Below are positions 1-64,000 of a DNA stretch of 64,000 nucleotides, in pieces; positions within the stretch are counted from its first letter, which is position 1, and each line of letters opens with the position of its first letter. This stretch comes from Sphingomonas sp. 67-36 (GTDB lineage: Bacteria; Pseudomonadota; Alphaproteobacteria; Sphingomonadales; Sphingomonadaceae), in the NCBI GenBank assembly GCA_001897375.1, contig MKSU01000002.1, positions 93,040 to 157,039 on the forward strand, written 5' to 3'. Below the pieces are notes generated by a model that was not told the origin of the DNA, searched no databases, and worked only from the letters and a program-made list of their open reading frames with translations. A program made the translations under genes and the position numbers.

Positions 1-632
1 ACCTTGCCCAGCCCGGTTGTCGTCACCTGCGCGGTGTAGCGCGCGGTGGCGCGGGTTTCGCCGGTGCCGTCGACGCGCACCATGAGGTCGCCGGCGGAGA
101 GCGCGGCGGCGTCGATCGTGCCGGCGCCGTTGCTCGCCAGCCGCGCGCGATTGACGCGGCCGGCGAGCCGCATCGTGCCGGTGCCGATCAGCGAGGCTTC
201 GAGCTGGTCCGCCTGTATCCCGTCCACCGCCAGCGTGCCGGCGCCGTTGACGCCCAGGTCGAGCCGCTGCGCGGCGACCTTGCTCGCCGTCACCTCGGCC
301 CCGGCGCTGAGCAGGATCGTGGTGAGGCGCGGGGTGGAAAGCGTGACGATCAGCGGCTTGCCGCTCGCCGCCGCCTTCGGCGTCTCGCCCCAGCCGCCAG
401 GGCCGAGGCGGACGGCGAGCGTCGTCCCCTCCACCCTGAGATCGAGCCGCGCCAGCATCTCCTCGCTGCCGCTGGCGCTCGCGCGCGGCGAGCCGCCGGC
501 GACGACATGCACCTCGAACGGCCCGTCGACGCGCAGGCGTTCGTAGCTGCCGACGCTGTAGCTGCGCTCGGCGGACTGGGCCGGCGCGGCGGCGATGCAC
601 GCCATCACGGCGAGGGAAAGTGAAAGCTTCAT
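1..632 (-). CDS. exported GIN-domain (DUF2807) protein, C-terminus cut off by window edge
   Basis: The visible 210 residues start with MKLSLSLAVMACIAAAPAQSA, a signal peptide with a likely cleavage after AQSA. The rest is a beta-helix-like chain with recurring glycine-rich turns (GAGT, GTGT), as in the GIN 'putative auto-transporter adhesin head' family (DUF2807). These are periplasmic or surface proteins without a proven biochemical role. It lies 39 bp downstream of the GIN gene that ends at 672, on the same strand and without an operator of its own, so the two are probably co-transcribed. The 3' end lies beyond base 1. Confidence 0.8.
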   Translation of the reverse strand, partial: MKLSLSLAVMACIAAAPAQSAERSYSVGSYERLRVDGPFEVHVVAGGSPRASASGSEEMLARLDLRVEGTTLAVRLGPGGWGETPKAAASGKPLIVTLSTPRLTTILLSAGAEVTASKVAAQRLDLGVNGAGTLAVDGIQADQLEASLIGTGTMRLAGRVNRARLASNGAGTIDAAALSAGDLMVRVDGTGETRATARYTAQVTTTGLGK

Positions 633-671
633 GGCCCGAGCGTCGCGCGAAGCGCGCGCGGGCGCAAGCCG

Positions 672-1394
672 TCAGCCGCCGCAGCGCACCGTGCCGGAGC
701 CGGCCTTGCTCGTCTCGCACTTCGCCTTCGGGCCGAGATCGACGTCGCCCGATCCCATGATCGATATCTTCGCCGGCCCATCGACCAGCGCTCGGACGCT
801 GCCCGATCCGGCGATGTCGACCTTCGCCGAGCTGGCGGTGACTTGCCGCGCGTCGACGTCGCCGGCGCCAGCGATCGACACGGCGAACTGCTGCGTCTTG
901 CCGCCGCGCGCGACGATATTGCCCGACCCGGCGATCGAGAATTCGACGTCATCGGCCGCCAGCGAGCCGATCGTCAGACTGCCGGAGCCGGCGAGCGAAC
1001 CGTCGAAATCGGCGCCATCGATGCGGTCGATCGCCATGTCGCCCGATCCGGCGAGCGAGCCGGCGGTGATGCGCGGCATCGTCACATAGACCTTCGCCTT
1101 GCCCGATCCCCAGTTGAAGCCGGATTTCCGCCCGATGCGCAGCGCGTCGCCGTGCCGCGCGATCACCAGCCGGTCGAGCACGGCGGAATCGCCCTCGGCG
1201 CGGACCGAGAAGGCCGATCCGACGCGCACGTCCACATCGTCCGCGCCGCGCAGGTCGATGGCGGTGAAGCCGCTCGCGGCATAGCTGCGCGCCGAGCCGG
1301 TTCCGCTGGGCGGGATGGCGTTGCGCGCATCGTCGTCGTCCAGACCGCCGCAGGCGGCGAGCGGCAGGAGCATGGCAAGGATCAGGGTGCGCAT
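672..1394 (-). CDS. GIN-domain (DUF2807) lipoprotein
   Basis: 240 aa. The N-terminus MRTLILAMLLPLAACGG has a lipobox (LAAC), so this is a predicted lipoprotein. The body repeats short GSG-turn strands (SLAGSG, SIAGSG, SIAGAG, DIAGSG, SIMGSG) about every 17–20 residues, as expected for the right-handed beta-helix of GIN/DUF2807 proteins. It ends with two conserved cysteines (KCETS and VRCGG). The start was placed at the lipoprotein signal; the reading frame stays open far upstream but only as a shadow of the neighbour. A perfect 15-bp inverted repeat sits 11 bp before the start and probably controls this gene and the next one. Confidence 0.85.
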   Translation of the reverse strand: MRTLILAMLLPLAACGGLDDDDARNAIPPSGTGSARSYAASGFTAIDLRGADDVDVRVGSAFSVRAEGDSAVLDRLVIARHGDALRIGRKSGFNWGSGKAKVYVTMPRITAGSLAGSGDMAIDRIDGADFDGSLAGSGSLTIGSLAADDVEFSIAGSGNIVARGGKTQQFAVSIAGAGDVDARQVTASSAKVDIAGSGSVRALVDGPAKISIMGSGDVDLGPKAKCETSKAGSGTVRCGG

Positions 1395-1404
1395 CTCGGG
1401 AATC

Positions 1405-1440
1405 CTCCGATGTGTATTAATGTAATAATACACATCGGAG
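1405..1440 (-). promoter_or_regulatory. palindromic operator 1 of the GIN-domain genes
   Basis: Perfect inverted repeat: arm CTCCGATGTGTATTA at 1405–1419, 6-base spacer, and its complement at 1426–1440. It lies just upstream of the GIN lipoprotein gene. The core GTGTATTA-N6-TAATACAC recurs with identical geometry before the next GIN gene. A dimeric repressor, for example of the GntR/YtrA type, is an inference; no regulator gene is visible in the window. Confidence 0.75.
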
Positions 1441-1456
1441 CTATTGCAAGTCAATC

Positions 1457-2200
1457 CTAACGTCCGCCGCACAATGCCCTGCCGCTGCCGACGCGGCTCA
1501 CCGCGCAGCGCGCACGCGGCCCGAGATCGGCGTCGCCGCTGCCGGCGATCGAGACGCGCGCCTCGCCATCGACCTGCGCACGGACGCCGCCCGATCCGGC
1601 GATCGAGATATCGGCCGCGCGGGCGCGCAGCCGCTCGCCGGCGAACCGGCCTGAGCCGCCGAGGTTGACCTTCAGTTCGCGGGCGTCTCCGGATGCGATG
1701 ATCGATCCGCTGCCTCCGATCGATCCGCTCAATTGCTCGACCGCGACATTGCCAAGGGTGAGCGAGCCGGACCCGCCGATCGCCCCGTCGAACCGGCCGC
1801 CGGTCACGCGATCGACGTTGATCCCGCCGCTGCCGCCGATGTTCGCGCTGCGGATGCGCGGCATCGTCACCACGAAGCGCACCGCGCGCAGCGCGCGTTC
1901 GTCGCGCGCGCGGTCGCTGTAGCGCTGCTCGATCTGGAGCGAATCGCCGTTGCGGGTGACGCGCACGTCGGCGAATGCCTGCGCCGGGCCGGTCGCGCGG
2001 ACCGAGAAGAACGGGCCGACGCGCACGTCGACGTGCGCCGGCAAGGCCAGCCCGACCGAGTTGAAGCCGTCGACCGGATAGACCAGGGCGGCGCCGTCGC
2101 GGCGCGGGGCGATACCCGGCCCGCGATCGCTGTCCCACGAGGCGGCGCCGGCGGTGGCGGCGATCGCCACGAGCGGCAGGGCGAGAAGCACAGGACGCAT
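1457..2200 (-). CDS. exported GIN-domain (DUF2807) protein
   Basis: 247 aa, a paralogue of the lipoprotein downstream of it. The signal peptide MRPVLLALPLVAIAATAGAAS is followed by a GIN beta-helix with repeated GGSG turns (NIGGSGGI, AIGGSGSL, SIGGSGSI, NLGGSGRF, SIAGSG). Like its neighbour it ends in a Cys-containing tail (RCAVSRVGSGRALCGG), so the two terminal cysteines are conserved and may form a disulfide. Its own operator (2211–2240) has the same layout as the one before the next gene, so both are probably controlled by the same factor. Function unknown. Confidence 0.85.
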   Translation of the reverse strand: MRPVLLALPLVAIAATAGAASWDSDRGPGIAPRRDGAALVYPVDGFNSVGLALPAHVDVRVGPFFSVRATGPAQAFADVRVTRNGDSLQIEQRYSDRARDERALRAVRFVVTMPRIRSANIGGSGGINVDRVTGGRFDGAIGGSGSLTLGNVAVEQLSGSIGGSGSIIASGDARELKVNLGGSGRFAGERLRARAADISIAGSGGVRAQVDGEARVSIAGSGDADLGPRARCAVSRVGSGRALCGGR

Positions 2201-2210
2201 CGATACTCTC

Positions 2211-2240
2211 CTTGGTGTATTGGAGCGACAATACACCGAG
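2211..2240 (-). promoter_or_regulatory. palindromic operator 2 of the GIN-domain genes
   Basis: Inverted repeat: CTTGGTGTATTG (2211–2222), a 6-base spacer, then CAATACACCGAG (2229–2240), one mismatch between arms. Same GTGTATTR-N6-YAATACAC core and the same spacer length as the operator at 1405–1440, and the same place just before a GIN gene. Confidence 0.7.
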
Positions 2241-2287
2241 ATGATTACGCCTGTAAACGAAAAAACGGCGACCCCGCAGCGGGATGA

Positions 2288-2323
2288 GACAAAGAAAAAG
2301 GGCGGCCCCGTCGGGGACCGCCC
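2288..2323 (-). terminator. rho-independent terminator after carD
   Basis: Read on the minus strand, a GC-rich hairpin (outer arms GGGCGG/CCGCCC with CCCC/GGGG inside, 2300–2323) is followed directly by a T-rich tract (TTTTTCTTTG, 2290–2299). It lies about 25 bp past the carD stop codon. Confidence 0.8.
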
Positions 2324-2348
2324 TCGTCCGGTCGCGGCGGCGGGCCGA

Positions 2349-2882
2349 TCAGGCCGGCGCCTTGTCCTTGTTGTAGATCGCGGCGGCCTTGCGGAGGATA
2401 TCGAGGATCTTCTCCTGCGCCGCGCCCTCGTCGATCTGCTCCATCGCGGCCAGCTCGCGAGCGAGGCGGCTCGTCGCGCCCTCGAAGATCTGGCGCTCGG
2501 AATAGCTCTGCTCGGGCTGGTCGTCGGCGCGGAACAGGTCGCGGACCACCTCGGCGATCGACACGAGGTCGCCCGAGTTGATCTTCGCCTCATATTCCTG
2601 CGCGCGGCGCGACCACATGGTGCGCTTGACCTTGGGCTTGCCCTTCAGCGTCTCCATCGCCTCGCGCATCGTCTTGTCGGACGAGAGCTTGCGCATCCCG
2701 ACCGATTCCGCCTTGTTGGTCGGCACGCGGAGCGTCATCTTCTCCTTCTCGAAGCGCAGCACGTAAAGCTCGAGCTGCATGCCGGCGATTTCCTGTTTCT
2801 GCAGTTCGATGACCCTGCCGACCCCGTGCTTGGGATACACGACATAATCACCGACATCGAAATGCAGAGCCTTGGCAGCCAT
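2349..2882 (-). CDS. carD: CarD/CdnL-family transcription regulator
   Basis: 177 aa. Full-length CarD_CdnL_TRCF protein. The N-terminal RNA-polymerase-interaction domain begins FDVGDYVVYPKHGVGRVIEL, followed by the helical DNA-contacting domain with KRTMWSRRAQEYEAKINSGD, where the conserved Trp that wedges the promoter bubble is expected. The family binds the RNAP beta subunit and stabilises open complexes at housekeeping (notably rRNA) promoters. A purine-rich GAAAGG lies about 7 bp before the ATG. Monocistronic, with a strong terminator downstream. Confidence 0.95.
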   Translation of the reverse strand: MAAKALHFDVGDYVVYPKHGVGRVIELQKQEIAGMQLELYVLRFEKEKMTLRVPTNKAESVGMRKLSSDKTMREAMETLKGKPKVKRTMWSRRAQEYEAKINSGDLVSIAEVVRDLFRADDQPEQSYSERQIFEGATSRLARELAAMEQIDEGAAQEKILDILRKAAAIYNKDKAPA

Positions 2883-3027
2883 TTAGGGGCCTTTCGTCAG
2901 GATATGATCCCGCCCGTCCGCGCCGCGGTGAAAGCCACGTCGAGGAAACAGGGGGAGGATAAGGGTTGGACATCTCCGGCGGCCATGCGGTTCGAATCCG
3001 GCCGTCACGGACGTATATAGCACGCCT

Positions 3028-3067
3028 GTAATAAAATTGCCAGCATCACAATGGCAGTGATGCTGGC
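3028..3067 (-). terminator. hairpin terminator after fdxA
   Basis: Perfect 11-bp stem GCCAGCATCAC / GTGATGCTGGC (3039–3067) with a 7-base loop. On the minus strand it is followed by AATTTTATTA, a moderate T-rich tail. It lies about 50 bp beyond the fdxA stop and before the carD promoter region. Confidence 0.65.
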
Positions 3068-3115
3068 CTGTTCGATTCGGCGATGTCGGAAGGCCCCGGC
3101 GGCGGGGCGGCGGGG

Positions 3116-3457
3116 TCAGTCGCCCGCGCCCGGCTCGGCGGAGAAATATTTGTCGTACTTGCCGGTCTCGCCCTTGTGCTCGTCGGCGTCGGCCGGGGTC
3201 TGATCGTTCTTGCGCGTGACGTTGGGCCATTGCGCGGAGAAGGTGTTGTTCAGCTCCAGCCACTTCTCCAGCCCGCTCTCGGTATCGGGCAGGATCGCCT
3301 CGGCCGGGCATTCCGGCTCGCACACGCCGCAGTCGATGCACTCGCTGGGGTTGATGACGAGCATGTTCTCGCCCTCGTAGAAACAGTCGACCGGGCACAC
3401 CTCGACGCAATCCATATATTTGCAGCGGATGCAGGCGTCGGTGACGACGTAGGTCAT
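3116..3457 (-). CDS. fdxA: 7Fe ferredoxin FdxA
   Basis: 113 aa, the usual length of alphaproteobacterial FdxA. Cysteine motifs for a [3Fe-4S] and a [4Fe-4S] cluster are visible: [18 protein letters not shown] near the N-terminus and [16 protein letters not shown] at about residues 39–54. The C-terminal extension is acidic and ends [14 protein letters not shown] soluble low-potential electron carrier. A GAGGGGAG ribosome-binding site precedes the ATG. The S4-domain gene upstream on the same strand ends 58 bp before the start, so a shared transcript is possible. Confidence 0.95.
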
Positions 3458-3515
3458 TGCCGGATAACTCCCCTCGGACGGACAAATTCGCTGCTATGCC
3501 GCGCGACCGGCATCG

Positions 3516-3797
3516 TCAATCGTTCCCGGCTTGCTGCGAGTGGTTATCAGCAATGAGGTCTAGATAGCAGGCGCGCGCCTCCGCCGGCGGCCCGCGCCGC
3601 GCCGGCAGCGCCTCGATCCGCAACGCGCGGACGCGGCCGCCGTGCGCGAAGGTCAGCACGTTGCCGACGCGGACGGGCGCGGCGGCGCGCTCCACCGCGC
3701 GGCCGTCGATGCGCAGGTGGCCGTCGCTCGCCAGCGCCTGTGCCGCGCCGCGTGTCCTGACGATGCGCGCGAACCACAGGAATCGGTCGAGCCGCAT
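3516..3797 (-). CDS. S4-domain RNA-binding protein (Hsp15-like)
   Basis: 93 aa starting MRLDRFLWFARIVRTRGAAQ, the typical opening of the S4 RNA-binding fold in Hsp15-type ribosome-associated heat-shock proteins. A longer in-frame start (about 50 residues more) would overlap the helicase gene and adds only low-complexity Ala/Arg sequence, so the shorter one was chosen. It begins 13 bp after the helicase stop, which suggests a two-gene operon; both products would bind RNA. The family rescues blocked 50S–nascent-chain complexes; that role here is inferred. Confidence 0.85.
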   Translation of the reverse strand: MRLDRFLWFARIVRTRGAAQALASDGHLRIDGRAVERAAAPVRVGNVLTFAHGGRVRALRIEALPARRGPPAEARACYLDLIADNHSQQAGND

Positions 3798-3810
3798 CGC
3801 TCCCGGCACG

Positions 3811-6321
3811 TCAGCCACGGCGCAGCGTGGCCAGCGCGGCGAAGACGTTGCCCGGTGCGGGCGGCTGCGCGGCGCGGCGGGCTTGCGGGCGGCCGTGCCA
3901 GCGCCAGCCCGATGCGCCCTCCGCATCCTGCGCCGGGCGGAAGCCAAGTTCGGCCATCAGCCGCGCGATCGTCGTCGGCTGCAACCCGATCGAGGTGGCG
4001 AGCGCCGGATCGGGGGTGAATGGCTTGCGGCCGTCGCGCGCCTCATGCGCCGCGCGCGCGATCCGCTCGACCAGATCGACCCGCACCGCCTGCGTCGCGA
4101 GCGGGCGGAAGCCCATTGCGGGAACCCCGCCCGGTGTGCCGCGCGCTAGGGCGGTCGCGCCGGCAGGCGGCAGCGCCACCGCCTCGCCGCGCGCCGCGAG
4201 CAAGGCGATCCGCCACGGCTGCGCGCGCGGCTTGAGCAGGCGTGGGTCGAACAGATCGAGCGCGCCGATCGTCACGCCCGCCTTGCGCAGCCGCTGGCGA
4301 TCGGCCGGCGTGAGTGCGTCGATCGCGGCGCGCAGCGGCTGCCGCTCGGTGAAGCCGGCGCCAGCTTCCAGCGCCCCGGCGATGCTGCGCAGCGCGGGCG
4401 TCGCCTGTTCGTCGCGCGCCAGTTCCGCGAGCCGGGCGAGCGTCGGCACGGCCTGCGCCACCGCGTCCGCGGTCCAGCGCCGTACCCGCGTCAGCACCTC
4501 GCGGCGCAGCGCGACGTCGAGGCAATCGAGCGCGGGGTCGAGCGTCGCCTCGGGCCGCGCGAGCGACCGTCCCGCCGCCAGCGTCGCGACGACATGTCCC
4601 TGCCAGCGGATCTCGCCCTCGCGCATCGACAAATCGCCGTCCGGCGCGTCGATCAGCGCGCGGGCGCGGCGCGCGCGCTCCGCCGCCAGCCGCTTCTCGG
4701 CGGTGGCGAGCAGCAGCCGCTTGTCCGTGGCGCGCGCTTCCGGGGCGACGACGAAGCGGAATCCCTCCAGCCGGCCGATCGGATGGGTGTCGATCATCAC
4801 CTCGCCATCCTCGCCGATCGTCACCGGCAGCGCCGCCGCGCCGCCCCCGATCTGGCGGACGAGCGCGCTGGTGCGCTTGTCGACGAAGCGCTGCGTCAGC
4901 CCGGCGTGGAGCGCGTCGGACAGCCGCTCCTCCACCGCCAGGGTACGCGCCGCCCAATGCGCGGGGTCGGCGAGCCAGTCGCCGCGCTGGGCGATATACG
5001 CCCAGGTGCGGATCGCCGCGAGCCGCCCCGCCAAGGTCTCGACGTCGCCATCGGGGCGATCGAGCCGCGCCACCTCGTCGGCGAACCATTGGTGCGGGAT
5101 ATGGCCCTCGGCGAGATAGGTGAAGATGCGCGAGACGAAGCGCGCGTGGACGTCCGGCCCAAGCTTCTGGAAATCGGGGATGCCGCACGCCGCCCACAGC
5201 CGCGCGACCTGCCCCTTCGCCCGCGCGCGGATCGCGGGATCGTCGGCGAGGCGGCGCAGCACGGCGAGATCGATCGCCTCCGGCGCGGCGCGCAGCATCA
5301 GATCGTCGGGTGGGGCGGAGAGCGAAGCGATCAGCGCGTCGAGGCTCGACAGGTCCGGCCGCCCCTCGCGCCAGTAGAGCCAGTCGAGCGGCGCGAAGCG
5401 ATGCTCCTCGATCGCCAGCACCTCCTCGGGCAGGAACGCCTCCGGCCCTTCCTCGACCAGCGCGCCGAACGTGCCGTCGCGCTGGTGGCGGCCGGCGCGG
5501 CCGGCGATCTGTGCCATCTCCGCGATCGTCAGTCGGCGGCGGCGGCGTCCGTCGAACTTGTGCAGCCCGGCGAAGGCGACATGCGCCACGTCCATGTTGA
5601 GGCCCATGCCGATCGCGTCGGTCGCGACGAGATAATCGACCTCGCCTGCCTGGAACATCGCCACCTGCGCGTTGCGGGTGCGCGGGGAGAGCGAGCCCAT
5701 CACCACCGCCGCCCCGCCGCGCAGCCGGCGCAGCATTTCCGCCACCGCGTAAACCTCCTCGGCGGAGAAGGCGACGATCGCGGAGCGGCGCGGCAGGCGG
5801 CTGATCTTCTTCGCCCCCGCATAGCTGAGCGTCGAGAAGCGCGGCCGCTCGACGATCTCCGCGCCGGGGACGAGATGGCGCAGCACCGGGCGCAGCGTAT
5901 CGGCGCCGAGGATCATCGTCTCCTCGCGCCCACGCGCGTGGAGCAGCCGGTCGGTGAAGACGTGGCCGCGCTCCGGGTCCGCGCCGAGCTGCGCCTCGTC
6001 CAATGCGACGAAGGCCACGTCGCGGAGGTTTTCGCTGGCGCTCCCGGCCTGCCGGCTTTCGCGCAGCGGCATGCTCTCGGCGGTGCACAGGAACCAGCGC
6101 GCGTCCTTCGGCACGATGCGTTCCTCGCCGGTGATCAGCGCGACGCGCTCCGGCCCCTTCATCGCCACCACCCGGTCATAGACCTCGCGCGCCAGCAGCC
6201 GCAGCGGGAAGCCGATCATCCCGCTGGAATGCGCCGCCATCCGCTCGACGGCGAGGTGGGTCTTGCCGGTATTGGTGGGGCCGAGCACCGCGGTGACGCG
6301 GGCATTGTCTGGAACGCGCAT
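3811..6321 (-). CDS. Suv3-like RNA helicase (DEXH superfamily 2)
   Basis: 836 aa from the start MRVPDNARVTAVLGPTNTGKTH. Walker A is GPTNTGKT (residues 14–21), the DEXH-type box is DEAQ in VALDEAQLGADPERGH, and later helicase motifs include GMGLNMDVAHVAF and QIAGRAGRHQRDG. The fold resembles the mitochondrial degradosome helicase SUV3 and its alphaproteobacterial homologues, which unwind RNA. The long C-terminal half is family-typical and poorly characterised. An upstream in-frame ATG (6402) would add 27 unconserved-looking residues before the P-loop strand. Probably co-transcribed with the S4 protein. Confidence 0.9.
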   Translation of the reverse strand: MRVPDNARVTAVLGPTNTGKTHLAVERMAAHSSGMIGFPLRLLAREVYDRVVAMKGPERVALITGEERIVPKDARWFLCTAESMPLRESRQAGSASENLRDVAFVALDEAQLGADPERGHVFTDRLLHARGREETMILGADTLRPVLRHLVPGAEIVERPRFSTLSYAGAKKISRLPRRSAIVAFSAEEVYAVAEMLRRLRGGAAVVMGSLSPRTRNAQVAMFQAGEVDYLVATDAIGMGLNMDVAHVAFAGLHKFDGRRRRRLTIAEMAQIAGRAGRHQRDGTFGALVEEGPEAFLPEEVLAIEEHRFAPLDWLYWREGRPDLSSLDALIASLSAPPDDLMLRAAPEAIDLAVLRRLADDPAIRARAKGQVARLWAACGIPDFQKLGPDVHARFVSRIFTYLAEGHIPHQWFADEVARLDRPDGDVETLAGRLAAIRTWAYIAQRGDWLADPAHWAARTLAVEERLSDALHAGLTQRFVDKRTSALVRQIGGGAAALPVTIGEDGEVMIDTHPIGRLEGFRFVVAPEARATDKRLLLATAEKRLAAERARRARALIDAPDGDLSMREGEIRWQGHVVATLAAGRSLARPEATLDPALDCLDVALRREVLTRVRRWTADAVAQAVPTLARLAELARDEQATPALRSIAGALEAGAGFTERQPLRAAIDALTPADRQRLRKAGVTIGALDLFDPRLLKPRAQPWRIALLAARGEAVALPPAGATALARGTPGGVPAMGFRPLATQAVRVDLVERIARAAHEARDGRKPFTPDPALATSIGLQPTTIARLMAELGFRPAQDAEGASGWRWHGRPQARRAAQPPAPGNVFAALATLRRG

Positions 6322-6515
6322 GACCGACGTTACATCGGCGGCGGCGTGCGATGATGCAACCTTCCGGCCGCTTCGCCGCAGGGCGCGAACGCCCCGCCGC
6401 ATCGGAACCCACGGTTTCCGCCGGTTAATTTGACTTTAGAACATTGGGCTTACATCCCGGCGACTGGACGCGCCGGGGGGTCGGCGACGGTGGATTTCGG
6501 GGGACGCCTCCTCGC

Positions 6516-7982
6516 ATGTTTTTGCGCGAACAGCCTGGACTGGAGCTTGCCGGCGGCGCCGGGACCGGCTCGTTCGGGCGCGCGCTCGTCCCGGTAAAAT
6601 CGCTTTCGCGCTACGAGCAACTGCGCATCGCGGCGGCGCGGATCGACTGGGTGCCCGATCTCGGCGCCGAGATCGGCTCGCTGACCTGGTGGCGCGGGCT
6701 TGCCACCTGCACCCTGCTGTGCGGCGCCGCGATCCTCACCGCGCCCGGCTTGCGCCCGGTGCCGGGCTTCGTCGCCGCCCCGATGACTGGCGCGGCATGG
6801 GAGGAGGCGCGGCCGCTGGCGATCGCGCCGCTCGCGCTGGGCGGCGGCACCGGGCGGCGGATGGCGGCGACCGATCTCGTCCGCCCGCTCGCCGAGACGC
6901 CCGAGCGCCCGGTCATCGAGCTGACCGCGACGCTGGGCGACGGCGACCGGCTGGTCTCCGCGCTGCAGCGCGCCGGTGTCGGCCGCCCCGACGCCGCCGA
7001 GGCGGCATCGCTGATCGCGCGGGCGGTGGCGCTGGACGACATCCCCTCCGGCACGATGCTCGACCTCACGCTCGGCCGCCGCGCCGACAAGCGCGTGGCG
7101 CGGCCGCTGGAGCGGCTGGCGTTCCGCGCGAAATTCGACCTCAACCTCGCGATCAACCGCGCCGGCGAGGGGCTGACGCTCGAACGCCACCCGATCGCGA
7201 TCGATCACACGCCGCTGCGCGTCACGGGGCGCGTCGGTTCCAGCCTCTATCGCTCGGCCCGCGCGGCGGGCGTGCCGGCGCGGCTGGTGGAAGCCTATAT
7301 CAAGGCGCTCGCCTCGCGCGTGTCGATCGGGCGCGACGTGCGCGCCGACGACCGTTTCGACATCATCGCCGAACAGCAGCGCGCCGCCACCGGCGAGGTG
7401 CAGGTCGGCCAGCTCCAGTTCGCCGGGCTGGATCAGGGCCATCGCAAGATCCAGCTCGTCCGCTGGGGCGACAATGCGCAATGGTGGGACGCCAGGGGGC
7501 AGAGCGAGCGGCGCGGCGCGATGGGGATGCCGGTCGCGGGCCACGTCACCTCCACCTATGGCAACCGGATGCACCCGCTGCTCGGCTTCATGCGGATGCA
7601 CCGGGGGATGGACATCGGCGCCCCTTATGGCTCGCCGATCCACGCCGCGAGCGACGGCGTGGTCGCGCAGGCGGGACGTGCCGGGGGCTACGGCAATTTC
7701 GTCAAGCTCGCGCATCCCGGCGGCGTCGCCACCGGCTATGGCCATATGAGCCGCATCGCGGTGCGCGCCGGCCAGCACGTCTCGCGCGGGCAGGTGATCG
7801 GCTATGTCGGCTCGACCGGCCTGTCGACCGGCCCGCACCTGCATTGGGAGGTGTGGAAGAACGGCGTGTCGGTCAATCCGCGCTCGATTTCCCTGTCCAG
7901 CGTCGCGGTGCTCTCGGGCAAGGCGCTGCGCGAGTTCAAGGCCAAGGTGGCGAACCTGCTGGCGACCGCGCCAGCGCGCTGA
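6516..7982 (+). CDS. M23-family (LytM) peptidoglycan endopeptidase
   Basis: 488 aa. One N-terminal transmembrane segment (about residues 55–75, ending TAPGLRPVPG), a linker/regulatory region, then a C-terminal LytM domain. The zinc ligands and catalytic residues are in place: H362 and D366 in HRGMDIGAPYG, and H441/H443 in GPHLHWEVW. Such proteins cut peptide cross-links of murein during growth or division. An upstream ATG at 6444 is possible but adds a basic, unusual leader. Divergent from the helicase gene across 194 bp; convergent with the HerA-like gene. Confidence 0.9.
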   Translation: MFLREQPGLELAGGAGTGSFGRALVPVKSLSRYEQLRIAAARIDWVPDLGAEIGSLTWWRGLATCTLLCGAAILTAPGLRPVPGFVAAPMTGAAWEEARPLAIAPLALGGGTGRRMAATDLVRPLAETPERPVIELTATLGDGDRLVSALQRAGVGRPDAAEAASLIARAVALDDIPSGTMLDLTLGRRADKRVARPLERLAFRAKFDLNLAINRAGEGLTLERHPIAIDHTPLRVTGRVGSSLYRSARAAGVPARLVEAYIKALASRVSIGRDVRADDRFDIIAEQQRAATGEVQVGQLQFAGLDQGHRKIQLVRWGDNAQWWDARGQSERRGAMGMPVAGHVTSTYGNRMHPLLGFMRMHRGMDIGAPYGSPIHAASDGVVAQAGRAGGYGNFVKLAHPGGVATGYGHMSRIAVRAGQHVSRGQVIGYVGSTGLSTGPHLHWEVWKNGVSVNPRSISLSSVAVLSGKALREFKAKVANLLATAPAR

Positions 7983-7994
7983 GTCCGGTGGCGA

Positions 7995-8014
7995 CCCTTC
8001 CCTGAGGGGAAGGG
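7995..8014. terminator. hairpin between convergent genes
   Basis: Perfect 8-bp stem CCCTTCCC / GGGAAGGG with a TGAG loop, 12 bp after the M23 peptidase stop and 8 bp past the stop of the converging HerA-like gene. It lacks a T-tract, so it is at best a bidirectional, weak terminator. Confidence 0.45.
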
Positions 8015-8022
8015 CGCGAGGA

Positions 8023-9687
8023 TCACTTCCCCTGCACGCGCCACTTCTGGATGGTGCGCTCGATGATCTCCTCCTCGTGGCCCACCTCGGTCCACAGCTC
8101 GGAGAACAGGGGATCGGCGGAGGCCGGGCGGCGTTCCTCGTCCAGCGTGTCGAAGGCGACGCGGATCGGGATCGCGACGCCCTCGCCGCAGATCACGCAC
8201 TCGCGGTTGCGCAGCGCCGGGATCGAATCGAGGAAGCCGCGCGCGCCCTCGGGCATCGCCGCGCGGACGAACGCCTGGTCGCGATCGTTGTTGAGGCGCA
8301 TCGCGATGATCGTGCCGCATTGCGACAGCACGCCCTCCGCCAGATCGGACGGGCGCTGCGTGATGAGGCCCAGCGCGACCCCGTATTTGCGGCCTTCCTT
8401 GGCGATACGGCCGAGGATGCGCGAAACGGCGCTCGGCGCGTCCTGATCGGACGGGATGTAGCGATGCGCCTCCTCGCAGACGAGCAGGATCGGCCGCTGC
8501 GGCTCGTTGCGCGACCAGATCGCGAAATCGAACACCATGCGGCTCAGCATCGCCACCACCACCGAGGTGATCTCGCTCGGCACGCCGGATACGTCGATGA
8601 TCGAGATCGGCTTGCCATCCCCCGGCAGGCGGAACACGCGGGCGATGAAGCTCGCCATCGTGTCGCTCACCAGCATGCCCGAGAACATGAAGCCGTAGCG
8701 CGGATCGGCCTTGATCTCCTCGATCTTGGACTTGATGCGCAGATAGGGCGCGGTGCTGGACGCCTTGTCCATCTTGCCCATCTCGGCCTGGATCTGCGCG
8801 CTGAGGTCGCTCAACAGATAGGGGACCGGCGCGTCGACGGTGAGCTTGGGGATGCCCTGGCCGACCCGGCTCTTGCCGCGTGCGGCGAGCAGGCATTTCG
8901 CGAGGATGTCGGCATCCACCTGCCGTTCGGCGCCCTCGGAGGTGAGGAACACCTCGCAATGCTCCTCGAAGTTCATCAGCCAGTACGGCATCTGGAGGTT
9001 CGACACGTCATAGAGCGCGCCGTTGCCGCGGAAGGCGGCGGAATATTCGCCGTGCGGGTCGATCATCACGATATGGCCGTGCGGCGCGCGCTCGCAGATG
9101 CGGTGCAGGATCAGCGCGGCGGAGGTCGACTTGCCGGTGCCGGTGGAGCCGAGCAGCGCGAAATGCTTGCCGAGCATCGCGTCGACGAACAGCGCGCCGC
9201 GGATGTCGCGCGTGGGATAGACCGCGCCCACCTCGATATGCGCGCGGTCGTCGGCGGCATAAACCTGGCGCAGGTCGACCCGCGTGACCGGATACACTTC
9301 CGCGCCCGGCGACGGATAGCGCGTCACGCCGCGCCGGAAGTGGTAGAGCTTGCGCGTCAGCTTCTCCTCGCCGCCCTCGCCGAGGAAATCGATCTCCGCG
9401 ATGATGCGGCCGGTGCCGAGATTCTCCAGCTTGAGCGAGCGGACGTTGGCGATCAGCCAGTTGGGGCCGACCGGCACCTTGATCTGGCTGCCGACCTGCC
9501 CGGCGACCGCCACCAGCGGATCGGGATGATCGGCCAGCGCCGCCAGTGCCGCCATCTCGAACATCACCTTGCCGGACGAGCCGCCGATCTCCAGCACCAC
9601 GCCGATCGGATCGGGCAGGCCGGAGGCGTCATGCGCCGCTTCGGGGCTGGTGTGCAGAAAGGCGCCCGGCGCCGGCATCTCGGTCAT
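8023..9687 (-). CDS. HerA-like ATPase (DUF87)
   Basis: 554 aa. An N-terminal HAS-barrel-like region is followed by a RecA/FtsK-like motor. Walker A is GSTGTGKS (residues 180–187), Walker B ends in ILLVCEEAHRYIP, and an arginine-finger-like segment (GRIAKEGRKYGVALGLITQRPSDL) follows. HerA family hexamers translocate DNA, often with NurA nuclease; no NurA is adjacent here, as is usual for the alphaproteobacterial stand-alone proteins, whose role is not settled. Single-gene unit by spacing. Confidence 0.88.
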   Translation of the reverse strand: MTEMPAPGAFLHTSPEAAHDASGLPDPIGVVLEIGGSSGKVMFEMAALAALADHPDPLVAVAGQVGSQIKVPVGPNWLIANVRSLKLENLGTGRIIAEIDFLGEGGEEKLTRKLYHFRRGVTRYPSPGAEVYPVTRVDLRQVYAADDRAHIEVGAVYPTRDIRGALFVDAMLGKHFALLGSTGTGKSTSAALILHRICERAPHGHIVMIDPHGEYSAAFRGNGALYDVSNLQMPYWLMNFEEHCEVFLTSEGAERQVDADILAKCLLAARGKSRVGQGIPKLTVDAPVPYLLSDLSAQIQAEMGKMDKASSTAPYLRIKSKIEEIKADPRYGFMFSGMLVSDTMASFIARVFRLPGDGKPISIIDVSGVPSEITSVVVAMLSRMVFDFAIWSRNEPQRPILLVCEEAHRYIPSDQDAPSAVSRILGRIAKEGRKYGVALGLITQRPSDLAEGVLSQCGTIIAMRLNNDRDQAFVRAAMPEGARGFLDSIPALRNRECVICGEGVAIPIRVAFDTLDEERRPASADPLFSELWTEVGHEEEIIERTIQKWRVQGK

Positions 9688-9766
9688 GCGTCAAGTCCCA
9701 CGGTGTCGACAGAACCGGGGCGTTATCGCCGGATTTGGTAAATTAAGGGTGAGGTGGGGAGATCGC

Positions 9767-10534
9767 CTACACCTTCCGCGCGATCGCGCCGGCACCCCAG
9801 CCGAGCAGCACCGACAGCGCCACCGCCGTCAGCCCGTAGAGGAAGGACGAACGCTCGGCGGCGTGCGCGACGAAGCGTTCGAAGCCGGATTTGCGCACGT
9901 CGATGTCGCGCACCGCCGCGCCCAGCACTTTGCCGTCGCGGATCAGGAAGGTCTCCGCCGTGAAGCGCCCGACTGGCACGCGCGCCGGGATGTTGACCCG
10001 TGCGCGATAAAGCACGCCGTCGGTGATCTCCACGGCGTGCGGCGCTTCGTAATAAAGGCCGCCGCGCGTCCTAAGGTCGACCAGCCCGCGCGTGAAGCGG
10101 TCCTGCACGTCGGATGGCGCGGAGGAGGTGGGGGAGAGCTGCAGGCTGTCCAGCCCCAGCTCGTAGATCGCGCGCGTCCGGTCGTCGACCAGATCGCGGA
10201 TCGGCCGCGATGAGGCGATGGCGTAGAAGCTCGGCGCGGAGCTGTAGCGCAGCCGGTCGGCGTTCACCCAGATGCCGGCGACCTTCTCCTTCTCGCGGAT
10301 GGTGATCGACTGCGCCGGCCCCTTCACCACCACCACCACGTCGATCGGATGGCGCGCGTCGGCGCGCGGCTCTCCCGGCGGGAGCAGGATCGCGCCGAAC
10401 AGGAGGAGTTCGGCGCCGGTGAAGCTGTACGCGATCTCGATCTCGCGCTGCGAGACGTCGGGCACCAGCACCGGCTTCGCCTCGGCCAGCAGCAGCGGCG
10501 CAGCGAGCGCGAGGGCGACTGCCCGGCGCCTCAC
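9767..10534 (-). CDS. TIGR02186-family membrane-anchored protein of unknown function
   Basis: 255 aa with GTG start; the GTG overlaps the TGA of the upstream permease gene (GTGA), which argues for translational coupling. A signal peptide (VVRRRAVALALAAPLLLAEAKP) is followed by a beta-rich periplasmic domain (EIAYSFTGAELLLFGAILLPPG) and one C-terminal transmembrane helix (FLYGLTAVALSVLLGWGAGAIARKV). This matches the TIGR02186 family, found next to TauE/SafE permeases in alphaproteobacteria. The pairing suggests a periplasmic partner of the transporter; the reaction is unknown. Confidence 0.8.
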   Translation of the reverse strand: MRRRAVALALAAPLLLAEAKPVLVPDVSQREIEIAYSFTGAELLLFGAILLPPGEPRADARHPIDVVVVVKGPAQSITIREKEKVAGIWVNADRLRYSSAPSFYAIASSRPIRDLVDDRTRAIYELGLDSLQLSPTSSAPSDVQDRFTRGLVDLRTRGGLYYEAPHAVEITDGVLYRARVNIPARVPVGRFTAETFLIRDGKVLGAAVRDIDVRKSGFERFVAHAAERSSFLYGLTAVALSVLLGWGAGAIARKV

Positions 10535-11445
10535 GACAATTCCACCGTGTAGATCTCGTCCGGCCGCCACCCCAGTCCCATGCCGATGCGGATCGCCACC
10601 AGCAACACGATGATCGCCAGCGCGAGGCGGAGATATTCGGGCCTGGCCCTCTCGGCGAAGCGCGCGCCGACCTGCGCGCCCGCGACCGAGCCGAGCAGCA
10701 GCAGCCCGGCGAGCACGATGTCCACCGCCTTGGTGGTGGTGGCGTGCACCATCGTCGCGATGGCGGTGACGAACAGGATCTGGAACAGCGAGGTGCCGAC
10801 CACCACCTGCGTCGCCATGCCGAGCAGGTAGATCATCGCCGGCACCAGCACGAAGCCGCCGCCGATGCCGAGCAGGATCGTCAATATCCCGGTCGCCACG
10901 CCCAGCAGCAGCGGCGCGAGCGGCGAGATATAGAGGCCGGAGCGATAGAAGCGCATGCGGAACGGCAGGCTGGCGACGAGCGGATGGTGCCGCCGCCGCT
11001 TCGGCCGTGCGACCGCCTTGCCGTGCACGACGCGGATCGCCTCGATCGATTCCTTCAGCATCAGCCCGCCGATCGTGCCGAGCAGTAGGACGTAGGTGAT
11101 CGCGATCGTCGTATCGATCTGTCCCACCGCCTGCAGCAGCCGGAACAGCCACGCGCCGAGCAGCGAGCCGATGATCCCGCCGGCGACCAGCACGCCGCCC
11201 ATCTTCACGTCCACCCCGTCGCGGCGGAAATAGGCGAACACGCCGGAAACGCTCGCCCCCGTCACCTGGCTCGCGGCGCTGGCGGCGGCGACGGTGGGCG
11301 GGATGCCATAGACGATCAGCAGCGGCGTGGTGAGGAACCCGCCGCCGACCCCGAACATGCCGGAGAGCAGCCCCACCCCCGCGCCGAGCGCGACGATGAC
11401 GAGCGCGTTCACCGACAGGTTGGCGATCGGCAGGTAAAGGTCCAT
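10531..11445 (-). CDS. TauE/SafE-family sulfite/organosulfonate exporter
   Basis: 304 aa from MDLYLPIANLSVNALVI. Eight or so hydrophobic helices, with the family's duplicated glycine-rich signature seen in GLLSGMFGVGGGFLTTPLLI and again in GILTILLGIGGGFVLVPAMIYLLG. The family moves sulfite, sulfoacetate or related anions across the inner membrane; the substrate here is unknown. Translationally coupled to the TIGR02186 gene. The upstream open frame is a shadow of the neighbouring gene. Confidence 0.9.
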   Translation of the reverse strand: MDLYLPIANLSVNALVIVALGAGVGLLSGMFGVGGGFLTTPLLIVYGIPPTVAAASAASQVTGASVSGVFAYFRRDGVDVKMGGVLVAGGIIGSLLGAWLFRLLQAVGQIDTTIAITYVLLLGTIGGLMLKESIEAIRVVHGKAVARPKRRRHHPLVASLPFRMRFYRSGLYISPLAPLLLGVATGILTILLGIGGGFVLVPAMIYLLGMATQVVVGTSLFQILFVTAIATMVHATTTKAVDIVLAGLLLLGSVAGAQVGARFAERARPEYLRLALAIIVLLVAIRIGMGLGWRPDEIYTVELS

Positions 11446-11492
11446 CCGGCGAGCGGTAAGCGTTTCGCGTGCCGGGCGGAAGATGCGGGGAG

Positions 11493-12512
11493 CTAGAAAT
11501 CCGCCCCGATCGACAGCGCCGGCCCCGATCCGGGCCGCGCGTCTCCCGCGATGCGCTGCCGCCATTCCAGCGAGATGCGCAGCGGCATCGCCGCCGGCAC
11601 CGCGACGCTCGCCGCCGGGCCGACGTCGAGCCGCGCCGCGCTGCGCTGCGCCCCGCCCCACGCGCCCAGGCCGAGTTCCACCCGCGACCTGCCGATCGCC
11701 GCGACCGGGCGCGTAACCCGCGCCGCGCCGTCGACGAAGCCCTCTCCGCCGTTACGCGCGATCACGCCGGCCTGTCCGTAGGCATCGAGCGAGAAGCCCG
11801 CCGCGACCGGCGTCGGCGGCAGGCCGGCGATCAACCCGGCGCTCGGACCGCCGCGCGCGCCGGCGATGGCGATCCGCTGCTCCGCGAAGAGATGGACCGG
11901 CAGTGCGGTCGGCTGCCAGTCGAGGCCCAGCGCCGCTTCGCGCTGCCGCGCCGCGAGCGCGCTGGAGAAACGCGCGGCGATCGCGACGCGCCGCGAATCG
12001 CCCAGCGCATACGTTAGCCGCGTGCCGGCCTGGCTGCCGCCGAGCTGTGGCGCGAAAGGCGTCGCCGGGCCGGCCCCGCGCGCGATCAGCCAGCCGCTGC
12101 CGGCCAGCCGGGGGCGCGCGCTCGCGGTGCGGCTCAATGGCGGCAGCGGCGCGCCGACCATCTCGCCGGGCACGATCCGGGCCGGCCAATCGGCGGCCTC
12201 CCTGGTCGGAGCGATTCGCGCTGGCGCGGTGAGCGCGACGGCCGGTTCGATCTCCGCGTCCGGAATCGGCGACCTGTCGAATACGAGCGTCGCGGGGTGC
12301 GGGAAGGTGGCGCGCGTGATCGCCGTGGCCGCTCCGCCGGTCGTGCGCGGGCGCGGGGGAGTGGTGGCGGGGAGCGCGGCGAAGGCGCGTGGCGCGATCG
12401 CCATCACCGCCGCTTCCGGCCCATGCGCCGGCCACAGGATCGCGACGCGCGCGCCGATCCATCCGCCGACGATCGCCATCACGAAACGCAACGGACGACT
12501 CTGCCGTATCAA
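11493..12512 (-). CDS. hypothetical exported protein with barrel-like C-terminus, linked to NfrB-like glycosyltransferase
   Basis: 339 aa from a TTG codon that overlaps the stop of the glycosyltransferase gene (TTGA); ATG at 12479 is the alternative. The N-terminus has a hydrophobic segment (FVMAIVGGWIGARVAILWP). The middle is Pro/Ala-rich, and the last 200 residues alternate polar and hydrophobic residues in strand-like blocks, ending LSIGADF, an outer-membrane-style terminal Phe. Position and shape recall the C-terminal part of NfrA, the outer-membrane partner of NfrB in enterobacteria, but no firm family signature was seen. Confidence 0.65.
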   Translation of the reverse strand: MIRQSRPLRFVMAIVGGWIGARVAILWPAHGPEAAVMAIAPRAFAALPATTPPRPRTTGGAATAITRATFPHPATLVFDRSPIPDAEIEPAVALTAPARIAPTREAADWPARIVPGEMVGAPLPPLSRTASARPRLAGSGWLIARGAGPATPFAPQLGGSQAGTRLTYALGDSRRVAIAARFSSALAARQREAALGLDWQPTALPVHLFAEQRIAIAGARGGPSAGLIAGLPPTPVAAGFSLDAYGQAGVIARNGGEGFVDGAARVTRPVAAIGRSRVELGLGAWGGAQRSAARLDVGPAASVAVPAAMPLRISLEWRQRIAGDARPGSGPALSIGADF

Positions 12513-13933
12513 GGCACGATTTCCGCCGGATAGGCATGGGCGGTCTTGTCCCACTGCGGCGCGCGCCCGGCGAGCAGCCCCGCATAGCGCATCACCGCCC
12601 GCCGCGCCGCCAGCAGCGCGATGAAATTGCCGACCACCATGCGCGAAGGCGCCCAGCATGCCTCGCGCCAGCCGTAGCTGCGCGCGGTGAAGGCCGTCCG
12701 CCACATCGCCCGCCACAGCAGCAGCGCGAGGTTCGCGGCGAGGATCGCTTGCAGTGGCGCGGGCGGTTCCGGCGTTGCCCCGCCGAATAGCGCATGGCCG
12801 GCGAGCGACAGCCCCCAGCCGACCAGTGCGGCATAGCCGGCGGCGAGCACGATCACCGCCAGCGTCGCGCGCCGGTCGCGCAGCCGCATCCAATGGTCGC
12901 CGAGATCGAGCGCGCGGCCCCAGCCGAGCCGGTCCCACCCGGCGAGCGCGATGCCGGTCATCCAGCGGGCCTTCTGGCGCACCGCCGCGTTGACCGTCGC
13001 CGGGAAATATTCGCGCACCGCGATCACCGCGCCGCCCGGCCGCTCCCGCACCCGCGCGAAATGCGCGGCATGACCGGCGGCGGCGAGGCGCAGGCCGAGT
13101 TCGTAATCCTCCGTGACGCTTTGCGCATCGAACGGCGTGCCGTGCCCGGCGGCGAGCGCGGCGAGCGCCTCGATGCGGATCGCGCAGCCGACCCCCGCGA
13201 ACGGCAGCGCAGCTTTCAACGCGGTGCGCACGACCAGCTCCTTGCCATGCGCTTCCGCGAATTCCCCGCTGTAATGGCCCGCGACGAGGGGCGATTCGGC
13301 GCGCGGCAGCGGCAGCACCGGAATCTGCACCGCGGCATGGGCGTCGAGCAGCGCGTCGAACAGCCGCAACTCGGCCGGATGCACCACGTCCTCCGCATCG
13401 TGCAGCACGATCGCATCGACCGGTTCGCTGGCGCGGGCGAGCGCGTTCCACAGGTTGTTGAGGCAATCGGCCTTGGTCGTCGGGCCGGGGCGCTCGCCGA
13501 TCACCAGCACCACCCGCGCGTCACCGGCGGCGGCATCGGCCACCGCGTCGATCGTCGCGCGATCGTTGGGATAGCAGCCGACGAAAATGCGGAACGCGGG
13601 ATGATCGAGCCGCGCCAGCGTGGTGCGCAGCATCGCGCCGATCACCGCGCTTTCGTCCCATGCCGGCACGAAGATCGCGAAGCGGCGCGGCGTGGTGGGC
13701 GCGGGCAGCTCGTCCAGCGTCGCGGTGCCGCCGCCGCGACGCCAGGCGCGCCGCACCAGCCACACCAGATCGACCAGCAGATCGTCGACCCCGCCAATCA
13801 GGAACCCCGCGGCCGCGAACAGCGTCATCTCGCGTGTCGCCGCGTCGATCCATTCGAGCAATATTGTCGCTGACCCCAATGCCGCTCCCCCGATTCGGCG
13901 CGTGCAATTTGGCATGTCGGACAGGTTAAGCAA
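12509..13933 (-). CDS. NfrB-like inner-membrane family-2 glycosyltransferase
   Basis: 474 aa. An N-terminal membrane helix (TLFAAAGFLIGGVDDLLVDLVWLV) precedes a GT-A domain with IFVPAWDESAVIG, the DXD-like acidic pair in LHDAEDVVHP, TEDYELGLR and the processive QKARWMTG (QxxRW) motif. Two or more C-terminal helices follow. This layout matches the glycosyltransferase half of NfrB (phage N4 adsorption protein B), an enzyme that builds an exopolysaccharide; the C-terminal c-di-GMP-binding region of full-length NfrB is missing. Coupled by a TTGA overlap to the exported protein downstream. Confidence 0.85.
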   Translation of the reverse strand: MLNLSDMPNCTRRIGGAALGSATILLEWIDAATREMTLFAAAGFLIGGVDDLLVDLVWLVRRAWRRGGGTATLDELPAPTTPRRFAIFVPAWDESAVIGAMLRTTLARLDHPAFRIFVGCYPNDRATIDAVADAAAGDARVVLVIGERPGPTTKADCLNNLWNALARASEPVDAIVLHDAEDVVHPAELRLFDALLDAHAAVQIPVLPLPRAESPLVAGHYSGEFAEAHGKELVVRTALKAALPFAGVGCAIRIEALAALAAGHGTPFDAQSVTEDYELGLRLAAAGHAAHFARVRERPGGAVIAVREYFPATVNAAVRQKARWMTGIALAGWDRLGWGRALDLGDHWMRLRDRRATLAVIVLAAGYAALVGWGLSLAGHALFGGATPEPPAPLQAILAANLALLLWRAMWRTAFTARSYGWREACWAPSRMVVGNFIALLAARRAVMRYAGLLAGRAPQWDKTAHAYPAEIVP

Positions 13934-13995
13934 TTGTTAAGTACGTGTTACGGTTTCATAAATGGACCATTGCCGCCGCGCACCGCCCGCGCCAC

Positions 13996-14838
13996 ATGAC
14001 CGGGGTGACCGTCACGCGTTTCGCTCCTTCGCCAACCGGGCGACTGCATTCCGGCCATGCCTGGTCCGCGATCCTGGCGCACGATTTCGCGCGGGCGCGG
14101 GGCGGCCGCTTCCTGTTGCGCATCGAGGATATCGACGGCACGCGCAGCCGGCCGGAGCATGTCGCGACGATCGTCGAGGACCTGCGCTGGCTCGGGCTGG
14201 AATGGGACGGGGAGGTGGTCTTCCAGTCGCGGCGGCTGCATCTTTATGCCGAGGCGCTGGAGCGGCTGCGTGCGATGGGGCTGCTCTATCCCTGTTTCTG
14301 CACCCGCGCCGAGATCGTCGCCGCCAGCCTCTCCGCGCCGCACGGGCCGGAGCCGGTCTATCCCGGCACCTGTCGCGGCGTGGACGCCGCCGCGCGGATG
14401 GGCGAGCCGCATTGCTGGCGGATCGACATGGCGAAAGCGGCGGCGCTCGCCGGGCCGCTCGAGTGGCGCGATCACGGCCGGACGGTCGCAACCGATCCGC
14501 TCGCGGCGGGCGACGTGGTGCTGGCGCGCAAGGACGCGCCGGCCAGCTACCATCTCGCGGTGACGGTCGACGATGCGGCGCAGGGGGTGACCGACGTGGT
14601 GCGCGGGCGCGACCTGTTCGCCGCGACGCATGTCCATCGGCTGCTGCAGGCGCTGCTCGGTCTGCCGGCGCCGGACTATCATCATCACGACCTGCTCGTC
14701 GGGCCGGACGGCGAGCGGCTCGCCAAGCGCCACGGCAGCCCGACGCTCGCGGCCTTGCGCGAGGCGGGCGAGGACGGGCGCGCGGTGGCGGACAGGCTGC
14801 GCGCCGGGCGGCTTCCCATTGCCGGCGCGAGCGCGTAG
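13996..14838 (+). CDS. gluQ: glutamyl-Q tRNA(Asp) synthetase
   Basis: 280 aa, without the anticodon-binding domain of a full GluRS. It opens VTRFAPSPTGRLHSGHA (HIGH-type motif), has the zinc-site cysteines CFC and the later YPGTC, and carries LAKRHGS in place of KMSKS. The enzyme attaches glutamate to queuosine-34 of tRNA(Asp). An upstream ATG at 13945 would add 17 residues with no family match. Divergent from the glycosyltransferase gene; the HIG1 gene follows after 9 bp. Confidence 0.93.
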   Translation: MTGVTVTRFAPSPTGRLHSGHAWSAILAHDFARARGGRFLLRIEDIDGTRSRPEHVATIVEDLRWLGLEWDGEVVFQSRRLHLYAEALERLRAMGLLYPCFCTRAEIVAASLSAPHGPEPVYPGTCRGVDAAARMGEPHCWRIDMAKAAALAGPLEWRDHGRTVATDPLAAGDVVLARKDAPASYHLAVTVDDAAQGVTDVVRGRDLFAATHVHRLLQALLGLPAPDYHHHDLLVGPDGERLAKRHGSPTLAALREAGEDGRAVADRLRAGRLPIAGASA

Positions 14839-14847
14839 GGGGACGCC

Positions 14848-15084
14848 ATGAAGATCTTCCTCGTCATCCTGCTGGTGGCAGCGATGATCGCCACGGTGGT
14901 CGCGTTGGTGCGCGGCATCGTCACCTTCCTTCAGGGCGCGAGCGCCGAAGCGCGGGGCGAGCGCATGGACGGCCCGACCGAAAGCCAGCTCAAGTCCAAT
15001 CGCATGATGCAGCAGCGCATCCTCTATCAGGCGCTGGCGATCCTGATCTGCGTCGTCCTGCTGTTCGCGATGGGGCGGACGTGA
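14848..15084 (+). CDS. HIG1-domain small membrane protein
   Basis: 78 aa with two transmembrane helices (IFLVILLVAAMIATVVALVRGIV and LYQALAILICVVLLFAMG) separated by a polar loop containing the QLKSNRMMQQRILYQ signature of the hypoxia-induced HIG1 family. Bacterial members are linked with respiratory oxidases; this one lies upstream of the cobalamin adenosyltransferase and oxidase assembly genes on the same strand. Confidence 0.88.
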   Translation: MKIFLVILLVAAMIATVVALVRGIVTFLQGASAEARGERMDGPTESQLKSNRMMQQRILYQALAILICVVLLFAMGRT

Positions 15085-15098
15085 TCTGAGTTCCGGCG

Positions 15099-15656
15099 AT
15101 GGTCAAACTCAACAAGATCTACACCCGCACCGGTGACGCGGGGACGACCGGGCTGGTAGACGGCAGCCGCGTTTCCAAGGCCGATGCGCGGATGCAGGCG
15201 ATCGGTGACGTGGACGAGGCCAATTCGGCGATCGGCTTCGCGATTGTGGGATTGGACGACGCCGATCTCCGCATCGCCTTGTCACGCATCCAGAACGATC
15301 TGTTCGACCTCGGTGCGGACCTCGCGACGCCCGGCGAGGATTTCACCCCGACCGAGATGACGCTGCGCATCGTCTCTGCGCAGGTCGAGCGGCTGGAGGC
15401 GGAGATCGACGCGATGAACGCGGGCGTGCCGCCGCTGCGCAGCTTCATCCTCCCCGGCGGGGCGGCGGCGGCGCTGCACGTCGCGCGCGCGGTGTCGCGT
15501 CGCGCGGAAAGGTCGGCAGTGGCGATCGGCGGCGGCGTCAACCCGCAGGCGCTGATCTACCTCAATCGCCTCTCAGACTTCCTGTTCGTCGCCTGCCGCA
15601 AGGTGAACCTTGGCGCCGGCGGCGACGTGTTGTGGGTGCCCGGCGGGGCACGTTAG
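15099..15656 (+). CDS. cob(I)alamin adenosyltransferase (PduO-type)
   Basis: 185 aa. It starts [27 protein letters not shown], the ATP-binding motif of the PduO-type ATP:cob(I)alamin adenosyltransferases, and contains RSFILPGG and the C-terminal [15 protein letters not shown] signature. It forms the Co–C bond of adenosylcobalamin from ATP. No B12 riboswitch was seen in the 14 bp before it, which fits constitutive expression with the HIG1 gene. Confidence 0.93.
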
Positions 15657-15721
15657 CCGACTCGTTCACGCGACCCTTCCCCCGCGCCGCGCGACGGGCT
15701 ATGGCGCGTCGCGAACCTGCC

Positions 15722-16633
15722 ATGAGCACCACATCACCCCTTCTGCCGCCGGCGCACTGGCGGGATTTCCTCGCGCTGACCAAGCCGCGGGTGATGACGC
15801 TCGTCGTCTATACCGGGCTGTGCGGCCTGCTCGCCGCGCCGGCGGTCGACGGGCATGGCATCAACCCCGTGCTGGGCTTCACCGCGATCCTGTGCATCGC
15901 GCTCGGCGCGGGCGCGGCGGGGGCGCTCAACCAATGGTATGAGGCGGATATCGACGCGGTGATGCGCCGCACCGCCGCGCGCCCGCTACCCGCCGGGCGG
16001 ATGGATCGGCAGGCGGCGCTGCACTTCGGCGTGGGGCTGGGCGCCTTTTCCGTTATCCTGATGGGGCTGGCGCTCAACCTGCTGGCAGCGGCGATCCTCG
16101 CCGTCTCGATCCTGTTCTACGTGCTGGTCTATACCGTGTGGCTGAAGCCGCGCACGCCGCAGAACATCGTGATCGGCGGCGCGGCCGGCGCCTTCCCGCC
16201 GCTGATCGGCTGGGCCGCCGCGACCGGGCAGGTGACGTTGCTGCCGGTGCTGCTGTTCACGCTCGTCTTCCTGTGGACGCCGCCGCACTTCTGGGCGCTC
16301 GCGCTGTTCGTGAAGACCGACTACGCCAATGCCGGCATCCCGATGCTGCCGGTGGTGGCGGGCGAGCGCACGACGCGGCGCCAGATCGGGCTTTACACGA
16401 TCCCGATGGCGATCGCGGCGGTGCTGCCGTGGCCGCTGGGGCTGTCCGGGCCGATCTATGGCATGGTTTCGGTGGCGACGACGGCGTGGTTCGGCTGGCT
16501 CGCCTTCCGCGTCGCGCGCCGCACGACGCAGCCCGACGACGCGATGAAGCCCGAGAAGGCGCTGTTCAAATTCTCGATTCTCTACCTGTTCGTCGTGTTC
16601 GGCGCGCTGGTGATCGACCGGTGGGTGGCATGA
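15722..16633 (+). CDS. ctaB: protoheme IX farnesyltransferase (heme O synthase)
   Basis: 303 aa, a polytopic UbiA-family prenyltransferase. The first Asp-rich motif is [15 protein letters not shown], and the second conserved loop is [30 protein letters not shown]. It converts heme B to heme O for aa3-type oxidases at the inner membrane. The start chosen is [24 protein letters not shown]; an ATG 21 bp upstream is possible. First gene of an assembly run with ATGA overlaps. Confidence 0.95.
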
Positions 16634-16770
16634 AGCACGACGAGGAAGACCTGATCCGGGAGCGGCAGAAGGGCCGCGCGTTCGTGATGGCGCTGCTGCT
16701 GGGAGCGTTCGTGGTGCTGGTGTTCGCCATCACCATCGTCAAGATCAAGGCGGGGATCGTGGCGAAATGA
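16630..16770 (+). CDS. small membrane protein between ctaB and ctaG (CoxF-like)
   Basis: 46 aa: a charged N-terminus ([16 protein letters not shown]) followed by one transmembrane helix ([23 protein letters not shown]). Its ATG overlaps the ctaB stop (ATGA) and its stop overlaps the ctaG start (ATGA), so the three are translationally linked. Small proteins of this size and place are common in alphaproteobacterial oxidase operons and are annotated CoxF or hypothetical. Function unproven. Confidence 0.8.
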
Positions 16771-17306
16771 GGATCGCGCGCACCACGCGGACCGCGTTGT
16801 TCGCGGTGCTCGGGATCTGCTTCATGACCGGCCTCGCCTTCGCCAGCGTGCCGCTCTATCGCCTGTTCTGCGCGGCGACCGGCCTGAACGGCACCACCCA
16901 GCGCGGCCTGATCGCGCCGGGCAGCGTGCATCACAGGATCCGCATCGATTTCGACGCCAACACCAGCCCGCACATGCCGTGGCGCTTCGTGCCCGAGCAG
17001 GGGAGCGAGACGGTGGAGGTGGGCGCGCGCGACATGGCCTTCTTCACCGCCACCAATCGCGCCGCCGTGCCGGTCACCGGCACCGCGACCTATAACGTAA
17101 CCCCTTATCAGGCGGGCAAATATTTCACCAAGATCCAGTGCTTCTGCTTTACCCAGCAGACGCTGAAACCGGGCGAGACGGCGCGAATGCCGGTGATCTT
17201 CTTCGTCGATCCGAAGATCCTCGACGATCCCGATACGAAGGATGTCGAGACGATCACGCTGAGCTACACATTTTACCCGGTGGATTCCGGCAAGCCCGCG
17301 AGCTAG
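16767..17306 (+). CDS. ctaG: cytochrome c oxidase assembly protein (Cox11/CtaG, CuB delivery)
   Basis: 179 aa. One N-terminal membrane anchor (ALFAVLGICFMTGLAFASVPLYRLFCAATG) and a periplasmic immunoglobulin-like domain with the copper-binding CFCFTQ motif and FFVDP. It delivers copper to the CuB site of subunit I. It also keeps YRLFC, the conserved cysteine near the membrane. The ATG overlaps the upstream stop; ctaE follows after 34 bp. Confidence 0.96.
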   Translation: MRIARTTRTALFAVLGICFMTGLAFASVPLYRLFCAATGLNGTTQRGLIAPGSVHHRIRIDFDANTSPHMPWRFVPEQGSETVEVGARDMAFFTATNRAAVPVTGTATYNVTPYQAGKYFTKIQCFCFTQQTLKPGETARMPVIFFVDPKILDDPDTKDVETITLSYTFYPVDSGKPAS

Positions 17307-17340
17307 AGAACCAGCGACTTAGGAACAGGGAACGCAACGA

Positions 17341-18267
17341 ATGGCCGGCGCCAAGAACCACGATTACCATATCCTGCCACCCGATCCGTGGCCGTTGATC
17401 GGATCGTTCTCCGCGCTCGCGATGGCGGCCGGCGGCATCATGTGGATGCACGGCGGCCATGTCGGCAAGCCCAACGGCGGCGGCTTCCTGTTCTTCGCGG
17501 GGCTGCTGGCGGTGCTGTTCACGATGTTCTGCTGGTGGCGCAACGTCATCAAGGAAGCGCATCACGGCGATCACACGCCGGTGGTGCAGCTTCATTTCCG
17601 CTACGGCATGATCCTGTTCATCGCCTCGGAGGTGATGTTCTTCGTCGGCTGGTTCTGGGCCTATTTCGATTTCGCGCTGTTCCCCGCCGCGATCAGCTTC
17701 GTCAACGGGCAGGTGGAGCATGCGGCCGAGGGCGCCGCCGCGATCGCCGCGCAATGGCCGCCCAAGGGCCTCGAGGTGATCGACGCCTTCGAATTCCCGC
17801 TGCTCAACACGCTGATCCTGCTGACCAGCGGCACCACCGTCACCTGGGCGCACCACGCGCTGATCCATAACCAGCGCGGCGGCGAGAAGGTCGGGCTGTG
17901 GGGTCTGCTCGGCGTCGGCAATCGCGACAGCGTGCTGAAGGGCCTGTGGCTGACGATCGTGCTCGGCCTGATCTTCACCTCGATCCAGGCCTATGAATAC
18001 ATTCACGCGCCGTTCCCGTTCAAGGGGCTGAACTATGGCGCGGCCTTCTTCATGGCGACGGGTTTCCACGGCTTCCACGTCATCATCGGCACGATCTTCC
18101 TGACGGTCTGCCTGATCCGCGCCTATCGCGGTGATTTCACCCCGCGCCAGCATTTCGGCTTCGAGGCGGCGGCGTGGTACTGGCATTTCGTCGACGTGGT
18201 GTGGCTGTTCCTGTTCGTCGCCATCTACGTCTGGGGCGGCTGGGGCGCGCCGGTCCACGGTGGCTGA
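17341..18267 (+). CDS. ctaE: cytochrome c oxidase subunit III
   Basis: 308 aa with seven predicted transmembrane helices. Subunit III motifs: FIASEVMFFVGWFWAYFDFALFP (with the conserved membrane Glu), LLTSGTTVTWAHHAL, and GFHGFHVIIGTIFL. A structural subunit of the aa3-type terminal oxidase. The genes for subunits I and II are not adjacent here, unlike the common ctaC–ctaD–ctaB order. Confidence 0.96.
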   Translation: MAGAKNHDYHILPPDPWPLIGSFSALAMAAGGIMWMHGGHVGKPNGGGFLFFAGLLAVLFTMFCWWRNVIKEAHHGDHTPVVQLHFRYGMILFIASEVMFFVGWFWAYFDFALFPAAISFVNGQVEHAAEGAAAIAAQWPPKGLEVIDAFEFPLLNTLILLTSGTTVTWAHHALIHNQRGGEKVGLWGLLGVGNRDSVLKGLWLTIVLGLIFTSIQAYEYIHAPFPFKGLNYGAAFFMATGFHGFHVIIGTIFLTVCLIRAYRGDFTPRQHFGFEAAAWYWHFVDVVWLFLFVAIYVWGGWGAPVHGG

Positions 18268-18706
18268 TCCCGAAGGAATTTCGGACCGGGGGGAAGCTCC
18301 CGCCGGTCCCGAAATCCCGGTCGGCAAGGAAACGGGCGCGGTGGGCGACGGCTCGCCGCGCCCGCTCGATTGTGGCCTCAAGGGCCTGTGCCCGCGCTGT
18401 GGCGCGAAGACCCTGTTCGCCGGCTGGATCAGGTTCGCCGATCGCTGCCGCCTGTGCGGCCTCGATTATGCCGCGTTCAATGTCGGCGACGGGCCGGCGG
18501 CTTTCCTCACCCTGATCCTCGGCACGATCGTCGTGATCGGCGCGGTGGCGCTGGAGTTGTCGGCCAGCCCGCCCTTCTGGGTGCATCTGCTGATCTGGCC
18601 GCCGGTGACGCTGGCCGGCGTCGTGCTCAGCCTGCGGGTGGCGAAGGGCTGGCTGATCGCGCTCGAATATCGCAATGCCGCGCGCGAGGGGCGGCTGAAG
18701 CAATGA
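18260..18706 (+). CDS. DUF983 protein, zinc-ribbon plus two membrane helices
   Basis: 148 aa from a GTG codon that overlaps the end of ctaE by 8 bp. A CXXC-CXXC zinc ribbon (CPRCGAKTLF and CRLCGLDY) precedes two transmembrane helices (FLTLILGTIVVIGAVALEL and VHLLIWPPVTLAGVVLSL), the standard DUF983 layout. The family accompanies cox assembly genes in alphaproteobacteria; its role is not established. Its stop overlaps the SURF1 start (ATGA). Confidence 0.88.
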   Translation: MADPEGISDRGEAPAGPEIPVGKETGAVGDGSPRPLDCGLKGLCPRCGAKTLFAGWIRFADRCRLCGLDYAAFNVGDGPAAFLTLILGTIVVIGAVALELSASPPFWVHLLIWPPVTLAGVVLSLRVAKGWLIALEYRNAAREGRLKQ

Positions 18707-19320
18707 GGCGCTGGCCGCTCGTCCCGACGGTCCTCGTCGCGCTGGCGGTGGCGGCGATGATCGCGCTCGGGCTGTGGCAGCTTCTGATCCGCCTGCCCGA
18801 GAAAGAGGCGCAACTCGCCCAGCTCGCCGCCAATCCGGCCAAACCGGCGATCGCCTTCCCACGCTTCCCCGACGATTCGCTGCTGTTCCGCCGCGCGAGC
18901 GGCTTCTGCCTGTCGGTCGCCTCGATCGAGCGCGCCGGGGCGGGCAATGCCGGCTATCGCCTGATCGCCAATTGCCGCACCGGGGCGGAGGGGCCGGGGA
19001 TTAAGGTGCAACTCGGCACCACGCGCGATCCCGATGCGAAGGTGCGATGGGGCGGCGGCAAGGTGTCCGGCTGGATCAGCCATGCGCCGGATGCGCGGCC
19101 GCTGATCGCCGGGCTGTTCGATCATGTCCCGCGCGAGCTGCTGCTGGTGGCGGACACGCCCGCGCCGGGCCTTGCCGCGAACAGCCGGCCGGATATCGGC
19201 ATCGTGCCCAACAACCATTTCGCCTATGCGATCCAATGGTTCTTCTTCGCCGCCGTCGCGAGCGTCATCTACGTCCTCGCGGTACGTCGGAGGATTGCCC
19301 GCGACGGCGACGGGCGTTAG
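18703..19320 (+). CDS. SURF1-family cytochrome oxidase assembly protein
   Basis: 205 aa. Two transmembrane helices, one at each end (VPTVLVALAVAAMIALGLWQLLIRL and HFAYAIQWFFFAAVASVIYVLAV), around a periplasmic domain. The family signature is visible as GLWQL near the start and NNHFAYAIQWFFFA near the end. SURF1 helps heme a insertion into subunit I. Overlaps the DUF983 gene by ATGA; thrC starts 11 bp later. Confidence 0.9.
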   Translation: MRRWPLVPTVLVALAVAAMIALGLWQLLIRLPEKEAQLAQLAANPAKPAIAFPRFPDDSLLFRRASGFCLSVASIERAGAGNAGYRLIANCRTGAEGPGIKVQLGTTRDPDAKVRWGGGKVSGWISHAPDARPLIAGLFDHVPRELLLVADTPAPGLAANSRPDIGIVPNNHFAYAIQWFFFAAVASVIYVLAVRRRIARDGDGR

Positions 19321-19331
19321 GCGCGCCATTC

Positions 19332-20726
19332 ATGCGCTACATCTCCACTCGCGGCGCCGCGCCCGCGCTCGATTTTCGCGACGTCACGCTCGCCGGCCTC
19401 GCCTCGGACGGCGGCCTCTATATCCCCGAGCGCTGGCCGACGCTGACGCGGGACGAGATCGCGGCGCTCGCCGGCCTCAGCTACGTCGATACGGCGGTGG
19501 CGGTGATGGTGCCGTTCGTCGGCGACAGCCTGACGCGCGATGAGCTGAAGGCGCTGTGCGCCGCCGCCTACGGCCGGTTCGATCATGCCGCCGTCACCCC
19601 GCTCGTCCAGCTCGATCATGACCAATGGCTGCTTGAGCTGTTCCACGGCCCGACGCTGGCGTTCAAGGACGTGGCGCTGCAACTGCTCGGCCTGCTGTTC
19701 GAGAAATTCCTGTCCGGCTCCGACCGGCATCTGACGATCGTCGGCGCGACCTCCGGCGACACCGGCTCAGCGGCGATCGACGCGGTAGCGGGGCGCGCGG
19801 GCGTCGATATCTTCATGCTCCATCCGGAAGGGCGGGTCAGCGACGTGCAGCGCCGCCAGATGACCACGGTCGGCGCGCCCAACGTCCACAATATCGCGAT
19901 CCGCGGCGATTTCGATCAGGCGCAGGCGCTGGTGAAGGCGATGTTCAACGATCCCGCCTTTTCCGGGCGGTTCGACCTGTCGGCGGTCAATTCGATCAAC
20001 TGGGCGCGGCTGATGGCGCAGGTGGTCTATTATTTCCACGCCGCCGTCCGGCTCGGCGCGCCCGAACGGGCAGTGGCGTTCAGCGTGCCGACCGGCAATT
20101 TCGGCGACGTCTTCGCCGGCTATGTCGCGGCGCGGATGGGGCTGCCGGTGGCGAGGCTGGTGGTCGCGACCAACGTCAACGACATCCTCGCGCGCGCGCT
20201 GGCGAGCGGCGATTATTCGTGCCGCGAAGTGGTGCCGACGCCGACGCCGTCGATGGACATTCAGGTCTCGTCCAATTTCGAGCGGCTGCTGTTCGATCTC
20301 GGCGGGCGCGATGGCGCGGCGCTGGCCGAGCAGATGCGCGGCTTCGAGGCGACGCGCGCGATGCGGCTCACCAACGCGCAGCGCGAGGGCGCGGCGGCGC
20401 TGTTCGCCAGCGAGCGCGTCGACGTGGACGACATGGCGCTGGCGATGCGCTGGGCGAGCGAACATGCCGGGCAGGTGATCGACCCGCACACGGCGATCGG
20501 CTTCGCGGCGGCGCGCCGGCAGGCCGGCGACGTGCCGATGGTCACGCTGGCGACCGCGCACCCGGCCAAGTTCCGCGACGCGGTGGAGCGCGCGACCGGC
20601 ATCCGCCCGTCGCTTCCGGCGCGCGTCGGCGACCTGTTCGAGCGCGAGGAGCGTTTCGTCACGCTCGACGCGACCTTCGATGCGGTGAGCGGCTATATCG
20701 CCGAGCGGGCGATCCCGCGCGGGTGA
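19332..20726 (+). CDS. thrC: threonine synthase
   Basis: 464 aa, PLP-dependent fold type II, long (type 2) form. It begins MRYISTRGAAPALDFRDVTLAGLASDGGLYIPE; the PLP lysine is K112 in LAFKDVALQ, the phosphate-binding loop is GATSGDTGSAA, and SINWARLMAQVVYY follows. It converts O-phospho-L-homoserine to threonine in the cytosol. The location just after SURF1 is common in sphingomonads, where an M16 peptidase gene often follows; here a methyltransferase does. Confidence 0.95.
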   Translation: MRYISTRGAAPALDFRDVTLAGLASDGGLYIPERWPTLTRDEIAALAGLSYVDTAVAVMVPFVGDSLTRDELKALCAAAYGRFDHAAVTPLVQLDHDQWLLELFHGPTLAFKDVALQLLGLLFEKFLSGSDRHLTIVGATSGDTGSAAIDAVAGRAGVDIFMLHPEGRVSDVQRRQMTTVGAPNVHNIAIRGDFDQAQALVKAMFNDPAFSGRFDLSAVNSINWARLMAQVVYYFHAAVRLGAPERAVAFSVPTGNFGDVFAGYVAARMGLPVARLVVATNVNDILARALASGDYSCREVVPTPTPSMDIQVSSNFERLLFDLGGRDGAALAEQMRGFEATRAMRLTNAQREGAAALFASERVDVDDMALAMRWASEHAGQVIDPHTAIGFAAARRQAGDVPMVTLATAHPAKFRDAVERATGIRPSLPARVGDLFEREERFVTLDATFDAVSGYIAERAIPRG

Positions 20727-20730
20727 GGGC

Positions 20731-21600
20731 GTGAAACTCGACACCCTCGTCGGCGAGCCATGGGCCGATTACGGCCTGATCGATTCGGGCAACGGGCGGA
20801 AGCTGGAGCGTTACGGCCGCTTCCGCTTCATCCGCCCGGAGCCGCAGGCGCTGTGGACGCCGGCGCAGGCGGACTGGCGCGCGCATGGCGAGTTCGTCCC
20901 CGGCAGCGACGAGGACGGCGGCGGGCAGTGGCATTTCGCCGAGCCGGTCCCGCGCGAAGGCTGGCCGCTGTCGTGGAACGAGGTGCGCTTCACCGCGCAA
21001 ACCACGCCGTTCCGCCATCTCGGCTTCTTCCCCGACATGGCCCCGGTATGGTCTTGGATGCGCGAGCGGCTGGCCGGGCGCGACAATCCCGAATGCCTCA
21101 ACCTGTTCGGCTATACCGGTGTCGGCACGCTGGCGCTTTCCGCGATCGACGCGCGGATGGTGCACGTCGACGCCTCGAAGAAATCGGTCGAGGCGGCGCG
21201 GGGCAATGCGGCGCTCTCCGGCCTCGCCGACGCGCCGGTGCGCTGGATCATCGATGACGCGGCGAAGTTCGTGAGCCGCGAGGTGCGGCGCGGGCGGCGC
21301 TATGACGGCATATTGCTCGATCCGCCGAAATACGGGCGCGGCCCGACCGGCGAGGTGTGGCGGTTGGAGGAAGACCTCCCCGGCCTGATCGCCGATTGCC
21401 GGCGGCTGCTAGATGCCGAATCGCGCTATCTGTTCCTCACCGTCTATGCCGTGCGCATGTCGGCGCTGGCGATCGGCGAGATGCTGCGGCAGGCGTTCGC
21501 GGACCTGCCGGGGACGGTGGAGGCGGGCGAGCTCGGCGTGCGCGAGGAAGCGCGCGGACTGGCGCTGCCCACCGCGATCTGGGCGCGCTGGTCGCGATGA
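20731..21600 (+). CDS. class I SAM-dependent methyltransferase (RlmI/YxjB-like)
   Basis: 289 aa from a GTG codon 5 bp after thrC. SAM motif I is NLFGYTGVGTLALSA, an acidic residue follows in VHVDASKKSVEAARGN, and motif IV is ILLDPPKYGRGPTGEVW. The DPPK-type motif and the N-terminal region resemble 23S rRNA cytosine methyltransferases of the RlmI/RlmK class, but the PUA domain is missing, so an RNA substrate is a guess. Its stop overlaps the RES-domain start (ATGA). Confidence 0.85.
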   Translation: MKLDTLVGEPWADYGLIDSGNGRKLERYGRFRFIRPEPQALWTPAQADWRAHGEFVPGSDEDGGGQWHFAEPVPREGWPLSWNEVRFTAQTTPFRHLGFFPDMAPVWSWMRERLAGRDNPECLNLFGYTGVGTLALSAIDARMVHVDASKKSVEAARGNAALSGLADAPVRWIIDDAAKFVSREVRRGRRYDGILLDPPKYGRGPTGEVWRLEEDLPGLIADCRRLLDAESRYLFLTVYAVRMSALAIGEMLRQAFADLPGTVEAGELGVREEARGLALPTAIWARWSR

Positions 21601-22064
21601 TCGCGACGCTGCCGCTCAAGTCGGTGAGCGGCATATTCTTCCGCGCGGTGGACCCGCTCCATGCGGCCGAAGCCCTGTCCGGCTCGCGCGGCGACGGCCG
21701 CTATTCGCGCGCCGGACAACCCACGCTTTATCTCAGCGCCTCGCTTGAGGGCGTCGAGGCGGCTTTGATCGCCCATCGCGCATCAGACGAGCGGGAGCGC
21801 GTCGTCCTGCGATTCGCGGTGGAGGCGGTTCGCATCGCAGATCTGCGCGACGGCGATACGCTCGCGCGAGTCCGCGAAGAGGCGGGTGATCCGTTCGCCG
21901 ACTGGCGGGAAACCGCCGCGCCACCTTCATGGAGCGTGCGCGACTGGATCGAGGCTCAGGGAGCGGACGGGCTGATCGACCCGTCGCGCAAGGCACCCGG
22001 TCTGTGGCACCTCGTGCTGTTTCGCTGGAACGTCCCCGGCGGCCCGATCGTGCGTCCTCAATAA
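21597..22064 (+). CDS. RES-domain protein (NAD+ phosphorylase toxin family)
   Basis: 155 aa. RES signatures: the Arg in GIFFRAVDP, GRYSRAGQPTLYLSASLEG, and near the end GLIDPSRKAPGLWHLVLFRWN. In characterised RES–Xre modules the protein degrades NAD+ and is neutralised by an Xre-type antitoxin encoded next to it. No Xre gene is present here; the partner is a methyltransferase gene coupled by ATGA. The 3' end overlaps the converging hypothetical gene by 7 bp. Whether it is an active toxin is unknown. Confidence 0.85.
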   Translation: MIATLPLKSVSGIFFRAVDPLHAAEALSGSRGDGRYSRAGQPTLYLSASLEGVEAALIAHRASDERERVVLRFAVEAVRIADLRDGDTLARVREEAGDPFADWRETAAPPSWSVRDWIEAQGADGLIDPSRKAPGLWHLVLFRWNVPGGPIVRPQ

Positions 22065-22405
22065 TCGCAGGCGGAATAGTCGCCCGCGTGGCAGGCAGCG
22101 ACCGCGCGGCGCCACTCGGCCATGTCGCGCTCATATTGCGCGCGATTGCGGGTGTAGCGCGCCATCTCGTCTTCGTGCGCGCGCATGGCGGCCGCATAAT
22201 CGCCCCCGCCAGCCAGCACCACGCGCCGCTGCCCGGTCGCGCGCGCGGCGACGCCGGCCTTGAGGTTGAGCTGGCGAGTCATCTCACTGTCGTGCGCCCG
22301 CGCCGCGGCGCTGCGCATCGCAGCGTCGCGCGGATCGTCGGCGTGAGCGACGGCAGGCAGCATCGCCATGGCGATCGCGATGCCGACGAAAGATCTGGAC
22401 CCCAT
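22058..22405 (-). CDS. hypothetical exported protein, helical and charged
   Basis: 115 aa. A clear signal peptide (MGSRSFVGIAIAMAMLPAVAHA) is followed by a mature part rich in Ala, Arg, Glu and Met (MRAHEDEMARYTRNRAQYERDMAEWRRAVAAC), probably helical, ending in CHAGDYSACDY with two cysteines that may pair. No family is recognised; similar short Asp/Tyr-ending periplasmic proteins occur in sphingomonads. The start is the only ATG placed before the signal peptide. Confidence 0.7.
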   Translation of the reverse strand: MGSRSFVGIAIAMAMLPAVAHADDPRDAAMRSAAARAHDSEMTRQLNLKAGVAARATGQRRVVLAGGGDYAAAMRAHEDEMARYTRNRAQYERDMAEWRRAVAACHAGDYSACDY

Positions 22406-22497
22406 GTGCAGCTTCCCCTCCAAGGCACGGACGCTGCGTATCAGCGCGGGGGCGGGTTCCGCAAACTGATTGCGACGAAGCGCCGGACATATCAAAT

Positions 22498-22513
22498 TTG
22501 CGCAGATGTGCAG
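22498..22513. promoter_or_regulatory. operator-like site A (TTGCAY-N4-RTGCAA family)
   Basis: TTGCGCAGATGTGCAG, flanked by AAAT and AAATG like the other sites. It lies between the exported protein (start 22405, minus) and the oxidoreductase gene (start 22581, plus). One of the more diverged copies. Confidence 0.5.
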
Positions 22514-22580
22514 AAATGATCTGGCGAAATCGGTGCGGTCGGGATAACCGGGGCCAATGGCAACCCCGGAGAGGCCCCCC

Positions 22581-23594
22581 ATGAGATCGCGCGAAATCCA
22601 TCTTGTCCGCCGGCCTGCCGGCGCCCCGGTCGCCGGGGATTTCGCCACGGTGGAACGCGAGGTCGCGGCGCCGGGCGCGGGCGAGGTGCTGGTCCGCAAC
22701 CGCTGGATGGCCGTCGATCCCGCGATGCGCGGGCGGATGGACGACGCCAAGAGTTATGTCCCGCCGTTCGCACTCGACGCGCCGATGGAGGGGCCGGCGA
22801 TCGGCGAGGTGGTCGCCTCGAACGATCCCGGCTTCACGCCGGGCGACATGGTGTTCTCGCGCCTCGGCTGGCGCGAGGCGTTCGTCGCGCCCGGCGAGGC
22901 GTTGCGGAAGCGCGATTGCACGGTGCTGCCGGCGCAGGCCTATCTCGGCTTCGCGGGGATGACCGGTCTCACCGCCTATGCCGGCCTGTTCCGCGTCGGT
23001 CAGCTCAAGCCGGGCGACGTGGTGTTCGTCTCCGCCGCGTCGGGCGGCGTGGGGTCGCTGGTGTGCCAGATGGCGAAGCTCAAGGGGCACAAGGTGATCG
23101 GCTCGGCCGGCGGCGCGGCCAAGGCGGCGTTCCTGCGCGACCGGCTGAAGCTCGACGGCGTGATCGACTATAAGGTCGAGCCGAACCTCACCAAGGCATT
23201 GGCGCGCGAGACGAAGGCGATCGGCGCGGAAGGGATCGACCTTTATTTCGACAATGTCGGCGGCGACCATCTCCACGCGGCGATCGCGGTGGCGAAGCCG
23301 TTCGCGCGGATGGCGATCTGCGGCATGATCTCGCAGTATAACGCCGCCGGGCAGGTGACGCCGCCGCGCAACCTGACGCTCATCATGGGCAAGCGGCTGC
23401 GGCTTGAAGGGTTCATCGCGCTCGATCATTTCGATATCGAGCAGCATTTCCTCGCCGATGTTTCGGCATGGCATCGCGCCGGGCTGCTCGATCCGGTGGA
23501 GACGGTGTTCGACGGGATCGACCAGGCGCTTGCCGCCTTCAACGCGCTATTCGACGGCAGCAGCATGGGTCGCACCCTGGTCAGGCTCGGATAG
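22581..23594 (+). CDS. NADP-dependent MDR-family oxidoreductase (CurA/quinone-oxidoreductase-like)
   Basis: 337 aa. Zinc-less medium-chain dehydrogenase/reductase with the nucleotide-binding turn SAASGGVGSLVCQMAKLKG and the GMISQYN segment typical of NADP-dependent prostaglandin/leukotriene-reductase-like and 2-alkenal reductase proteins. A GGAGAGG ribosome-binding site 6 bp before the ATG at 22581 decides the start over an ATG 24 bp upstream. Reduces activated C=C bonds in known relatives; substrate here unknown. An operator-like site A lies upstream. Confidence 0.88.
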   Translation: MRSREIHLVRRPAGAPVAGDFATVEREVAAPGAGEVLVRNRWMAVDPAMRGRMDDAKSYVPPFALDAPMEGPAIGEVVASNDPGFTPGDMVFSRLGWREAFVAPGEALRKRDCTVLPAQAYLGFAGMTGLTAYAGLFRVGQLKPGDVVFVSAASGGVGSLVCQMAKLKGHKVIGSAGGAAKAAFLRDRLKLDGVIDYKVEPNLTKALARETKAIGAEGIDLYFDNVGGDHLHAAIAVAKPFARMAICGMISQYNAAGQVTPPRNLTLIMGKRLRLEGFIALDHFDIEQHFLADVSAWHRAGLLDPVETVFDGIDQALAAFNALFDGSSMGRTLVRLG

Positions 23595-23654
23595 CTGTTC
23601 ATTGCGCGTCCAGCGATTGTGCGCCAGAGGCGCGAAAAGCGTCAGGAGGATGGG

Positions 23655-24032
23655 ATGAGGATCGTCGTTGCTTCGCTGGGAACCCTTGGCCTGCTGGCCC
23701 TCGCGGGCGTGGCGAGCGCCGGGCCGCCCGCCGGGGACGTGGCGCACGGCCGCGCGGTGTTCGCGCGCTGCGCCGCCTGCCATGACGCGACGACCGGCGC
23801 CAATCGCGTCGGCCCCTCGCTGAAGGGCGTGGTCGGCCGCCGCGCCGCCAGCGCGCCCGGCTTCGCTTATTCCGCCGGGCTCAAGGGAAAGAACGTGACG
23901 TGGACGCCGGCGGCGCTGGACGCCTTCATCACATCGCCGACGCGCTATGCTCCCGGCACGCGCATGGCGATCGCGGTCACCGATCCGAAGGATCGCGCCG
24001 ATCTGATCGCCTATCTCACGACATTGCGCTGA
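23655..24032 (+). CDS. small periplasmic c-type cytochrome
   Basis: 125 aa. Signal peptide MRIVVASLGTLGLLALAGVASA, then one heme-binding CAACH and a distal Met in PGTRMAIAVTD, the class I cytochrome c layout (cytochrome c2/c552-like, RVGPSLKGVVGR). An AGGAGG site 5 bp before the ATG fixes the start. It could accept electrons from the PQQ-dehydrogenases of the window, which have their own heme domains; that link is inference. Confidence 0.92.
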   Translation: MRIVVASLGTLGLLALAGVASAGPPAGDVAHGRAVFARCAACHDATTGANRVGPSLKGVVGRRAASAPGFAYSAGLKGKNVTWTPAALDAFITSPTRYAPGTRMAIAVTDPKDRADLIAYLTTLR

Positions 24033-24122
24033 AAATTGCCCTCGCGTGCAATAATAGCGCTTGAGTCGCGTGTCGTTGTCCCGTAGCAACCGCGCGAAAT
24101 ATCAGCAGGGGGTGGAAACCGC

Positions 24123-25361
24123 GTGACGGACGGACGGCCCGGACGGGCGCTTGAAGGGATCAAGGTTCTCGATCTGTCGCGCGTGCTCGCCGGGCCCTGG
24201 TCTACGCAGATTCTCGCCGATCTCGGCGCTGACGTGCTCAAGGTCGAGCTGCCCGGCAAGGGCGACGACACGCGCGGCTGGGGGCCGCCGTTCCTGACGC
24301 TCCCGGACGGCAGCGACGATCCGCAGGAAAGCGCCTATTACCTGTGCTGCAACCGCAACAAGCGCTCGGCCGCGATCGATCTCGCCAACCCGGAGGGCGC
24401 GGCGCTGATCCGCCGGCTCGCCGCCGAGGCCGATATCCTCGTCGAGAATTTCAAGGTCGGCGGGCTGGTCAAATACGGGCTGGACTATGCCAGCATCCGC
24501 GCGATCAACCCGCGCATCGTCTATTGCTCGATCACCGGCTTCGGCCAGACCGGCCCCTATGCCGACCGGCCGGGCTATGACTTCGTCGCGCAGGGGATGG
24601 GCGCGTTCATGTCGATCACCGGCGAGGAGCATGGCGGGCCGCTGCGCGCCGGGGTCGCCATGGCCGATCTTTCCACCGGCATGTACGCGACCGTCTCGAT
24701 CCTCGCCGCGCTGCGCCATGCCGAGCGCACCGGGGAGGGGCAGCAGATCGACGTGTCGCTGCTCGACACGCAGATCGCGATGCTCGCCAACCAGGGATCG
24801 AACTGGCTGGTCGGCGGGGTCAATCCCGGCCGGCTCGGCAATCGCCACCCGACCGTCGTGCCGTACAAGACGTTCGAGGTGGCGGACGGCACGATCATCA
24901 TCGCGATCGGCAACGACGGGCAGTTCCGCGCCTTCTGCCACGAAATGGGCCGGCCGGAGCTGGCCGCCGATCCGCGCTTCGTCACCGGCCGCCAGCGGCT
25001 GATCAACCGCGAGGAGATCGAGGCGATCGTGCAGGAGATCGTGCGCGACATGCCGGGTGGCCCGCTGATCGAGCGGCTGGTCGCGGCCAACGTGCCTGCC
25101 GGGCCGGTCAATACGATCAAGGATATCTACGCCGATCCGTTCATCGTGGCGCGCGGCGTGGTGCATCGCTTCACCCGCGAGGACGGGGTGGAAATCCCCA
25201 CCGTCGCCTTCCCCGGCAAATTCTCCGCGACGCCGACCGACTATCGCCATCGCCCGCCGCAGGTCGGCGAGCATAGCCGCGAGCTGCTGGGCGACTGGCT
25301 GGGCGTGTCGGACGCCGAGTTCGCCGGGCTGGAGGAAAAGGGCGCCGTCAGGCAGCGCTGA
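24123..25361 (+). CDS. class III CoA-transferase (CaiB/BaiF)
   Basis: 412 aa, GTG start. Typical opening GIKVLDLSRVLAGPWSTQILADLGADVLKVE, the CoA-binding NRNKRSAAIDL, and the catalytic Asp in MADLSTGMYATVSIL. It moves CoA between carboxylic acids. Single-domain, normal length. It converges on cofC and overlaps its 3' end by 14 bp. It may activate a pathway acid, but nothing ties it to one substrate. Confidence 0.92.
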   Translation: MTDGRPGRALEGIKVLDLSRVLAGPWSTQILADLGADVLKVELPGKGDDTRGWGPPFLTLPDGSDDPQESAYYLCCNRNKRSAAIDLANPEGAALIRRLAAEADILVENFKVGGLVKYGLDYASIRAINPRIVYCSITGFGQTGPYADRPGYDFVAQGMGAFMSITGEEHGGPLRAGVAMADLSTGMYATVSILAALRHAERTGEGQQIDVSLLDTQIAMLANQGSNWLVGGVNPGRLGNRHPTVVPYKTFEVADGTIIIAIGNDGQFRAFCHEMGRPELAADPRFVTGRQRLINREEIEAIVQEIVRDMPGGPLIERLVAANVPAGPVNTIKDIYADPFIVARGVVHRFTREDGVEIPTVAFPGKFSATPTDYRHRPPQVGEHSRELLGDWLGVSDAEFAGLEEKGAVRQR

Positions 25362-25944
25362 GCGACGGCCGCGCGAGCAGCGCGAGGTCGCGCGGCTCGT
25401 CGAGATCGGCCGACAGCCCTTCGCGGCGCATCACCGTGAAGCGCAACCCGCTCGCCATCGCCCGCGCGCGATGGAGGGCGAGGCTGTCCGCTCCGAACGA
25501 ATAGTCGATCAGGCCCGGCCGTCGCAGCAGCAGCGCGTTGGTACCGATCCCGGCGCGGTCGGTCGCGGCGGTGACGTCGGCGGTGTCGAGCATCTCCGCC
25601 AGCGCCGCGAGGTCCGCCGGCGCGAGCAAGGGAAGGTCGGCGCTGAGCGCTAGCAGCGGCAGCGCCGGATCGACCAGCGCGCTTGCCTGCCGCAGCGCGG
25701 CGTTCAGCCCGCTGCCGGTTTCACGGATCGCCCGCGCACCGCCAGCCGCCGCGAGATCGAGCAGCAGCGGGCTGCGGCTGACGACATGGCATTGCACGGG
25801 CGGCACGACCTGCGTCGCGACGCGCAGGACGTGACGGAACATCCGCTCGACCAGCGCCGCGCGCGCCCTCTCGTCCAGCGCGGGGGCGAGACGACTCTTG
25901 CCCTCGCCTGGCGGCCGGACGGGGATGACGATCGAGAAGCTCAC
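25348..25944 (-). CDS. cofC: 2-phospho-L-lactate guanylyltransferase-type enzyme of F420 synthesis
   Basis: 198 aa. The nucleotidyltransferase opening SIVIPVRPPGEGKSRLAPAL and LALSADLPLLAPADL match CofC/FbiD. The enzyme activates 2-phospholactate, phosphoenolpyruvate or 3-phosphoglycerate, depending on the organism, with GTP; which one applies here cannot be told from the sequence. Last gene of the F420 operon; its ATG overlaps the cofD stop (ATGA). Confidence 0.92.
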   Translation of the reverse strand: MSFSIVIPVRPPGEGKSRLAPALDERARAALVERMFRHVLRVATQVVPPVQCHVVSRSPLLLDLAAAGGARAIRETGSGLNAALRQASALVDPALPLLALSADLPLLAPADLAALAEMLDTADVTAATDRAGIGTNALLLRRPGLIDYSFGADSLALHRARAMASGLRFTVMRREGLSADLDEPRDLALLARPSLSAA

Positions 25945-26882
25945 GCCGGCTTCCGCAGCATCGCCGCCAGCGCGAGCGCGACGCGCGCCAGCCGCCGCTG
26001 GCCGATGTCGTCGCGCATCAGCGTGTCGGCCGCGATCAGCCGGATGCCGTCCATCGTGGTTCCCGCGCCGGGGTCGTCATAGTCGCACAATATCGCATCG
26101 ACGATGCCGGCATAAGGCTTCGCCAACGCCGCCGCGCCCGGCGCGATGCCCAATTCGCGCATGATCTTCGCCGCCGGCCCCTTCACCGCCTCCCCGCCGA
26201 TGAACGGAGAGACGGCGATGCACGGCGCGCGCCGTCGCCGCAGCGCGTCGGCGATGCCGGGCACCGCGAGCAACGGGCCGATGCTCAGCACCGGGTTGGA
26301 CGGGCAGATCACGATCGCCTCCAGCGCCGGATCGTCGAGCGCCGCAAGCAGCGCCGGCGCGGGCCGCGCGGTCTCCGCTCCCTCGTAGCGAATGCCGCGG
26401 AACACCGGTTCGCAGCGGCGGCGGACGAAATAATCCTGGAACGGCAGCGCGCCCTCGTCGGTCTCGACGATCGAGCGCACCGGATCGTCGCTCACCGGCA
26501 CGATCGTCTGGACGATGCCGCAGGCGCGGGCGATGTCCTGCGTGATCGCGGTGAGCGTGTCGCCCCGGCGCAGCCGGTCGGTGCGCAGCACATGCTTGGC
26601 GAGGTCGCGGTCGCCCAGCGCGAACCAGTCTGGTCCGCCGAGCTTGCGCAGCGTGTCCATGAACGCCCAGCTCTCTTCCTTCACCCCCCAGCCGCGCTCG
26701 CGATCGTTGAGGCCGGCGAGCGTATAGGTCACCGTGTCGATATCGGGGCAGATGGTGAGGCCGAGATGCTCGAAATCGTCGCCGACATTGACCGCGACGA
26801 GCAACTCGCCCGGCTGGAGCACGCCCGCGAGGCCGTTGGCGAGCCGTGCGCCGCCGACCCCGCCGGCCAGCGCGACGATCAT
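25941..26882 (-). CDS. cofD: 2-phospho-L-lactate transferase CofD (FbiA-like)
   Basis: 313 aa. CofD family throughout: VALAGGVGGARLANGLAGVL, VNVGDDFEHLGLTICPDIDTVTYTL, ICPSNPVLSIGPLLAVPGI and VSPFIGGEAVKGPAAKIM. It joins the activated phospho-acid to the deazaflavin Fo to give F420-0 (or the dehydro or 3PG form). Translationally coupled at both ends, with cofE upstream and cofC downstream, by ATGA overlaps. Confidence 0.95.
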   Translation of the reverse strand: MIVALAGGVGGARLANGLAGVLQPGELLVAVNVGDDFEHLGLTICPDIDTVTYTLAGLNDRERGWGVKEESWAFMDTLRKLGGPDWFALGDRDLAKHVLRTDRLRRGDTLTAITQDIARACGIVQTIVPVSDDPVRSIVETDEGALPFQDYFVRRRCEPVFRGIRYEGAETARPAPALLAALDDPALEAIVICPSNPVLSIGPLLAVPGIADALRRRRAPCIAVSPFIGGEAVKGPAAKIMRELGIAPGAAALAKPYAGIVDAILCDYDDPGAGTTMDGIRLIAADTLMRDDIGQRRLARVALALAAMLRKPA

Positions 26883-27646
26883 TGGAACAGGTCCATCCCG
26901 CGCGGGCGGACGATCGCGCGCGCGGTGCTGCCGTCCGGCGCATAGGAAAGGCCGCGCAGGATCACGACCGGCGTGCCCTCGTCCGCCTGACCCATCGCCA
27001 GCGACGCGGCGGCGGCGGCCTCGTCGGCGAGGCCCAGTTCGCTCGATTCTAGCTTGCGCCCGGTGAGGTCGGGCCGCCCGCGCAGGTCCAGCACCGCCGG
27101 CAGGCCGGCGACGCCGATCGCCGTGCCGGTCGTCCCCATCCGCCACGCGCGGCCGAGGCTGTCGATCACCAGCACCGCGACGGTGCGGCCGGTCGCGTGC
27201 TTGAGCGCGTCACGCAGCCGCGCCGCGCTGGCGTCCGGATCGATCGGCAGCAGCAGCGCCTGCGGGCCGTCGCCGGGCAGCACGTTCGACTGGTCGATCC
27301 CGGCGTTGGCCAGCACCAGCCCGAGCCGGTGCCGCACGATCAGCAGGTTGGGGCGCACCCGCACCACCGCGTCGCTCTCGGAGAGGATCAGCTCGACCAA
27401 CCGCGCGTCCTTGCCGGTGCGCGCCGCCAGTTCCAGCGCGGCGGGCGAGGGGACGACGCTGTCGAGCGCGACCTGCCGCCCTTCCGCCTTGGAAACGATC
27501 TTCTGCGCGAGGACGACGACATCGCCGTCCTCCAGCGCCATGCCGCTCGCTTCCGCCGCTTGCACGACCACCCGGCACAGATCGTCGCCCGGCCGCACCA
27601 CGGGCACGCCGGCCAGCGCCGTCACCGAATAGCCGCGTCCGCTCAC
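26879..27646 (-). CDS. cofE: F420-0:gamma-L-glutamate ligase CofE
   Basis: 255 aa, GTG start that overlaps the npdG stop (GTGA). Family motifs: EDGDVVVLAQKIVSKAEGR near the N-terminus, NAGIDQSNVLPGD, and VIDSLGRAWRMGTTGTAIGVAG. It adds the glutamate tail of F420 using GTP. This is the single-domain archaeal-type CofE, without the C-terminal nitroreductase-like domain of mycobacterial FbiB, so reduction of a dehydro-F420 precursor would need another enzyme. Confidence 0.94.
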   Translation of the reverse strand: MSGRGYSVTALAGVPVVRPGDDLCRVVVQAAEASGMALEDGDVVVLAQKIVSKAEGRQVALDSVVPSPAALELAARTGKDARLVELILSESDAVVRVRPNLLIVRHRLGLVLANAGIDQSNVLPGDGPQALLLPIDPDASAARLRDALKHATGRTVAVLVIDSLGRAWRMGTTGTAIGVAGLPAVLDLRGRPDLTGRKLESSELGLADEAAAAASLAMGQADEGTPVVILRGLSYAPDGSTARAIVRPRGMDLFQ

Positions 27647-28320
27647 GCCGCCTGTGGCACGCCGGTGATGCGGATGCCCGAGCCGGGCACCTTGTAGCGG
27701 CGGTTGAGCGCGATCAGCACGCTGGTCAGCGCCTCCGCCACCACCGAGTTGCACAGCGGCCCGGCATTCCACGCGGTAAGGCCGATCTCCCGCGCCAGCG
27801 CGACCACTTCCTCCGCCGCCGCCGGATCGTCGGCGCAGACCAGCACGTCGCACTCCACGTCCTCGTCCAGCTTGGTCAGGTGGTGCGCGGAGATGTTCTG
27901 GAAGGCGGAGACGACGCGCACGCCTTCGCCGAGCAGCTTCTGCACCGCCTCCACCGCGCTGCCGCCATCGGGAAGCTGCACGCGACTGACCTTCGGCGGG
28001 ACGAGCGGAACGGTGACGTCGATCAGGATCTTGCCCTGAAGCGCGTCGGCGACTTCCGCGACGGTCGAGCGTTGCGCCGCGAACGGCACCGCGAGCACGA
28101 CGATGTCGGCGGCGCGCGCGGCATCGGGATTGGCCATGCCGCGCACGTCCGCGCCGCCGCCCAGCGTGTCGCGCATACCGGCGGCGGCTTCCTCCGCGCG
28201 TTCGGCGGTGCGGCTGCCGACGATCACCGGATGGCCGAGATGCGCCCAGCGCAGCGCCAGCCCGCCACCTTCCTTGCCGGTGCCGCCGAGCACGGCGATG
28301 GTCTTCTTCGTCTCAGGCAT
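27643..28320 (-). CDS. npdG: F420:NADPH oxidoreductase
   Basis: 225 aa. N-terminal Rossmann motif IAVLGGTGKEGGGLALRWAHLG followed by VIVGSRTAERA for NADP(H), then AFQNISAHHLTKLDEDVECDVLVCADD and the C-terminal NRRYKVPGSGIRITG typical of NpdG/Fno. It passes hydride between NADPH and F420, so it would keep the cofactor reduced for F420H2-using enzymes. Its presence inside the biosynthesis operon implies the cofactor is used in the cytosol. Overlaps fbiC by 8 bp. Confidence 0.93.
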   Translation of the reverse strand: MPETKKTIAVLGGTGKEGGGLALRWAHLGHPVIVGSRTAERAEEAAAGMRDTLGGGADVRGMANPDAARAADIVVLAVPFAAQRSTVAEVADALQGKILIDVTVPLVPPKVSRVQLPDGGSAVEAVQKLLGEGVRVVSAFQNISAHHLTKLDEDVECDVLVCADDPAAAEEVVALAREIGLTAWNAGPLCNSVVAEALTSVLIALNRRYKVPGSGIRITGVPQAA

Positions 28321-30691
28321 CTTCGGCCGCCCTCTCTTTGCGTTTCCTGGGTGGGGTGAGCACGACCGGCGTGAGCGGCGGAGCGGCGCGCCCCATCGCC
28401 CGGACCGCCGGCGCGACTTCCCCGTAAAGCGTGGTGCGCTGGCGCGGCGCGCGGCCGATCGAGCGGATCAGCGCCTCCATCTCCTGCGGCGGCAATTCCT
28501 GCCCGTGCGCCGCGCCGGCCGCGCGGGAGATGCTCTCGTCCATCAGCGTGCCGCCGAGATCGTTGGCGCCGCCGTTCAGGCACGCCTTCACGCCGTTCGC
28601 CCCCAGCTTGACCCAGCTCACCTGGATCGAGGTGAGATGCGGGTGCAGCGCCAGCCGCGCCACCGCATGCATCAGCCGCACCTCGCGGAAGGTCGGGCCG
28701 CGACGGCTCTCGCCCCTCAGGCCCATCGGCGCCTCCATCGGCACGAACGGCAGCGGCACGAACTCGGTGAAGCCGCCAGTGCGCCGTTGCAGGTCGCGGA
28801 TCGCGATCAGGTGGCGCGCCCAGTGGCGCGGGCCGTCGACATGGCCGAACATGATCGTCGCGGTGGTGCGCAGCCCGGCGCGGTGCGCCGCCTCGATCGT
28901 CTCCAGCCATTGCGCGGTGTCGAGCTTGTCGGGGCAGATCACCGCGCGTACCTCGTCGTCGAGGATTTCGGCGGCGGTGCCGGGCAGCGAGCCGAGGCCC
29001 GCCGCCTTAAGCCGCGCGAGATAATCGTCGAGCGGCAGGCCCAGCGACCCCGCGCCGTGCCGCACCTCCAGCGGGGAGAAGGCGTGGATGTGGAGATCGG
29101 GCTGCGCCGCCTTCACCGCGCCGAGCAATGCGAGATAGGTCTCGCCGGTATAGGAGGGGTGGATGCCGCCCTGCATGCACACCTCGGTGCCGCCGCGCGC
29201 CACCGCTTCGTCAGCGCGGCGAGCGACTTCGGCGAGATCGAGGTCGTAAGGCGCGCCGCGCAGGCTCTCCGCCCCGCGCCCCTTGGAGAAGGCGCAGAAG
29301 CTGCATTTATAGGCGCAGATATTGGTATAGTTGATATTGCGGTTGACGACGAACGTCACCTCGTCGCCGTTGATCGCGCGGCGCAGCGCGTCGGCGCTGC
29401 GGCAGATATGCTCGACATCCGCGCCACGCGCCGCGAACAGCGCCTCGATCTCATCCGCCGCGATCTCCTGCCCGGCGGTCGCGCGGGCGACGATCCGCTC
29501 GATGCGCGGCGAGACCTTGCCCGTGGCGGGCGCGGGCTGCGGCGGGAGCGGCTGGCCCGGCGACCAGCGATCGGCGCGCGCGAATCCGTGTGCATCGGCC
29601 TGTGCGAGCAATGCACGACGCGGCGCATCCTCCTGCCACGGCGCGGCGAGGAAGGCGGGATAGGCGGGCAGGCGCGCGACCAGCCGGCGGCCGGCGGCCT
29701 CGGTCGCGGCGCGCAACTTGTCCACCGCCGGCCATGGCCGCTCCGGATTGACGTGGTCCGGCGTCACCGGGGAGATGCCGCCCCAGTCGTTGATCCCCGC
29801 TTCCATGAGGCGCGGGAATGCGGCGTCGGCGAGGTTCGGCGGCGCCTGGAGCGAGATGCCGGCGGGCAGGATCAGCCGCGCGGCGGCGATCGACCATAGC
29901 AATTCGTCCAGCGTCGGTTCGTCCGCGTCGGCCATCGGCGTGCGCGGCTTGGCGCGGAAGTTCTGGACGATCACTTCCTGGATATGGCCGTGGCGCGCGT
30001 GGAGGTCGCGGATCGCCAGCAGCGTGTCGATCCGCTCCGCGCGCGTCTCGCCGATGCCGATCAATATGCCGCTGGTGAAGGGGATGTTCAACTCGCCGGC
30101 CAGCGCCGTCGCCGTGAGCCGCGCCGCCGGGATCTTGTCGGGCGAACGGTAATGCGGGCCGCCCTTCGCGCCGAGCCGGTCGGCGATCGTTTCGAGCATC
30201 AGCCCCTGCGATCCGGACACCAACTTGAGCCGCGCCATCTCCGCGCGCGTCATCACCCCGGCGTTGACGTGCGGGATGAGGCCGGTCTCGGCGAGGACGA
30301 GGCGGCACATCGCCTCCAGATAGTCGATCGTGGTGGCATGGCCCATTGCCGCCAGCTCGCGCCGCGCGACGGCGAAGCGCAGTTCCGGCTTGTCGCCGAG
30401 CGTGAACAGCGCCTCGGTGCAGCCCGCCGCCGCGCCCGCGCGCGCCACCGCCAGCACTTCCTCCGGCGTCATATAGGCGCGCTGCCCGGCGCGAGGGCGC
30501 GAGAAGGTGCAATAATGGCAAAGGTCGCGGCAAAGCTGGGTGAGCGGGATGAACACCTTGGGCGACCAGCTCTGCACGACCCCGAACGCCGCGTCGCGAA
30601 TCGCGGCGGCGCGCGCCAGCAGCGCCTCGGCCGGCAGGGTCGAAAGGGCGTGCGCTTCGTCTGCCGTCATCACCGAGAAAGCCGCTCCCAT
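28313..30691 (-). CDS. fbiC: FO synthase, CofG–CofH fusion (FbiC-type)
   Basis: 792 aa. Two radical-SAM domains in one chain: the N-terminal CofG half with CRDLCHYC and the C-terminal CofH half with CAYKCSFC, both CX3CX2C. Together they make 7,8-didemethyl-8-hydroxy-5-deazariboflavin (Fo) from tyrosine and the ribityl pyrimidine. The fusion is usual in actinobacteria; many archaea keep two genes. The start at 30691 (MGAAFSVMTADEAH) or 30670 is preferred because the next one upstream (30802) lies beyond the operator palindrome. First gene of the F420 operon, divergent from the phosphotransferase operon. Confidence 0.94.
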   Translation of the reverse strand: MGAAFSVMTADEAHALSTLPAEALLARAAAIRDAAFGVVQSWSPKVFIPLTQLCRDLCHYCTFSRPRAGQRAYMTPEEVLAVARAGAAAGCTEALFTLGDKPELRFAVARRELAAMGHATTIDYLEAMCRLVLAETGLIPHVNAGVMTRAEMARLKLVSGSQGLMLETIADRLGAKGGPHYRSPDKIPAARLTATALAGELNIPFTSGILIGIGETRAERIDTLLAIRDLHARHGHIQEVIVQNFRAKPRTPMADADEPTLDELLWSIAAARLILPAGISLQAPPNLADAAFPRLMEAGINDWGGISPVTPDHVNPERPWPAVDKLRAATEAAGRRLVARLPAYPAFLAAPWQEDAPRRALLAQADAHGFARADRWSPGQPLPPQPAPATGKVSPRIERIVARATAGQEIAADEIEALFAARGADVEHICRSADALRRAINGDEVTFVVNRNINYTNICAYKCSFCAFSKGRGAESLRGAPYDLDLAEVARRADEAVARGGTEVCMQGGIHPSYTGETYLALLGAVKAAQPDLHIHAFSPLEVRHGAGSLGLPLDDYLARLKAAGLGSLPGTAAEILDDEVRAVICPDKLDTAQWLETIEAAHRAGLRTTATIMFGHVDGPRHWARHLIAIRDLQRRTGGFTEFVPLPFVPMEAPMGLRGESRRGPTFREVRLMHAVARLALHPHLTSIQVSWVKLGANGVKACLNGGANDLGGTLMDESISRAAGAAHGQELPPQEMEALIRSIGRAPRQRTTLYGEVAPAVRAMGRAAPPLTPVVLTPPRKRKERAAEDA

Positions 30692-30771
30692 CAGATTGCC
30701 GAACGGGGTTTCTACTGCCCCGCCATGCCCTTGTCCGCCACATTCTCCGACATTGCGTGGCGAGCTAAAAA

Positions 30772-30787
30772 TTGCATTGCAATGCAG
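30772..30787. promoter_or_regulatory. operator-like site B shared by F420 and catabolic operons
   Basis: TTGCATTGCAATGCAG; bases 30773–30786 form a perfect 14-bp palindrome. It sits in the 138-bp divergent region between fbiC (minus) and the phosphotransferase gene (plus), so one bound dimer could control both directions. The least diverged copy of the family. Confidence 0.7.
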
Positions 30788-30829
30788 AAACGTCAAGGGC
30801 ATTATCCAAGCGATTTAATCAGGTGGGAC

Positions 30830-31897
30830 ATGGGCGAGGAACGCGAAGCCGCCGGGGTCGACAAGGCCGCGCTGACGGCATGGATGGACGGAGCGGGGCT
30901 TGCGGGCGGCCCGATCGAGCGGCTGGAGCTCCTCTCCGGCGGCAGCCAGAACGTGCTGGCGCGATTCGAGCGCGGCGGCCGCGCGTTCGTGCTGCGCCGC
31001 CCGCCGCTGCACCTGCGCGCCAACAGCAACGAGACGATGCGGCGCGAGGCGCGCGTGCTGGGCGCGCTGGCCGGCAGCGACGTGCCGCATCCCGCGCTGA
31101 TCGCGGCCTGCGGCGACGAAAATGTGCTCGGCGCGGCTTTCTATCTCATGGAGCCGATCGACGGCTTCAATCCGGTCAACGGCCTGCCCGCGAGCCATCA
31201 CGATGCGGCGGTCCAACGCCGCATGGGCCTTGCGCTGGTGGAGGGCCTGGCGGCGCTCCACGCGGTCGATCATGTCGCCGCCGGGCTCGGCGATTTCGGC
31301 AGGACAGAGGGCTTCCTCGAGCGGCAGGTCGCGCGCTGGCAGGCGCAGCTCGACAGCTATGGCGAGCTGGTCGGCTGGCCGGGGCGCGACGAGCTGGGCG
31401 ACGTCGCCGGCGTCGCGCGCTGGCTGGAGGCCAACCGCCCCGCCAGCTTCACCCCAGGCATCCTCCACGGCGACTATCATCTCGCCAACGTCATGTACCG
31501 TCACGACGCGCCGGAGCTTGCCGCGATCATCGACTGGGAGCTGGCAACGATCGGCGACCCGCTGATCGATCTCGGCTGGATGCTGTCGACCTGGCCGGAG
31601 GAGGCGGACGGCGGGATGCTCGACATCGCGCCGTGGAACGGATTTCCGACCGGCGCGGAACTGGTCGCGCACTATGCCGCGCGCTCGCGCCGCTCGCTGG
31701 CGCGGATGGACTGGTATGCCGTGTTCGCCTGCTACAAGTTCGCGATCCTGCTGGAAGGGACCTATGCGCGCGCCTGCGCCGGCAAGGCGGCGCGCGACGT
31801 GGGCGAGCGGCTGCACGCGCGCAGCCGCTGGCTGCTGGCCCGCGCCCGTCGCTGGATAAACGAGGGCGCGTTCCGCGTCGAAAGGGAGCAGGCATGA
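30830..31897 (+). CDS. aminoglycoside-phosphotransferase-fold kinase (LvaA/ACAD10-11 kinase-like)
   Basis: 355 aa. Kinase motifs: the ATP-binding LLSGGSQNVLARFERGG, the catalytic ILHGDYHLANVMY, and the metal-binding IIDWELATIGDPLIDLGW. Members linked to acyl-CoA dehydrogenases (LvaA of Pseudomonas, the kinase domain of ACAD10/ACAD11) phosphorylate 4-hydroxyacyl-CoAs so that an ACAD-type partner can remove the phosphate. An ACAD10/11-like gene is two genes downstream, which supports that role by context. The start at 30830 was chosen because an upstream ATG (30782) lies inside the operator. Confidence 0.85.
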   Translation: MGEEREAAGVDKAALTAWMDGAGLAGGPIERLELLSGGSQNVLARFERGGRAFVLRRPPLHLRANSNETMRREARVLGALAGSDVPHPALIAACGDENVLGAAFYLMEPIDGFNPVNGLPASHHDAAVQRRMGLALVEGLAALHAVDHVAAGLGDFGRTEGFLERQVARWQAQLDSYGELVGWPGRDELGDVAGVARWLEANRPASFTPGILHGDYHLANVMYRHDAPELAAIIDWELATIGDPLIDLGWMLSTWPEEADGGMLDIAPWNGFPTGAELVAHYAARSRRSLARMDWYAVFACYKFAILLEGTYARACAGKAARDVGERLHARSRWLLARARRWINEGAFRVEREQA

Positions 31898-32634
31898 CAG
31901 GCGAACTCGATTTCAGCGGCAAGCGCGTGCTGGTGGTCGGCGGATCGAGCGGGATCGGCAACGGCATCGCGCAGGCGTTCCATGCGAAGGGCGCGCAGGT
32001 CCATGTCTGGGGCACGCGCGCCAGCCCGGACGAGTATGACGCGGCCGAAGGATCGGACCTCGCCGGCCTCGGCTATACGCAGGTCGACGTTGCCGATCCC
32101 GCCGCGATCGCCGCCGCGCCCGATCCCTTCCCCGACGGGCTGGACGTGCTGGTCCATTCGCAGGGCATGGTGCTCTACAAGAGGCAGGAGTTCGAGCGCG
32201 CGGGCTTCGACAAGGTGATGGCGGTGAACGTCGCCAGCGTGATGCAGATATCGCAGCGTTTCCACGACGCGCTGGCCGGGGCGAAGGGCAGCGTGATCGT
32301 GATAAGCTCGATCGGCGCGTTCAAGGCGACGTTCGGCAACCCCGCCTATGCCGCGTCCAAGGCGGCGGCGGTGCAGCTCGTCCGCACGCTGGCGCTGGCC
32401 TGGGCGGGGGCGGGCATCCGGGTCAACGGCATCGCGCCCAGCCTGGTCGATACCAAGATGACCAGGGTGACGATGGACAATGCGGAGCGTCGCGCCGGCG
32501 CGCTCTCCCGCATCCCGCTCGGCCGCTTCGGCACGGTGGAGGACATGGCCAATGTCGCGCTGTTCCTCGCCTCGCCGCTGGCCGGCTTCATGTGCGGCCA
32601 GACGCTCGTCGTCGATGGCGGCGTCACGCTCTAG
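31894..32634 (+). CDS. short-chain dehydrogenase/reductase
   Basis: 246 aa, classical SDR. Cofactor motif [15 protein letters not shown]-equivalent LVHSQGM, catalytic Ser in VISSIGAF and YAASK (Tyr-X3-Lys), and the C-terminal [12 protein letters not shown]. Overlaps the kinase gene (ATGA). It would oxidise or reduce a hydroxy/keto group of a pathway intermediate, possibly a hydroxyacyl-CoA; substrate unknown. Confidence 0.92.
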
Positions 32635-32653
32635 GATCACGAGAGGACAAGCG

Positions 32654-33877
32654 ATGGACTTCCAGTACAGCCCCAAGGTGCAGGCCCTGCGCGAGCGGGT
32701 CGAGGGCTTCATGCGCGAGAATGTGTATCCGATCGAGGCGGAGCGCGATCATTTCCTCCACGATCCGGCGACCTTGTGGCAGCCGTGGCCGGGGACTGAG
32801 GCGCTGAAGGCGAAGGCGAAGGCGGAGGGGCTGTGGAACCTGTTCCTGCCGCATGAATATGGCGCATTCTCGCCCGGCCTCACCAACCTCGAATACGCCC
32901 CGCTGGCCGAGCTGATGGGGCGCGTGCTGGGCGCGTCGGAATATTTCAACTGCGCCGCGCCGGACACGGGCAATATGGAGATCCTCGCCAAATACGGCAC
33001 GCCGGAGCAGCAGGAGAAATGGCTCAGGCCGCTGCTCGCCGGCGAGATCCGCTCCGCTTATGTGATGACCGAGCCGGGCGTCGCCTCGTCCGATGCGACC
33101 AATATCGAGGCGACGATCGTGCGCGACGGTGACGATTATGTCATCAACGGCCGCAAATGGTGGATTTCCAGCGCGATGGACCCGCGCTGCAAGGTCTATA
33201 TCCTGCTCGGCAAGACGCCCAATGCCGACAAGCCGCGCCATCAGCAGCATTCGCAGATCATCATCCCCGCCGACACGCCGGGCATCGAAGTGATCCGCCC
33301 GCTGCACGTGCTGGAGGCGCTGCACTCGCCGGGCGGCCATTGCGAGATCCAGTTCACCAACGTCCGCGTGCCGAAGGAGAACCTGCTGCTCGGCGAGGGG
33401 CGCGGGTTCGAGATCGCGCAGGGCCGGCTCGGGCCGGGGCGCATCCACCATTGCATGCGCCTGATCGGCATGGCGCAGCGCGCGCTGGAGCTGATGTGCA
33501 GGCGCGCCGACGAGCGCGTCGCGTTCGGGCGCAAGCTCGCCGACCAGTCATCCGTGCGGCAGGATATCGCGCTCTCCTTCTGCGAGATCGAGCAGGCGCG
33601 GCTGCTGACGCTGAAGGCGGCCGATGCGATGGACCGCGTCGGCAACAAGGCGGCGAAGGACCTGATCGCCGCGATCAAGATCGTCGCCCCGCGCATGGCG
33701 CAGACGGTCGCCGACCGGGCGATGCAGGTGCATGGCGCGATCGGCTTCAGCCGCGATTACCCGCTCGCCACGATCTTCGGCACCGCGCGCTACCTGCGCA
33801 TGGCCGACGGGCCGGACGAGGTGCACATGTCGCAGCTCGGCAAGCTCAAGGTCGCCGAATATGCGGAGCGTCGCTGA
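32654..33877 (+). CDS. acyl-CoA dehydrogenase of the ACAD10/ACAD11 (LvaC-like) type
   Basis: 407 aa. Full ACAD fold: [17 protein letters not shown] and [15 protein letters not shown] for FAD/substrate, and [28 protein letters not shown] plus [19 protein letters not shown], segments recalled from animal ACAD11. With the kinase upstream this suggests elimination of phosphate from a 4-phosphoacyl-CoA to give an enoyl-CoA rather than a plain oxidation. That is inference from family and neighbourhood. Start preceded by GAGAGG; the stop and the next start share a base (TGATG). Confidence 0.9.
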
Positions 33878-35412
33878 TGTCGCAGACCTTGCTCTCCGTC
33901 GCCCCGGACCAGCGCGACGCGCTCGCGCTGGTCGACGAGCGGGTGGAATATAGCTGGAACCGGCTCGATCCGGTGCTCAACCGCGCCGCCAACGCGCTGT
34001 TTCGTGCGGTCGACGCCATGCGCCGCGCGGCGGTGTTCGCGCCCAATAGCGCGGAGACGGTGATCGCCTATGTCGCGGGGCTGGAGGCAGGCGTCTCGAC
34101 CGTGCCGGTGAGCTATCACCTCACCGTCGGCGAGCTTGAATATATCCTGCGTGATTCGGGTGCCTCGGTGCTGTTCGTCGGGCCGGAGACGGCGGAGACC
34201 GGCCTGGAGGCGGCGCGCGCGGCCGGCCTCGAAACGGTGATCGGCTGGCGCTGCGAGCCGCGGGACGGGCTGACCGCATGGGAGGACTGGCTCGCCGCCG
34301 CGTCCGAGGCGGAGCCGGACGCGTCGGTGAAGCCGCTGCCGCACCTCCATTACACCTCCGGCACCACTGGCACGCCCAAGGCGACGCAAACGCCGCCGCA
34401 ATATTTCCCGGAGGCCGCGACGGTCGCCGAATTCGCCGCGATCGTCCGCCCGCGCCGCACGCCCGCGCCGGGGATCGCGGTCGGGCCGCTTTATCACACC
34501 GGGCCGCTGGGCATGGCGCGCAACGTCTTCGCCGGATCGGCGCTGGTGGTGATGGGCCATTTCGATGCCGAACGGGCGCTGGCGCTGATCGAGCGGCACA
34601 GGGTCGCCGGATCGGTGATGGTGCCGACGCATTTCCAGCGCCTGCTCGCGCTGCCCGACGCGGTGAAGGCGAAATATGACGTCTCCTCGATGCAGCGGCT
34701 CGCGCATACCGGCGCGGCCTGCCCGCGCGACGTGAAGAAGGCGATGATCGACTGGTTTGGGCCGGTGCTGGTCGAGGCCTATGGCGGCACGGAGGCGGGA
34801 TCGACCACCTTCATCACCTCGCCCGAATGGCTGGAGCGACCCGGCTCGGTCGGCAAGGCGCTGCCGCCCTATGCCACCGTCATCATCGGCGAGGACGGCC
34901 GGGAGCTTGGCCCGAACCAGGAGGGGCAGGTCTATTTCCGCGACAGCACCGGGCGCGGGATCGTCTATGAGGGCGATCCGGAGAAGACCGCCGCCGCGCA
35001 CATCGCGCCGGGCGTCTTCACGCTGGGCGAGGTCGGCTATGTCGATGAGGAAGGTTATCTCTTCATCACCGATCGCGTCTCCGACATGATCGTCTCGGGC
35101 GGGGTGAACATCTATCCGGCCGAGGCGGAGCAGGTGCTGATCCGCCACCCCGAGGTGGCCGACGTCGCCGTGCTCGCCGCCCCGAACAGGGAGATGGGCG
35201 AGGAGGTGAAGGCGCTCGTCATCCCGCGCGATCCGGCCAACCCGCCGGACGCGGCGGAGCTGGACCGTTTCTGCCGCGCGGCGCTCGCCGGCTTCAAATG
35301 CCCGCGCAGCTACGATTTCGTCGACGATATCGGCCGCAACGCGATGGGCAAGATCAACAAGAAGCAGCTCCGCCAGCGCTTCTGGCCGGGCGACCGGACG
35401 ATCGGCGGCTGA
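33877..35412 (+). CDS. AMP-dependent acyl-CoA synthetase/ligase
   Basis: 511 aa. ANL superfamily: P-loop-like HYTSGTTGTPKATQ, the AYGGTEAGSTTF motif, GEVGYVDEEGYLFITDRVSDMIVSGGVNIYPAE hinge region and the C-terminal lysine in GKINKKQLRQ. It activates a carboxylic acid to its CoA thioester in the cytosol. The start overlaps the ACAD stop by one base, which implies translation coupling. The carboxylate is unknown. Confidence 0.93.
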   Translation: MSQTLLSVAPDQRDALALVDERVEYSWNRLDPVLNRAANALFRAVDAMRRAAVFAPNSAETVIAYVAGLEAGVSTVPVSYHLTVGELEYILRDSGASVLFVGPETAETGLEAARAAGLETVIGWRCEPRDGLTAWEDWLAAASEAEPDASVKPLPHLHYTSGTTGTPKATQTPPQYFPEAATVAEFAAIVRPRRTPAPGIAVGPLYHTGPLGMARNVFAGSALVVMGHFDAERALALIERHRVAGSVMVPTHFQRLLALPDAVKAKYDVSSMQRLAHTGAACPRDVKKAMIDWFGPVLVEAYGGTEAGSTTFITSPEWLERPGSVGKALPPYATVIIGEDGRELGPNQEGQVYFRDSTGRGIVYEGDPEKTAAAHIAPGVFTLGEVGYVDEEGYLFITDRVSDMIVSGGVNIYPAEAEQVLIRHPEVADVAVLAAPNREMGEEVKALVIPRDPANPPDAAELDRFCRAALAGFKCPRSYDFVDDIGRNAMGKINKKQLRQRFWPGDRTIGG

Positions 35413-35421
35413 GGAGAGCGG

Positions 35422-37491
35422 ATGATGCGGCGTCTTGCACTGGCTTCGGCCCTCGCGCTTGCGCTGGCCGGATGCGGCCACGGCCCGAAGGGCGCGAACG
35501 GCGACGACTGGCCGGATTATGACGGGCCGGGCACGACGCATTACAGCCCGCTCGACCAGATCAACGCCGGCAATGTCGGGCGGCTCGGCCTCGCCTGGCA
35601 TTACGATATCGACATTGGCGGTTCGAGCCTCACCGCCCCCGTCGCGGTCGATGGGGTGCTGTATTTCGCCGCCGGATCGAGCTTCGTCCACGCGCTCGAC
35701 GCGGCGACCGGCAAGCTGTTGTGGACTTACGACTCCCACGCCCGCGAAAAGGCCGGGGACAAGTTGCGCGGCGCATGGGGCAGCCGTGGCATCGCTTATG
35801 CCAATGGCCGCATCTTCACCGGCACGATGGACGGTCGGCTGATCGCGCTCGACGCAAAGACCGGCAAGCTCGACTGGGAGGTACAGACCACCGAAGGGCC
35901 GAACGACGGGCGCTACATCTCCGGCGCGCCATGGGTTTACAAGGACAAGGTGGTCGTCGGCCACGGCGGCGCGGATTACGCGCCGGTGCGCGGCTACGTC
36001 ACCGCCTACGATCAGGCGAGCGGCAAGCAGGCGTGGCGCTTCTACACCGTGCCGGGCGACCCGAAGAAGGGCTTCGAGAACAAGGCCATGGCGATGGCCG
36101 CGAAGACCTGGACCGGCGAATGGTGGAAATATGGCGGCGGGGCCACGGTGTGGAACGCCATGGCCTACGACCCCGAACTGAACCGGCTCTATATCGGCAC
36201 CGGCAACGGCACGCCATGGAACCGCAAGATTCGCTCGCCCGGCGGCGGCGACAATCTGTTCGTCTGCTCGATCGTCGCGCTGGACGCCGATACCGGCGAC
36301 TATATCTGGCACTATCAGACCAATCCCGGCGAGACCTGGGACTTCAATTCCGACATGGATATCGAGCTGGCCGACCTGAAGATCGGCGGCGAGACGCGCC
36401 CGGTGATCCTCCACGCGCCGAAGAACGGCTTCTTCTACGTGATCGACCGGCGCGACGGGAAGCTGATCTCCGCGAAGAACTACGTGCCGGTGAACTGGGC
36501 GAAGGGCATCGATCCCAAAACCGGCCGCCCGATCGAGAACCCCGCCGCGCGCTTCCCGGACGGGAAGGCGGCGATCGTCTATCCCTCGCCGTTCGGCGCG
36601 CACAATATCGAGGCGATGAGCTTCAACCCGGCGACCGGCCTCGTCTATATCCCGGCGATGGACCAGGGGCGGGTCTATGTCGATCCGCCGGGCAAGCTGG
36701 CCGACTGGAAGTTCCTTTCCGGCCAGCGGATCAGCAACGGCATCGGCACGCCGCCGCCCGATCTCAAGCCGCGCACGCCAAGCTCGTTCCTGCTGGCGTG
36801 GGACCCGGCGAAACAGCGCGAGGCGTGGCGCATCCCGTTGCAGGGCGTGCGCGGCGGCGGCGGCACCGCGACCACCGCCGGCAACCTGCTGCTCGAAGGA
36901 CGCGGCAGCGGGCAGTTCACCATCCTCGCCGCCGACACCGGCCGCCAGCTCTGGTCGTTCGACGCGCAGACCGCGGTGATGGCGCAGCCGATCACCTATC
37001 GCGCGCGTGGCAAGCAATATATCGCCGTCATCGCCGGATCGCGCTTCCCCACCGCGCAGGGCTACGGCCCGGAATGGGATTATCGCGAGCGCGGCTGGCG
37101 CGTGCTGGCCTTCGCACTCGACGGCAAGGACAAATTGCCCGCGCCGCCGCCGGTCGATCGTTCCTTCCCCGACGACCACGCTTTCCCGTTCGACGCGGCG
37201 CTGGCGAAGGAGGGGGCGGAGCCTTATGCCGAGCGCTGCGCGACCTGCCATGGCGCGAACGCGCTGTCCGGCGGCGCGGCGCCGGACCTGCGCCGCTCGC
37301 CGGTGCCGCTCGACTTCGCGGGCTTCGAGCAGGTGGTGCGCGGCGGAATCCTGGTGTCGCGCGGGATGCCGAAGTTCGGCGAACTGTCGGATCGCGAGCT
37401 GCGCGCGATCATGAACTATGTCCGCCAGCGCGCGCGGGAGACGCAGGCCGCGCCGGCGCGCAAGCCCCCGGCCGACGACCGGGGGCAGTGA
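35422..37491 (+). CDS. PQQ-dependent quinohemoprotein alcohol dehydrogenase, predicted lipoprotein
   Basis: 689 aa. N-terminal lipoprotein signal (MMRRLALASALALALAGCG). Beta-propeller repeats (LDAATGKLLWTYDS, YIGTGNGTPWNRKIRSPGGGDNLF, NPGETWDFNSDMDIEL with the catalytic Asp) precede a C-terminal cytochrome c domain with CATCHGAN. Type II enzyme, periplasmic: oxidises alcohols and feeds the respiratory chain. The vicinal cysteine pair normally found before 'RGxAY' is absent (RGAWGSRGIAY). Last gene of the kinase operon, 9 bp after the ligase. Confidence 0.93.
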   Translation: MMRRLALASALALALAGCGHGPKGANGDDWPDYDGPGTTHYSPLDQINAGNVGRLGLAWHYDIDIGGSSLTAPVAVDGVLYFAAGSSFVHALDAATGKLLWTYDSHAREKAGDKLRGAWGSRGIAYANGRIFTGTMDGRLIALDAKTGKLDWEVQTTEGPNDGRYISGAPWVYKDKVVVGHGGADYAPVRGYVTAYDQASGKQAWRFYTVPGDPKKGFENKAMAMAAKTWTGEWWKYGGGATVWNAMAYDPELNRLYIGTGNGTPWNRKIRSPGGGDNLFVCSIVALDADTGDYIWHYQTNPGETWDFNSDMDIELADLKIGGETRPVILHAPKNGFFYVIDRRDGKLISAKNYVPVNWAKGIDPKTGRPIENPAARFPDGKAAIVYPSPFGAHNIEAMSFNPATGLVYIPAMDQGRVYVDPPGKLADWKFLSGQRISNGIGTPPPDLKPRTPSSFLLAWDPAKQREAWRIPLQGVRGGGGTATTAGNLLLEGRGSGQFTILAADTGRQLWSFDAQTAVMAQPITYRARGKQYIAVIAGSRFPTAQGYGPEWDYRERGWRVLAFALDGKDKLPAPPPVDRSFPDDHAFPFDAALAKEGAEPYAERCATCHGANALSGGAAPDLRRSPVPLDFAGFEQVVRGGILVSRGMPKFGELSDRELRAIMNYVRQRARETQAAPARKPPADDRGQ

Positions 37492-37500
37492 GCGTCGTCG

Positions 37501-38133
37501 CTACGCCGCGTCGAACTGGGCGAGCATCCGATACCATTCGTCGTCGCGGCTGCGCTCGGTGTGCGTGCCCGCCGGCCACGCGGCGAACGGGGTGTTCGCG
37601 GGGATCGGATCGGCGGTATAGTCGGACAGGCCGCGCCGGCGGATGATCTTCCACACGCCGCCGCGCCGCTCGAGGAAATCGAGGTAGCGCCCCTCGAAGA
37701 AGGCGTCCTCCTCGCCCGTCCCGTCCTTCGTCTCGCGGCGATGGTGCGCGAAATAATAGCATTCGCTGAACGCGCGGTCGCCCTTCACGCGGATCGAGAC
37801 GTTCGAGATATGGTGCGCGCAATATTTGAGCTTCGTCAGGATCTTCATCGCGAAGCCGACGAAATCCTGCGAGCGCCCGTCGAAGCCGCCGTGCTTGTGG
37901 GTGGATTCGGGCCAGAAGCAGTCGCGGATCATCGCCTCGTCGGCATGGTCGTTGCCGCGCGCATATTGCATCAGCACCTCCTCGATCTGCGCCCGCGACA
38001 GCAGCATGTCGAGCTGCGCGGTGGGGCTGGTTGCCACCTTCCCCGGCGCGGCGCGCGCGCTGCCGCTTCCCGCCGCGAAACTCCCGGCCAGCATCGTCCC
38101 GGCCAGCGCCGTCCTGCGATCGATCTGGTTCAT
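37501..38133 (-). CDS. SnoaL-like (NTF2-fold) protein with Tat-type signal
   Basis: 210 aa. It starts MNQIDRRTALAGTMLAGSFAAGSGSARA, an RR-containing leader that looks like a Tat signal. The rest is a SnoaL_4/NTF2-like cone: QIEEVLMQYARGNDHADEAMIRDCFWPE, HHISNVSIRVKGDRAFSECYYFAHHRR, GVWKIIRRRGLSDY. Such proteins are small hydratases, isomerases or dehydratases in catabolic clusters. A cytoplasmic paralogue without leader is at 63482, sharing the block GEEDAFFEGRY. Convergent with the PQQ-dehydrogenase gene. Confidence 0.87.
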   Translation of the reverse strand: MNQIDRRTALAGTMLAGSFAAGSGSARAAPGKVATSPTAQLDMLLSRAQIEEVLMQYARGNDHADEAMIRDCFWPESTHKHGGFDGRSQDFVGFAMKILTKLKYCAHHISNVSIRVKGDRAFSECYYFAHHRRETKDGTGEEDAFFEGRYLDFLERRGGVWKIIRRRGLSDYTADPIPANTPFAAWPAGTHTERSRDDEWYRMLAQFDAA

Positions 38134-38229
38134 CCCTCGTCCCTCTCCCGCCCTGCCGCTTCGTGCCCGAAGCCGCTTCCGAAACTGCGCGTCCGCATAG
38201 CATGGGGCCGTGTTGACTTCACGCGAAAA

Positions 38230-38245
38230 TTGCACCATCGTGCAT
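38230..38245. promoter_or_regulatory. operator-like site C
   Basis: TTGCACCATCGTGCAT, within the 162-bp divergent region between the SnoaL-like gene (minus) and the second PQQ-dehydrogenase operon (plus). Eleven of twelve arm positions fit TTGCAY-N4-RTGCAA. Confidence 0.7.
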
Positions 38246-38295
38246 TTATGCGGAGCGCGAACACGCGCCGGCGATCATAGTTCGGGAAGGTGCAG

Positions 38296-40344
38296 ATGGG
38301 CGGTTTTCTTGGGCGCGGCGCGCTTCTGGCGGGCGCCGCCGCGTTGCTGGCGGCCATGGCGGCGCAGACCGGGGCGGCCCCCGGCGGCGGCCCGGTCGAG
38401 GGGCGCGACTGGTTCAGCTTCGGCGGCGACGACAGCGAGCAGCATTATAGCCCATTGACCCAGATCACCGAGGCAAACGTCGGCCGGCTCGGCCTCGCCT
38501 GGTATTACGACATCGACACGTTCGACGCCTATACCGCACCGCTGGCGGTGAACGGCGTGCTCTATTTCGCCGCCGGCAACAGCGTGATCCACGCGCTCGA
38601 CGCGAAGACCGGCAAGCTGCTGTGGCAATATGATCCGCGCGTCGCGGATTCGCCCGGCGCGCAGACCCGGATGCGTGCCGGCTGGGGCATCCGCGGCATC
38701 GCTTATCGCGACGGCAAGATTTTCACCGCGACGCGCGACGGCCGCCTGCTCGCGGTCGATGCGAAGGATGGCAAGCTCCTGTGGAGCGTCGAGACGCTCG
38801 ACGAGGCGCCGGGCGGCTATATCACCGGCCCGCCCTTCATTGCCGGCGACAAGGTGGTGATCGGCTTCGGCGGCGCGGATTACTCGCCGGTGCGCGGCTA
38901 TGTCACCGCCTACGATCTCAATACCGGCAAGAAGGCGTGGCGCTGGTATGTCGTCCCCGGCAACCCGGCGGTCGACCATGACGAGACGACGCGGAAGGCG
39001 GCCTCCACCTGGACCGGCGAATGGTGGAAGTTCGGCGGCGGCGGCGCGGTCTATCAGGCGATGGCCTATGACGCGAAATACGACCGTATCTACATCGGCA
39101 CCGGTAACGGCTTTCCGTGGAACGAGAAGATCCGCTCGCCCGGCGGCGGCGACAATCTCTATCTCGCCTCGGTCGTCGCGCTGGATGCGAAGACCGGGAA
39201 GTACGCCTGGCATTACCAGACCAATCCCGGCGACACCTGGGACTTCAACAATGCGATGGACATCGAGCTGACCGATCTGGTCGTCGATGGCCGCAAGCGT
39301 CCGGTGCTGATCCACGCGCCGAAGAACGGCTTCTATTATGTGATCGACCGCGAGACGGGCAAGCTGATGTCGGCGGAGAAGTTCGCGCAGGTCAACTGGG
39401 CCGACAGGATCGACATGGCGACCGGCCGCCCGGTCGAGAATCCCGCGGCGCGCTATCCGAACGGCAAGCCGTTCGTGCTCTATCCCTTCCCCAACGGCGC
39501 GCACGGCGTGCAGGCGATGGCGCATGATCCGAAGTCCGGCCTCACCTATATCCCGGTGATGGAGGGCGGGCGCGTCCATATCGATCCCGATCTCAAGACG
39601 TGGAAGGTTCACAACGGGATGTTCGTCAACACCGGGCTGGGCGCGCCGCCGCCGGACATCGCGGTGCCGCCGTCGAAGAGCTTCCTCGTCGCGTGGGACG
39701 CGGCGAAGCAGCGCAAGGCATGGTTGATCCCGCAGCCGGGCACGTTCAACGGCGGGGTGCTGGCGACCGGCGGCAACCTGATCTTCCAGGGCGTCAACAC
39801 CGGCGACCTCATCGCCTATCGCGCCAGCGACGGGACGAAGCTGTGGAGCTTCTTCGCGCAGAACGGCATCCTTTCCGCGCCGATCAGCTATCTGGTGGAC
39901 GGCGTGCAGTATGTGACGGTGCTCGCCAGCTTCCGCTCCAGCTTTGCCAACACGCCCAACTGGGATTACCGCCAGCAGCATCGCCGCGTGCTGACCTTCC
40001 GCCTCGGCGGCACCGCCAGCTTGCCGAAGTTCGAGCCTGTGACGGAGGAGATCGCCGACGATCCCGCCTTCGTGATCGATCCGAAGAAGGCAGCGATCGG
40101 CGCGGCGATCTACGGTACGAGCTGCGTGATCTGCCACGGCGGCGGGATGATCGCCGGCGGCGCCGCGCCGGACCTGCGCAAGTCCGCCGTGCCGCTCGAC
40201 AAGGACGCTTTCTACAGCATCGTCCATGAGGGCGCGCTGATGGATCGCGGCATGGGCCGCTTCGCCAACCTGAGCGACGCGGAGCTTGAGGGATTGCGCC
40301 ACTATATCCGCCAGCGCGCGCGCGAAACCGCGCCGAAGAAATAG
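38296..40344 (+). CDS. PQQ-dependent quinohemoprotein alcohol dehydrogenase
   Basis: 682 aa; ATG preceded by GGAAGG at 5 bp, chosen over GTG at 38290. Cleavable signal (LLAGAAALLAAMAAQTGAAPGG). The propeller has GTGNGFPWNEKIRSPGGGDNL and NPGDTWDFNNAMDIEL, and the C-terminal heme domain CVICHGGG. Paralogue of the enzyme at 35422; it too lacks the vicinal Cys pair (MRAGWGIRGIAY). It differs in membrane attachment: soluble periplasmic here, lipoprotein there, so the two may act at different steps or substrates. Confidence 0.93.
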   Translation: MGGFLGRGALLAGAAALLAAMAAQTGAAPGGGPVEGRDWFSFGGDDSEQHYSPLTQITEANVGRLGLAWYYDIDTFDAYTAPLAVNGVLYFAAGNSVIHALDAKTGKLLWQYDPRVADSPGAQTRMRAGWGIRGIAYRDGKIFTATRDGRLLAVDAKDGKLLWSVETLDEAPGGYITGPPFIAGDKVVIGFGGADYSPVRGYVTAYDLNTGKKAWRWYVVPGNPAVDHDETTRKAASTWTGEWWKFGGGGAVYQAMAYDAKYDRIYIGTGNGFPWNEKIRSPGGGDNLYLASVVALDAKTGKYAWHYQTNPGDTWDFNNAMDIELTDLVVDGRKRPVLIHAPKNGFYYVIDRETGKLMSAEKFAQVNWADRIDMATGRPVENPAARYPNGKPFVLYPFPNGAHGVQAMAHDPKSGLTYIPVMEGGRVHIDPDLKTWKVHNGMFVNTGLGAPPPDIAVPPSKSFLVAWDAAKQRKAWLIPQPGTFNGGVLATGGNLIFQGVNTGDLIAYRASDGTKLWSFFAQNGILSAPISYLVDGVQYVTVLASFRSSFANTPNWDYRQQHRRVLTFRLGGTASLPKFEPVTEEIADDPAFVIDPKKAAIGAAIYGTSCVICHGGGMIAGGAAPDLRKSAVPLDKDAFYSIVHEGALMDRGMGRFANLSDAELEGLRHYIRQRARETAPKK

Positions 40345-40345
40345 C

Positions 40346-41137
40346 ATGGCGGAGGAACGGAACGAGGACCTGCTGGTGGAGCGCGGCGATGACGGGGTGA
40401 TCCTCGTCACGCTCAACCGGCCGCGCGCGAAGAACACCGTCTCGTTCGCGATGTGGGAGGCCTTCGCCGACCTGCTGACCGAAATCGAGGCGAGCACGCC
40501 GCCGCGCGCGCTGGTGATCTGCGGCGCGGAAGGCTGGTTCAGCAACGGCGGCGACATGAAGAACCCGCCGGCGCGCGGCGAAGGGGCGATGAACCTCGCC
40601 GCGCGGCTGGAGCTTGGCCAGCGGGCGATCCGCCGGCTCTCCGCGCTGCCGGTGCCGACGATCGCGGCGGTGGAGGGCGGCGCGTGGGGCGTCGCCTGGG
40701 GCATCGCGCTCGCCTGCGACGTGCTGATCGCCGGGGCCTCGGCCTCGTTCGGCGCGCCGTTCGTGCGCTACGGGCTGGTGCCGGACGGCGGCGTCTCCTG
40801 GTATCTGACGCGTGCGGCGGGGCGGCGGATCGCCTCCGAGATCGTCTATTCCGGCCGCGCCGTGCCGGTCGAGGAAGCGGCGCGGCTCGGCCTCGTCAGC
40901 CGCATCGTGCCGGATGGGACGGTGGTGGCGGAGGCGCTGGCCTTCGCGCGCGGTGTCGGCGACGGCAACCGCCATGCGACCGAGCTGAGCAAGCGGCTGA
41001 TCCACGCCTCCGAAACCGCCAGCCTGGAGAATGCGCACGCGCTGGAGCTGGCCTATTGCCACCAGCTACAGTCCGGCGAGGAAGCGATCCGCGCCCGCGA
41101 GGGCTTCGCCGCGCGATCGGCCGCAAGGAAGGGCTGA
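40346..41137 (+). CDS. enoyl-CoA hydratase/isomerase (crotonase family)
   Basis: 263 aa. Crotonase fold: VILVTLNRPRAKNTVSFAMWEAF, the first oxyanion-hole segment GWFSNGGDMKNPP, and the second IAAVEGGAWGVAWGIALACDVLIA, followed by FGAPFVRYGLVPDGGVSWYLTR. The catalytic acid in the second part is Asp (VPDGG) instead of the hydratase Glu, as in some isomerases. It starts one base after the dehydrogenase stop, in the site C operon. Confidence 0.9.
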   Translation: MAEERNEDLLVERGDDGVILVTLNRPRAKNTVSFAMWEAFADLLTEIEASTPPRALVICGAEGWFSNGGDMKNPPARGEGAMNLAARLELGQRAIRRLSALPVPTIAAVEGGAWGVAWGIALACDVLIAGASASFGAPFVRYGLVPDGGVSWYLTRAAGRRIASEIVYSGRAVPVEEAARLGLVSRIVPDGTVVAEALAFARGVGDGNRHATELSKRLIHASETASLENAHALELAYCHQLQSGEEAIRAREGFAARSAARKG

Positions 41138-41141
41138 CCCA

Positions 41142-41789
41142 ATGCGCTATGACCTGCGCGAGCTGCCGCTGGCGGCGCGCTACAAGATCCTCAACTCCAC
41201 CGTCACGCCGCGGCCGATCGCCTGGGTGACCACCATGTCGAAGGGCGGCGTGGTCAATGCCGCGCCATACAGCTTCTTCAACGTCTGCGGGGTGGAGCCG
41301 CCGCTGGTCGTGCTCGGGCTGCTCAAGGACCTGCGCACCCGCCAGCTCAAGGACACCGCGGCCAACATCATCGACACCGGCGAGTTCGTCGTGAACCTCG
41401 TCTGCGAGGGCGATGCGGAGAAGATGAACCTCTCCAGCGTCGATGCCCCGCGCGAGGTGAGCGAGATCGACTATGCCGGGATCGAGACGCTGCCGTCGGA
41501 GGCGGTGCGGCCGCCGCGCGTCGCGACCAGCCCGGTCAGCTTCGAATGCCGCAAGGTCGCCGCGCTGGACATCGGCACGCACCAGACGGTGATGATCGGC
41601 GAAATCCTCGTCGCGCATATCGCCGATGCGTTCATCAGCGATCCCGACAAACTCTATCTCGACACCCCCGCGATGGGGCTGATCGGGCGGACCCACGGCG
41701 CGGGCTGGTATGCCCGCACCACCGACCAGTTCAAGCTCGACCGGCCGACGTTCGATCCCGCCCGCATGAAGAAGGACGACGAGGCATGA
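41142..41789 (+). CDS. flavin reductase-like (FMN-binding split barrel) protein
   Basis: 215 aa. Starts MRYDLRELPLAARYKILNSTVTPRPIAWVTTMSKGGVVNAAPYSFFNVCGVEPPLV, the FMN-binding core of the NTAB/DIM6 flavin-reductase family. Such proteins supply reduced flavin or act as oxidoreductases themselves. A role serving the luciferase-like enzyme at 54440 is possible but not shown. Coupled to the MFS gene by an ATGA overlap. Confidence 0.9.
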   Translation: MRYDLRELPLAARYKILNSTVTPRPIAWVTTMSKGGVVNAAPYSFFNVCGVEPPLVVLGLLKDLRTRQLKDTAANIIDTGEFVVNLVCEGDAEKMNLSSVDAPREVSEIDYAGIETLPSEAVRPPRVATSPVSFECRKVAALDIGTHQTVMIGEILVAHIADAFISDPDKLYLDTPAMGLIGRTHGAGWYARTTDQFKLDRPTFDPARMKKDDEA

Positions 41790-43090
41790 CCGGCCTGCGC
41801 TACCCGCCGGCGCGGATCGCGTGGCTGACCGTCGCGATCCTGTTCGTCCTCTATATCCGCTCGCTGGCGGACCGCTATCTGATGGCGCTGATGGTCGAGC
41901 CGATCAAGGCGGACCTCGGCCTGTCGGACCTTCAGGTCAGCCTGTTGCAGGGGCCGGCCTTCGCCGTGCTCTACAGCATCTGCGCGATCCCGGTCGGGCT
42001 GCTGCTCGATCGTTCCAGCCGGCGCTGGGTGCTGTTCGGCTGCGTCGTGCTTTGGAGTTCGGGGGCTGCCTTCTGCGGGCTGGCGGGCACCTTCGCCGCG
42101 CTGGCGCTCGGCCGTTCGCTGGTCGGCGCGGGCGAGGCGGGCTACACCACCGGCGCCTATTCGATCATCGGCGACAGCTTCCCGCCGGAGCGGCTGTCGC
42201 TCGCCATGTCGATCTTCGTGATGGGCGGGGTGATGGGCGCGGGCATCGTCTTCCTGCTCGGCGGTCCGCTGGTCGGCGCGGTGCTGAAGGGCGCGACCGC
42301 CGGCTGGCCGCTGATCGGCCATTTCGCCCCGTGGCAGCAGGCGTTCCTGATCACCGGCCTCCCGGGCGTCGCCACCGCGCTGCTGATCCTGCTGTTCCCG
42401 GAGCCGCCGCGCCAGCGCGCGGCCGGTGCGTCGGCGGGCGGCGGCTATGGCGAGGCGCTGCGCTTCATCCTCGCCAACCGGCGCGCCTTCGCCGCGATCA
42501 TCCTGGGGATCGGCCTCGTCTATACGGTGACGATCGCGCTGCAATTGTGGACGCCGACCTATCTCATCCGCATCTATGGCTGGACGCCGACGCAGATCGG
42601 CGTGACGATGGGCATCGCGCAGATCGTCCCGGCGGCGAGCCTGCCGCTGCATGGCTGGGCGGTGGACCGCATGTTCTCGCGCGGCCGGCGCGACGCGCAT
42701 ATCCTGTGGTGCCTGATGACCATGCTGGTCGCGGCGCCGCTGGCGATCTGCGCCTTCCTCGTCGGCAGCCCGGTGCTGACCGTGGCGCTGTTCGGCGGCT
42801 ACATGCTGTTCATCCTCTCCACCGCCTCGATGGGCCCGGCCGCGACTCAGGTGGTGACGCCGCCCGAGCTGCGCGGGCGCGTCTCCGCCCTCTTCGTGCT
42901 CGTCACCGGGCTGATCGGCATGGCGCTGGGCACGTTCCTCGTCGGCTTCTTCACCGACAAGGTGCTGGGCGATCCGCTGAAGATCGGCACGTCGCTGATC
43001 CTGCTGGTGGCGATCGTGCTTTCCGTTTCCGCCATCCTCTTCGCGCAGGGCCGCGCCCAGCTGCGCCGCCTCGCCGCCGTCAGGGACTGA
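41786..43090 (+). CDS. MFS transporter (spinster-like)
   Basis: 434 aa, 12 predicted helices. The first cytoplasmic loop motif LLLDRSSRRWVLFG and the segment GRSLVGAGEAGYTTGAYSIIGDSFPPERLSLAMS are typical of the spinster/ACS-like MFS carriers that sphingomonads keep in catabolic clusters. A proton-linked inner-membrane carrier for an organic substrate of the pathway is the likely role. Paralogue of the carrier at 49692; ALDH follows after 4 bp. Confidence 0.92.
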   Translation: MTGLRYPPARIAWLTVAILFVLYIRSLADRYLMALMVEPIKADLGLSDLQVSLLQGPAFAVLYSICAIPVGLLLDRSSRRWVLFGCVVLWSSGAAFCGLAGTFAALALGRSLVGAGEAGYTTGAYSIIGDSFPPERLSLAMSIFVMGGVMGAGIVFLLGGPLVGAVLKGATAGWPLIGHFAPWQQAFLITGLPGVATALLILLFPEPPRQRAAGASAGGGYGEALRFILANRRAFAAIILGIGLVYTVTIALQLWTPTYLIRIYGWTPTQIGVTMGIAQIVPAASLPLHGWAVDRMFSRGRRDAHILWCLMTMLVAAPLAICAFLVGSPVLTVALFGGYMLFILSTASMGPAATQVVTPPELRGRVSALFVLVTGLIGMALGTFLVGFFTDKVLGDPLKIGTSLILLVAIVLSVSAILFAQGRAQLRRLAAVRD

Positions 43091-43094
43091 ACCG

Positions 43095-44582
43095 ATGAAC
43101 GACTTTTCCGCCGCGCTGCCCCCGCAATTCGATGCGGGCCGCAATCTGCTGCTGATCGACGGCAGGAAGGTCGAGCCGTCGGGCGGCCAGTGGTTCGACG
43201 CGATCGACCCGTGCACCGGCAAGGCGATCGCGCAGATCGCGGAGGGCGACGCGCAGGACATCGACCGCGCCGTCGCCAGCGCGCGCGCCGCGTTCGAGGG
43301 GCCGTGGAGCAAGTTCAAGGCCGCCGACCGCCAGCTCGTCCTGCTCAGGCTCGCCGACCTGATCGAGCGCGAGTTCGACGATCTCGCGCTGGTCGACACG
43401 CTGGAGATGGGGCGGCCGATCACCGCGTCGAAGGCGATCCGCTCGATCATCGTCCGCGCGGTGCGCCACTTCGCCGGCCTCGCCACGGCGATCCACGGCT
43501 ATACGCTCGAAAATTCCGCGCCGGTCGAGTTGATGAGCATGACGCTCAAGGAGCCGGTGGGCGTGGTCGGTGTCATCATCCCGTGGAACGGGCCGATCTT
43601 CTCCGCCGTGTGGAAATGCGCGCCAGCGCTGGCGGCGGGCTGCACGATCGTGCTCAAGCCCTCCGAACGCGGCTCGCTGACCCCGCTGCGCTTCGCCGAA
43701 CTGTGCCTGGAGGCGGGGATTCCGCCGGGCGTGGTCAATGTCGTGACCGGCCACGGCGGCGCGGGCGCGGCGCTCTCCGCGCATCCCGACGTCGACAAGA
43801 TCAGCTTCACCGGCTCGTGCGGCACGGGGCAGAAGATCATCGCCGCAAGCGCCGCCACGGTGAAGAAGGTGACGATGGAGCTGGGCGGCAAATCGCCCAA
43901 CATCATCTTCGCGGACGCCAATCTCGATCTCGCCGTGCCGATGGCGGCCAGCGCGATCTTCAACAACAGCGGGCAGGTGTGCAGTGCCGGATCGCGCATT
44001 TTCGTCGAGCGCGCGATCCACGACGAATTCGTCGCGCGGCTCGCCGAGGTCGGGCGGCACTATGTCATCGGCCATTCGCTCGATCCCGCGACGCAGGTCG
44101 GCCCGATCGTGTCGGACGTGCAGTTCGAGCGGGTGTGCGGCTATCTCGATCTCGCGCCGCGCGAGGGGGCGAGCGTCCTGCTCGGCGGATCGGCGCTGAA
44201 CGAGGGTGATCTCGCCAGCGGCTTCTATGTCGCGCCGACCGTGCTGGGCAACGTCCGCGACGACATGCGCGTCGCGCGCGAGGAGATTTTCGGGCCGGTC
44301 GGCTGCGTCATGCCGTTCGACACGATGGAGGAGGTCATCGCACGCGCCAACGCCACGCAGTTCGGGCTGGCCGGCGCGGTGTGGACCCGCGACATCTCGC
44401 GCGCGATGACGGTGGCGCGGCGCGTGCGCGCGGGCACGATCTGGATCAACCATTATCACACGATGGACCCGGGCGTGCCGTTCGGCGGCTACAAGATGAG
44501 CGGCAGCGGCCGCGAGGGCAGCTTCGACCATGTCGAAAGCTATCTCGAGACCAAGGGGGTGTGGATCAGGACCGACGCCTGA
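43095..44582 (+). CDS. aldehyde dehydrogenase (NAD(P)+-dependent)
   Basis: 495 aa, full-length ALDH. Cofactor segment GVVGVIIPWNGPIF and FTGSCGTGQKI, catalytic Glu in VTMELGGKSPN and catalytic Cys in FNNSGQVCSAGSRIF. The EEIFGPV segment is also intact. It would oxidise the aldehyde formed by the PQQ-dehydrogenases, if this reaches the cytosol, to an acid that the ligase or CoA-transferases can activate. Last gene of the site C operon; a long inverted repeat follows. Confidence 0.94.
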   Translation: MNDFSAALPPQFDAGRNLLLIDGRKVEPSGGQWFDAIDPCTGKAIAQIAEGDAQDIDRAVASARAAFEGPWSKFKAADRQLVLLRLADLIEREFDDLALVDTLEMGRPITASKAIRSIIVRAVRHFAGLATAIHGYTLENSAPVELMSMTLKEPVGVVGVIIPWNGPIFSAVWKCAPALAAGCTIVLKPSERGSLTPLRFAELCLEAGIPPGVVNVVTGHGGAGAALSAHPDVDKISFTGSCGTGQKIIAASAATVKKVTMELGGKSPNIIFADANLDLAVPMAASAIFNNSGQVCSAGSRIFVERAIHDEFVARLAEVGRHYVIGHSLDPATQVGPIVSDVQFERVCGYLDLAPREGASVLLGGSALNEGDLASGFYVAPTVLGNVRDDMRVAREEIFGPVGCVMPFDTMEEVIARANATQFGLAGAVWTRDISRAMTVARRVRAGTIWINHYHTMDPGVPFGGYKMSGSGREGSFDHVESYLETKGVWIRTDA

Positions 44583-44597
44583 TCGGAGGTTGTGGAT

Positions 44598-44715
44598 ATT
44601 CAGCTCATGGCGGGCTGCAAAAGGCGGCTTTCCGCGCTTCCGGTGCTCACGTACCGGAAGTACGCTGCGCGCCGGTTCTCGAAATCCACCTTTTTCGCTG
44701 CGCCCTGAACTGAAT
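44598..44715. repeat. 118-nt imperfect inverted-repeat element
   Basis: The 35-base ends (ATTCAGCTCATGGCG… from 44598, and its near-complement ending …CCCTGAACTGAAT at 44715) match at 26 of 35 positions. Inside are nested arms CCGGTGC/GCGCCGG and CGTAC/GTACG. It fills the gap between the converging ALDH and TetR genes. It could be a MITE- or REP-like dispersed element that also ends transcription. Confidence 0.6.
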
Positions 44716-44748
44716 CCCCATACACCTGTGAGAAAGCGCGAAACGCTC

Positions 44749-45498
44749 TCAGCCCTTCTTCTTCCTCATCCCGGCGAAATGCTCCTTCAGGAGCGGATGC
44801 TGATCGAGCGTATTGAGCGCGTCGACGATTTCCTTGCGCGCAGCCCCGCGCGTCGCGCCCGCCATCACCGTCAGGAAGCCGCGCACCACCTCCACCACCA
44901 TGTTCTCGTCGGGAATCTCGCCCTCGGTCCAGGCGTGGGCGGTGGCGTAGCGGTAGCGCACCAGCATCGAGGTGAGATCGTCGGGGTCGACCCACGGCTG
45001 GAGCTGCCGCTTCGCCGCCAGCCGGCGTATCCACGGCTCATGCGAATGGGCGGCGATGTCGTGGATCGCCTGGCGGATTTCCGGGTCCACCTCGGCGAGA
45101 TGATAGATGTTCATCAGCGCGCGGGTGTAGTTGCGGATTTCCAGGTTGCGGCGCGCGACGATGACGAGGCGCTCGAGCATCCAGTCGAGCGTCGCATCCT
45201 CTTTGGAATAATGGATCTTGCGCTCGTAAGCCTCCATATATTTGCTGATCGCGGAGGCGACGAGGTGCTCCTTGCTCTGGAACGCATTGTAGAGCGTGCG
45301 CTTGGCGACGTTCGCGCGCTTCGCCACGTCGTCCATGCTGAGATTGGTCAGGCCGACCTCGCCGATCATCCGGCGTGTCTCGTCCAGGATGCGGTGGCGG
45401 CGGGCGACGATCGAGGGGCTGGAATAGCCGGCGGACCGCGCATTGCCGGCAGCGGCTTCCTGTCCTTCGGGGCCTGCGGTGTCGTCCTGGTCCAGCAT
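44749..45498 (-). CDS. TetR-family regulator (TetR-1), candidate regulon repressor
   Basis: 249 aa. N-terminal helix-turn-helix: RILDETRRMIGEVGLTNLSMDDVAKRANVAKRTLYNAFQSKEHLV. The C-terminal domain has IRNYTRALMNIYHLAEVDP and RQLQPWVDPDDL. The protein at 51186 is a paralogue: both have the GYxSP prefix and RQLQPWVDP. An operator-like site D lies 42 bp upstream of its start, so self-control is plausible. This and TetR-3 are the best candidates to bind the repeated palindrome. Confidence 0.93.
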   Translation of the reverse strand: MLDQDDTAGPEGQEAAAGNARSAGYSSPSIVARRHRILDETRRMIGEVGLTNLSMDDVAKRANVAKRTLYNAFQSKEHLVASAISKYMEAYERKIHYSKEDATLDWMLERLVIVARRNLEIRNYTRALMNIYHLAEVDPEIRQAIHDIAAHSHEPWIRRLAAKRQLQPWVDPDDLTSMLVRYRYATAHAWTEGEIPDENMVVEVVRGFLTVMAGATRGAARKEIVDALNTLDQHPLLKEHFAGMRKKKG

Positions 45499-45540
45499 CG
45501 GCCCTAAGTGTCACGGTTCAGGGGCAAGGCCAACCGGAAT

Positions 45541-45556
45541 CTGCACCATCGTGATA
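45541..45556 (-). promoter_or_regulatory. operator-like site D before TetR-1
   Basis: CTGCACCATCGTGATA. The left half is intact, the right half is diverged (GTGATA); the core TGCACCATCGTG is identical to site C. It lies in the 60-bp gap between an ACAD stop and the TetR-1 start. Confidence 0.6.
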
Positions 45557-45558
45557 GA

Positions 45559-46683
45559 TCAGAATCCGGACAGCCGCGCGTAGCGGTCGCGGTGGAAGGC
45601 GGCATTGCCCCATGTCATGTCCGCCGCCTGCGCGCGCTTGAGGTAGAGGCCCGCGTCATGCTCGTCGGTCATGCCGATGCCGCCGTGCATCTGGACCATC
45701 TCCTGCGCGACCTTGCGCAATGTCCGGCCGGCGAGCGCCTTGGCGAGCGAGGCGAGGCGCGCCTCGTCGGCGTCGCCCGCATCGATCGCGGCGAGCGCGG
45801 CGCGCACCGCCGAGCGGGTCAGCTCCAGCTCGGCGAGCAGGTCGGCGGCGCGGTGCTGGAGCGCCTGGAACGCGCCGATCGGCTTGTCGAACTGCACGCG
45901 GGTGCGCAGATAGTCGATCGTCGCGTCGAACGCGGCCTGCGCGCTGCCGAGCATCTCGGCGGCGAGCACCGCGCGGCCGCGATCGAGCGCGCGGTCGAGC
46001 ACCGTTGCCGCGTCGCCCTCCGCCCCGATCAGCGCCCCAGCGCCGAGCCGGCAGCCGGCGAAGGTGACGATCGCCGCCCCACGGCTGTCGATCTGGCGCA
46101 GCGCGGCGCGGCTCACGCCCGGCGCGTCGGCTGGGCAGAGGAACAGCGACAGGCCGCCACGCGTGCGCGCGACGACGATGAAGGCGTCGGCGGCCGTCCC
46201 GTCGAACACCGGGCGCTTGACGCCGTCGAGCGCCCAATCCGAGCCCTCGCGCCGCGCGTCGAGCGCGACGCGGGCGGGATCGTGGCGCGGCCCTTCGTCC
46301 AGCGCGAGCGCGACCACCGCGTCGCCGGCGATGATGCGCGGCAGCCAAGCGGCCTTCTGCTCCGCGCTGCCGGCCATGACGAGGATAGAACCCGCGACCA
46401 CGGCCGAGCCGATCAGCGGCGAGCCGACCAATGTGCGGCCGAGTTGCTCCGCGATCAGGCCGGCGGCGGCGAAGCCCATGCCGAAGCCGCCCTCCGCCTC
46501 CGGGATGGTCACGCCGGTCCAGCCCATCTCCGCCATCTCGGCATAGAGCGCGGGATCATGGCCGGTCGCGGCGAGCGCGTCCTTGCGCAGCGCGCGCAGC
46601 GCGGTGGTCGGCGCGCGCTCCGCCGCCCAGCCGGCGGCGGCGTCGCGGATCATCGTCTGTTCTTCGGTGAGGGCCAGGGTCAT
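45559..46683 (-). CDS. acyl-CoA dehydrogenase, degenerate (beta-like) subunit
   Basis: 374 aa. ACAD fold with MTLALTEEQTMIRDAAAGW and PEAEGGFGMGFAAAGLIAEQLG, RVQFDKPIGAFQALQHRAADLL and MVQMHGGIGMTDEHDAG. The FAD-contact region is weak (LALDEGPRHDPARVAL in place of the usual TEPxxGSD) and no catalytic Glu segment is evident near the C-terminus. Together with the intact ACAD 12 bp upstream it looks like the small partner of an alpha2-beta2 enzyme, as in cholesterol side-chain FadE pairs. Confidence 0.88.
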   Translation of the reverse strand: MTLALTEEQTMIRDAAAGWAAERAPTTALRALRKDALAATGHDPALYAEMAEMGWTGVTIPEAEGGFGMGFAAAGLIAEQLGRTLVGSPLIGSAVVAGSILVMAGSAEQKAAWLPRIIAGDAVVALALDEGPRHDPARVALDARREGSDWALDGVKRPVFDGTAADAFIVVARTRGGLSLFLCPADAPGVSRAALRQIDSRGAAIVTFAGCRLGAGALIGAEGDAATVLDRALDRGRAVLAAEMLGSAQAAFDATIDYLRTRVQFDKPIGAFQALQHRAADLLAELELTRSAVRAALAAIDAGDADEARLASLAKALAGRTLRKVAQEMVQMHGGIGMTDEHDAGLYLKRAQAADMTWGNAAFHRDRYARLSGF

Positions 46684-46695
46684 GAGGATATCCGC

Positions 46696-47898
46696 TCAGT
46701 CCGAAGGCAGGCCAAGCTCGTGCCGGGCCGTGATGTTGTTCTGGATCTCGTGGCTGCCGCCGTAGATCGAATAGCATTTGGAATGGAGCCACTGGCTCGT
46801 CAGCTCCAGCTCCTCCGCGCTGTAGCCGTCGCCCGCCCAGCCGAGGCTGTTCAGGCCGATCAGCTCGACCGCCAGCTCGCCGCGCTGCTGACCCATCGCC
46901 GCGCCGATATTCTTGAGCGTGGAGACGGGCGTGGTCGGCTTCGCCCCCGCTTCGGTTTCGGCGCGCCGCCGCTCCAGCGTCAGGCGATAGGCGTGGTCTG
47001 TCATCAGATGCTCGGCCAGCCGCCCGCGCAGATCGCCGTCGACGAGCCGCGCGTCGGCGTCCGTCTCCTGATAACGGCGCGCGATCGGGACGAGATCGAG
47101 CACATGCGCCTTTGCCCCACGCAGCCGCGACAGGCCGGTGCGCTCGTGCTGGAGCAGCCGCTTGCCGATCGCCCAGCCGCCGTTGACCTCGCCGACCAGA
47201 TTCTCCTTCGGCACGCGCACGTCGGAGAAGAACACCTCGCAGAAATGCGAGATGCCGTTGATCAGCTCGATCGGGCGCACCTCGATTCCCGGCGTCTTCA
47301 TGTCGACCAGCAGGAAGCTGATCCCGCGGTGCTTGACCGAGGTGTCGGTGCGGGCGAGCAGGAAGCACCAGTCGGAATGATGGGCGTAAGACGTCCAGAT
47401 CTTCTGTCCGTTGAGCAGCCAGTGATCGCCCCGGTCCTCGCAGCGCAGCCGGAGCGAGGCGAGGTCGGAGCCGGCGCCCGGCTCGGAGAAGCCCTGGCAC
47501 CATTGCGTCTCGCTGCGCGCGATCGGCGGCAGGTGGCGGCGCTTCTGCTCCTCGTTGCCGAATTCGAGCAGGGTGGGGCCGAGCATCATCAGCCCCATGC
47601 TCATGATCGGCTGGAATGCGCCGATCCGCTCCATCTCCCCGGCGATGACGTCCGCCTGCTCCTCGCTCAGCCCCGCGCCGCCATATTCGACCGGCCAGGT
47701 CGGCACGCCCCAGCCCTTGCCGGCGACGGCGGCCTTCCAGCGGGCATGGTCCTCAGGTGGCCCGTGTAGATCGTCATGCCCGCTGAGCAGCGCGGGATGG
47801 CCCTTCAGGCTCGGCGGGAAATTGGCGGCCAGCCACGCGCGCACCTCACGGCGGAAATCGTCGACGGCTTCGGCGTCAGGGGCGGCGGAGGTGCTCAC
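46696..47898 (-). CDS. acyl-CoA dehydrogenase, catalytic (alpha-like) subunit
   Basis: 400 aa from a GTG codon preceded by GGGAG at about 6 bp; a longer frame (to 48075) runs through the operator region and is rejected. Intact motifs: QGFSEPGAGSDLASLRLRCED, NGQKIWTSYAHHSDWCFLL and the C-terminal IYGGSHEIQNNITAR, with the expected catalytic Glu. It oxidises an acyl-CoA to an enoyl-CoA, passing electrons to ETF. The pathway substrate is probably bulky, judging by relatives with bulky substrates, but this is inference. Confidence 0.91.
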   Translation of the reverse strand: MSTSAAPDAEAVDDFRREVRAWLAANFPPSLKGHPALLSGHDDLHGPPEDHARWKAAVAGKGWGVPTWPVEYGGAGLSEEQADVIAGEMERIGAFQPIMSMGLMMLGPTLLEFGNEEQKRRHLPPIARSETQWCQGFSEPGAGSDLASLRLRCEDRGDHWLLNGQKIWTSYAHHSDWCFLLARTDTSVKHRGISFLLVDMKTPGIEVRPIELINGISHFCEVFFSDVRVPKENLVGEVNGGWAIGKRLLQHERTGLSRLRGAKAHVLDLVPIARRYQETDADARLVDGDLRGRLAEHLMTDHAYRLTLERRRAETEAGAKPTTPVSTLKNIGAAMGQQRGELAVELIGLNSLGWAGDGYSAEELELTSQWLHSKCYSIYGGSHEIQNNITARHELGLPSD

Positions 47899-47963
47899 GG
47901 ATTCTCCCGAATGATCCTGGCTGGCGGTGATGCACGGCGCATTCCGCCAAGTCAATCTTAATT

Positions 47964-47979
47964 CTGCACGCAAGGATAG
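47964..47979 (-). promoter_or_regulatory. operator-like site E
   Basis: CTGCACGCAAGGATAG, a diverged copy, enclosed by GTCAAT (47951–47956) and ATTGAC (47981–47986), which form an outer inverted repeat. In the divergent region between the ACAD pair and the enoyl-CoA hydratase gene. Confidence 0.5.
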
Positions 47980-48008
47980 AATTGACGCGCCCGGCGGGTT
48001 GTGGAATT

Positions 48009-48024
48009 TTGCATCCTTGTGTAA
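48009..48024 (+). promoter_or_regulatory. operator-like site F
   Basis: TTGCATCCTTGTGTAA, flanked by AATT on the left. It lies 45 bp downstream of site E (start to start) and 49 bp before the enoyl-CoA hydratase start, so E and F may serve the two divergent units separately. Confidence 0.6.
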
Positions 48025-48073
48025 CGATGAGGCTGCCCCGCGCACAGGGCGAAACAGGTTGAGAGCATTTTTC

Positions 48074-48976
48074 ATGGAAAACAGCGTGGCGAATGCGGCC
48101 CTCGCGGCCGGCGAGGCGGGCGACGTCCCGAACTATATCACCTATGAGCGGCGCGAGGGCGTGGCGTGGATCAGGCTCAACCGGCCCGATTACGCCAACA
48201 GCCAGAACTATCGCCTGCTCGGCCAGCTTGACGACGCCTTCCGCCGCGCGGTGGAGGACGATGCGGTCAAGGTCATCGTGCTGGGCGGCCACGGCAAGCA
48301 TTTCTCCGCCGGGCACGATCTCGGCACCCCGGAATACGACCGGCTGATGCCGCGCGAGCGCAAGCTCCTGTGGTACGATCATCTCGGGCTGGAGGGAGCC
48401 GAGGCGCAATATGCGCTGGAGCAGGACGTCTATCTCGGTTTCTGCCGCCGCTGGCAGGAAATCCCCAAGCCGATGATCGCAATGGTGCAGGGCGCCTGCG
48501 TCGCGGGCGGGCTGATGCTGGCCTGGGTATGCGACATGATCGTCGCCTCCGACGACGCCTTCTTCCAGGACCCGGTGGTGCGGATGGGCTTCCCCGGCGT
48601 CGAATATTTCGCCCATGCCTTCGAACTGCCGCCGCGCATCGCGCGCGAGCTGCTGATGCTGGGCGAGCGGATGCCGGCCTCGCGCGCGCATCAGTTCGGC
48701 ATGGTCAACCGCATCTTCCCGCGCGCCGAGCTGGAGGCGGAGGTGGAGAAGATCGCGCTGGAGATGGCGCAGCGCCCGCGCTTCGGCCTCGCGCTGTGCA
48801 AGCAGGCGATCAATCATGTCGAGGAGGCGCGGGGCAAGCGCACGACGATGGACGCGGTGTTCCACATGCACCATCTGGCCCATGCGCATAACCAGATCGT
48901 CACCGGTTCGCTCGCCGGCGGGTTCGACGGCAAGAGCATGGCCAGCGCCAACAAGCAGCAGGCCGGCAAGGCCTGA
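48074..48976 (+). CDS. enoyl-CoA hydratase/isomerase family protein
   Basis: 300 aa. Crotonase core: GVAWIRLNRPDYANSQNYRLLGQL, GGHGKHFSAGHDLGTPE (first oxyanion loop), IAMVQGACVAGGLMLAWVCDMIVASDDAFFQDPVVRMGFPG (second). The region between GHDLGTPE and VQGACV is longer than in short-chain hydratases. Single gene, opposite in direction to the ACAD pair, with operator-like sites E and F between them. A second crotonase-type enzyme beside the one at 40346. Confidence 0.9.
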   Translation: MENSVANAALAAGEAGDVPNYITYERREGVAWIRLNRPDYANSQNYRLLGQLDDAFRRAVEDDAVKVIVLGGHGKHFSAGHDLGTPEYDRLMPRERKLLWYDHLGLEGAEAQYALEQDVYLGFCRRWQEIPKPMIAMVQGACVAGGLMLAWVCDMIVASDDAFFQDPVVRMGFPGVEYFAHAFELPPRIARELLMLGERMPASRAHQFGMVNRIFPRAELEAEVEKIALEMAQRPRFGLALCKQAINHVEEARGKRTTMDAVFHMHHLAHAHNQIVTGSLAGGFDGKSMASANKQQAGKA

Positions 48977-48986
48977 CGCGGTGGCG

Positions 48987-49643
48987 CTACTCGCCCGTCC
49001 CCACCGCGCAGTCCGGCGCTTCGAGCATGGCGGCGGCGGTGTGGGTGAGGTGGCGCAGCGTGCTCTCGCTCGGCCAGGTCGCGTGCGCGCGGCTGGTGTC
49101 GGACAGGCGGGTTTGCCGCAGCGCGAGGATCTGCGCGATATAGGCGCCGACGAATACCAGCCGCTGATTGGCCTGCGCGGCCGGCATCGGCGGCATCAGC
49201 CGGCGCAGATGGGCGAGGCAGCGCTGATAGCCGCCGTTCCATTGCTCCCCGACCGCCTCGTCGAACAGCGCCCGGCGCGTCATGCCGAGCACCGCGATGA
49301 AGCGCAGATAGCATTCCTCCTCGTCCGGCCCGAACACCGCCAGCGAGGGATAGACGATGGTGTCGATTACTTCTGTCAGCGTGAAGGGGCCGCCGGCTGC
49401 CTCGATCAGGTCGAGCCGGGTGTTGCGGCGCTGGTCGATGATCCGCGCGCCGTCGCTGACGATCGCCCGGATCAGCGCGTCCTTGCCGCCGAAATGATAG
49501 CTGACCGCGCCGTGGTTGAGCTGCCCCGCCGCGCGCGCGATCTCGCGCACCGTCACCCCGTCGGTCCCGCGCTCGGCGAACAGCCGCATCGCGGCACGCT
49601 TCAGCGCGGCGGTAGCGGACGATTCGATCGGGAGCTGCTGCAT
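48987..49643 (-). CDS. TetR-family regulator (TetR-2)
   Basis: 218 aa. HTH: RLFAERGTDGVTVREIARAAGQLNHGAVSYHFGGKDALIRAIV. The C-terminal part is of the TetR_C type with EECYLRFIAVLGM, unlike TetR-1 and TetR-3. It is divergent from the second MFS carrier, 48 bp away, so it most likely controls that carrier and itself. No TTGCAY-N4-RTGCAA site was found in this gap, which sets it apart from the rest of the island. Confidence 0.92.
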   Translation of the reverse strand: MQQLPIESSATAALKRAAMRLFAERGTDGVTVREIARAAGQLNHGAVSYHFGGKDALIRAIVSDGARIIDQRRNTRLDLIEAAGGPFTLTEVIDTIVYPSLAVFGPDEEECYLRFIAVLGMTRRALFDEAVGEQWNGGYQRCLAHLRRLMPPMPAAQANQRLVFVGAYIAQILALRQTRLSDTSRAHATWPSESTLRHLTHTAAAMLEAPDCAVGTGE

Positions 49644-49691
49644 CGCGCCGGATTTATCCGATCGATTTAACGAAAAGTCACGAGGATGAGG

Positions 49692-51062
49692 ATGACGACC
49701 GCAACCGCAAGCCCAACCCCGACCGGAGTCGCGACCGGCACGACGGCGCAGGATGCGCCGGGCGAGGCGGCAGGGCGTCCCTCGCTGGCGACGGCCTGGT
49801 GGATGGTGGGCGCGCTGTTCCTGATCTACGTCTTCGCGTGGCTCGACCGGCTCACCGTGTCGATGCTGGTGCCGCCGATCAAGCAGCAGATGGCGCTTAC
49901 CGATTTCCAGATGAGCCTGATCCTCGGGCCGGCCTTCGCGCTATCCTATGCGGTGTTCGCCATCCCGCTCGGCTGGGCGGCCGACCGCTTCCCGCGGCGT
50001 ATCGTGATCTTCTGCGGCGTCGGCATCTGGGCGATGGCGACGCTGGCCTGCGGGTTCGCCGCCACTTTCGGCGAGCTGATGGCGGCGCGCGTGATCGTCG
50101 GGATCGGCGAGGCGGCGCTGCTGCCGGCGGCCTATTCGATGATCGGCGACGCCTTCCCGCGCGACAAGGTGACGGTCGCCACCTCGGTGTTCCAGGCGGC
50201 GGGCAAGACCGGCTCGGCCGCCGCCTTCGGCCTCGGCGGCTTCGCGATCGCCTTCGCGAAGTCGCTCGACCATATCGACTGGCCGTTCCACGGCCCGGCG
50301 CATTACTGGCAGATCACCTTCGCGCTGATCGGCATCCCCGGCTTCCTGCTGATGTTCCTCGCGCTCAGCTTCCCGGAGCCGCCGCGCCGCGACGCGGGCA
50401 GGCAGGAAGCGGTCGCCAAGGGCACGCTCCGCGCCTTCCTGAAGCAGCATGCCGTGCTGCTCTCGGCGGCGACCTTCGCCTTCTCCTGCCTCGCGGTGGT
50501 CGGCTATTCGCTGACCTCGTGGGTGCCGGCCTATATGGACCGGCATTTCGGCTGGGAGCCGGCGCGCTACGGCGTGGCGCTGTCGGCGATGAACATCTTC
50601 GGCGCGCTGGCGCTGGTGGTATGCGGGCGGGTGGTCGACCGGCTGTTCGCGCGCGGGATGCGCGACGCGCATCTGCGTTTCTACACCTGGACGATCGTCG
50701 CGCTGTCGCCCGCGATCATCTATGCCTTCCTCGCCACCAACCCATATGTGTTCCTCGCTTGCTACGCGCTGATCCAGCTCATCACCGTTCCGTTCATCGT
50801 CTACGGCTCCGCGATCATCGCGCTGCTCGCCCCGGCGGGGTTGCGCGGGCAGTTGCTCGGCATGTTGATGTTCGTGTTCAACATCGTCGGCTTCGGCGCG
50901 GGCCCCGCGATCGTCGGGGCGATCACCACCTATGTCTTCCACAACGAGGCGATGGTCGGGCAGTCGCTGGCGATCGTCGTAATCGGCGGCGCGGGGCTGG
51001 CGCTCGTCGCGATGCGCGCGGTGCTACCGCGACTCGACGCGGCGATCGCGGCGCGGGATTGA
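49692..51062 (+). CDS. MFS transporter (spinster-like)
   Basis: 456 aa from the second ATG (49692), which has GAGG 6 bp upstream; 49686 is the alternative. Twelve helices. Motifs: IFAWLDRLTVSMLVPPIKQQMALTDFQMSLI-like opening (with V-F-A-W-L-D-R), GWAADRFPRRIVIF, GIGEAALLPAAYSMIGDAFPRDKV. Same subfamily as the carrier at 41786 and shares MRDAH and LEPPRRD-type loops. Probably imports or exports a compound sensed by TetR-2. Confidence 0.9.
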   Translation: MTTATASPTPTGVATGTTAQDAPGEAAGRPSLATAWWMVGALFLIYVFAWLDRLTVSMLVPPIKQQMALTDFQMSLILGPAFALSYAVFAIPLGWAADRFPRRIVIFCGVGIWAMATLACGFAATFGELMAARVIVGIGEAALLPAAYSMIGDAFPRDKVTVATSVFQAAGKTGSAAAFGLGGFAIAFAKSLDHIDWPFHGPAHYWQITFALIGIPGFLLMFLALSFPEPPRRDAGRQEAVAKGTLRAFLKQHAVLLSAATFAFSCLAVVGYSLTSWVPAYMDRHFGWEPARYGVALSAMNIFGALALVVCGRVVDRLFARGMRDAHLRFYTWTIVALSPAIIYAFLATNPYVFLACYALIQLITVPFIVYGSAIIALLAPAGLRGQLLGMLMFVFNIVGFGAGPAIVGAITTYVFHNEAMVGQSLAIVVIGGAGLALVAMRAVLPRLDAAIAARD

Positions 51063-51072
51063 AGTTTGTCAG

Positions 51073-51095
51073 GAAATGCGCCGCAGGCGCATTTC
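51073..51095. terminator. short hairpin after the MFS gene
   Basis: Perfect 10-bp stem GAAATGCGCC / GGCGCATTTC with a GCA loop, 10 bp past the MFS stop. AT-rich base, no T-run beyond; probably part of transcription stop between convergent genes. Confidence 0.5.
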
Positions 51096-51100
51096 GCGGC

Positions 51101-51171
51101 ACCGGCCGCTCCCCCACCCCGCCTCCCACAGTCTATCCTTGACGGAAGGCGGGGTGGGGGAGCGGGCCGGT
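51101..51171. repeat. long GC-rich stem-loop between convergent genes
   Basis: Two arms of about 25 bases (left from 51101 ACCGGCCGCTCCCCCACCCC…, right ending …GGGGGAGCGGGCCGGT at 51171) are nearly complementary, differing by about two bases, with a 17-base loop. It sits 39 bp after the MFS stop and 14 bp before the TetR-3 stop. Likely bidirectional terminator or dispersed intergenic repeat; similar C-rich palindromes are common between sphingomonad genes. Confidence 0.65.
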
Positions 51172-51185
51172 ACGGCACAGGAGGC

Positions 51186-51866
51186 CTAGATCGCGGCGAT
51201 ATAGGCATCCGCGCCCCCGGCGGCGATCCGCCGGATCGTCGTCTCGATCCGCGCGCGCGTCTCCTCGCGGGCGGAGCCGGCAAGCTCGGTAAGCACGGCC
51301 AGCGCCATGCGGTCGATCATCGCCGCGTCGGCGATGCGCCCCTGCAGCCAGGCGTTGGCGATCAGGATCGTCTGCCCCACCATCATTTCGGCGAGCGCGG
51401 CCGGATCGACCCACGGCTGCAACTGGCGCGCCGCCGTCAGCGCGTCGATCGTCGCCTGATGCGGGCGCGAGGAGACGTCGTGCATCGTCCGCCACAATTC
51501 CGGCGAGCGCCCGTAATAGATGGTGATGAGCGCGGCGACATAGTTGCGGATCGTCAGGTTGCGGTGGCCGATCGCGACGATGCGCTCGATCAGCCGGTCG
51601 ATGCTGCCGGGCGCGGCGCGATACGGGATGACGCGCTCATATTCCTCGAAATAATCGAGGATCGCGGCGGCGATGACATCCTCCTTGCCGCCGAAGGCGT
51701 AATAGAAGGTCTGCCGCGAGACGCCGGCGCGGGCGGCGAGCTCGGCAAGGCTCCATCCCTCGATGCCTTTCTCGGAAACCAGCGCCCGCGTTTCGGCGAG
51801 GATGCGCTTGCGGCGTTCCAGCATAGCGGGGCTGGCATAGCCTTCCGGTTCCTGCGGCTTGGTCAC
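51186..51866 (-). CDS. TetR-family regulator (TetR-3), candidate regulon repressor
   Basis: 226 aa. HTH: RILAETRALVSEKGIEGWSLAELAARAGVSRQTFYYAFGGKEDVIAAAI; C-terminal IRNYVAALITIYYGRSPE and RQLQPWVDPAALAEMMVG. It is a paralogue of TetR-1, with the same GYASP prefix, EEYERVIPY versus EAYERKIHY, and the RQLQPWVDP block. It is divergent from the tandem CoA-transferase operon, with operator-like sites G and G2 between them. A good candidate for a repressor of that operon. Confidence 0.93.
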   Translation of the reverse strand: MTKPQEPEGYASPAMLERRKRILAETRALVSEKGIEGWSLAELAARAGVSRQTFYYAFGGKEDVIAAAILDYFEEYERVIPYRAAPGSIDRLIERIVAIGHRNLTIRNYVAALITIYYGRSPELWRTMHDVSSRPHQATIDALTAARQLQPWVDPAALAEMMVGQTILIANAWLQGRIADAAMIDRMALAVLTELAGSAREETRARIETTIRRIAAGGADAYIAAI

Positions 51867-51905
51867 GGCGCGTCTTCCTCCCCTTGCCGCCGATCATGCA
51901 CCAAG

Positions 51906-51921
51906 ATTTCGCGAACGCAAA
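51906..51921 (-). promoter_or_regulatory. operator-like site G2 before TetR-3
   Basis: On the minus strand TTGCGTTCGCGAAATC preceded by AATT, a weak relative of site J (TTGCATTTGAGTGAAA, also preceded by AATT). 39 bp upstream of the TetR-3 start. Confidence 0.4.
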
Positions 51922-51957
51922 ATTTTTTACCGCTGTCTAAAATTAGTTGAATCTTTT

Positions 51958-51973
51958 TTCACGCAGGTGCAGA
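51958..51973 (+). promoter_or_regulatory. operator-like site G before the CoA-transferase operon
   Basis: TTTCACGCAGGTGCAG, inverted copy of CTGCACCTGCGTGAAA; with flanks it reads like site J on the opposite strand (TTTTTCAC… TGCA… ATT). 52 bp upstream of the CoA-transferase start. Confidence 0.6.
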
Positions 51974-52024
51974 TTTCGATTCGACGGGCCGATCAACTGC
52001 GGCGCCGCGCTTTGGGAGAGAGTT

Positions 52025-54403
52025 ATGTCCGGACCGCTCGCGCACCTGCGCGTCGTCGAAGCCTCCACCGTCATGCCCGGCGCGATGGCCGCCATGCTGC
52101 TGGCCGATCACGGCGCCGAGGTGGTGAAGGTCGAGCCGCTCGGCGGCGCCTTCTTCGCCCATGACCTGACGCGCAAGGGGTGGGATCGCGGCAAGCGCAG
52201 CGTCGAGTTCGATATCGCGGCGGAGCCGGAGAAGCTGCGCGGCTTGCTGAAAGGCGCCGATATCTTCATCCACTCGCTGTCCGACGCGGAGGCGGCGGCG
52301 CTGGGCCTCGACGCGGCCAGCCTCGAGCGCAATTTCCCGTCGCTCGTCTCCTGCGCGCTCACCGCCTACAGCCGCGACACGCCGCTGGCGAACCGGCCCT
52401 ATGGCGAATCGCTCGTCGCCGCGCGGCTCGGCACGATGGTCGACAAGGGCAGCTCGCACCGGCCGGGGCCGATGTACCTCGGCCACCCCGCGCTGCATTA
52501 CGGGCAGGCGTTCCTCGCGACGATCTCGGCGCTCGCCGCCGTGCGTGCGCGCCGCTCGATCGGCACGGGGCAGGAGGTGGAGGCCTCGCTGCTCGACGCC
52601 TTCCTCGCGCAGAGCCCGATGAACCACTGGTGGCAGGAAGACGGCATCTCTTACATCAAGAAGGGCGATTCCGGCGCGCTCGACCGCTTCGGCAACGTCC
52701 GCCTCGTCACCGGCATGTTCGAATGCGGCGACGGCAAGTTCCTTCAGGTCCACACCGGCTCGGGCGGCTTCAAGCCGGCGTTCGACATCCTCGGCTTCGG
52801 CGATCGCATTCGGGCGGTGAAGGGGCCGGAGATGGCGGTGCCGCTGACCGAGGACGAATATCAGGTCGCGCGCGTCGAGATATTCGACGCCTTCAAGAAG
52901 AAGCCGCGCGCCGAGTGGATCGAATTGTTCCAGGCGGCCGACGTCGCCGCGCTGCCCGTGCTGGAGCCGGGCGAGATCCTGCTCGACGAGCAGGTCGAGT
53001 TCGTGAAGATGCGCATCGCGCTGCCCGACAAGGATTTCGGGACGATCCATCAGGCCGCCCCGGCGATCCGCTTTGCCGACACGCCCTGCGACACGCCGCA
53101 GCCCGCGCCGGAGATCGGCGCGGACAATGACGCGCTGGCGGCGCTGTCGCAGCGCAGGGCGCCCGCCTTCCCGAAGGTGCGCGACATCCGTCGCCCGCTG
53201 GAGGGCGTGCGCGTGGTGGATTTCTCCTCCTTCTTCGCGGTCGGCTTCGGCGGGCGTCTGCTCAACGATCTCGGCGCGGACGTCATCAAGGTCGAGACGC
53301 CGGGCGGCGACCAGATGCGCCCGCTGCCCGACGTGTTCGCGGCGGCCAATCGCGGCAAGCGCGACGTGGTGCTCGACCTCAAGACCCCGGAGGGGCTGGA
53401 GGCCGCGCGCAGGCTGGTCGCCACCGCCGATGTCGTCACGCACAATCTGCGCCCCGGCAAGGCCGACAAGCTCGGCATCGGCTTCGAGGCGCTGAAGGCG
53501 ATCAACCCCAACCTCATCTACCTCTATCTGCCCGGCTATGGATCGAAGGGGCCGAAGTCGCTGCTCAAGAGCTTCGCGCCGCTGGTCAGCGGCTGGGTCG
53601 GCCTGCTCTACGAGACGGGCGGGAAGGGCAACACGCCCAACCGTTCGGCGTTCGGCAACGAGGATTACAACAACGGCTTCCTCGCCGCCGCGGCAGTGAT
53701 GATGGCGCTGGAGAACCGCGACCAGAAGGGCGGCGCGGCGGAATATGTCGAATGCCCGCAGCTCCATTCGAGCCTGTGGACCACCTCCGAGCATTTCCTC
53801 GATGCCGACATGAAGCCGGTCTATGGCCTGCGCGCCGACGCCGGGCAGCAGGGGTTCAACGCGCTCGACCGCATCTATCGTACCAATGACGGCTGGGTCT
53901 GCATCTCGTGCCGCGCCGACGATCGCTTCGCCGCGCTGGCCCGCGCGATCGGCCAGCCCGATCTCGCCGCGCGCTACCCGACGGTGCGCGACCGCGACGC
54001 GGCCGATGACGCGCTGAAGGCGCTGCTCGACGGCTGGTTCGCCGCGCGCGGCAAGGAGGAGGCGTTCGCCGCGCTCGATGCCGCCGCCGCCCCGGCCGAG
54101 ATCGTCTGCGAGACTTTGTGGATCGACGACGCCCTGTGGTTCGACTGGTTGCTCGACAGCAACCGCGTGATCGAGAATTTCCAGTCGATGTACGGCCATG
54201 TCCGCGAATACGGGCTGTTCAACCGGCTCTCGAAGACGCCCGGCCACGCCGCCAACGCCGCGCCGCGCCTTGGCGAGCACACCCGCGCGCTGCTCGCCGA
54301 GGTCGGCTACAGCGACGCCGAAATCGACGATCTGCTCGCCCGCCGCATCGCGATCCAGCCCGCCGACGTCACCGGCCGCATTGCCTCCAAGGTCAACGCC
54401 TGA
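52025..54403 (+). CDS. tandem class III CoA-transferase (two CaiB/BaiF domains)
   Basis: 792 aa from an ATG preceded by GGGAGAGAG. Two CaiB domains in tandem: residues ~1–385 (LRVVEASTVMPGAMAAMLLADHGAEVVKVE) and ~395–790 (VRVVDFSSFFAVGFGGRLLNDLGADVIKVE). The catalytic Asp position is D547 in the second domain (NEDYNNGF) but His158 in the first (PALHYGQAF), so only the second half looks active. Size and layout recall DddD, but the substrate cannot be inferred from that alone. LLM and esterase genes follow. Confidence 0.9.
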   Translation: MSGPLAHLRVVEASTVMPGAMAAMLLADHGAEVVKVEPLGGAFFAHDLTRKGWDRGKRSVEFDIAAEPEKLRGLLKGADIFIHSLSDAEAAALGLDAASLERNFPSLVSCALTAYSRDTPLANRPYGESLVAARLGTMVDKGSSHRPGPMYLGHPALHYGQAFLATISALAAVRARRSIGTGQEVEASLLDAFLAQSPMNHWWQEDGISYIKKGDSGALDRFGNVRLVTGMFECGDGKFLQVHTGSGGFKPAFDILGFGDRIRAVKGPEMAVPLTEDEYQVARVEIFDAFKKKPRAEWIELFQAADVAALPVLEPGEILLDEQVEFVKMRIALPDKDFGTIHQAAPAIRFADTPCDTPQPAPEIGADNDALAALSQRRAPAFPKVRDIRRPLEGVRVVDFSSFFAVGFGGRLLNDLGADVIKVETPGGDQMRPLPDVFAAANRGKRDVVLDLKTPEGLEAARRLVATADVVTHNLRPGKADKLGIGFEALKAINPNLIYLYLPGYGSKGPKSLLKSFAPLVSGWVGLLYETGGKGNTPNRSAFGNEDYNNGFLAAAAVMMALENRDQKGGAAEYVECPQLHSSLWTTSEHFLDADMKPVYGLRADAGQQGFNALDRIYRTNDGWVCISCRADDRFAALARAIGQPDLAARYPTVRDRDAADDALKALLDGWFAARGKEEAFAALDAAAAPAEIVCETLWIDDALWFDWLLDSNRVIENFQSMYGHVREYGLFNRLSKTPGHAANAAPRLGEHTRALLAEVGYSDAEIDDLLARRIAIQPADVTGRIASKVNA

Positions 54404-54439
54404 GGCGTCCGCGCCCAGGCCATAGCGAAAGCCACCGCC

Positions 54440-55441
54440 ATGCAGCTCAATCTGCGCTACGACATGAACAGCCCGAAGTTCGGGGCGCCGCATCCCGCGC
54501 TCTATCGCACCGCGATCGAGCAGGCGGCATGGGCCGACAAGCTCGGCTTCACGCAGGTGTTCCTCGCCGAGCATCACGGCGCGGAAGACGGCTATTGCCC
54601 GTCCTCGATGGTGCAGGCCGCGTCGATCTTCGCGGTGACGGAGCGGATCAACGTCCACCTTTCCGCATTGGTCGTCACCATGCACGATCCGCTGCGGCTG
54701 GCCGAGGACCTCGCGGTGCTCGACAATATCTCGAACGGGCGCATCTGGCTCACCGCCGGCATGGGCTATCGCCCGCACGAGTTCGAGATGTTCGGCAAGG
54801 ACATCACCAAGCGCCTCGGGCTGATGAACAAGGCGCTCGACACGCTGAAGAAGGCGTGGGGCGGCGAGCCGTTCGAGTATGACGGGCGCATCGTGCGCGT
54901 CACCCCGCCGGGGGTGCAGCCGGGCGGCCCGAAGATCTACATGGGCGGATCGACCGAGAAATCGGCGCTGCGCGCGGCGAAGGGCGGCTATCAATATTTC
55001 CCCGGCCATCCCGGCCTGTGGGACATCTATGCCGAGGAGCGCGCGAAGCTGGGCTTTCCGCCGCCCGAGCCGCTGGTCAAGTCGATCGCCAGCTTCCTCT
55101 ACATCACCGACGATCCCGACCGCGACTGGCCGCGCATCGCGCCGCATGTCGCCTACGCCACCAACACCTATGCGCAATGGGCGACCGAGCGCGGCACCGG
55201 CGACACGCTCTACAAGGCGGCCGAGACGGTCGAGGCGCTGAAGGCGATGCCCAACATCAAGGTGCTGACCCCGGACCAGTGCTTCGACTGGCTCAAGACC
55301 CAGCCGGCCAACGCCGGGATCAACTTCCACGCTTTGCTGGGCGGGCTGGACCCGGATCTGTCGTGGGCGAGCCTGCGCCTGTTCGAGAAGGCGGTGCTGC
55401 CGCGCCTGATCGACGCGAAGATGGTGGACCTCAACCAATGA
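54440..55441 (+). CDS. luciferase-like monooxygenase-family oxidoreductase, candidate F420-dependent enzyme
   Basis: 333 aa, TIM-barrel LLM family. LNLRYDMNSPKFGAPHPALYRTAIEQAAWADKLGFTQVFLAEHHGAEDGYCPSSMVQAAS and ISNGRIWLTAGMGYRPHEFEMFG are the flavin-site strands; KIYMGGSTEKSALRAAKGGYQYFP is the phosphate-binding part. Family members use either FMNH2 or F420H2. The regulated F420 operon in the same window favours F420, but no residue I can see settles it. Stop overlaps the esterase start (ATGA). Confidence 0.9.
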   Translation: MQLNLRYDMNSPKFGAPHPALYRTAIEQAAWADKLGFTQVFLAEHHGAEDGYCPSSMVQAASIFAVTERINVHLSALVVTMHDPLRLAEDLAVLDNISNGRIWLTAGMGYRPHEFEMFGKDITKRLGLMNKALDTLKKAWGGEPFEYDGRIVRVTPPGVQPGGPKIYMGGSTEKSALRAAKGGYQYFPGHPGLWDIYAEERAKLGFPPPEPLVKSIASFLYITDDPDRDWPRIAPHVAYATNTYAQWATERGTGDTLYKAAETVEALKAMPNIKVLTPDQCFDWLKTQPANAGINFHALLGGLDPDLSWASLRLFEKAVLPRLIDAKMVDLNQ

Positions 55442-56949
55442 GGCGCGCGCGGCGGGCGATCGGGCTGCTCGCCGCGGCGGCGCTGCTCGCCGGGAACGCC
55501 GGGCCGGTCGTCGCCACCGACACCGGGCGGGTGCGCGGCGAGGCGCTGGAGCAGGGCGCGGCGTGGCGCGGCATCCCTTATGCGCTGCCGCCGGTGGGCG
55601 CGCTGCGCTGGCGCGAGGCGCGGCCGGTCCGTCCGTGGAAGGGCATACGCGACGCCACGCGCTTCGGCTTCGATTGCCCGCAGAAGCCGGAAGGTGACCG
55701 GCCGACCCACGCGCAGGGCGAGGATTGCCTGACGCTCAGCATCGTCACGCCGGATCGCGCGGCGAAGCGGCTGCCGGTGCTGTTCTCGATCCACGGCGGC
55801 GCTTATGCCTTCGGCTCGGGGCGCTACATGGCGGAGGCCGGGCTGTCGCCGCTGGTGCGCGGCGGGGTGATCCTCGTCTCGCCCAACTATCGCGTCGGCC
55901 GCTTCGGCTTCTTCGCGCATCCCGCGCTGGTCGCGGAGGCGGGGCACGGGACTGGTAATTTCTGGCTCTCCGATCAGCTCCGCGCGCTGGAATGGACGCG
56001 GCGCAACATCGCGCGGTTTGGCGGCGATCCCGGCAATATCACCATCCTCGGCTGCTCTGCCGGCGGATCGAGCGTCAACGCGCTGATGGCCTCGCCGGCC
56101 GCGCGCGGATTGTTCGCACGGGCCAGCGCGCATTCCGGCGGGGGCTTCTTCAACGCCACCCGCCCGCTCGACCGCGCGGAGGCGGAAGGCGTGGCCTTCG
56201 CCGCGCGGGCGGGCGTCACCGACAAGGGCTCGGCGGGGCTTGCGGCGCTGCGCCGCCTGAGCATCGCCGAGGTGCTCGCCGCCGATCCGGGGCCGCCGGC
56301 GTTCGGCGCGATCGTCGACGGACGGCTGCTGACCGATCGGATCTCGGCGATCTTCGCGCGCGGCGAGCAGGCGCCGGTGCCGTTCATCGCCGGATCGACC
56401 AGCAACGAGGCGAGCGTGTTCGGGCTGATGGGCTTCGACGCGCCGACGCTCAAGCGCCTGTTCGGGATCGACCTCGATTCGTGGCGACCGATCTACGAAG
56501 CCGACGGTCCGTTGAGCGACGCCGAACTGATCCGCCGCGTGCAGACCGATTTCATCTTCACTTCGGCCGCGCTCGGCATGGCGGGGCTCGCCGCGCGGCG
56601 CGCGCCGGCGTGGAGCTATCATTTCGATTTCGTGCCGCCGGCCGAGCGCGCGAGCGCGCCTGGCGCGCCGCATTGCGCCGACATGCCCTATCTGTTCGGC
56701 GTCGCGCCGGAGGACGATCCGCGCACCGCCGCGATGGCGCGGCGATGGCGCGGCCTGTGGCTGAACTTCCTGCGCTCCGGCGACCCCAATGGCGCGGGGC
56801 CGGTGATCTGGCCGCGCACCGTGCCCGGCGCGCTCGAGACATTGCTGGTGCGCGACCGGATGACCGTGACGCAGGGCATCAGGCCGGCGGCGATCGCCGC
56901 GTGGCATAAGCGGTGGCGGCGCGAGACGGGGCTTTCGATCCAGCCCTAA
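55438..56949 (+). CDS. type-B carboxylesterase, exported
   Basis: 503 aa. Signal peptide MRRARRAIGLLAAAALLAGNAGPVVA, then the alpha/beta-hydrolase COesterase fold: GIPYALPPVGALRW, EDCLTLSIVTP, the oxyanion-hole IHGGAYAFGSG, and the nucleophile S207 in GCSAGG (most relatives have GESAGG). A catalytic His is likely in GAPHCADMPYLFG. It should cleave an ester bond in the periplasm. Translationally coupled to the LLM gene; the TonB receptor gene follows. Confidence 0.92.
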   Translation: MRRARRAIGLLAAAALLAGNAGPVVATDTGRVRGEALEQGAAWRGIPYALPPVGALRWREARPVRPWKGIRDATRFGFDCPQKPEGDRPTHAQGEDCLTLSIVTPDRAAKRLPVLFSIHGGAYAFGSGRYMAEAGLSPLVRGGVILVSPNYRVGRFGFFAHPALVAEAGHGTGNFWLSDQLRALEWTRRNIARFGGDPGNITILGCSAGGSSVNALMASPAARGLFARASAHSGGGFFNATRPLDRAEAEGVAFAARAGVTDKGSAGLAALRRLSIAEVLAADPGPPAFGAIVDGRLLTDRISAIFARGEQAPVPFIAGSTSNEASVFGLMGFDAPTLKRLFGIDLDSWRPIYEADGPLSDAELIRRVQTDFIFTSAALGMAGLAARRAPAWSYHFDFVPPAERASAPGAPHCADMPYLFGVAPEDDPRTAAMARRWRGLWLNFLRSGDPNGAGPVIWPRTVPGALETLLVRDRMTVTQGIRPAAIAAWHKRWRRETGLSIQP

Positions 56950-56951
56950 TA

Positions 56952-56967
56952 TTGCATTGACACGCAA
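56952..56967 (+). promoter_or_regulatory. operator-like site H before the TonB receptor
   Basis: TTGCATTGACACGCAA, 11 of 12 arm positions fit TTGCAY-N4-RTGCAA. It begins 3 bp after the esterase stop. Confidence 0.65.
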
Positions 56968-56987
56968 GATTCATCGCCGTACGAATT

Positions 56988-57003
56988 TTGCATTCAAGTC
57001 CAC
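56988..57003 (+). promoter_or_regulatory. operator-like site I before the TonB receptor
   Basis: TTGCATTCAAGTCCAC with AATT in front; left half intact, right half diverged. 36 bp downstream of site H (start to start). Confidence 0.5.
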
Positions 57004-57004
57004 T

Positions 57005-57020
57005 TTTGACGCCGGTCAAA
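57005..57020 (+). promoter_or_regulatory. separate palindrome before the TonB receptor
   Basis: Perfect TTTGAC-GCCG-GTCAAA, 36 bp before the TonB receptor start and adjacent to site I. It has a different core from the other sites, so a second regulator is possible. Confidence 0.5.
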
Positions 57021-57055
57021 GATCAACCGCCGGCGCTGCTTTGGGGAGGTAGGAT

Positions 57056-60031
57056 ATGAGAGTTCGTGCCATTGCCGCGCTCATGGCGACCAGCGCGCTG
57101 ACGTTCGCCGTGCCCGCTTTGGCAGAGACGCCGCCTGCCAGCCCGGCCGCTCCGGCCGCTGCGCAGGACCAGGCGGTTCAGGGCCAGCCCGCGCCGGCGC
57201 AGACCACGCCCGACGTCGTCGTCACCGGCACGCGCATCGTGCGCGACGGCTATACCGCGCCGACCCCGGTGACTGTGGCCACCACCGACGATCTGCTCAA
57301 GTCGACGCCGTCGGGCGTGCCCGACGCGCTCAACAAGCTGCCGCAGTTCGCCAACTCGCTCAGCCCGAGCAAGGCCGCGTCGAACTTCTCGAACCTGCCG
57401 ATCCACGGCAACATCCTCAACCTGCGCGGCCTCGGCACCACCGGCGCCAATCCGAAGGGGCCGCTACGCACGCTGATCCTGTTCGATGGCCTGCGCGTCT
57501 CGCCGACCGAATATGTCGGCACGATCGACACCAACGTGCTGCCGGAACTGCTGATGCAGCGCGTCGACGTCGTCACCGGCGGCGCTTCGGCGGCATGGGG
57601 GTCGGACGCTGTCGCGGGCGTCGTCAACTTCGTGCTCGACAAGAATTTCAACGGGTTGAGCGGCGTGGCGCAGGCAGGCGTGGCGCAGCGCGGCTATGCC
57701 GGCAGCCAGCGCATCGGCATCGCCGGCGGCACCGGCTTCGCCGGCGGCCGCGGCCATATCGAGTTCAGCGCCGAATATAACAACAACGATGGGATGAAAC
57801 GCGCCGACCGCGATTTCTCGAACAAGGGCTATAATTACGTCGGCTCGGTCGTCGGCGGCGGCACGCCGGGCACGGCGACCAATCCCTATACGATCGGCAC
57901 CGACGTGCGCATCTCCGCGCTGACCAGCAACGCGCGCATCACCAGCGCCAGCTCGCTTGCCAATCCGTTGATCGGACGGGTGGTCAACCCCGACGGCACC
58001 ACCCGGCCGTTCAATACCGGAACGGCGGTCGGCACCGCCGGCTTCCAGTCGGGCGGCGACGGATATGGCATCACGCAGCAGAACGCCGCGATCATCCCCG
58101 GCAAGACCTACAACACGTTCGGCCGCCTGTCCTATGACGTGTCCGATGGCATCAACGTCTATGTCCAGGGCCTGTTCAGCCGCAGCGACTATGTCTATCC
58201 GACGCAGACCAACGCGCTCGTGCCGCCCAGCGAGGCGGTGAACCTCTACAGCGGCAACCCCTATCTCTCGCCGGCGATGCAGGCCACCCTGGCCGGGCCG
58301 AACGATTATCTCACCGTCGGTTCCTATGACGCCGGCCAGCCGCAGCCGCTGGCGCGAGAGCGCACCGATTACTGGATGGCCACCGCCGGGCTCGACGGCC
58401 ATTTCGGCGATTTCAAATGGTCGCTGAACTATACCCACGGCCAGTCGGTGCACCACATGGCCACCTCTGGCCTGTACGATAACAAGAAGCTGTTCGCGGC
58501 GACCGATGTGGTGATGGTGAACGGTACGCCGACCTGCCGCGTGCTGACCGATCCGACCGTGGCGGCGCAATATGCCGGCTGCCAGCCGCTCAACCTGCTC
58601 GCGGGCAATCCGGCGACGGCGACCCCGGCCGGCTATGCCTATGCCACCGGGACGTCGCGCTACGATGCGACGATCAAGCAGGATTCGGTCACCGCTAGCA
58701 TCTCCGGCAGCCTGTTCAACCTGCCGGCCGGGCCGGTCGACCTCGCCGCCGGCGTCGAGTGGCGCAACCAGTCGCTCGATCTCACCAGCAATGCCGATCC
58801 GGCCGATCTGGACACCGCGGCCAAGCGCAGCGCCTATTTCGCGGGGCTGCGCGGCGTGCCGGCCGGCGCATTGTTCTACTGGTTGACCAACGTCGGCCAG
58901 GGCCACGGCAGCTATAACGTGAAGGAAGGTTTCGCCGAACTGGCGGTGCCGATCCTGAAGGATGCGCCGCTGTTCCAGGAACTGAGCCTTAACGGCGCGG
59001 TGCGCGTGACCGATTATTCCACCTCGGGCACCGTCACCACCTGGAAGGTCGGCGGCACCTGGAAGCCGGTGCAGGACTTCCTGCTGCGCGCCACCTATTC
59101 GCGTGACATCCGCGCGCCCAACCTGTTCGAGCTGTACAGCGGCGCGCAGTCGGCGATCGGCATCATCAACGACAAGATCGTTGGCTCGATCGGTTCGGGC
59201 ATCAACCAGAACGTTTCGTCCGTCACTTCCGGCAACCTCAATCTGAAGCCGGAGAAGGCCAAGACGCTGACGATCGGCACGGTGCTGACCCCGAGCTTCA
59301 TGCCCGGCTTCAGCATGTCGATCGACTATTATTCGATCAGGGTCGATTCGCTGATCGACCAGCTTTCGGCGCAGCAGATCGTCGACAATTGCACCAACAG
59401 CGGCGGCACCGGGCCGGAGTGCGCGCTCATCACGCGCAGCTCGCCCACGGCCTTCCCAACGCTGATCCGCATCGCGCCGGCGAACATCGCCTTCCTGAAG
59501 ACCGCCGGCATCGATTTCGACGCCACCTATCGCACCCGTCTGGGCGATGGCGGGCTCGCGTTACGGCTCTACGCCAACTACCTCGACAAGTTCGATACCC
59601 AGCAATATGCCGGCGCGCCGACGCTACATTACGCGGGGGTCAACGTGGTCGGCTCCAACCCGGCGGCCTATCCGCGCTGGCGCGGCTCGCTGACCGCCGA
59701 CTACAGCACCGAGCGCTTCGGCATCACGATATCGGAGCAGATGATCGGATCGATGCGGCTCGACATTCCGGGCGCGCTGCCGAACGGCGCCCGCGTCAGC
59801 TTCGTCGACGATCACGTCGGCGCGGTGTTCTACACCGATCTCACGCTGCGGGCGAAGGTCGATGTCGGGGCCGGCAAGCAGTTCGAGCCGTTCCTGACGA
59901 TCAACAACCTGTTCGACAAGGACCCGCCGCTGATCCCCGGCACCGTGCCGGGCGTCAATTTGCCGACCAATATCGCGGTGTACGATTTCGTCGGCCGCGC
60001 CTTCACGGCGGGCGTGCGCTTCAAGTTCTGA
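57056..60031 (+). CDS. TonB-dependent outer-membrane receptor
   Basis: 991 aa; strong GGGGAGG 9 bp before the ATG. A signal peptide (MRVRAIAALMATSALTFAVPALA), a Pro/Ala/Gln-rich linker, a TonB-box-like PDVVVTGTRIVRDGY, the plug domain (NILNLRGLGTTGANPKGPLRTLILFDGLRVSP, VDVVTGGASAAWGSDAVAGVVNFVLDK) and a 22-strand-type barrel ending FTAGVRFKF. It imports a large substrate across the outer membrane. Three operator-like palindromes precede it; a hairpin terminator follows. Confidence 0.96.
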   Translation: MRVRAIAALMATSALTFAVPALAETPPASPAAPAAAQDQAVQGQPAPAQTTPDVVVTGTRIVRDGYTAPTPVTVATTDDLLKSTPSGVPDALNKLPQFANSLSPSKAASNFSNLPIHGNILNLRGLGTTGANPKGPLRTLILFDGLRVSPTEYVGTIDTNVLPELLMQRVDVVTGGASAAWGSDAVAGVVNFVLDKNFNGLSGVAQAGVAQRGYAGSQRIGIAGGTGFAGGRGHIEFSAEYNNNDGMKRADRDFSNKGYNYVGSVVGGGTPGTATNPYTIGTDVRISALTSNARITSASSLANPLIGRVVNPDGTTRPFNTGTAVGTAGFQSGGDGYGITQQNAAIIPGKTYNTFGRLSYDVSDGINVYVQGLFSRSDYVYPTQTNALVPPSEAVNLYSGNPYLSPAMQATLAGPNDYLTVGSYDAGQPQPLARERTDYWMATAGLDGHFGDFKWSLNYTHGQSVHHMATSGLYDNKKLFAATDVVMVNGTPTCRVLTDPTVAAQYAGCQPLNLLAGNPATATPAGYAYATGTSRYDATIKQDSVTASISGSLFNLPAGPVDLAAGVEWRNQSLDLTSNADPADLDTAAKRSAYFAGLRGVPAGALFYWLTNVGQGHGSYNVKEGFAELAVPILKDAPLFQELSLNGAVRVTDYSTSGTVTTWKVGGTWKPVQDFLLRATYSRDIRAPNLFELYSGAQSAIGIINDKIVGSIGSGINQNVSSVTSGNLNLKPEKAKTLTIGTVLTPSFMPGFSMSIDYYSIRVDSLIDQLSAQQIVDNCTNSGGTGPECALITRSSPTAFPTLIRIAPANIAFLKTAGIDFDATYRTRLGDGGLALRLYANYLDKFDTQQYAGAPTLHYAGVNVVGSNPAAYPRWRGSLTADYSTERFGITISEQMIGSMRLDIPGALPNGARVSFVDDHVGAVFYTDLTLRAKVDVGAGKQFEPFLTINNLFDKDPPLIPGTVPGVNLPTNIAVYDFVGRAFTAGVRFKF

Positions 60032-60061
60032 CACCGCTTTCCTCACGGGGGCGAAACGGAG

Positions 60062-60094
60062 GGGCGGGGCTGCTGCGGCAGCGCCGCCCTTCTG
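60062..60094 (+). terminator. hairpin after the TonB receptor
   Basis: Arms GGGCGG (60062–60067) and CCGCCC (60084–60089) enclose a second stem GCTGC/GCAGC. A short pyrimidine tail (TTCTGCC) follows. 30 bp after the TonB stop. Confidence 0.5.
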
Positions 60095-60154
60095 CCGTTG
60101 CGGCCCAATGCCGGCAAAGGCTTATGTGGGGTCGAAGCGTCCCGCCGCGCACAC

Positions 60155-60186
60155 GAAAAAGCCGGCGGAAGCGCGCTCCCGCCGGC
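60155..60186 (-). terminator. rho-independent terminator after the P450/ferredoxin operon
   Basis: Read on the minus strand, an almost perfect 26-base stem-loop (GCCGGCGG arms at 60161–60168 and 60179–60186, one internal mismatch) is followed by TTTTTC. 35 bp past the ferredoxin stop. Confidence 0.8.
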
Positions 60187-60220
60187 CCAGGTGGGGATAA
60201 CGTCTCCGTCCCGGCCCGGC

Positions 60221-60418
60221 CTATTCCTCCAGCGTCAGCGCGCGTTCCGGGCAGGCGCGCACGCCGCGCCGCGCCTTGAGCTGCTTGTCGGGATCGTCCG
60301 GCACGTCGATCACCTGCGTCGGCAGATAGCCCTCGTCGTTGAGGTCGAACATCTCGGCATCCTGCGCCCAACAGCGGGCGTTGCCCTGGCATTTGGCGCC
60401 ATCCACGATCACGCGCAT
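60221..60418 (-). CDS. 3Fe-4S ferredoxin, P450 redox partner
   Basis: 65 aa, the size of class I P450 ferredoxins. Cysteines at C10, C16 and C56 (AKCQGNARC, RACPERAL) give the CX5C…CP arrangement of a [3Fe-4S] cluster. It follows the P450 gene by 26 bp on the same strand, so it most likely passes electrons to it. A ferredoxin reductase was not found in the window. A longer open frame exists upstream but adds only shadow sequence. Confidence 0.9.
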   Translation of the reverse strand: MRVIVDGAKCQGNARCWAQDAEMFDLNDEGYLPTQVIDVPDDPDKQLKARRGVRACPERALTLEE

Positions 60419-60444
60419 CGTTACGTTCCTCTCGCTTTGCCGCG

Positions 60445-61668
60445 TCAGTCCCACGCCAGCACCAGATCCTCGACCCCGAACACGAAGCCGCCGTACACGG
60501 TCGGCAGATGCCCTTCCTTGAAGCGGAAGGTGGGAATCCGCCCCAGCCATTCCTCCAGCCCGATCACCACCTCGCGCCGCGCGAGATGCGAGCCGAGGCA
60601 GCGGTGCGGGCCATAGGCGAAGGCGACGTGGCGGTTGTCCTCGCGCGCGAAGTCGATCTTGTCCGGGTTGGGGAATTCGGCCGGATCGCGGTTCGCGGTC
60701 ATCGACGGGCAGGCGATGAGGTCGCCCGCCTTGATGAGCACGCCCGCCACCTCCACGTCGCGCGTCGCGCGGCGGATCGGCGTGACGGTGGGGAAGGCGC
60801 GCAGCATCTCCTCGGCGGCGAGCAGGATGCGGCCCGGCTCGGTGCGGAGCTGCTCCTGCGCGGCCTGATGCTGCGCGAGGTAGAGCAGGTCGAAGCCGAT
60901 CGCCGCCGCCACCGTGTCCAGTCCGGCGATGAACAGCAGGACGCTCATCGACTTCACTTCATGCTCGGTCATCCGGCGGCCGTCGACCTCCGCCTGCGTG
61001 ACGAAGGTCATGAAGTCGTCGGCCGGCTCGCGGCGGCGCAGCGCCTGCAGGTCGTCGAGATAGGCGACGACGATCTTCGCCGCCTCGGTGCGCTGCGCCG
61101 GCGTGCCGTGCAGCAGGTCGTTGGCCCAGCCGACGAATTCGTGCAGCCGCTCATGGCCGATGCCGAGGAACTGGAGGAAGATGCTGACCGCGAAGGGGAA
61201 GGCGAACTCGCTCATCGCCTCGCAGCTCGTGCCCTTCGCCTTGATCCCCTCGATCAGGTCGATCGCGCGCTGGCGGACGATCGGCTCGAGGTTCACCACG
61301 CGGCGCGGGGAGAGCAAAGGATTGAGCAGCGAGCGCCACTTGCCGTGCTCCGGCGGATCGATCTCGAGCGGGATCAGCGGCCAGGTCTCGCCCAGCGCGG
61401 ACGAGAAGATGTTGCGATTGCTGGAGAAGGTCACGCCGTCCTGCAACACGCGGCGCTGGTCCTCGGCGCGGACCACGATCCACGCGCCCTCGCCGTTGCG
61501 GGTCATGTTGAGCGAATAGAAGACCGGCGGCCCGTCCAGCAGCCGGGCGATCGCGGTATGCGGATCGCCGAGCGGTTGCGGCAGCATCGACGGGTCGTCC
61601 ATCAGGTTGAAGCCGCCGACCAGCTCGGGCGGCACATGGCTTGGACGAACGGCGGCGGTCGCTTGCAT
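60445..61668 (-). CDS. cytochrome P450, class I
   Basis: 407 aa. I-helix LLFIAGLDTVAAAIGFDLLYL (with the acid-Thr pair DT), ExxR in EEMLRAFPT, and the heme loop FAYGPHRCLGSHLA with ligand C357. A soluble bacterial P450 hydroxylase. It opens the P450–ferredoxin operon and is divergent from the DUF35/thiolase genes, with sites J and K between. CYP family not assigned. Possible role: hydroxylation of an alkyl or ring carbon before CoA-linked breakdown. Confidence 0.95.
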   Translation of the reverse strand: MQATAAVRPSHVPPELVGGFNLMDDPSMLPQPLGDPHTAIARLLDGPPVFYSLNMTRNGEGAWIVVRAEDQRRVLQDGVTFSSNRNIFSSALGETWPLIPLEIDPPEHGKWRSLLNPLLSPRRVVNLEPIVRQRAIDLIEGIKAKGTSCEAMSEFAFPFAVSIFLQFLGIGHERLHEFVGWANDLLHGTPAQRTEAAKIVVAYLDDLQALRRREPADDFMTFVTQAEVDGRRMTEHEVKSMSVLLFIAGLDTVAAAIGFDLLYLAQHQAAQEQLRTEPGRILLAAEEMLRAFPTVTPIRRATRDVEVAGVLIKAGDLIACPSMTANRDPAEFPNPDKIDFAREDNRHVAFAYGPHRCLGSHLARREVVIGLEEWLGRIPTFRFKEGHLPTVYGGFVFGVEDLVLAWD

Positions 61669-61692
61669 GGATTGGGCCTCATCCTATCAATT

Positions 61693-61708
61693 TTGCATTT
61701 GAGTGAAA
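61693..61708 (-). promoter_or_regulatory. operator-like site J before the P450 operon
   Basis: TTGCATTTGAGTGAAA with AATT in front and AAT after. 25 bp upstream of the P450 start. Confidence 0.6.
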
Positions 61709-61804
61709 AATACGGACTCGCGCCGGACCCGTCAACGGCGTTCGTCAAATTTCGGCGAAGCGCTTGCAACGGGCGGCGAATGGGGGCACACAAATGCGTG
61801 AAAA

Positions 61805-61820
61805 TTGCACTATAGTGCTA
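61805..61820 (+). promoter_or_regulatory. operator-like site K before the DUF35/thiolase genes
   Basis: TTGCACTATAGTGCTA; 28 bp upstream of the DUF35 start. Central part GCACTATAGTGC is a perfect 12-bp palindrome. Confidence 0.7.
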
Positions 61821-61847
61821 TATCCGGCGAGGAAGAAAGGATCAGCG

Positions 61848-62285
61848 GTGACCGTGGAGAGCGAAGCCGTCCTGCGGCCGTTGCCGCTCGGCGACGAGGT
61901 GAGCGGGGCGTTCTGGGAGGCGGCGAAGGCCGGGCGACTCGATATCCAGCGCTGTCGCGCCTGCCGCCGCTGGAACCACGCGCCGAGCCTCGCCTGCCCG
62001 ACCTGCGGCAGCGAGAATCTGGGTTATGAGACGGTCTCGGGCAAGGGCACGCTGTTCACCTGGTGCGTGCTCAAGGAAGCGCCGGCCCCCGGCTTCCGCG
62101 ACATGCTGCCGCTGATCGTGGCGATCGTCGAGCTGGCGGAGCAGCCGCATCTGCTGCTCTCCACCAATATCGTCGGCGCGCGCGAGGAGGAGTTGCGCCT
62201 CGGCATGCCGCTGGAGGTGACGTTCGAGCGGGTGACGGAGGAGTGCGCGCTGCCGCAATTCCGCCCGGCGCGGGAGGCGGCATGA
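61848..62285 (+). CDS. DUF35 Zn-ribbon/OB-fold acyl-CoA-binding protein
   Basis: 145 aa from a GTG codon with AAAGG 7 bp upstream. N-terminal helical hook (FWEAAKAGRLDIQRC), rubredoxin-like zinc ribbon (CRACRRWNHAPSLACPTCG, two CXXC), and a C-terminal OB-fold (GKGTLFTWCVLKEAPAPGFRDMLPLIVAIVELAEQ). Pairs with thiolase-like proteins in aldolase or thiolase complexes, where it feeds the acyl-CoA. Translationally coupled to the next gene (ATGA). Confidence 0.92.
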   Translation: MTVESEAVLRPLPLGDEVSGAFWEAAKAGRLDIQRCRACRRWNHAPSLACPTCGSENLGYETVSGKGTLFTWCVLKEAPAPGFRDMLPLIVAIVELAEQPHLLLSTNIVGAREEELRLGMPLEVTFERVTEECALPQFRPAREAA

Positions 62286-63478
62286 TGTGGGCTTTCAGGG
62301 ACAGGATCGCGGTCGCGGGCATCGGCTACAGCCCATTGACCCGCCGGCCGGAGCGCTCGCTCGCCAGCCTCGCGGTGGAGGCGGTGGACGCGGCGCTGGC
62401 CGACGCCGGGCTGGATCGCCGCGCGCTTGACGGCCTTGCCACCTCGCCCTCGATGCCGCGCTACGGGGGGGCGAAGGGCACGGTGGAGGGGATCGACGTC
62501 GTCACCCCGTGGGCGCTGGGCGAGCGGCTCGGCATCCACGGCCATACGCGCTGGACCGGCTCGACCAACGGCATGGTGACGCAGGCGTTCATGGAAGCGG
62601 CGATGGCGATCGCCAGCGGCGTGTGCAGCCATGTGGTCGTCTATCGCGCGCTGCATGTGCCGCCGGGCAGCTACATCAATTACGAGAACAAATATTCGGT
62701 CGGGCCGGAGCAGTGGCTGGCGCCGTTCGGCTTCAGCGGCCCGCCGTCATGGGCGGCGAGCGTGGTCAAACGCTATTTCGAGATGTTCGGCTATTCGCGC
62801 GCCGACTTCGCGCGCTACATCGTCGACAATCGCGCCAACACCTGCCGCAATCCCAATGGCTTCTGGCGCGGCAAGCCGCTGGTGGCGGACGATTATCTCA
62901 ATGCGCGGATGATCGCCGACCCTATGTCGATCCTCGATTGCGACATTCCGGTCGACGGCTGCGCGGCGCTGCTGCTCACCTCGACCGAGCGCGCGCGCGA
63001 CCTGAAGCAGAAGCCGGCGCTGCTGACCGGCTTCGCCGCCGGCACCCATTCTGCACCGACCGGCGTGCCGATGACGCTCGACGATATCTGGATCGGGTGC
63101 GAGCAGGTCGCGGCGCGGCTGTGGGAGGCGACCGGCCTCGGCCCGCGCGATTTCGACAACGCCCAGCTTTACGACGGCTTCGCGCCGTTCGTGTATCTGT
63201 GGCTGGAGGGGCTGGGCATCGTGCCGCGCGGCGAGGGGCTGGCCTTCCTGCGCGACGGGCACGGCAGCCTCGGCGGCAAGCTGCCGGTCAACACCGGCGG
63301 CGGGGCGCTGGGCGAGGGGCGGCTACATGGGATGACGCAGCTTTCTGAGGCGGTGATCCAGGTCACCGATCGCGGCGGCGAGCGGCAGGTGCCGGGCGCG
63401 CGGCGCGCGATCGCGACGATCTCTAACGGGCTGACCAAGGCCACCGCCTTCGCCATCAGCCGCGACGAGGGGCAATAG
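62282..63478 (+). CDS. thiolase-fold lipid-transfer protein (Ltp2-like, candidate retro-aldolase)
   Basis: 398 aa. Non-condensing thiolase fold (RIAVAGIGYSPLTRRPERSLASLAVEAVDAALADAGL, GSTNGMVTQAFMEAAMAIASGVCSHVVVYRAL, NTGGGALGEGRLHGMTQLSEAV). The Cys/His pattern of a beta-ketothiolase is not clear; with DUF35 adjacent it resembles the Ltp2/DUF35 aldolases that release propionyl-CoA or acetyl-CoA from steroid side chains. Assignment of reaction is inference from family and neighbour. Confidence 0.88.
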   Translation: MMWAFRDRIAVAGIGYSPLTRRPERSLASLAVEAVDAALADAGLDRRALDGLATSPSMPRYGGAKGTVEGIDVVTPWALGERLGIHGHTRWTGSTNGMVTQAFMEAAMAIASGVCSHVVVYRALHVPPGSYINYENKYSVGPEQWLAPFGFSGPPSWAASVVKRYFEMFGYSRADFARYIVDNRANTCRNPNGFWRGKPLVADDYLNARMIADPMSILDCDIPVDGCAALLLTSTERARDLKQKPALLTGFAAGTHSAPTGVPMTLDDIWIGCEQVAARLWEATGLGPRDFDNAQLYDGFAPFVYLWLEGLGIVPRGEGLAFLRDGHGSLGGKLPVNTGGGALGEGRLHGMTQLSEAVIQVTDRGGERQVPGARRAIATISNGLTKATAFAISRDEGQ

Positions 63479-63481
63479 GTG

Positions 63482-64000
63482 ATGGAAGCGGACCTCGCGG
63501 AGCGGCTGTGCCGGATCGAGGCCACGCTCGCGGTGACCACGCTGATCCATGCCGGCGCGCGCGCCAACGATCGCAAGCATATCGCGGCGATGCGGCAATG
63601 CTATTGGCCGGAGGCGACGATCGCGCACGGCGGCTATCGCGGCCCGGCCGACGGCTTCATCGATTATGCGCTGCCGATCATCGAGCGCTGCCTCCACGCG
63701 GCGCATCACATCTCGAACGTCTCGGTCGAGGTGCGGGGCGAGCGGGCGCTGGCCGAAAGCTATTATCTCGCGCATCATCGGCGCAAGGCGGCGGACGGAC
63801 ACGGCGAGGAGGACGCCTTCTTCGAGGGCCGCTACATCGACCTGTGCGAATGCCGCGCCGGGGTGTGGAAGATCCTGCGCCGCCGGGGCCTCTCCGATTT
63901 CTCGACCGTGGTGCCGGCGAGCGGGGCCTATGCCGACTGGCCGGCGGGCGCCCACAGCCTGCGCTGGCCGGACGACGATTATTATCGTCTGGTCGGCGAG
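63482..64000 (+). CDS. SnoaL-like (NTF2-fold) protein, C-terminus cut off by window edge
   Basis: 173 residues visible, no stop before base 64000. MEADLAERLCRIEATLAVTTLIHAGARANDRKHIAAMRQCYWPEATIAHGGY, HHISNVSVEVRGERALAESYYLAHHRR, GEEDAFFEGRY and GVWKILRRRGLSDF are shared with the Tat-exported protein at 37501, but no leader peptide is present, so this copy should be cytoplasmic. It follows the thiolase by 3 bp (a GTG 3 bp earlier is an alternative start). Probably a dehydratase or isomerase of the same pathway. Confidence 0.87.
   Translation, partial: MEADLAERLCRIEATLAVTTLIHAGARANDRKHIAAMRQCYWPEATIAHGGYRGPADGFIDYALPIIERCLHAAHHISNVSVEVRGERALAESYYLAHHRRKAADGHGEEDAFFEGRYIDLCECRAGVWKILRRRGLSDFSTVVPASGAYADWPAGAHSLRWPDDDYYRLVGE

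Follow-up and report, generated by a model that had tools for sequence, protein, structure and literature searches.

A palindrome shared by catabolic and F420 genes of a Sphingomonas island, the probable operator of a TetR-family regulator

Introduction

Why Proteobacteria synthesise F420 is given as an unanswered question in a 2021 review (PMC8498797). In Sphingomonas sp. 67-36, the F420 biosynthesis genes are located in a catabolic island of 42 kb (about 22.5-64.8 kb), and related palindromes had been noticed by eye between the island genes. This raises the question of whether catabolism and F420 synthesis are placed under one regulator and, if so, which one. The island was analyzed in a window of 64,000 nucleotides (contig MKSU01000002.1, positions 93,040 to 157,039), the window being the whole stretch of DNA under analysis. 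A literature search, with most subscription papers and all preprints outside its scope, found no paper on the regulon, the cluster or the motif, nor any that names the substrate of the island.

Results

The gene calls of a first program, which chose antisense ORFs, were replaced by those of a second one and combined with profile matches. On the minus strand, a predicted F420 biosynthesis operon (25348..30673) contains, according to Pfam, CofC, CofD, F420 ligase, NADP:F420 oxidoreductase and FbiC. On the plus strand, the putative operons comprise an APH-type kinase, an SDR, an acyl-CoA dehydrogenase (ACAD), an AMP-ligase and PQQ-dehydrogenase 1 (30830..37491); PQQ-dehydrogenase 2, enoyl-CoA hydratase, flavin reductase, MFS and aldehyde dehydrogenase (38290..44582); a double CoA-transferase III, a luciferase-like (LLM) oxidoreductase and a carboxylesterase (52025..56949); and DUF35 (ChsH2-type OB), thiolase-like, SnoaL and SDR proteins (61848..64000), the last gene running past the window to 64782, where RlmN comes next. 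A TonB-dependent receptor (57083..60031, plus strand) and a cytochrome P450 (60445..61635, minus strand) were also identified by profile matches. Three TetR genes are found on the minus strand, TetR-1 (44749..45498), TetR-2 (48987..49643) and TetR-3 (51186..51866).

The kinase was assigned to the APH type from weak NCBIfam matches lying below the cut-off. By description only, the kinase and ACAD of its operon resemble the kinase and acyl-CoA dehydrogenase of the ACAD10/ACAD11 4-hydroxyacyl-CoA route, as presented in two reports (PMC11342911, PMC12440821), except that in the island they are separate genes with the SDR between them.

The first-pass annotation had listed twelve sites of 16 bp (TTGCAY-N4-RTGCAA), all between genes, and had suggested that the count might be closer to eight. 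Two models were applied: a matrix built from the sites of other genomes (foreign-site matrix), these sites having first been gathered by a matrix that was made of six own sites, and R1, another foreign-trained model, for which 48 of the 101 thinned sites were chosen by hand. The results of both are not wholly independent of the own sites; the blind enumeration of foreign dyads described below is independent. Over 124 kb of the own chromosome, the 13 top places of the foreign-site matrix were all in the intergenic gaps of the island, the weakest scoring 15.9 and the next best place 14.6. The palindrome is real and marks the island more strongly than was first claimed, and a count of eight is too severe. 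All 13 sites are intergenic by the gene calls made here. The operator is longer than 16 bp, being a palindrome of about 24 bp with A/T arms, approximately AAWTTTGCACNNNNGTGCAAAWTT. Ten of the twelve positions were exact and eleven of the twelve sites belong to the 13; G2 starts one base earlier (51957), G1 (51906) is poor and was replaced by a better palindrome at 51925, and a strong site at 24036 had been overlooked.

The 13 sites serve 14 of the 16 island transcription units, as units were counted here, and their centres are 35-147 bp upstream of start codons. Operator A (22494..22517, foreign-matrix score 23.5) is in the intergenic region before the ADH gene (22581). The added site (24032..24055, 26.6), which has one mismatch to the 16-mer and is also an R1 match, is located between the cytochrome c gene and that of CoA-transferase III (24183). 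Operator B (30768..30791, 26.1), without mismatch to a 22-mer that includes the A/T arms, separates the divergent fbiC (minus strand) and kinase/ACAD (plus strand) operons. Operator C (38226..38249, 33.6), between a SnoaL gene (minus strand) and the PQQ-dehydrogenase 2 operon (plus strand), is the best R1 match of the genome, and a site also occurs in the corresponding gap of G133 and L092-L094. Operator D (45537..45560, 15.9, the lowest of the 13) precedes TetR-1, where it may serve autoregulation.

The divergent ACAD3/ECH2 gap contains operators E (47960..47983, 23.6) and F (48005..48028, 21.9). Operator E (47964 in the 16-mer frame) has a single good half and falls outside the set with up to three mismatches to the 16-mer, its score being raised by the A/T arms. 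The TetR-3/CoA-transferase gap contains the site that replaces G1 (51921..51944), which scores 21.3 versus 9.6 at G1 (13.7 with the own-site matrix), and G2 (51953..51976, 19.8). Operators H (56948..56971, 24.2) and I (56984..57007, 25.2) are both before the TonB receptor, operator J (61689..61712, 30.5) is before the P450 gene (minus strand), and operator K (61801..61824, 33.1), another R1 match, is before the DUF35/thiolase operon (plus strand). As first described, the TetR-2/MFS gap lacks an operator, the foreign-site matrix finding no match above 9 in it. Operator D barely exceeds the best background matches. In 189 kb of other own stretches, there was one match of 15.3 (L090), with no known link to the regulon.

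Within the 64-kb window, the loose pattern (up to three mismatches to the 16-mer) showed no enrichment over shuffled sequences, with 32 matches versus a shuffle mean of 41.2 and 94 of 100 shuffles reaching 32. At one mismatch at most, 12 places were found in the 4.0-Mb genome, seven of them in the window, which represents 1.6% of the genome (0.19 expected; binomial p 2e-10, a post hoc value since the pattern was defined on the sites of the window). For the 22-mer, the window held 7 of 8, 9 of 15 and 12 of 78 genome places at up to one, two and three mismatches, respectively; the reversed 22-mer, used as a control, had 28 genome places at up to three mismatches. A blind search for dyads in the island gaps ranked TTGCAC-N4 first, in 6 of 16 gaps, a count equalled in one of 30 resamplings. 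Taken by itself, the window would not prove the dyad to be more than chance; the comparison across genomes does.

On the own genome, R1 found five places at E<=10 and none besides: three in the window, one upstream of a TonB receptor gene on contig C1 and one upstream of an acyl-CoA dehydrogenase gene on contig C9. The proposal of an island-wide regulon therefore holds in that the island is marked, but the regulon is not limited to it, the C1 and C9 sites being very good. The idea also survived the comparison with match density elsewhere and inside genes, run as 16-mer, 22-mer, R1 and foreign-matrix scans. Among the other matches outside the window whose surroundings were read, C15:23231 is no more than a possible member: it precedes paralogues of ACAD3 and ACAD2 (55% and 49%), but it has no A/T arms and its foreign-matrix score is below 9. 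The rest of these matches were treated as chance or unproven. C5:156851 is in front of flagellin, and C8:72922 is in front of a TonB receptor, where the foreign matrix gives no more than 9.2. C16:289469 and C4:24805 fall within genes, C20:54311 is found where a small ORF ends, C13:134702 follows a gene, and C29:23733 and C32:229821 are between genes.

In related genomes, the palindrome precedes similar kinds of genes in shuffled order, which supports the earlier view of a regulon that joins catabolic genes with F420 genes. The 40 loci of TetR-1 relatives gave 120 matches, spread over 38 loci, versus an average of 11.8 and a maximum of 73 for 40 permuted matrices. In the 36 loci with sound gene calls (L104, L116, L117 and L120 were left out for poor ones), 108 of the 109 matches were intergenic, where intergenic sequence makes up 10.9% of the bases, and 104 had a gene start at most 400 bp downstream. 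When dyads were enumerated blindly in 213 foreign intergenic segments, with L104, L116, L117, L120, L128 and L129 left out, TTGCAC-N4-GTGCAA ranked first, occurring in 17 segments versus at most 9 in 20 resamplings. At E<=2, R1 had matches in 14 of 17 TetR-1-clade genomes (G189, G266 and G237, which have TetR-1, are the exceptions) versus one of 15 genomes without a TetR-1-type match. Several genomes have both the regulator and this motif, with the motif upstream of similar genes.

We propose, with a probability of about 0.8, that the palindrome serves a single dedicated regulator of the TetR family, TetR-1, as its operator. TetR-1 would control the island and a few genes elsewhere, most likely by repression. 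TetR-1 belongs to the TetR family by its TetR_N domain (PF00440, 54.1 bits, Pfam cut-off 24), and its orthologues occur in motif-bearing islands. Its recognition helix, VAKRT[L/I]YNAFQ, tracks the motif: among loci taken with flanks of about 1.5 kb, a match was present in 11 of 17 TetR-1-clade loci versus one of 11 with other helices, L104, L123, L198 and L199 (unread or intermediate helices) being set aside. TetR-1 is the best candidate for the regulator.

TetR-3 had been named beside TetR-1 as a natural candidate. That TetR-3, or both proteins jointly, reads the palindrome, the paralogues sharing one operator set, appears rather unlikely. The two are about 42% identical, TetR-3 and the CoA-transferase operon are divergent and have two sites in the gap that separates them, and the TetR-3 orthologues found beside TetR-1 in L092, L122 and L124 have the helix VAKQTLYYAFG, partly like VAKRTLYNAFQ. 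However, the helix of the own TetR-3, VSRQTFYYAFG, differs from that of TetR-1 at positions which, going by TetR structures, presumably touch DNA, and the CoA-transferase gap keeps a site in loci with no TetR-3 orthologue assigned to that gap. TetR-1 is favoured because six other mapped loci, all with sites, show no TetR-3 orthologue, and because the TetR-1 orthologue is the sole TetR recognised in the G084 and G156 islands.

It is more doubtful still that TetR-1 acts as an activator, or that a regulator outside the island reads the palindrome. The position of the sites upstream of the start codons, taken alone, fits an activator as well as a repressor, but most TetR proteins are repressors, and an unlinked regulator would not predict the co-occurrence of the motif and the TetR-1 clade across genomes.

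The unrelated TetR loci L131-L170 proved unsuitable as controls (75 matches in 18 of 40, permuted-matrix average 62.5), the A/T arms raising scores in any A/T-rich gap. Nor do 22-mer counts at up to two mismatches separate genomes by helix type, since G035, G118 and G187, with other helices, have 26, 13 and 14 matches, and the seven TetR-1 genomes that were searched have 10-24. Although both observations would suit palindromes that are a dispersed repeat, or a promoter feature common to the A/T-rich gaps of any GC-rich genome of this kind, such an origin is highly improbable, as core spacers vary and gene orders are shuffled yet target genes recur, permuted matrices with the same arms give far fewer matches on average in the relatives, and strict matches are rare, not equally dense, in genomes without TetR-1.

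Discussion

In the mechanism centred on TetR-1, a dimer of this protein would bind the sites before almost every island transcription unit and a few genes elsewhere, and would most likely repress these targets together with its own gene. A pathway intermediate, perhaps an acyl-CoA by analogy with KstR and MftR, would release it. The regulon would then cover uptake by the TonB receptor, the cleavage of esters, oxidation by the P450 and, for alcohols, by the PQQ enzymes, activation with CoA and steps resembling beta-oxidation, and would include F420 synthesis and reduction, probably serving the LLM oxidoreductase of the island.

KstR is a TetR repressor of cholesterol catabolism with a large catabolic regulon; its operator sequence appears to differ from the island palindrome and its regulon comprises other enzymes. 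The best curated match of TetR-1 is the KstR model NF033703 (E 5.7e-12) and its best solved-structure match is 5aqc (E 9.5e-7). The likeness is limited to the DNA-binding half of TetR-1, and 45.6 bits against the curated NF033703 cut-off of 280 do not make it a KstR equivalog. MftR, a regulator of mycofactocin biosynthesis reported to be induced by long-chain acyl-CoA (PMC8728441), also controls the biosynthesis of a redox cofactor and is of TetR type by its NCBIfam name, TIGR03968. Its cofactor is not F420, however, the regulon described here extends to an entire catabolic island, and the weak TIGR03968 match (27.9 versus 224.9 bits) does not identify TetR-1 as an MftR equivalog. PheR (PMC13273656) represses a sphingomonad operon for phenanthrene catabolism and uptake in Sphingobium, but it is of the IclR family, with the core motif GCAACG, and is unrelated to the TetR-1 system.

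An operator shared by F420 biosynthesis and by catabolic, uptake and LLM genes offers, for this group, a concrete and testable answer to why F420 is made. There is an even chance, in our estimate, that F420 is an on-demand cofactor in these alphaproteobacteria: one TetR repressor would silence the pathway and F420 synthesis and reduction until the substrate appears, the LLM step would need F420H2, and the regulon would have spread as reshuffling operator-carrying genes, with newly acquired genes or paralogues at other places in the genome, such as the TonB receptor of C1 and the ACAD of C9, joining in trans. The analysis also yields a set of target genes, an operator of 24 bp with which to find the regulon elsewhere and a handle on the inducing compound.

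The best NCBIfam match of the island LLM (54440-55441) is TIGR03619, at 94.5 bits, below the curated cut-off of 166.9. This protein was found in nine of 397 genomes of the family, and all nine also have TetR-1 and FbiC; on this co-occurrence rests the view that it probably uses F420. In this genome and in several, but not all, of its relatives, F420 biosynthesis is under a predicted operator: among the listed FbiC copies from TetR-1 genomes, 5 of 12 have a site scoring above 17. FbiC itself is present in 16 of the 17 TetR-1 genomes versus 41 of the 380 others.

Predicted operator sites within the island

Genes were called from codon-position composition and named with Pfam and NCBIfam, and operon boundaries were interpreted from gene spacing. 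The first-pass annotation had listed twelve palindromes (sites A to K, with G1 and G2 in one gap) as the mark of a regulon. When all twelve were re-read in the sequence, ten were found at the base given and G2 was off by one base; G1 was superseded by a palindrome at 51925, and a site at 24036 had been overlooked. The predicted operator covers about 24 bp, with the core TTGCAY-N4-RTGCAA and A/T arms. Single operators serve ADH, TetR-1, the CoA-transferase, the P450 and the DUF35 operon, while one (site B) is common to the fbiC and kinase operons that it separates, and another to SnoaL and the PQQ2 operon. The TonB receptor is served by more than one operator, and operators are likewise common to ACAD3-ACAD2 (acyl-CoA dehydrogenases) and ECH2 (enoyl-CoA hydratase), and to TetR-3 and the double-CoA-transferase operon. 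TetR-2 and MFS2 carry none, as had been noted for the gap between them.

Distribution of the palindrome in its own genome

A loose palindrome pattern showed no enrichment within the window, and a blind search confined to it gave a borderline result. Across the whole genome, strict matches cluster sharply in the window (G000:C2:93040-157039), which represents 1.6% of the 4.0 Mb. Equal density elsewhere would have spoken against a regulon; instead, 7 of the 12 places matching the 16-mer core with at most one mismatch fall in the window, which also holds 7/8, 9/15 and 12/78 of the places matching the pattern with A/T arms at up to one, two and three mismatches, respectively. As the pattern was defined on the window's own sites, this concentration is after the fact, and the evidential weight therefore falls on the other genomes.

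Outside the window, the sole further 22-mer copy with at most one mismatch (C1:55699) forms a tandem pair with a site at C1:55737. The pair lies ahead of a TonB receptor that shares 68% identity with the island's, in a cluster that also holds SDR and ACAD paralogues (61% and 70%). The site at C9:160029, scoring 30.4 with a foreign-site matrix, stands before an ACAD of 540 residues, which shares 39-40% identity with one found in four related islands. Action of the regulator in trans on the C1 and C9 sites is the simple reading. Of the remaining outside matches, those whose surroundings were read are either unproven or probably due to chance.

The C1 region (L080, G000:C1:45700-65699) forms a smaller second catabolic cluster, with paralogues of the island ALDH, SDR, ACAD and TonB genes. 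At L086 (G000:C15:16000-30000), a pair paralogous to ACAD3-ACAD2 (55%, 49%) stands beside an MFS gene, and the palindrome in the gap consists of the core only, without A/T arms.

Recurrence of the palindrome in other genomes

A matrix built from six of the window's sites was applied around TetR-1 relatives at 40 loci (identity 43-80% for 38 of them, 35% and 30% for the other two). It gave 120 matches, with 38 loci positive, as compared with a mean of 11.8 and a maximum of 73 for 40 column-permuted matrices. Gene calls were sound at 36 of these loci; there, 108 of 109 matches were intergenic and 104 lay no more than 400 bp ahead of a gene start. The genes downstream, in shuffled order, were of the same target kinds as in the window (enoyl-CoA hydratase, PQQ-dehydrogenase, TetR-1, double CoA-transferase, ACAD, esterase, SnoaL, kinase, P450, MFS, TonB); 13 foreign gene starts had no assigned counterpart.

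In the reverse test, a matrix of 128 foreign sites was run on 124 kb of DNA from the own genome, and the top 13 scores were the island sites (15.9-33.6; next 14.6). At E<=10, a calibrated sequence-only model trained on 48 foreign sites (R1) picked out just five places in the own genome: sites C, K and 24036, one on C9 and one on C1. Since the foreign sites had initially been chosen with the own matrix, all six-base dyads with spacers of 0-12 were also enumerated, without any matrix, in 213 non-redundant foreign intergenic segments. The winner was TTGCAC-N4-GTGCAA, present in 17 segments against at most 9 in 20 resamplings. The regulon proposed in the first-pass annotation is judged real and well conserved.

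The same palindrome was seen near TetR-1 relatives outside sphingomonads, in Luteimonas saliphila (L097, by name a gammaproteobacterium), Niveispirillum (L114/L119), Terricaulis (L123) and Emcibacter MAGs (L116/L117), the last being A/T-rich loci with a higher chance background. The regulon has apparently spread across the boundaries of orders and classes.

The proposed regulator

Because the loci were fetched by TetR-1 similarity, the motif there is tied to the TetR-1 neighbourhood. In the G084 and G156 islands, the TetR-1 orthologue is the sole TetR recognised; the other regulator-sized genes were named by similarity, and those left unnamed were called enzymes by Pfam. The recognition helix VAKRTLYNAFQ is near-invariant across the TetR-1 clade. 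In loci with flanks of about 1.5 kb, a match was present in 11 of 17 clade loci versus 1 of 11 with other helices. Over whole genomes (R1, E<=2), 14 of 17 TetR-1-clade genomes were positive (all except G189, G266 and G237) versus a single one (G031, E 1.76) of the 15 that lack a TetR-1-type match. The 22-mer count at up to two mismatches failed to separate genomes with and without TetR-1; strict matches alone did so. Beyond the own genome, R1 places were mapped to genes in three others: all those at E<=5 fell within the island stretch in G084 (3/3) and G133 (5/5), as did two of three in G156, the remaining one lying ahead of a similar PQQ-dehydrogenase operon.

TetR-3 carries the helix VSRQTFYYAFG (VAKQTLYYAFG in three relatives) and may read a variant of the palindrome. 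A sister TetR group (L188-L197 and L200, in G339, G225, G118, G140 and others), whose helices include VAQRT and VAPKT, is for the most part without the palindrome nearby (one of 11 positive, L191 in G140) and may read another operator. An internal stop interrupts the matched stretch of the TetR-1 relatives at L175 (G320) and L099 (Sphingobium faniae), where the regulator may be broken.

The system is in kind a TetR regulon, in which the regulator would most likely be a repressor that an intermediate of the pathway releases. Among named regulators, KstR stands closest to TetR-1 in the DNA-binding half, and the nearest functional parallel is MftR, described in PMC8728441 as a regulator for a redox cofactor, induced by acyl-CoA; by curated score, TetR-1 is a member of neither. 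The regulon was not found in the literature searched.

F420 genes and substrate

FbiC is present in 16 of 17 TetR-1 genomes versus 41 of 380 others. Upstream regions were surveyed at 30 loci, from 30 of the 57 FbiC-bearing genomes. A site scoring above 17 within about 420 bp upstream was found for 5 of the 12 copies listed for genomes with TetR-1 (G000, G362, G320, G212, G206) and for 1 of 18 from genomes without TetR-1 (G114, borderline at 17.2). Outside these 30, a site precedes an FbiC copy in G084; in G143, one precedes a short TetR-2-like frame leading into fbiC. Judged from these sites, operator-linked control of the F420 genes would recur among relatives without being universal. As the island LLM (luciferase-like oxidoreductase) scores below curated F420 cut-offs, we infer its use of F420 from its company: it is present in 9 of 397 genomes, all nine with TetR-1 and FbiC. 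The value of the system is that it links the making of F420 in Proteobacteria with one particular pathway, which is probably inducible.

The gene set (esterase, P450, PQQ-alcohol and aldehyde dehydrogenases, CoA-transferases, kinase plus ACAD, and a ChsH2-type DUF35 with thiolase) suggests that the substrate is an ester or alcohol, either branched or alicyclic and perhaps resembling a terpenoid or sterol.

Extent and origin of the island

The island spans about 22.5 kb to 64.8 kb; its right end abuts RlmN, and the left boundary is less certain. None of 10 same-genus genomes yielded a TetR-1-type protein (E<=1e-30), and in 11 of 12 congeners, those whose short loci were read, RlmN has no adjoining island genes; the island thus looks like an acquired block.

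At the left edge, a RES-domain protein (PF08808; 21357-22064, + strand) has threonine synthase and a methyltransferase as neighbours. The G156 island additionally contains a glutathione-S-transferase-like gene and an HpcH/HpaI-type lyase (L067/L068, G156:C163:79748-80392 and 82032-82859), neither seen in the window. Behind the P450 lies a 65-residue small ORF (60221-60418, - strand), possibly its ferredoxin; the G156 relative (51%) likewise adjoins a P450.
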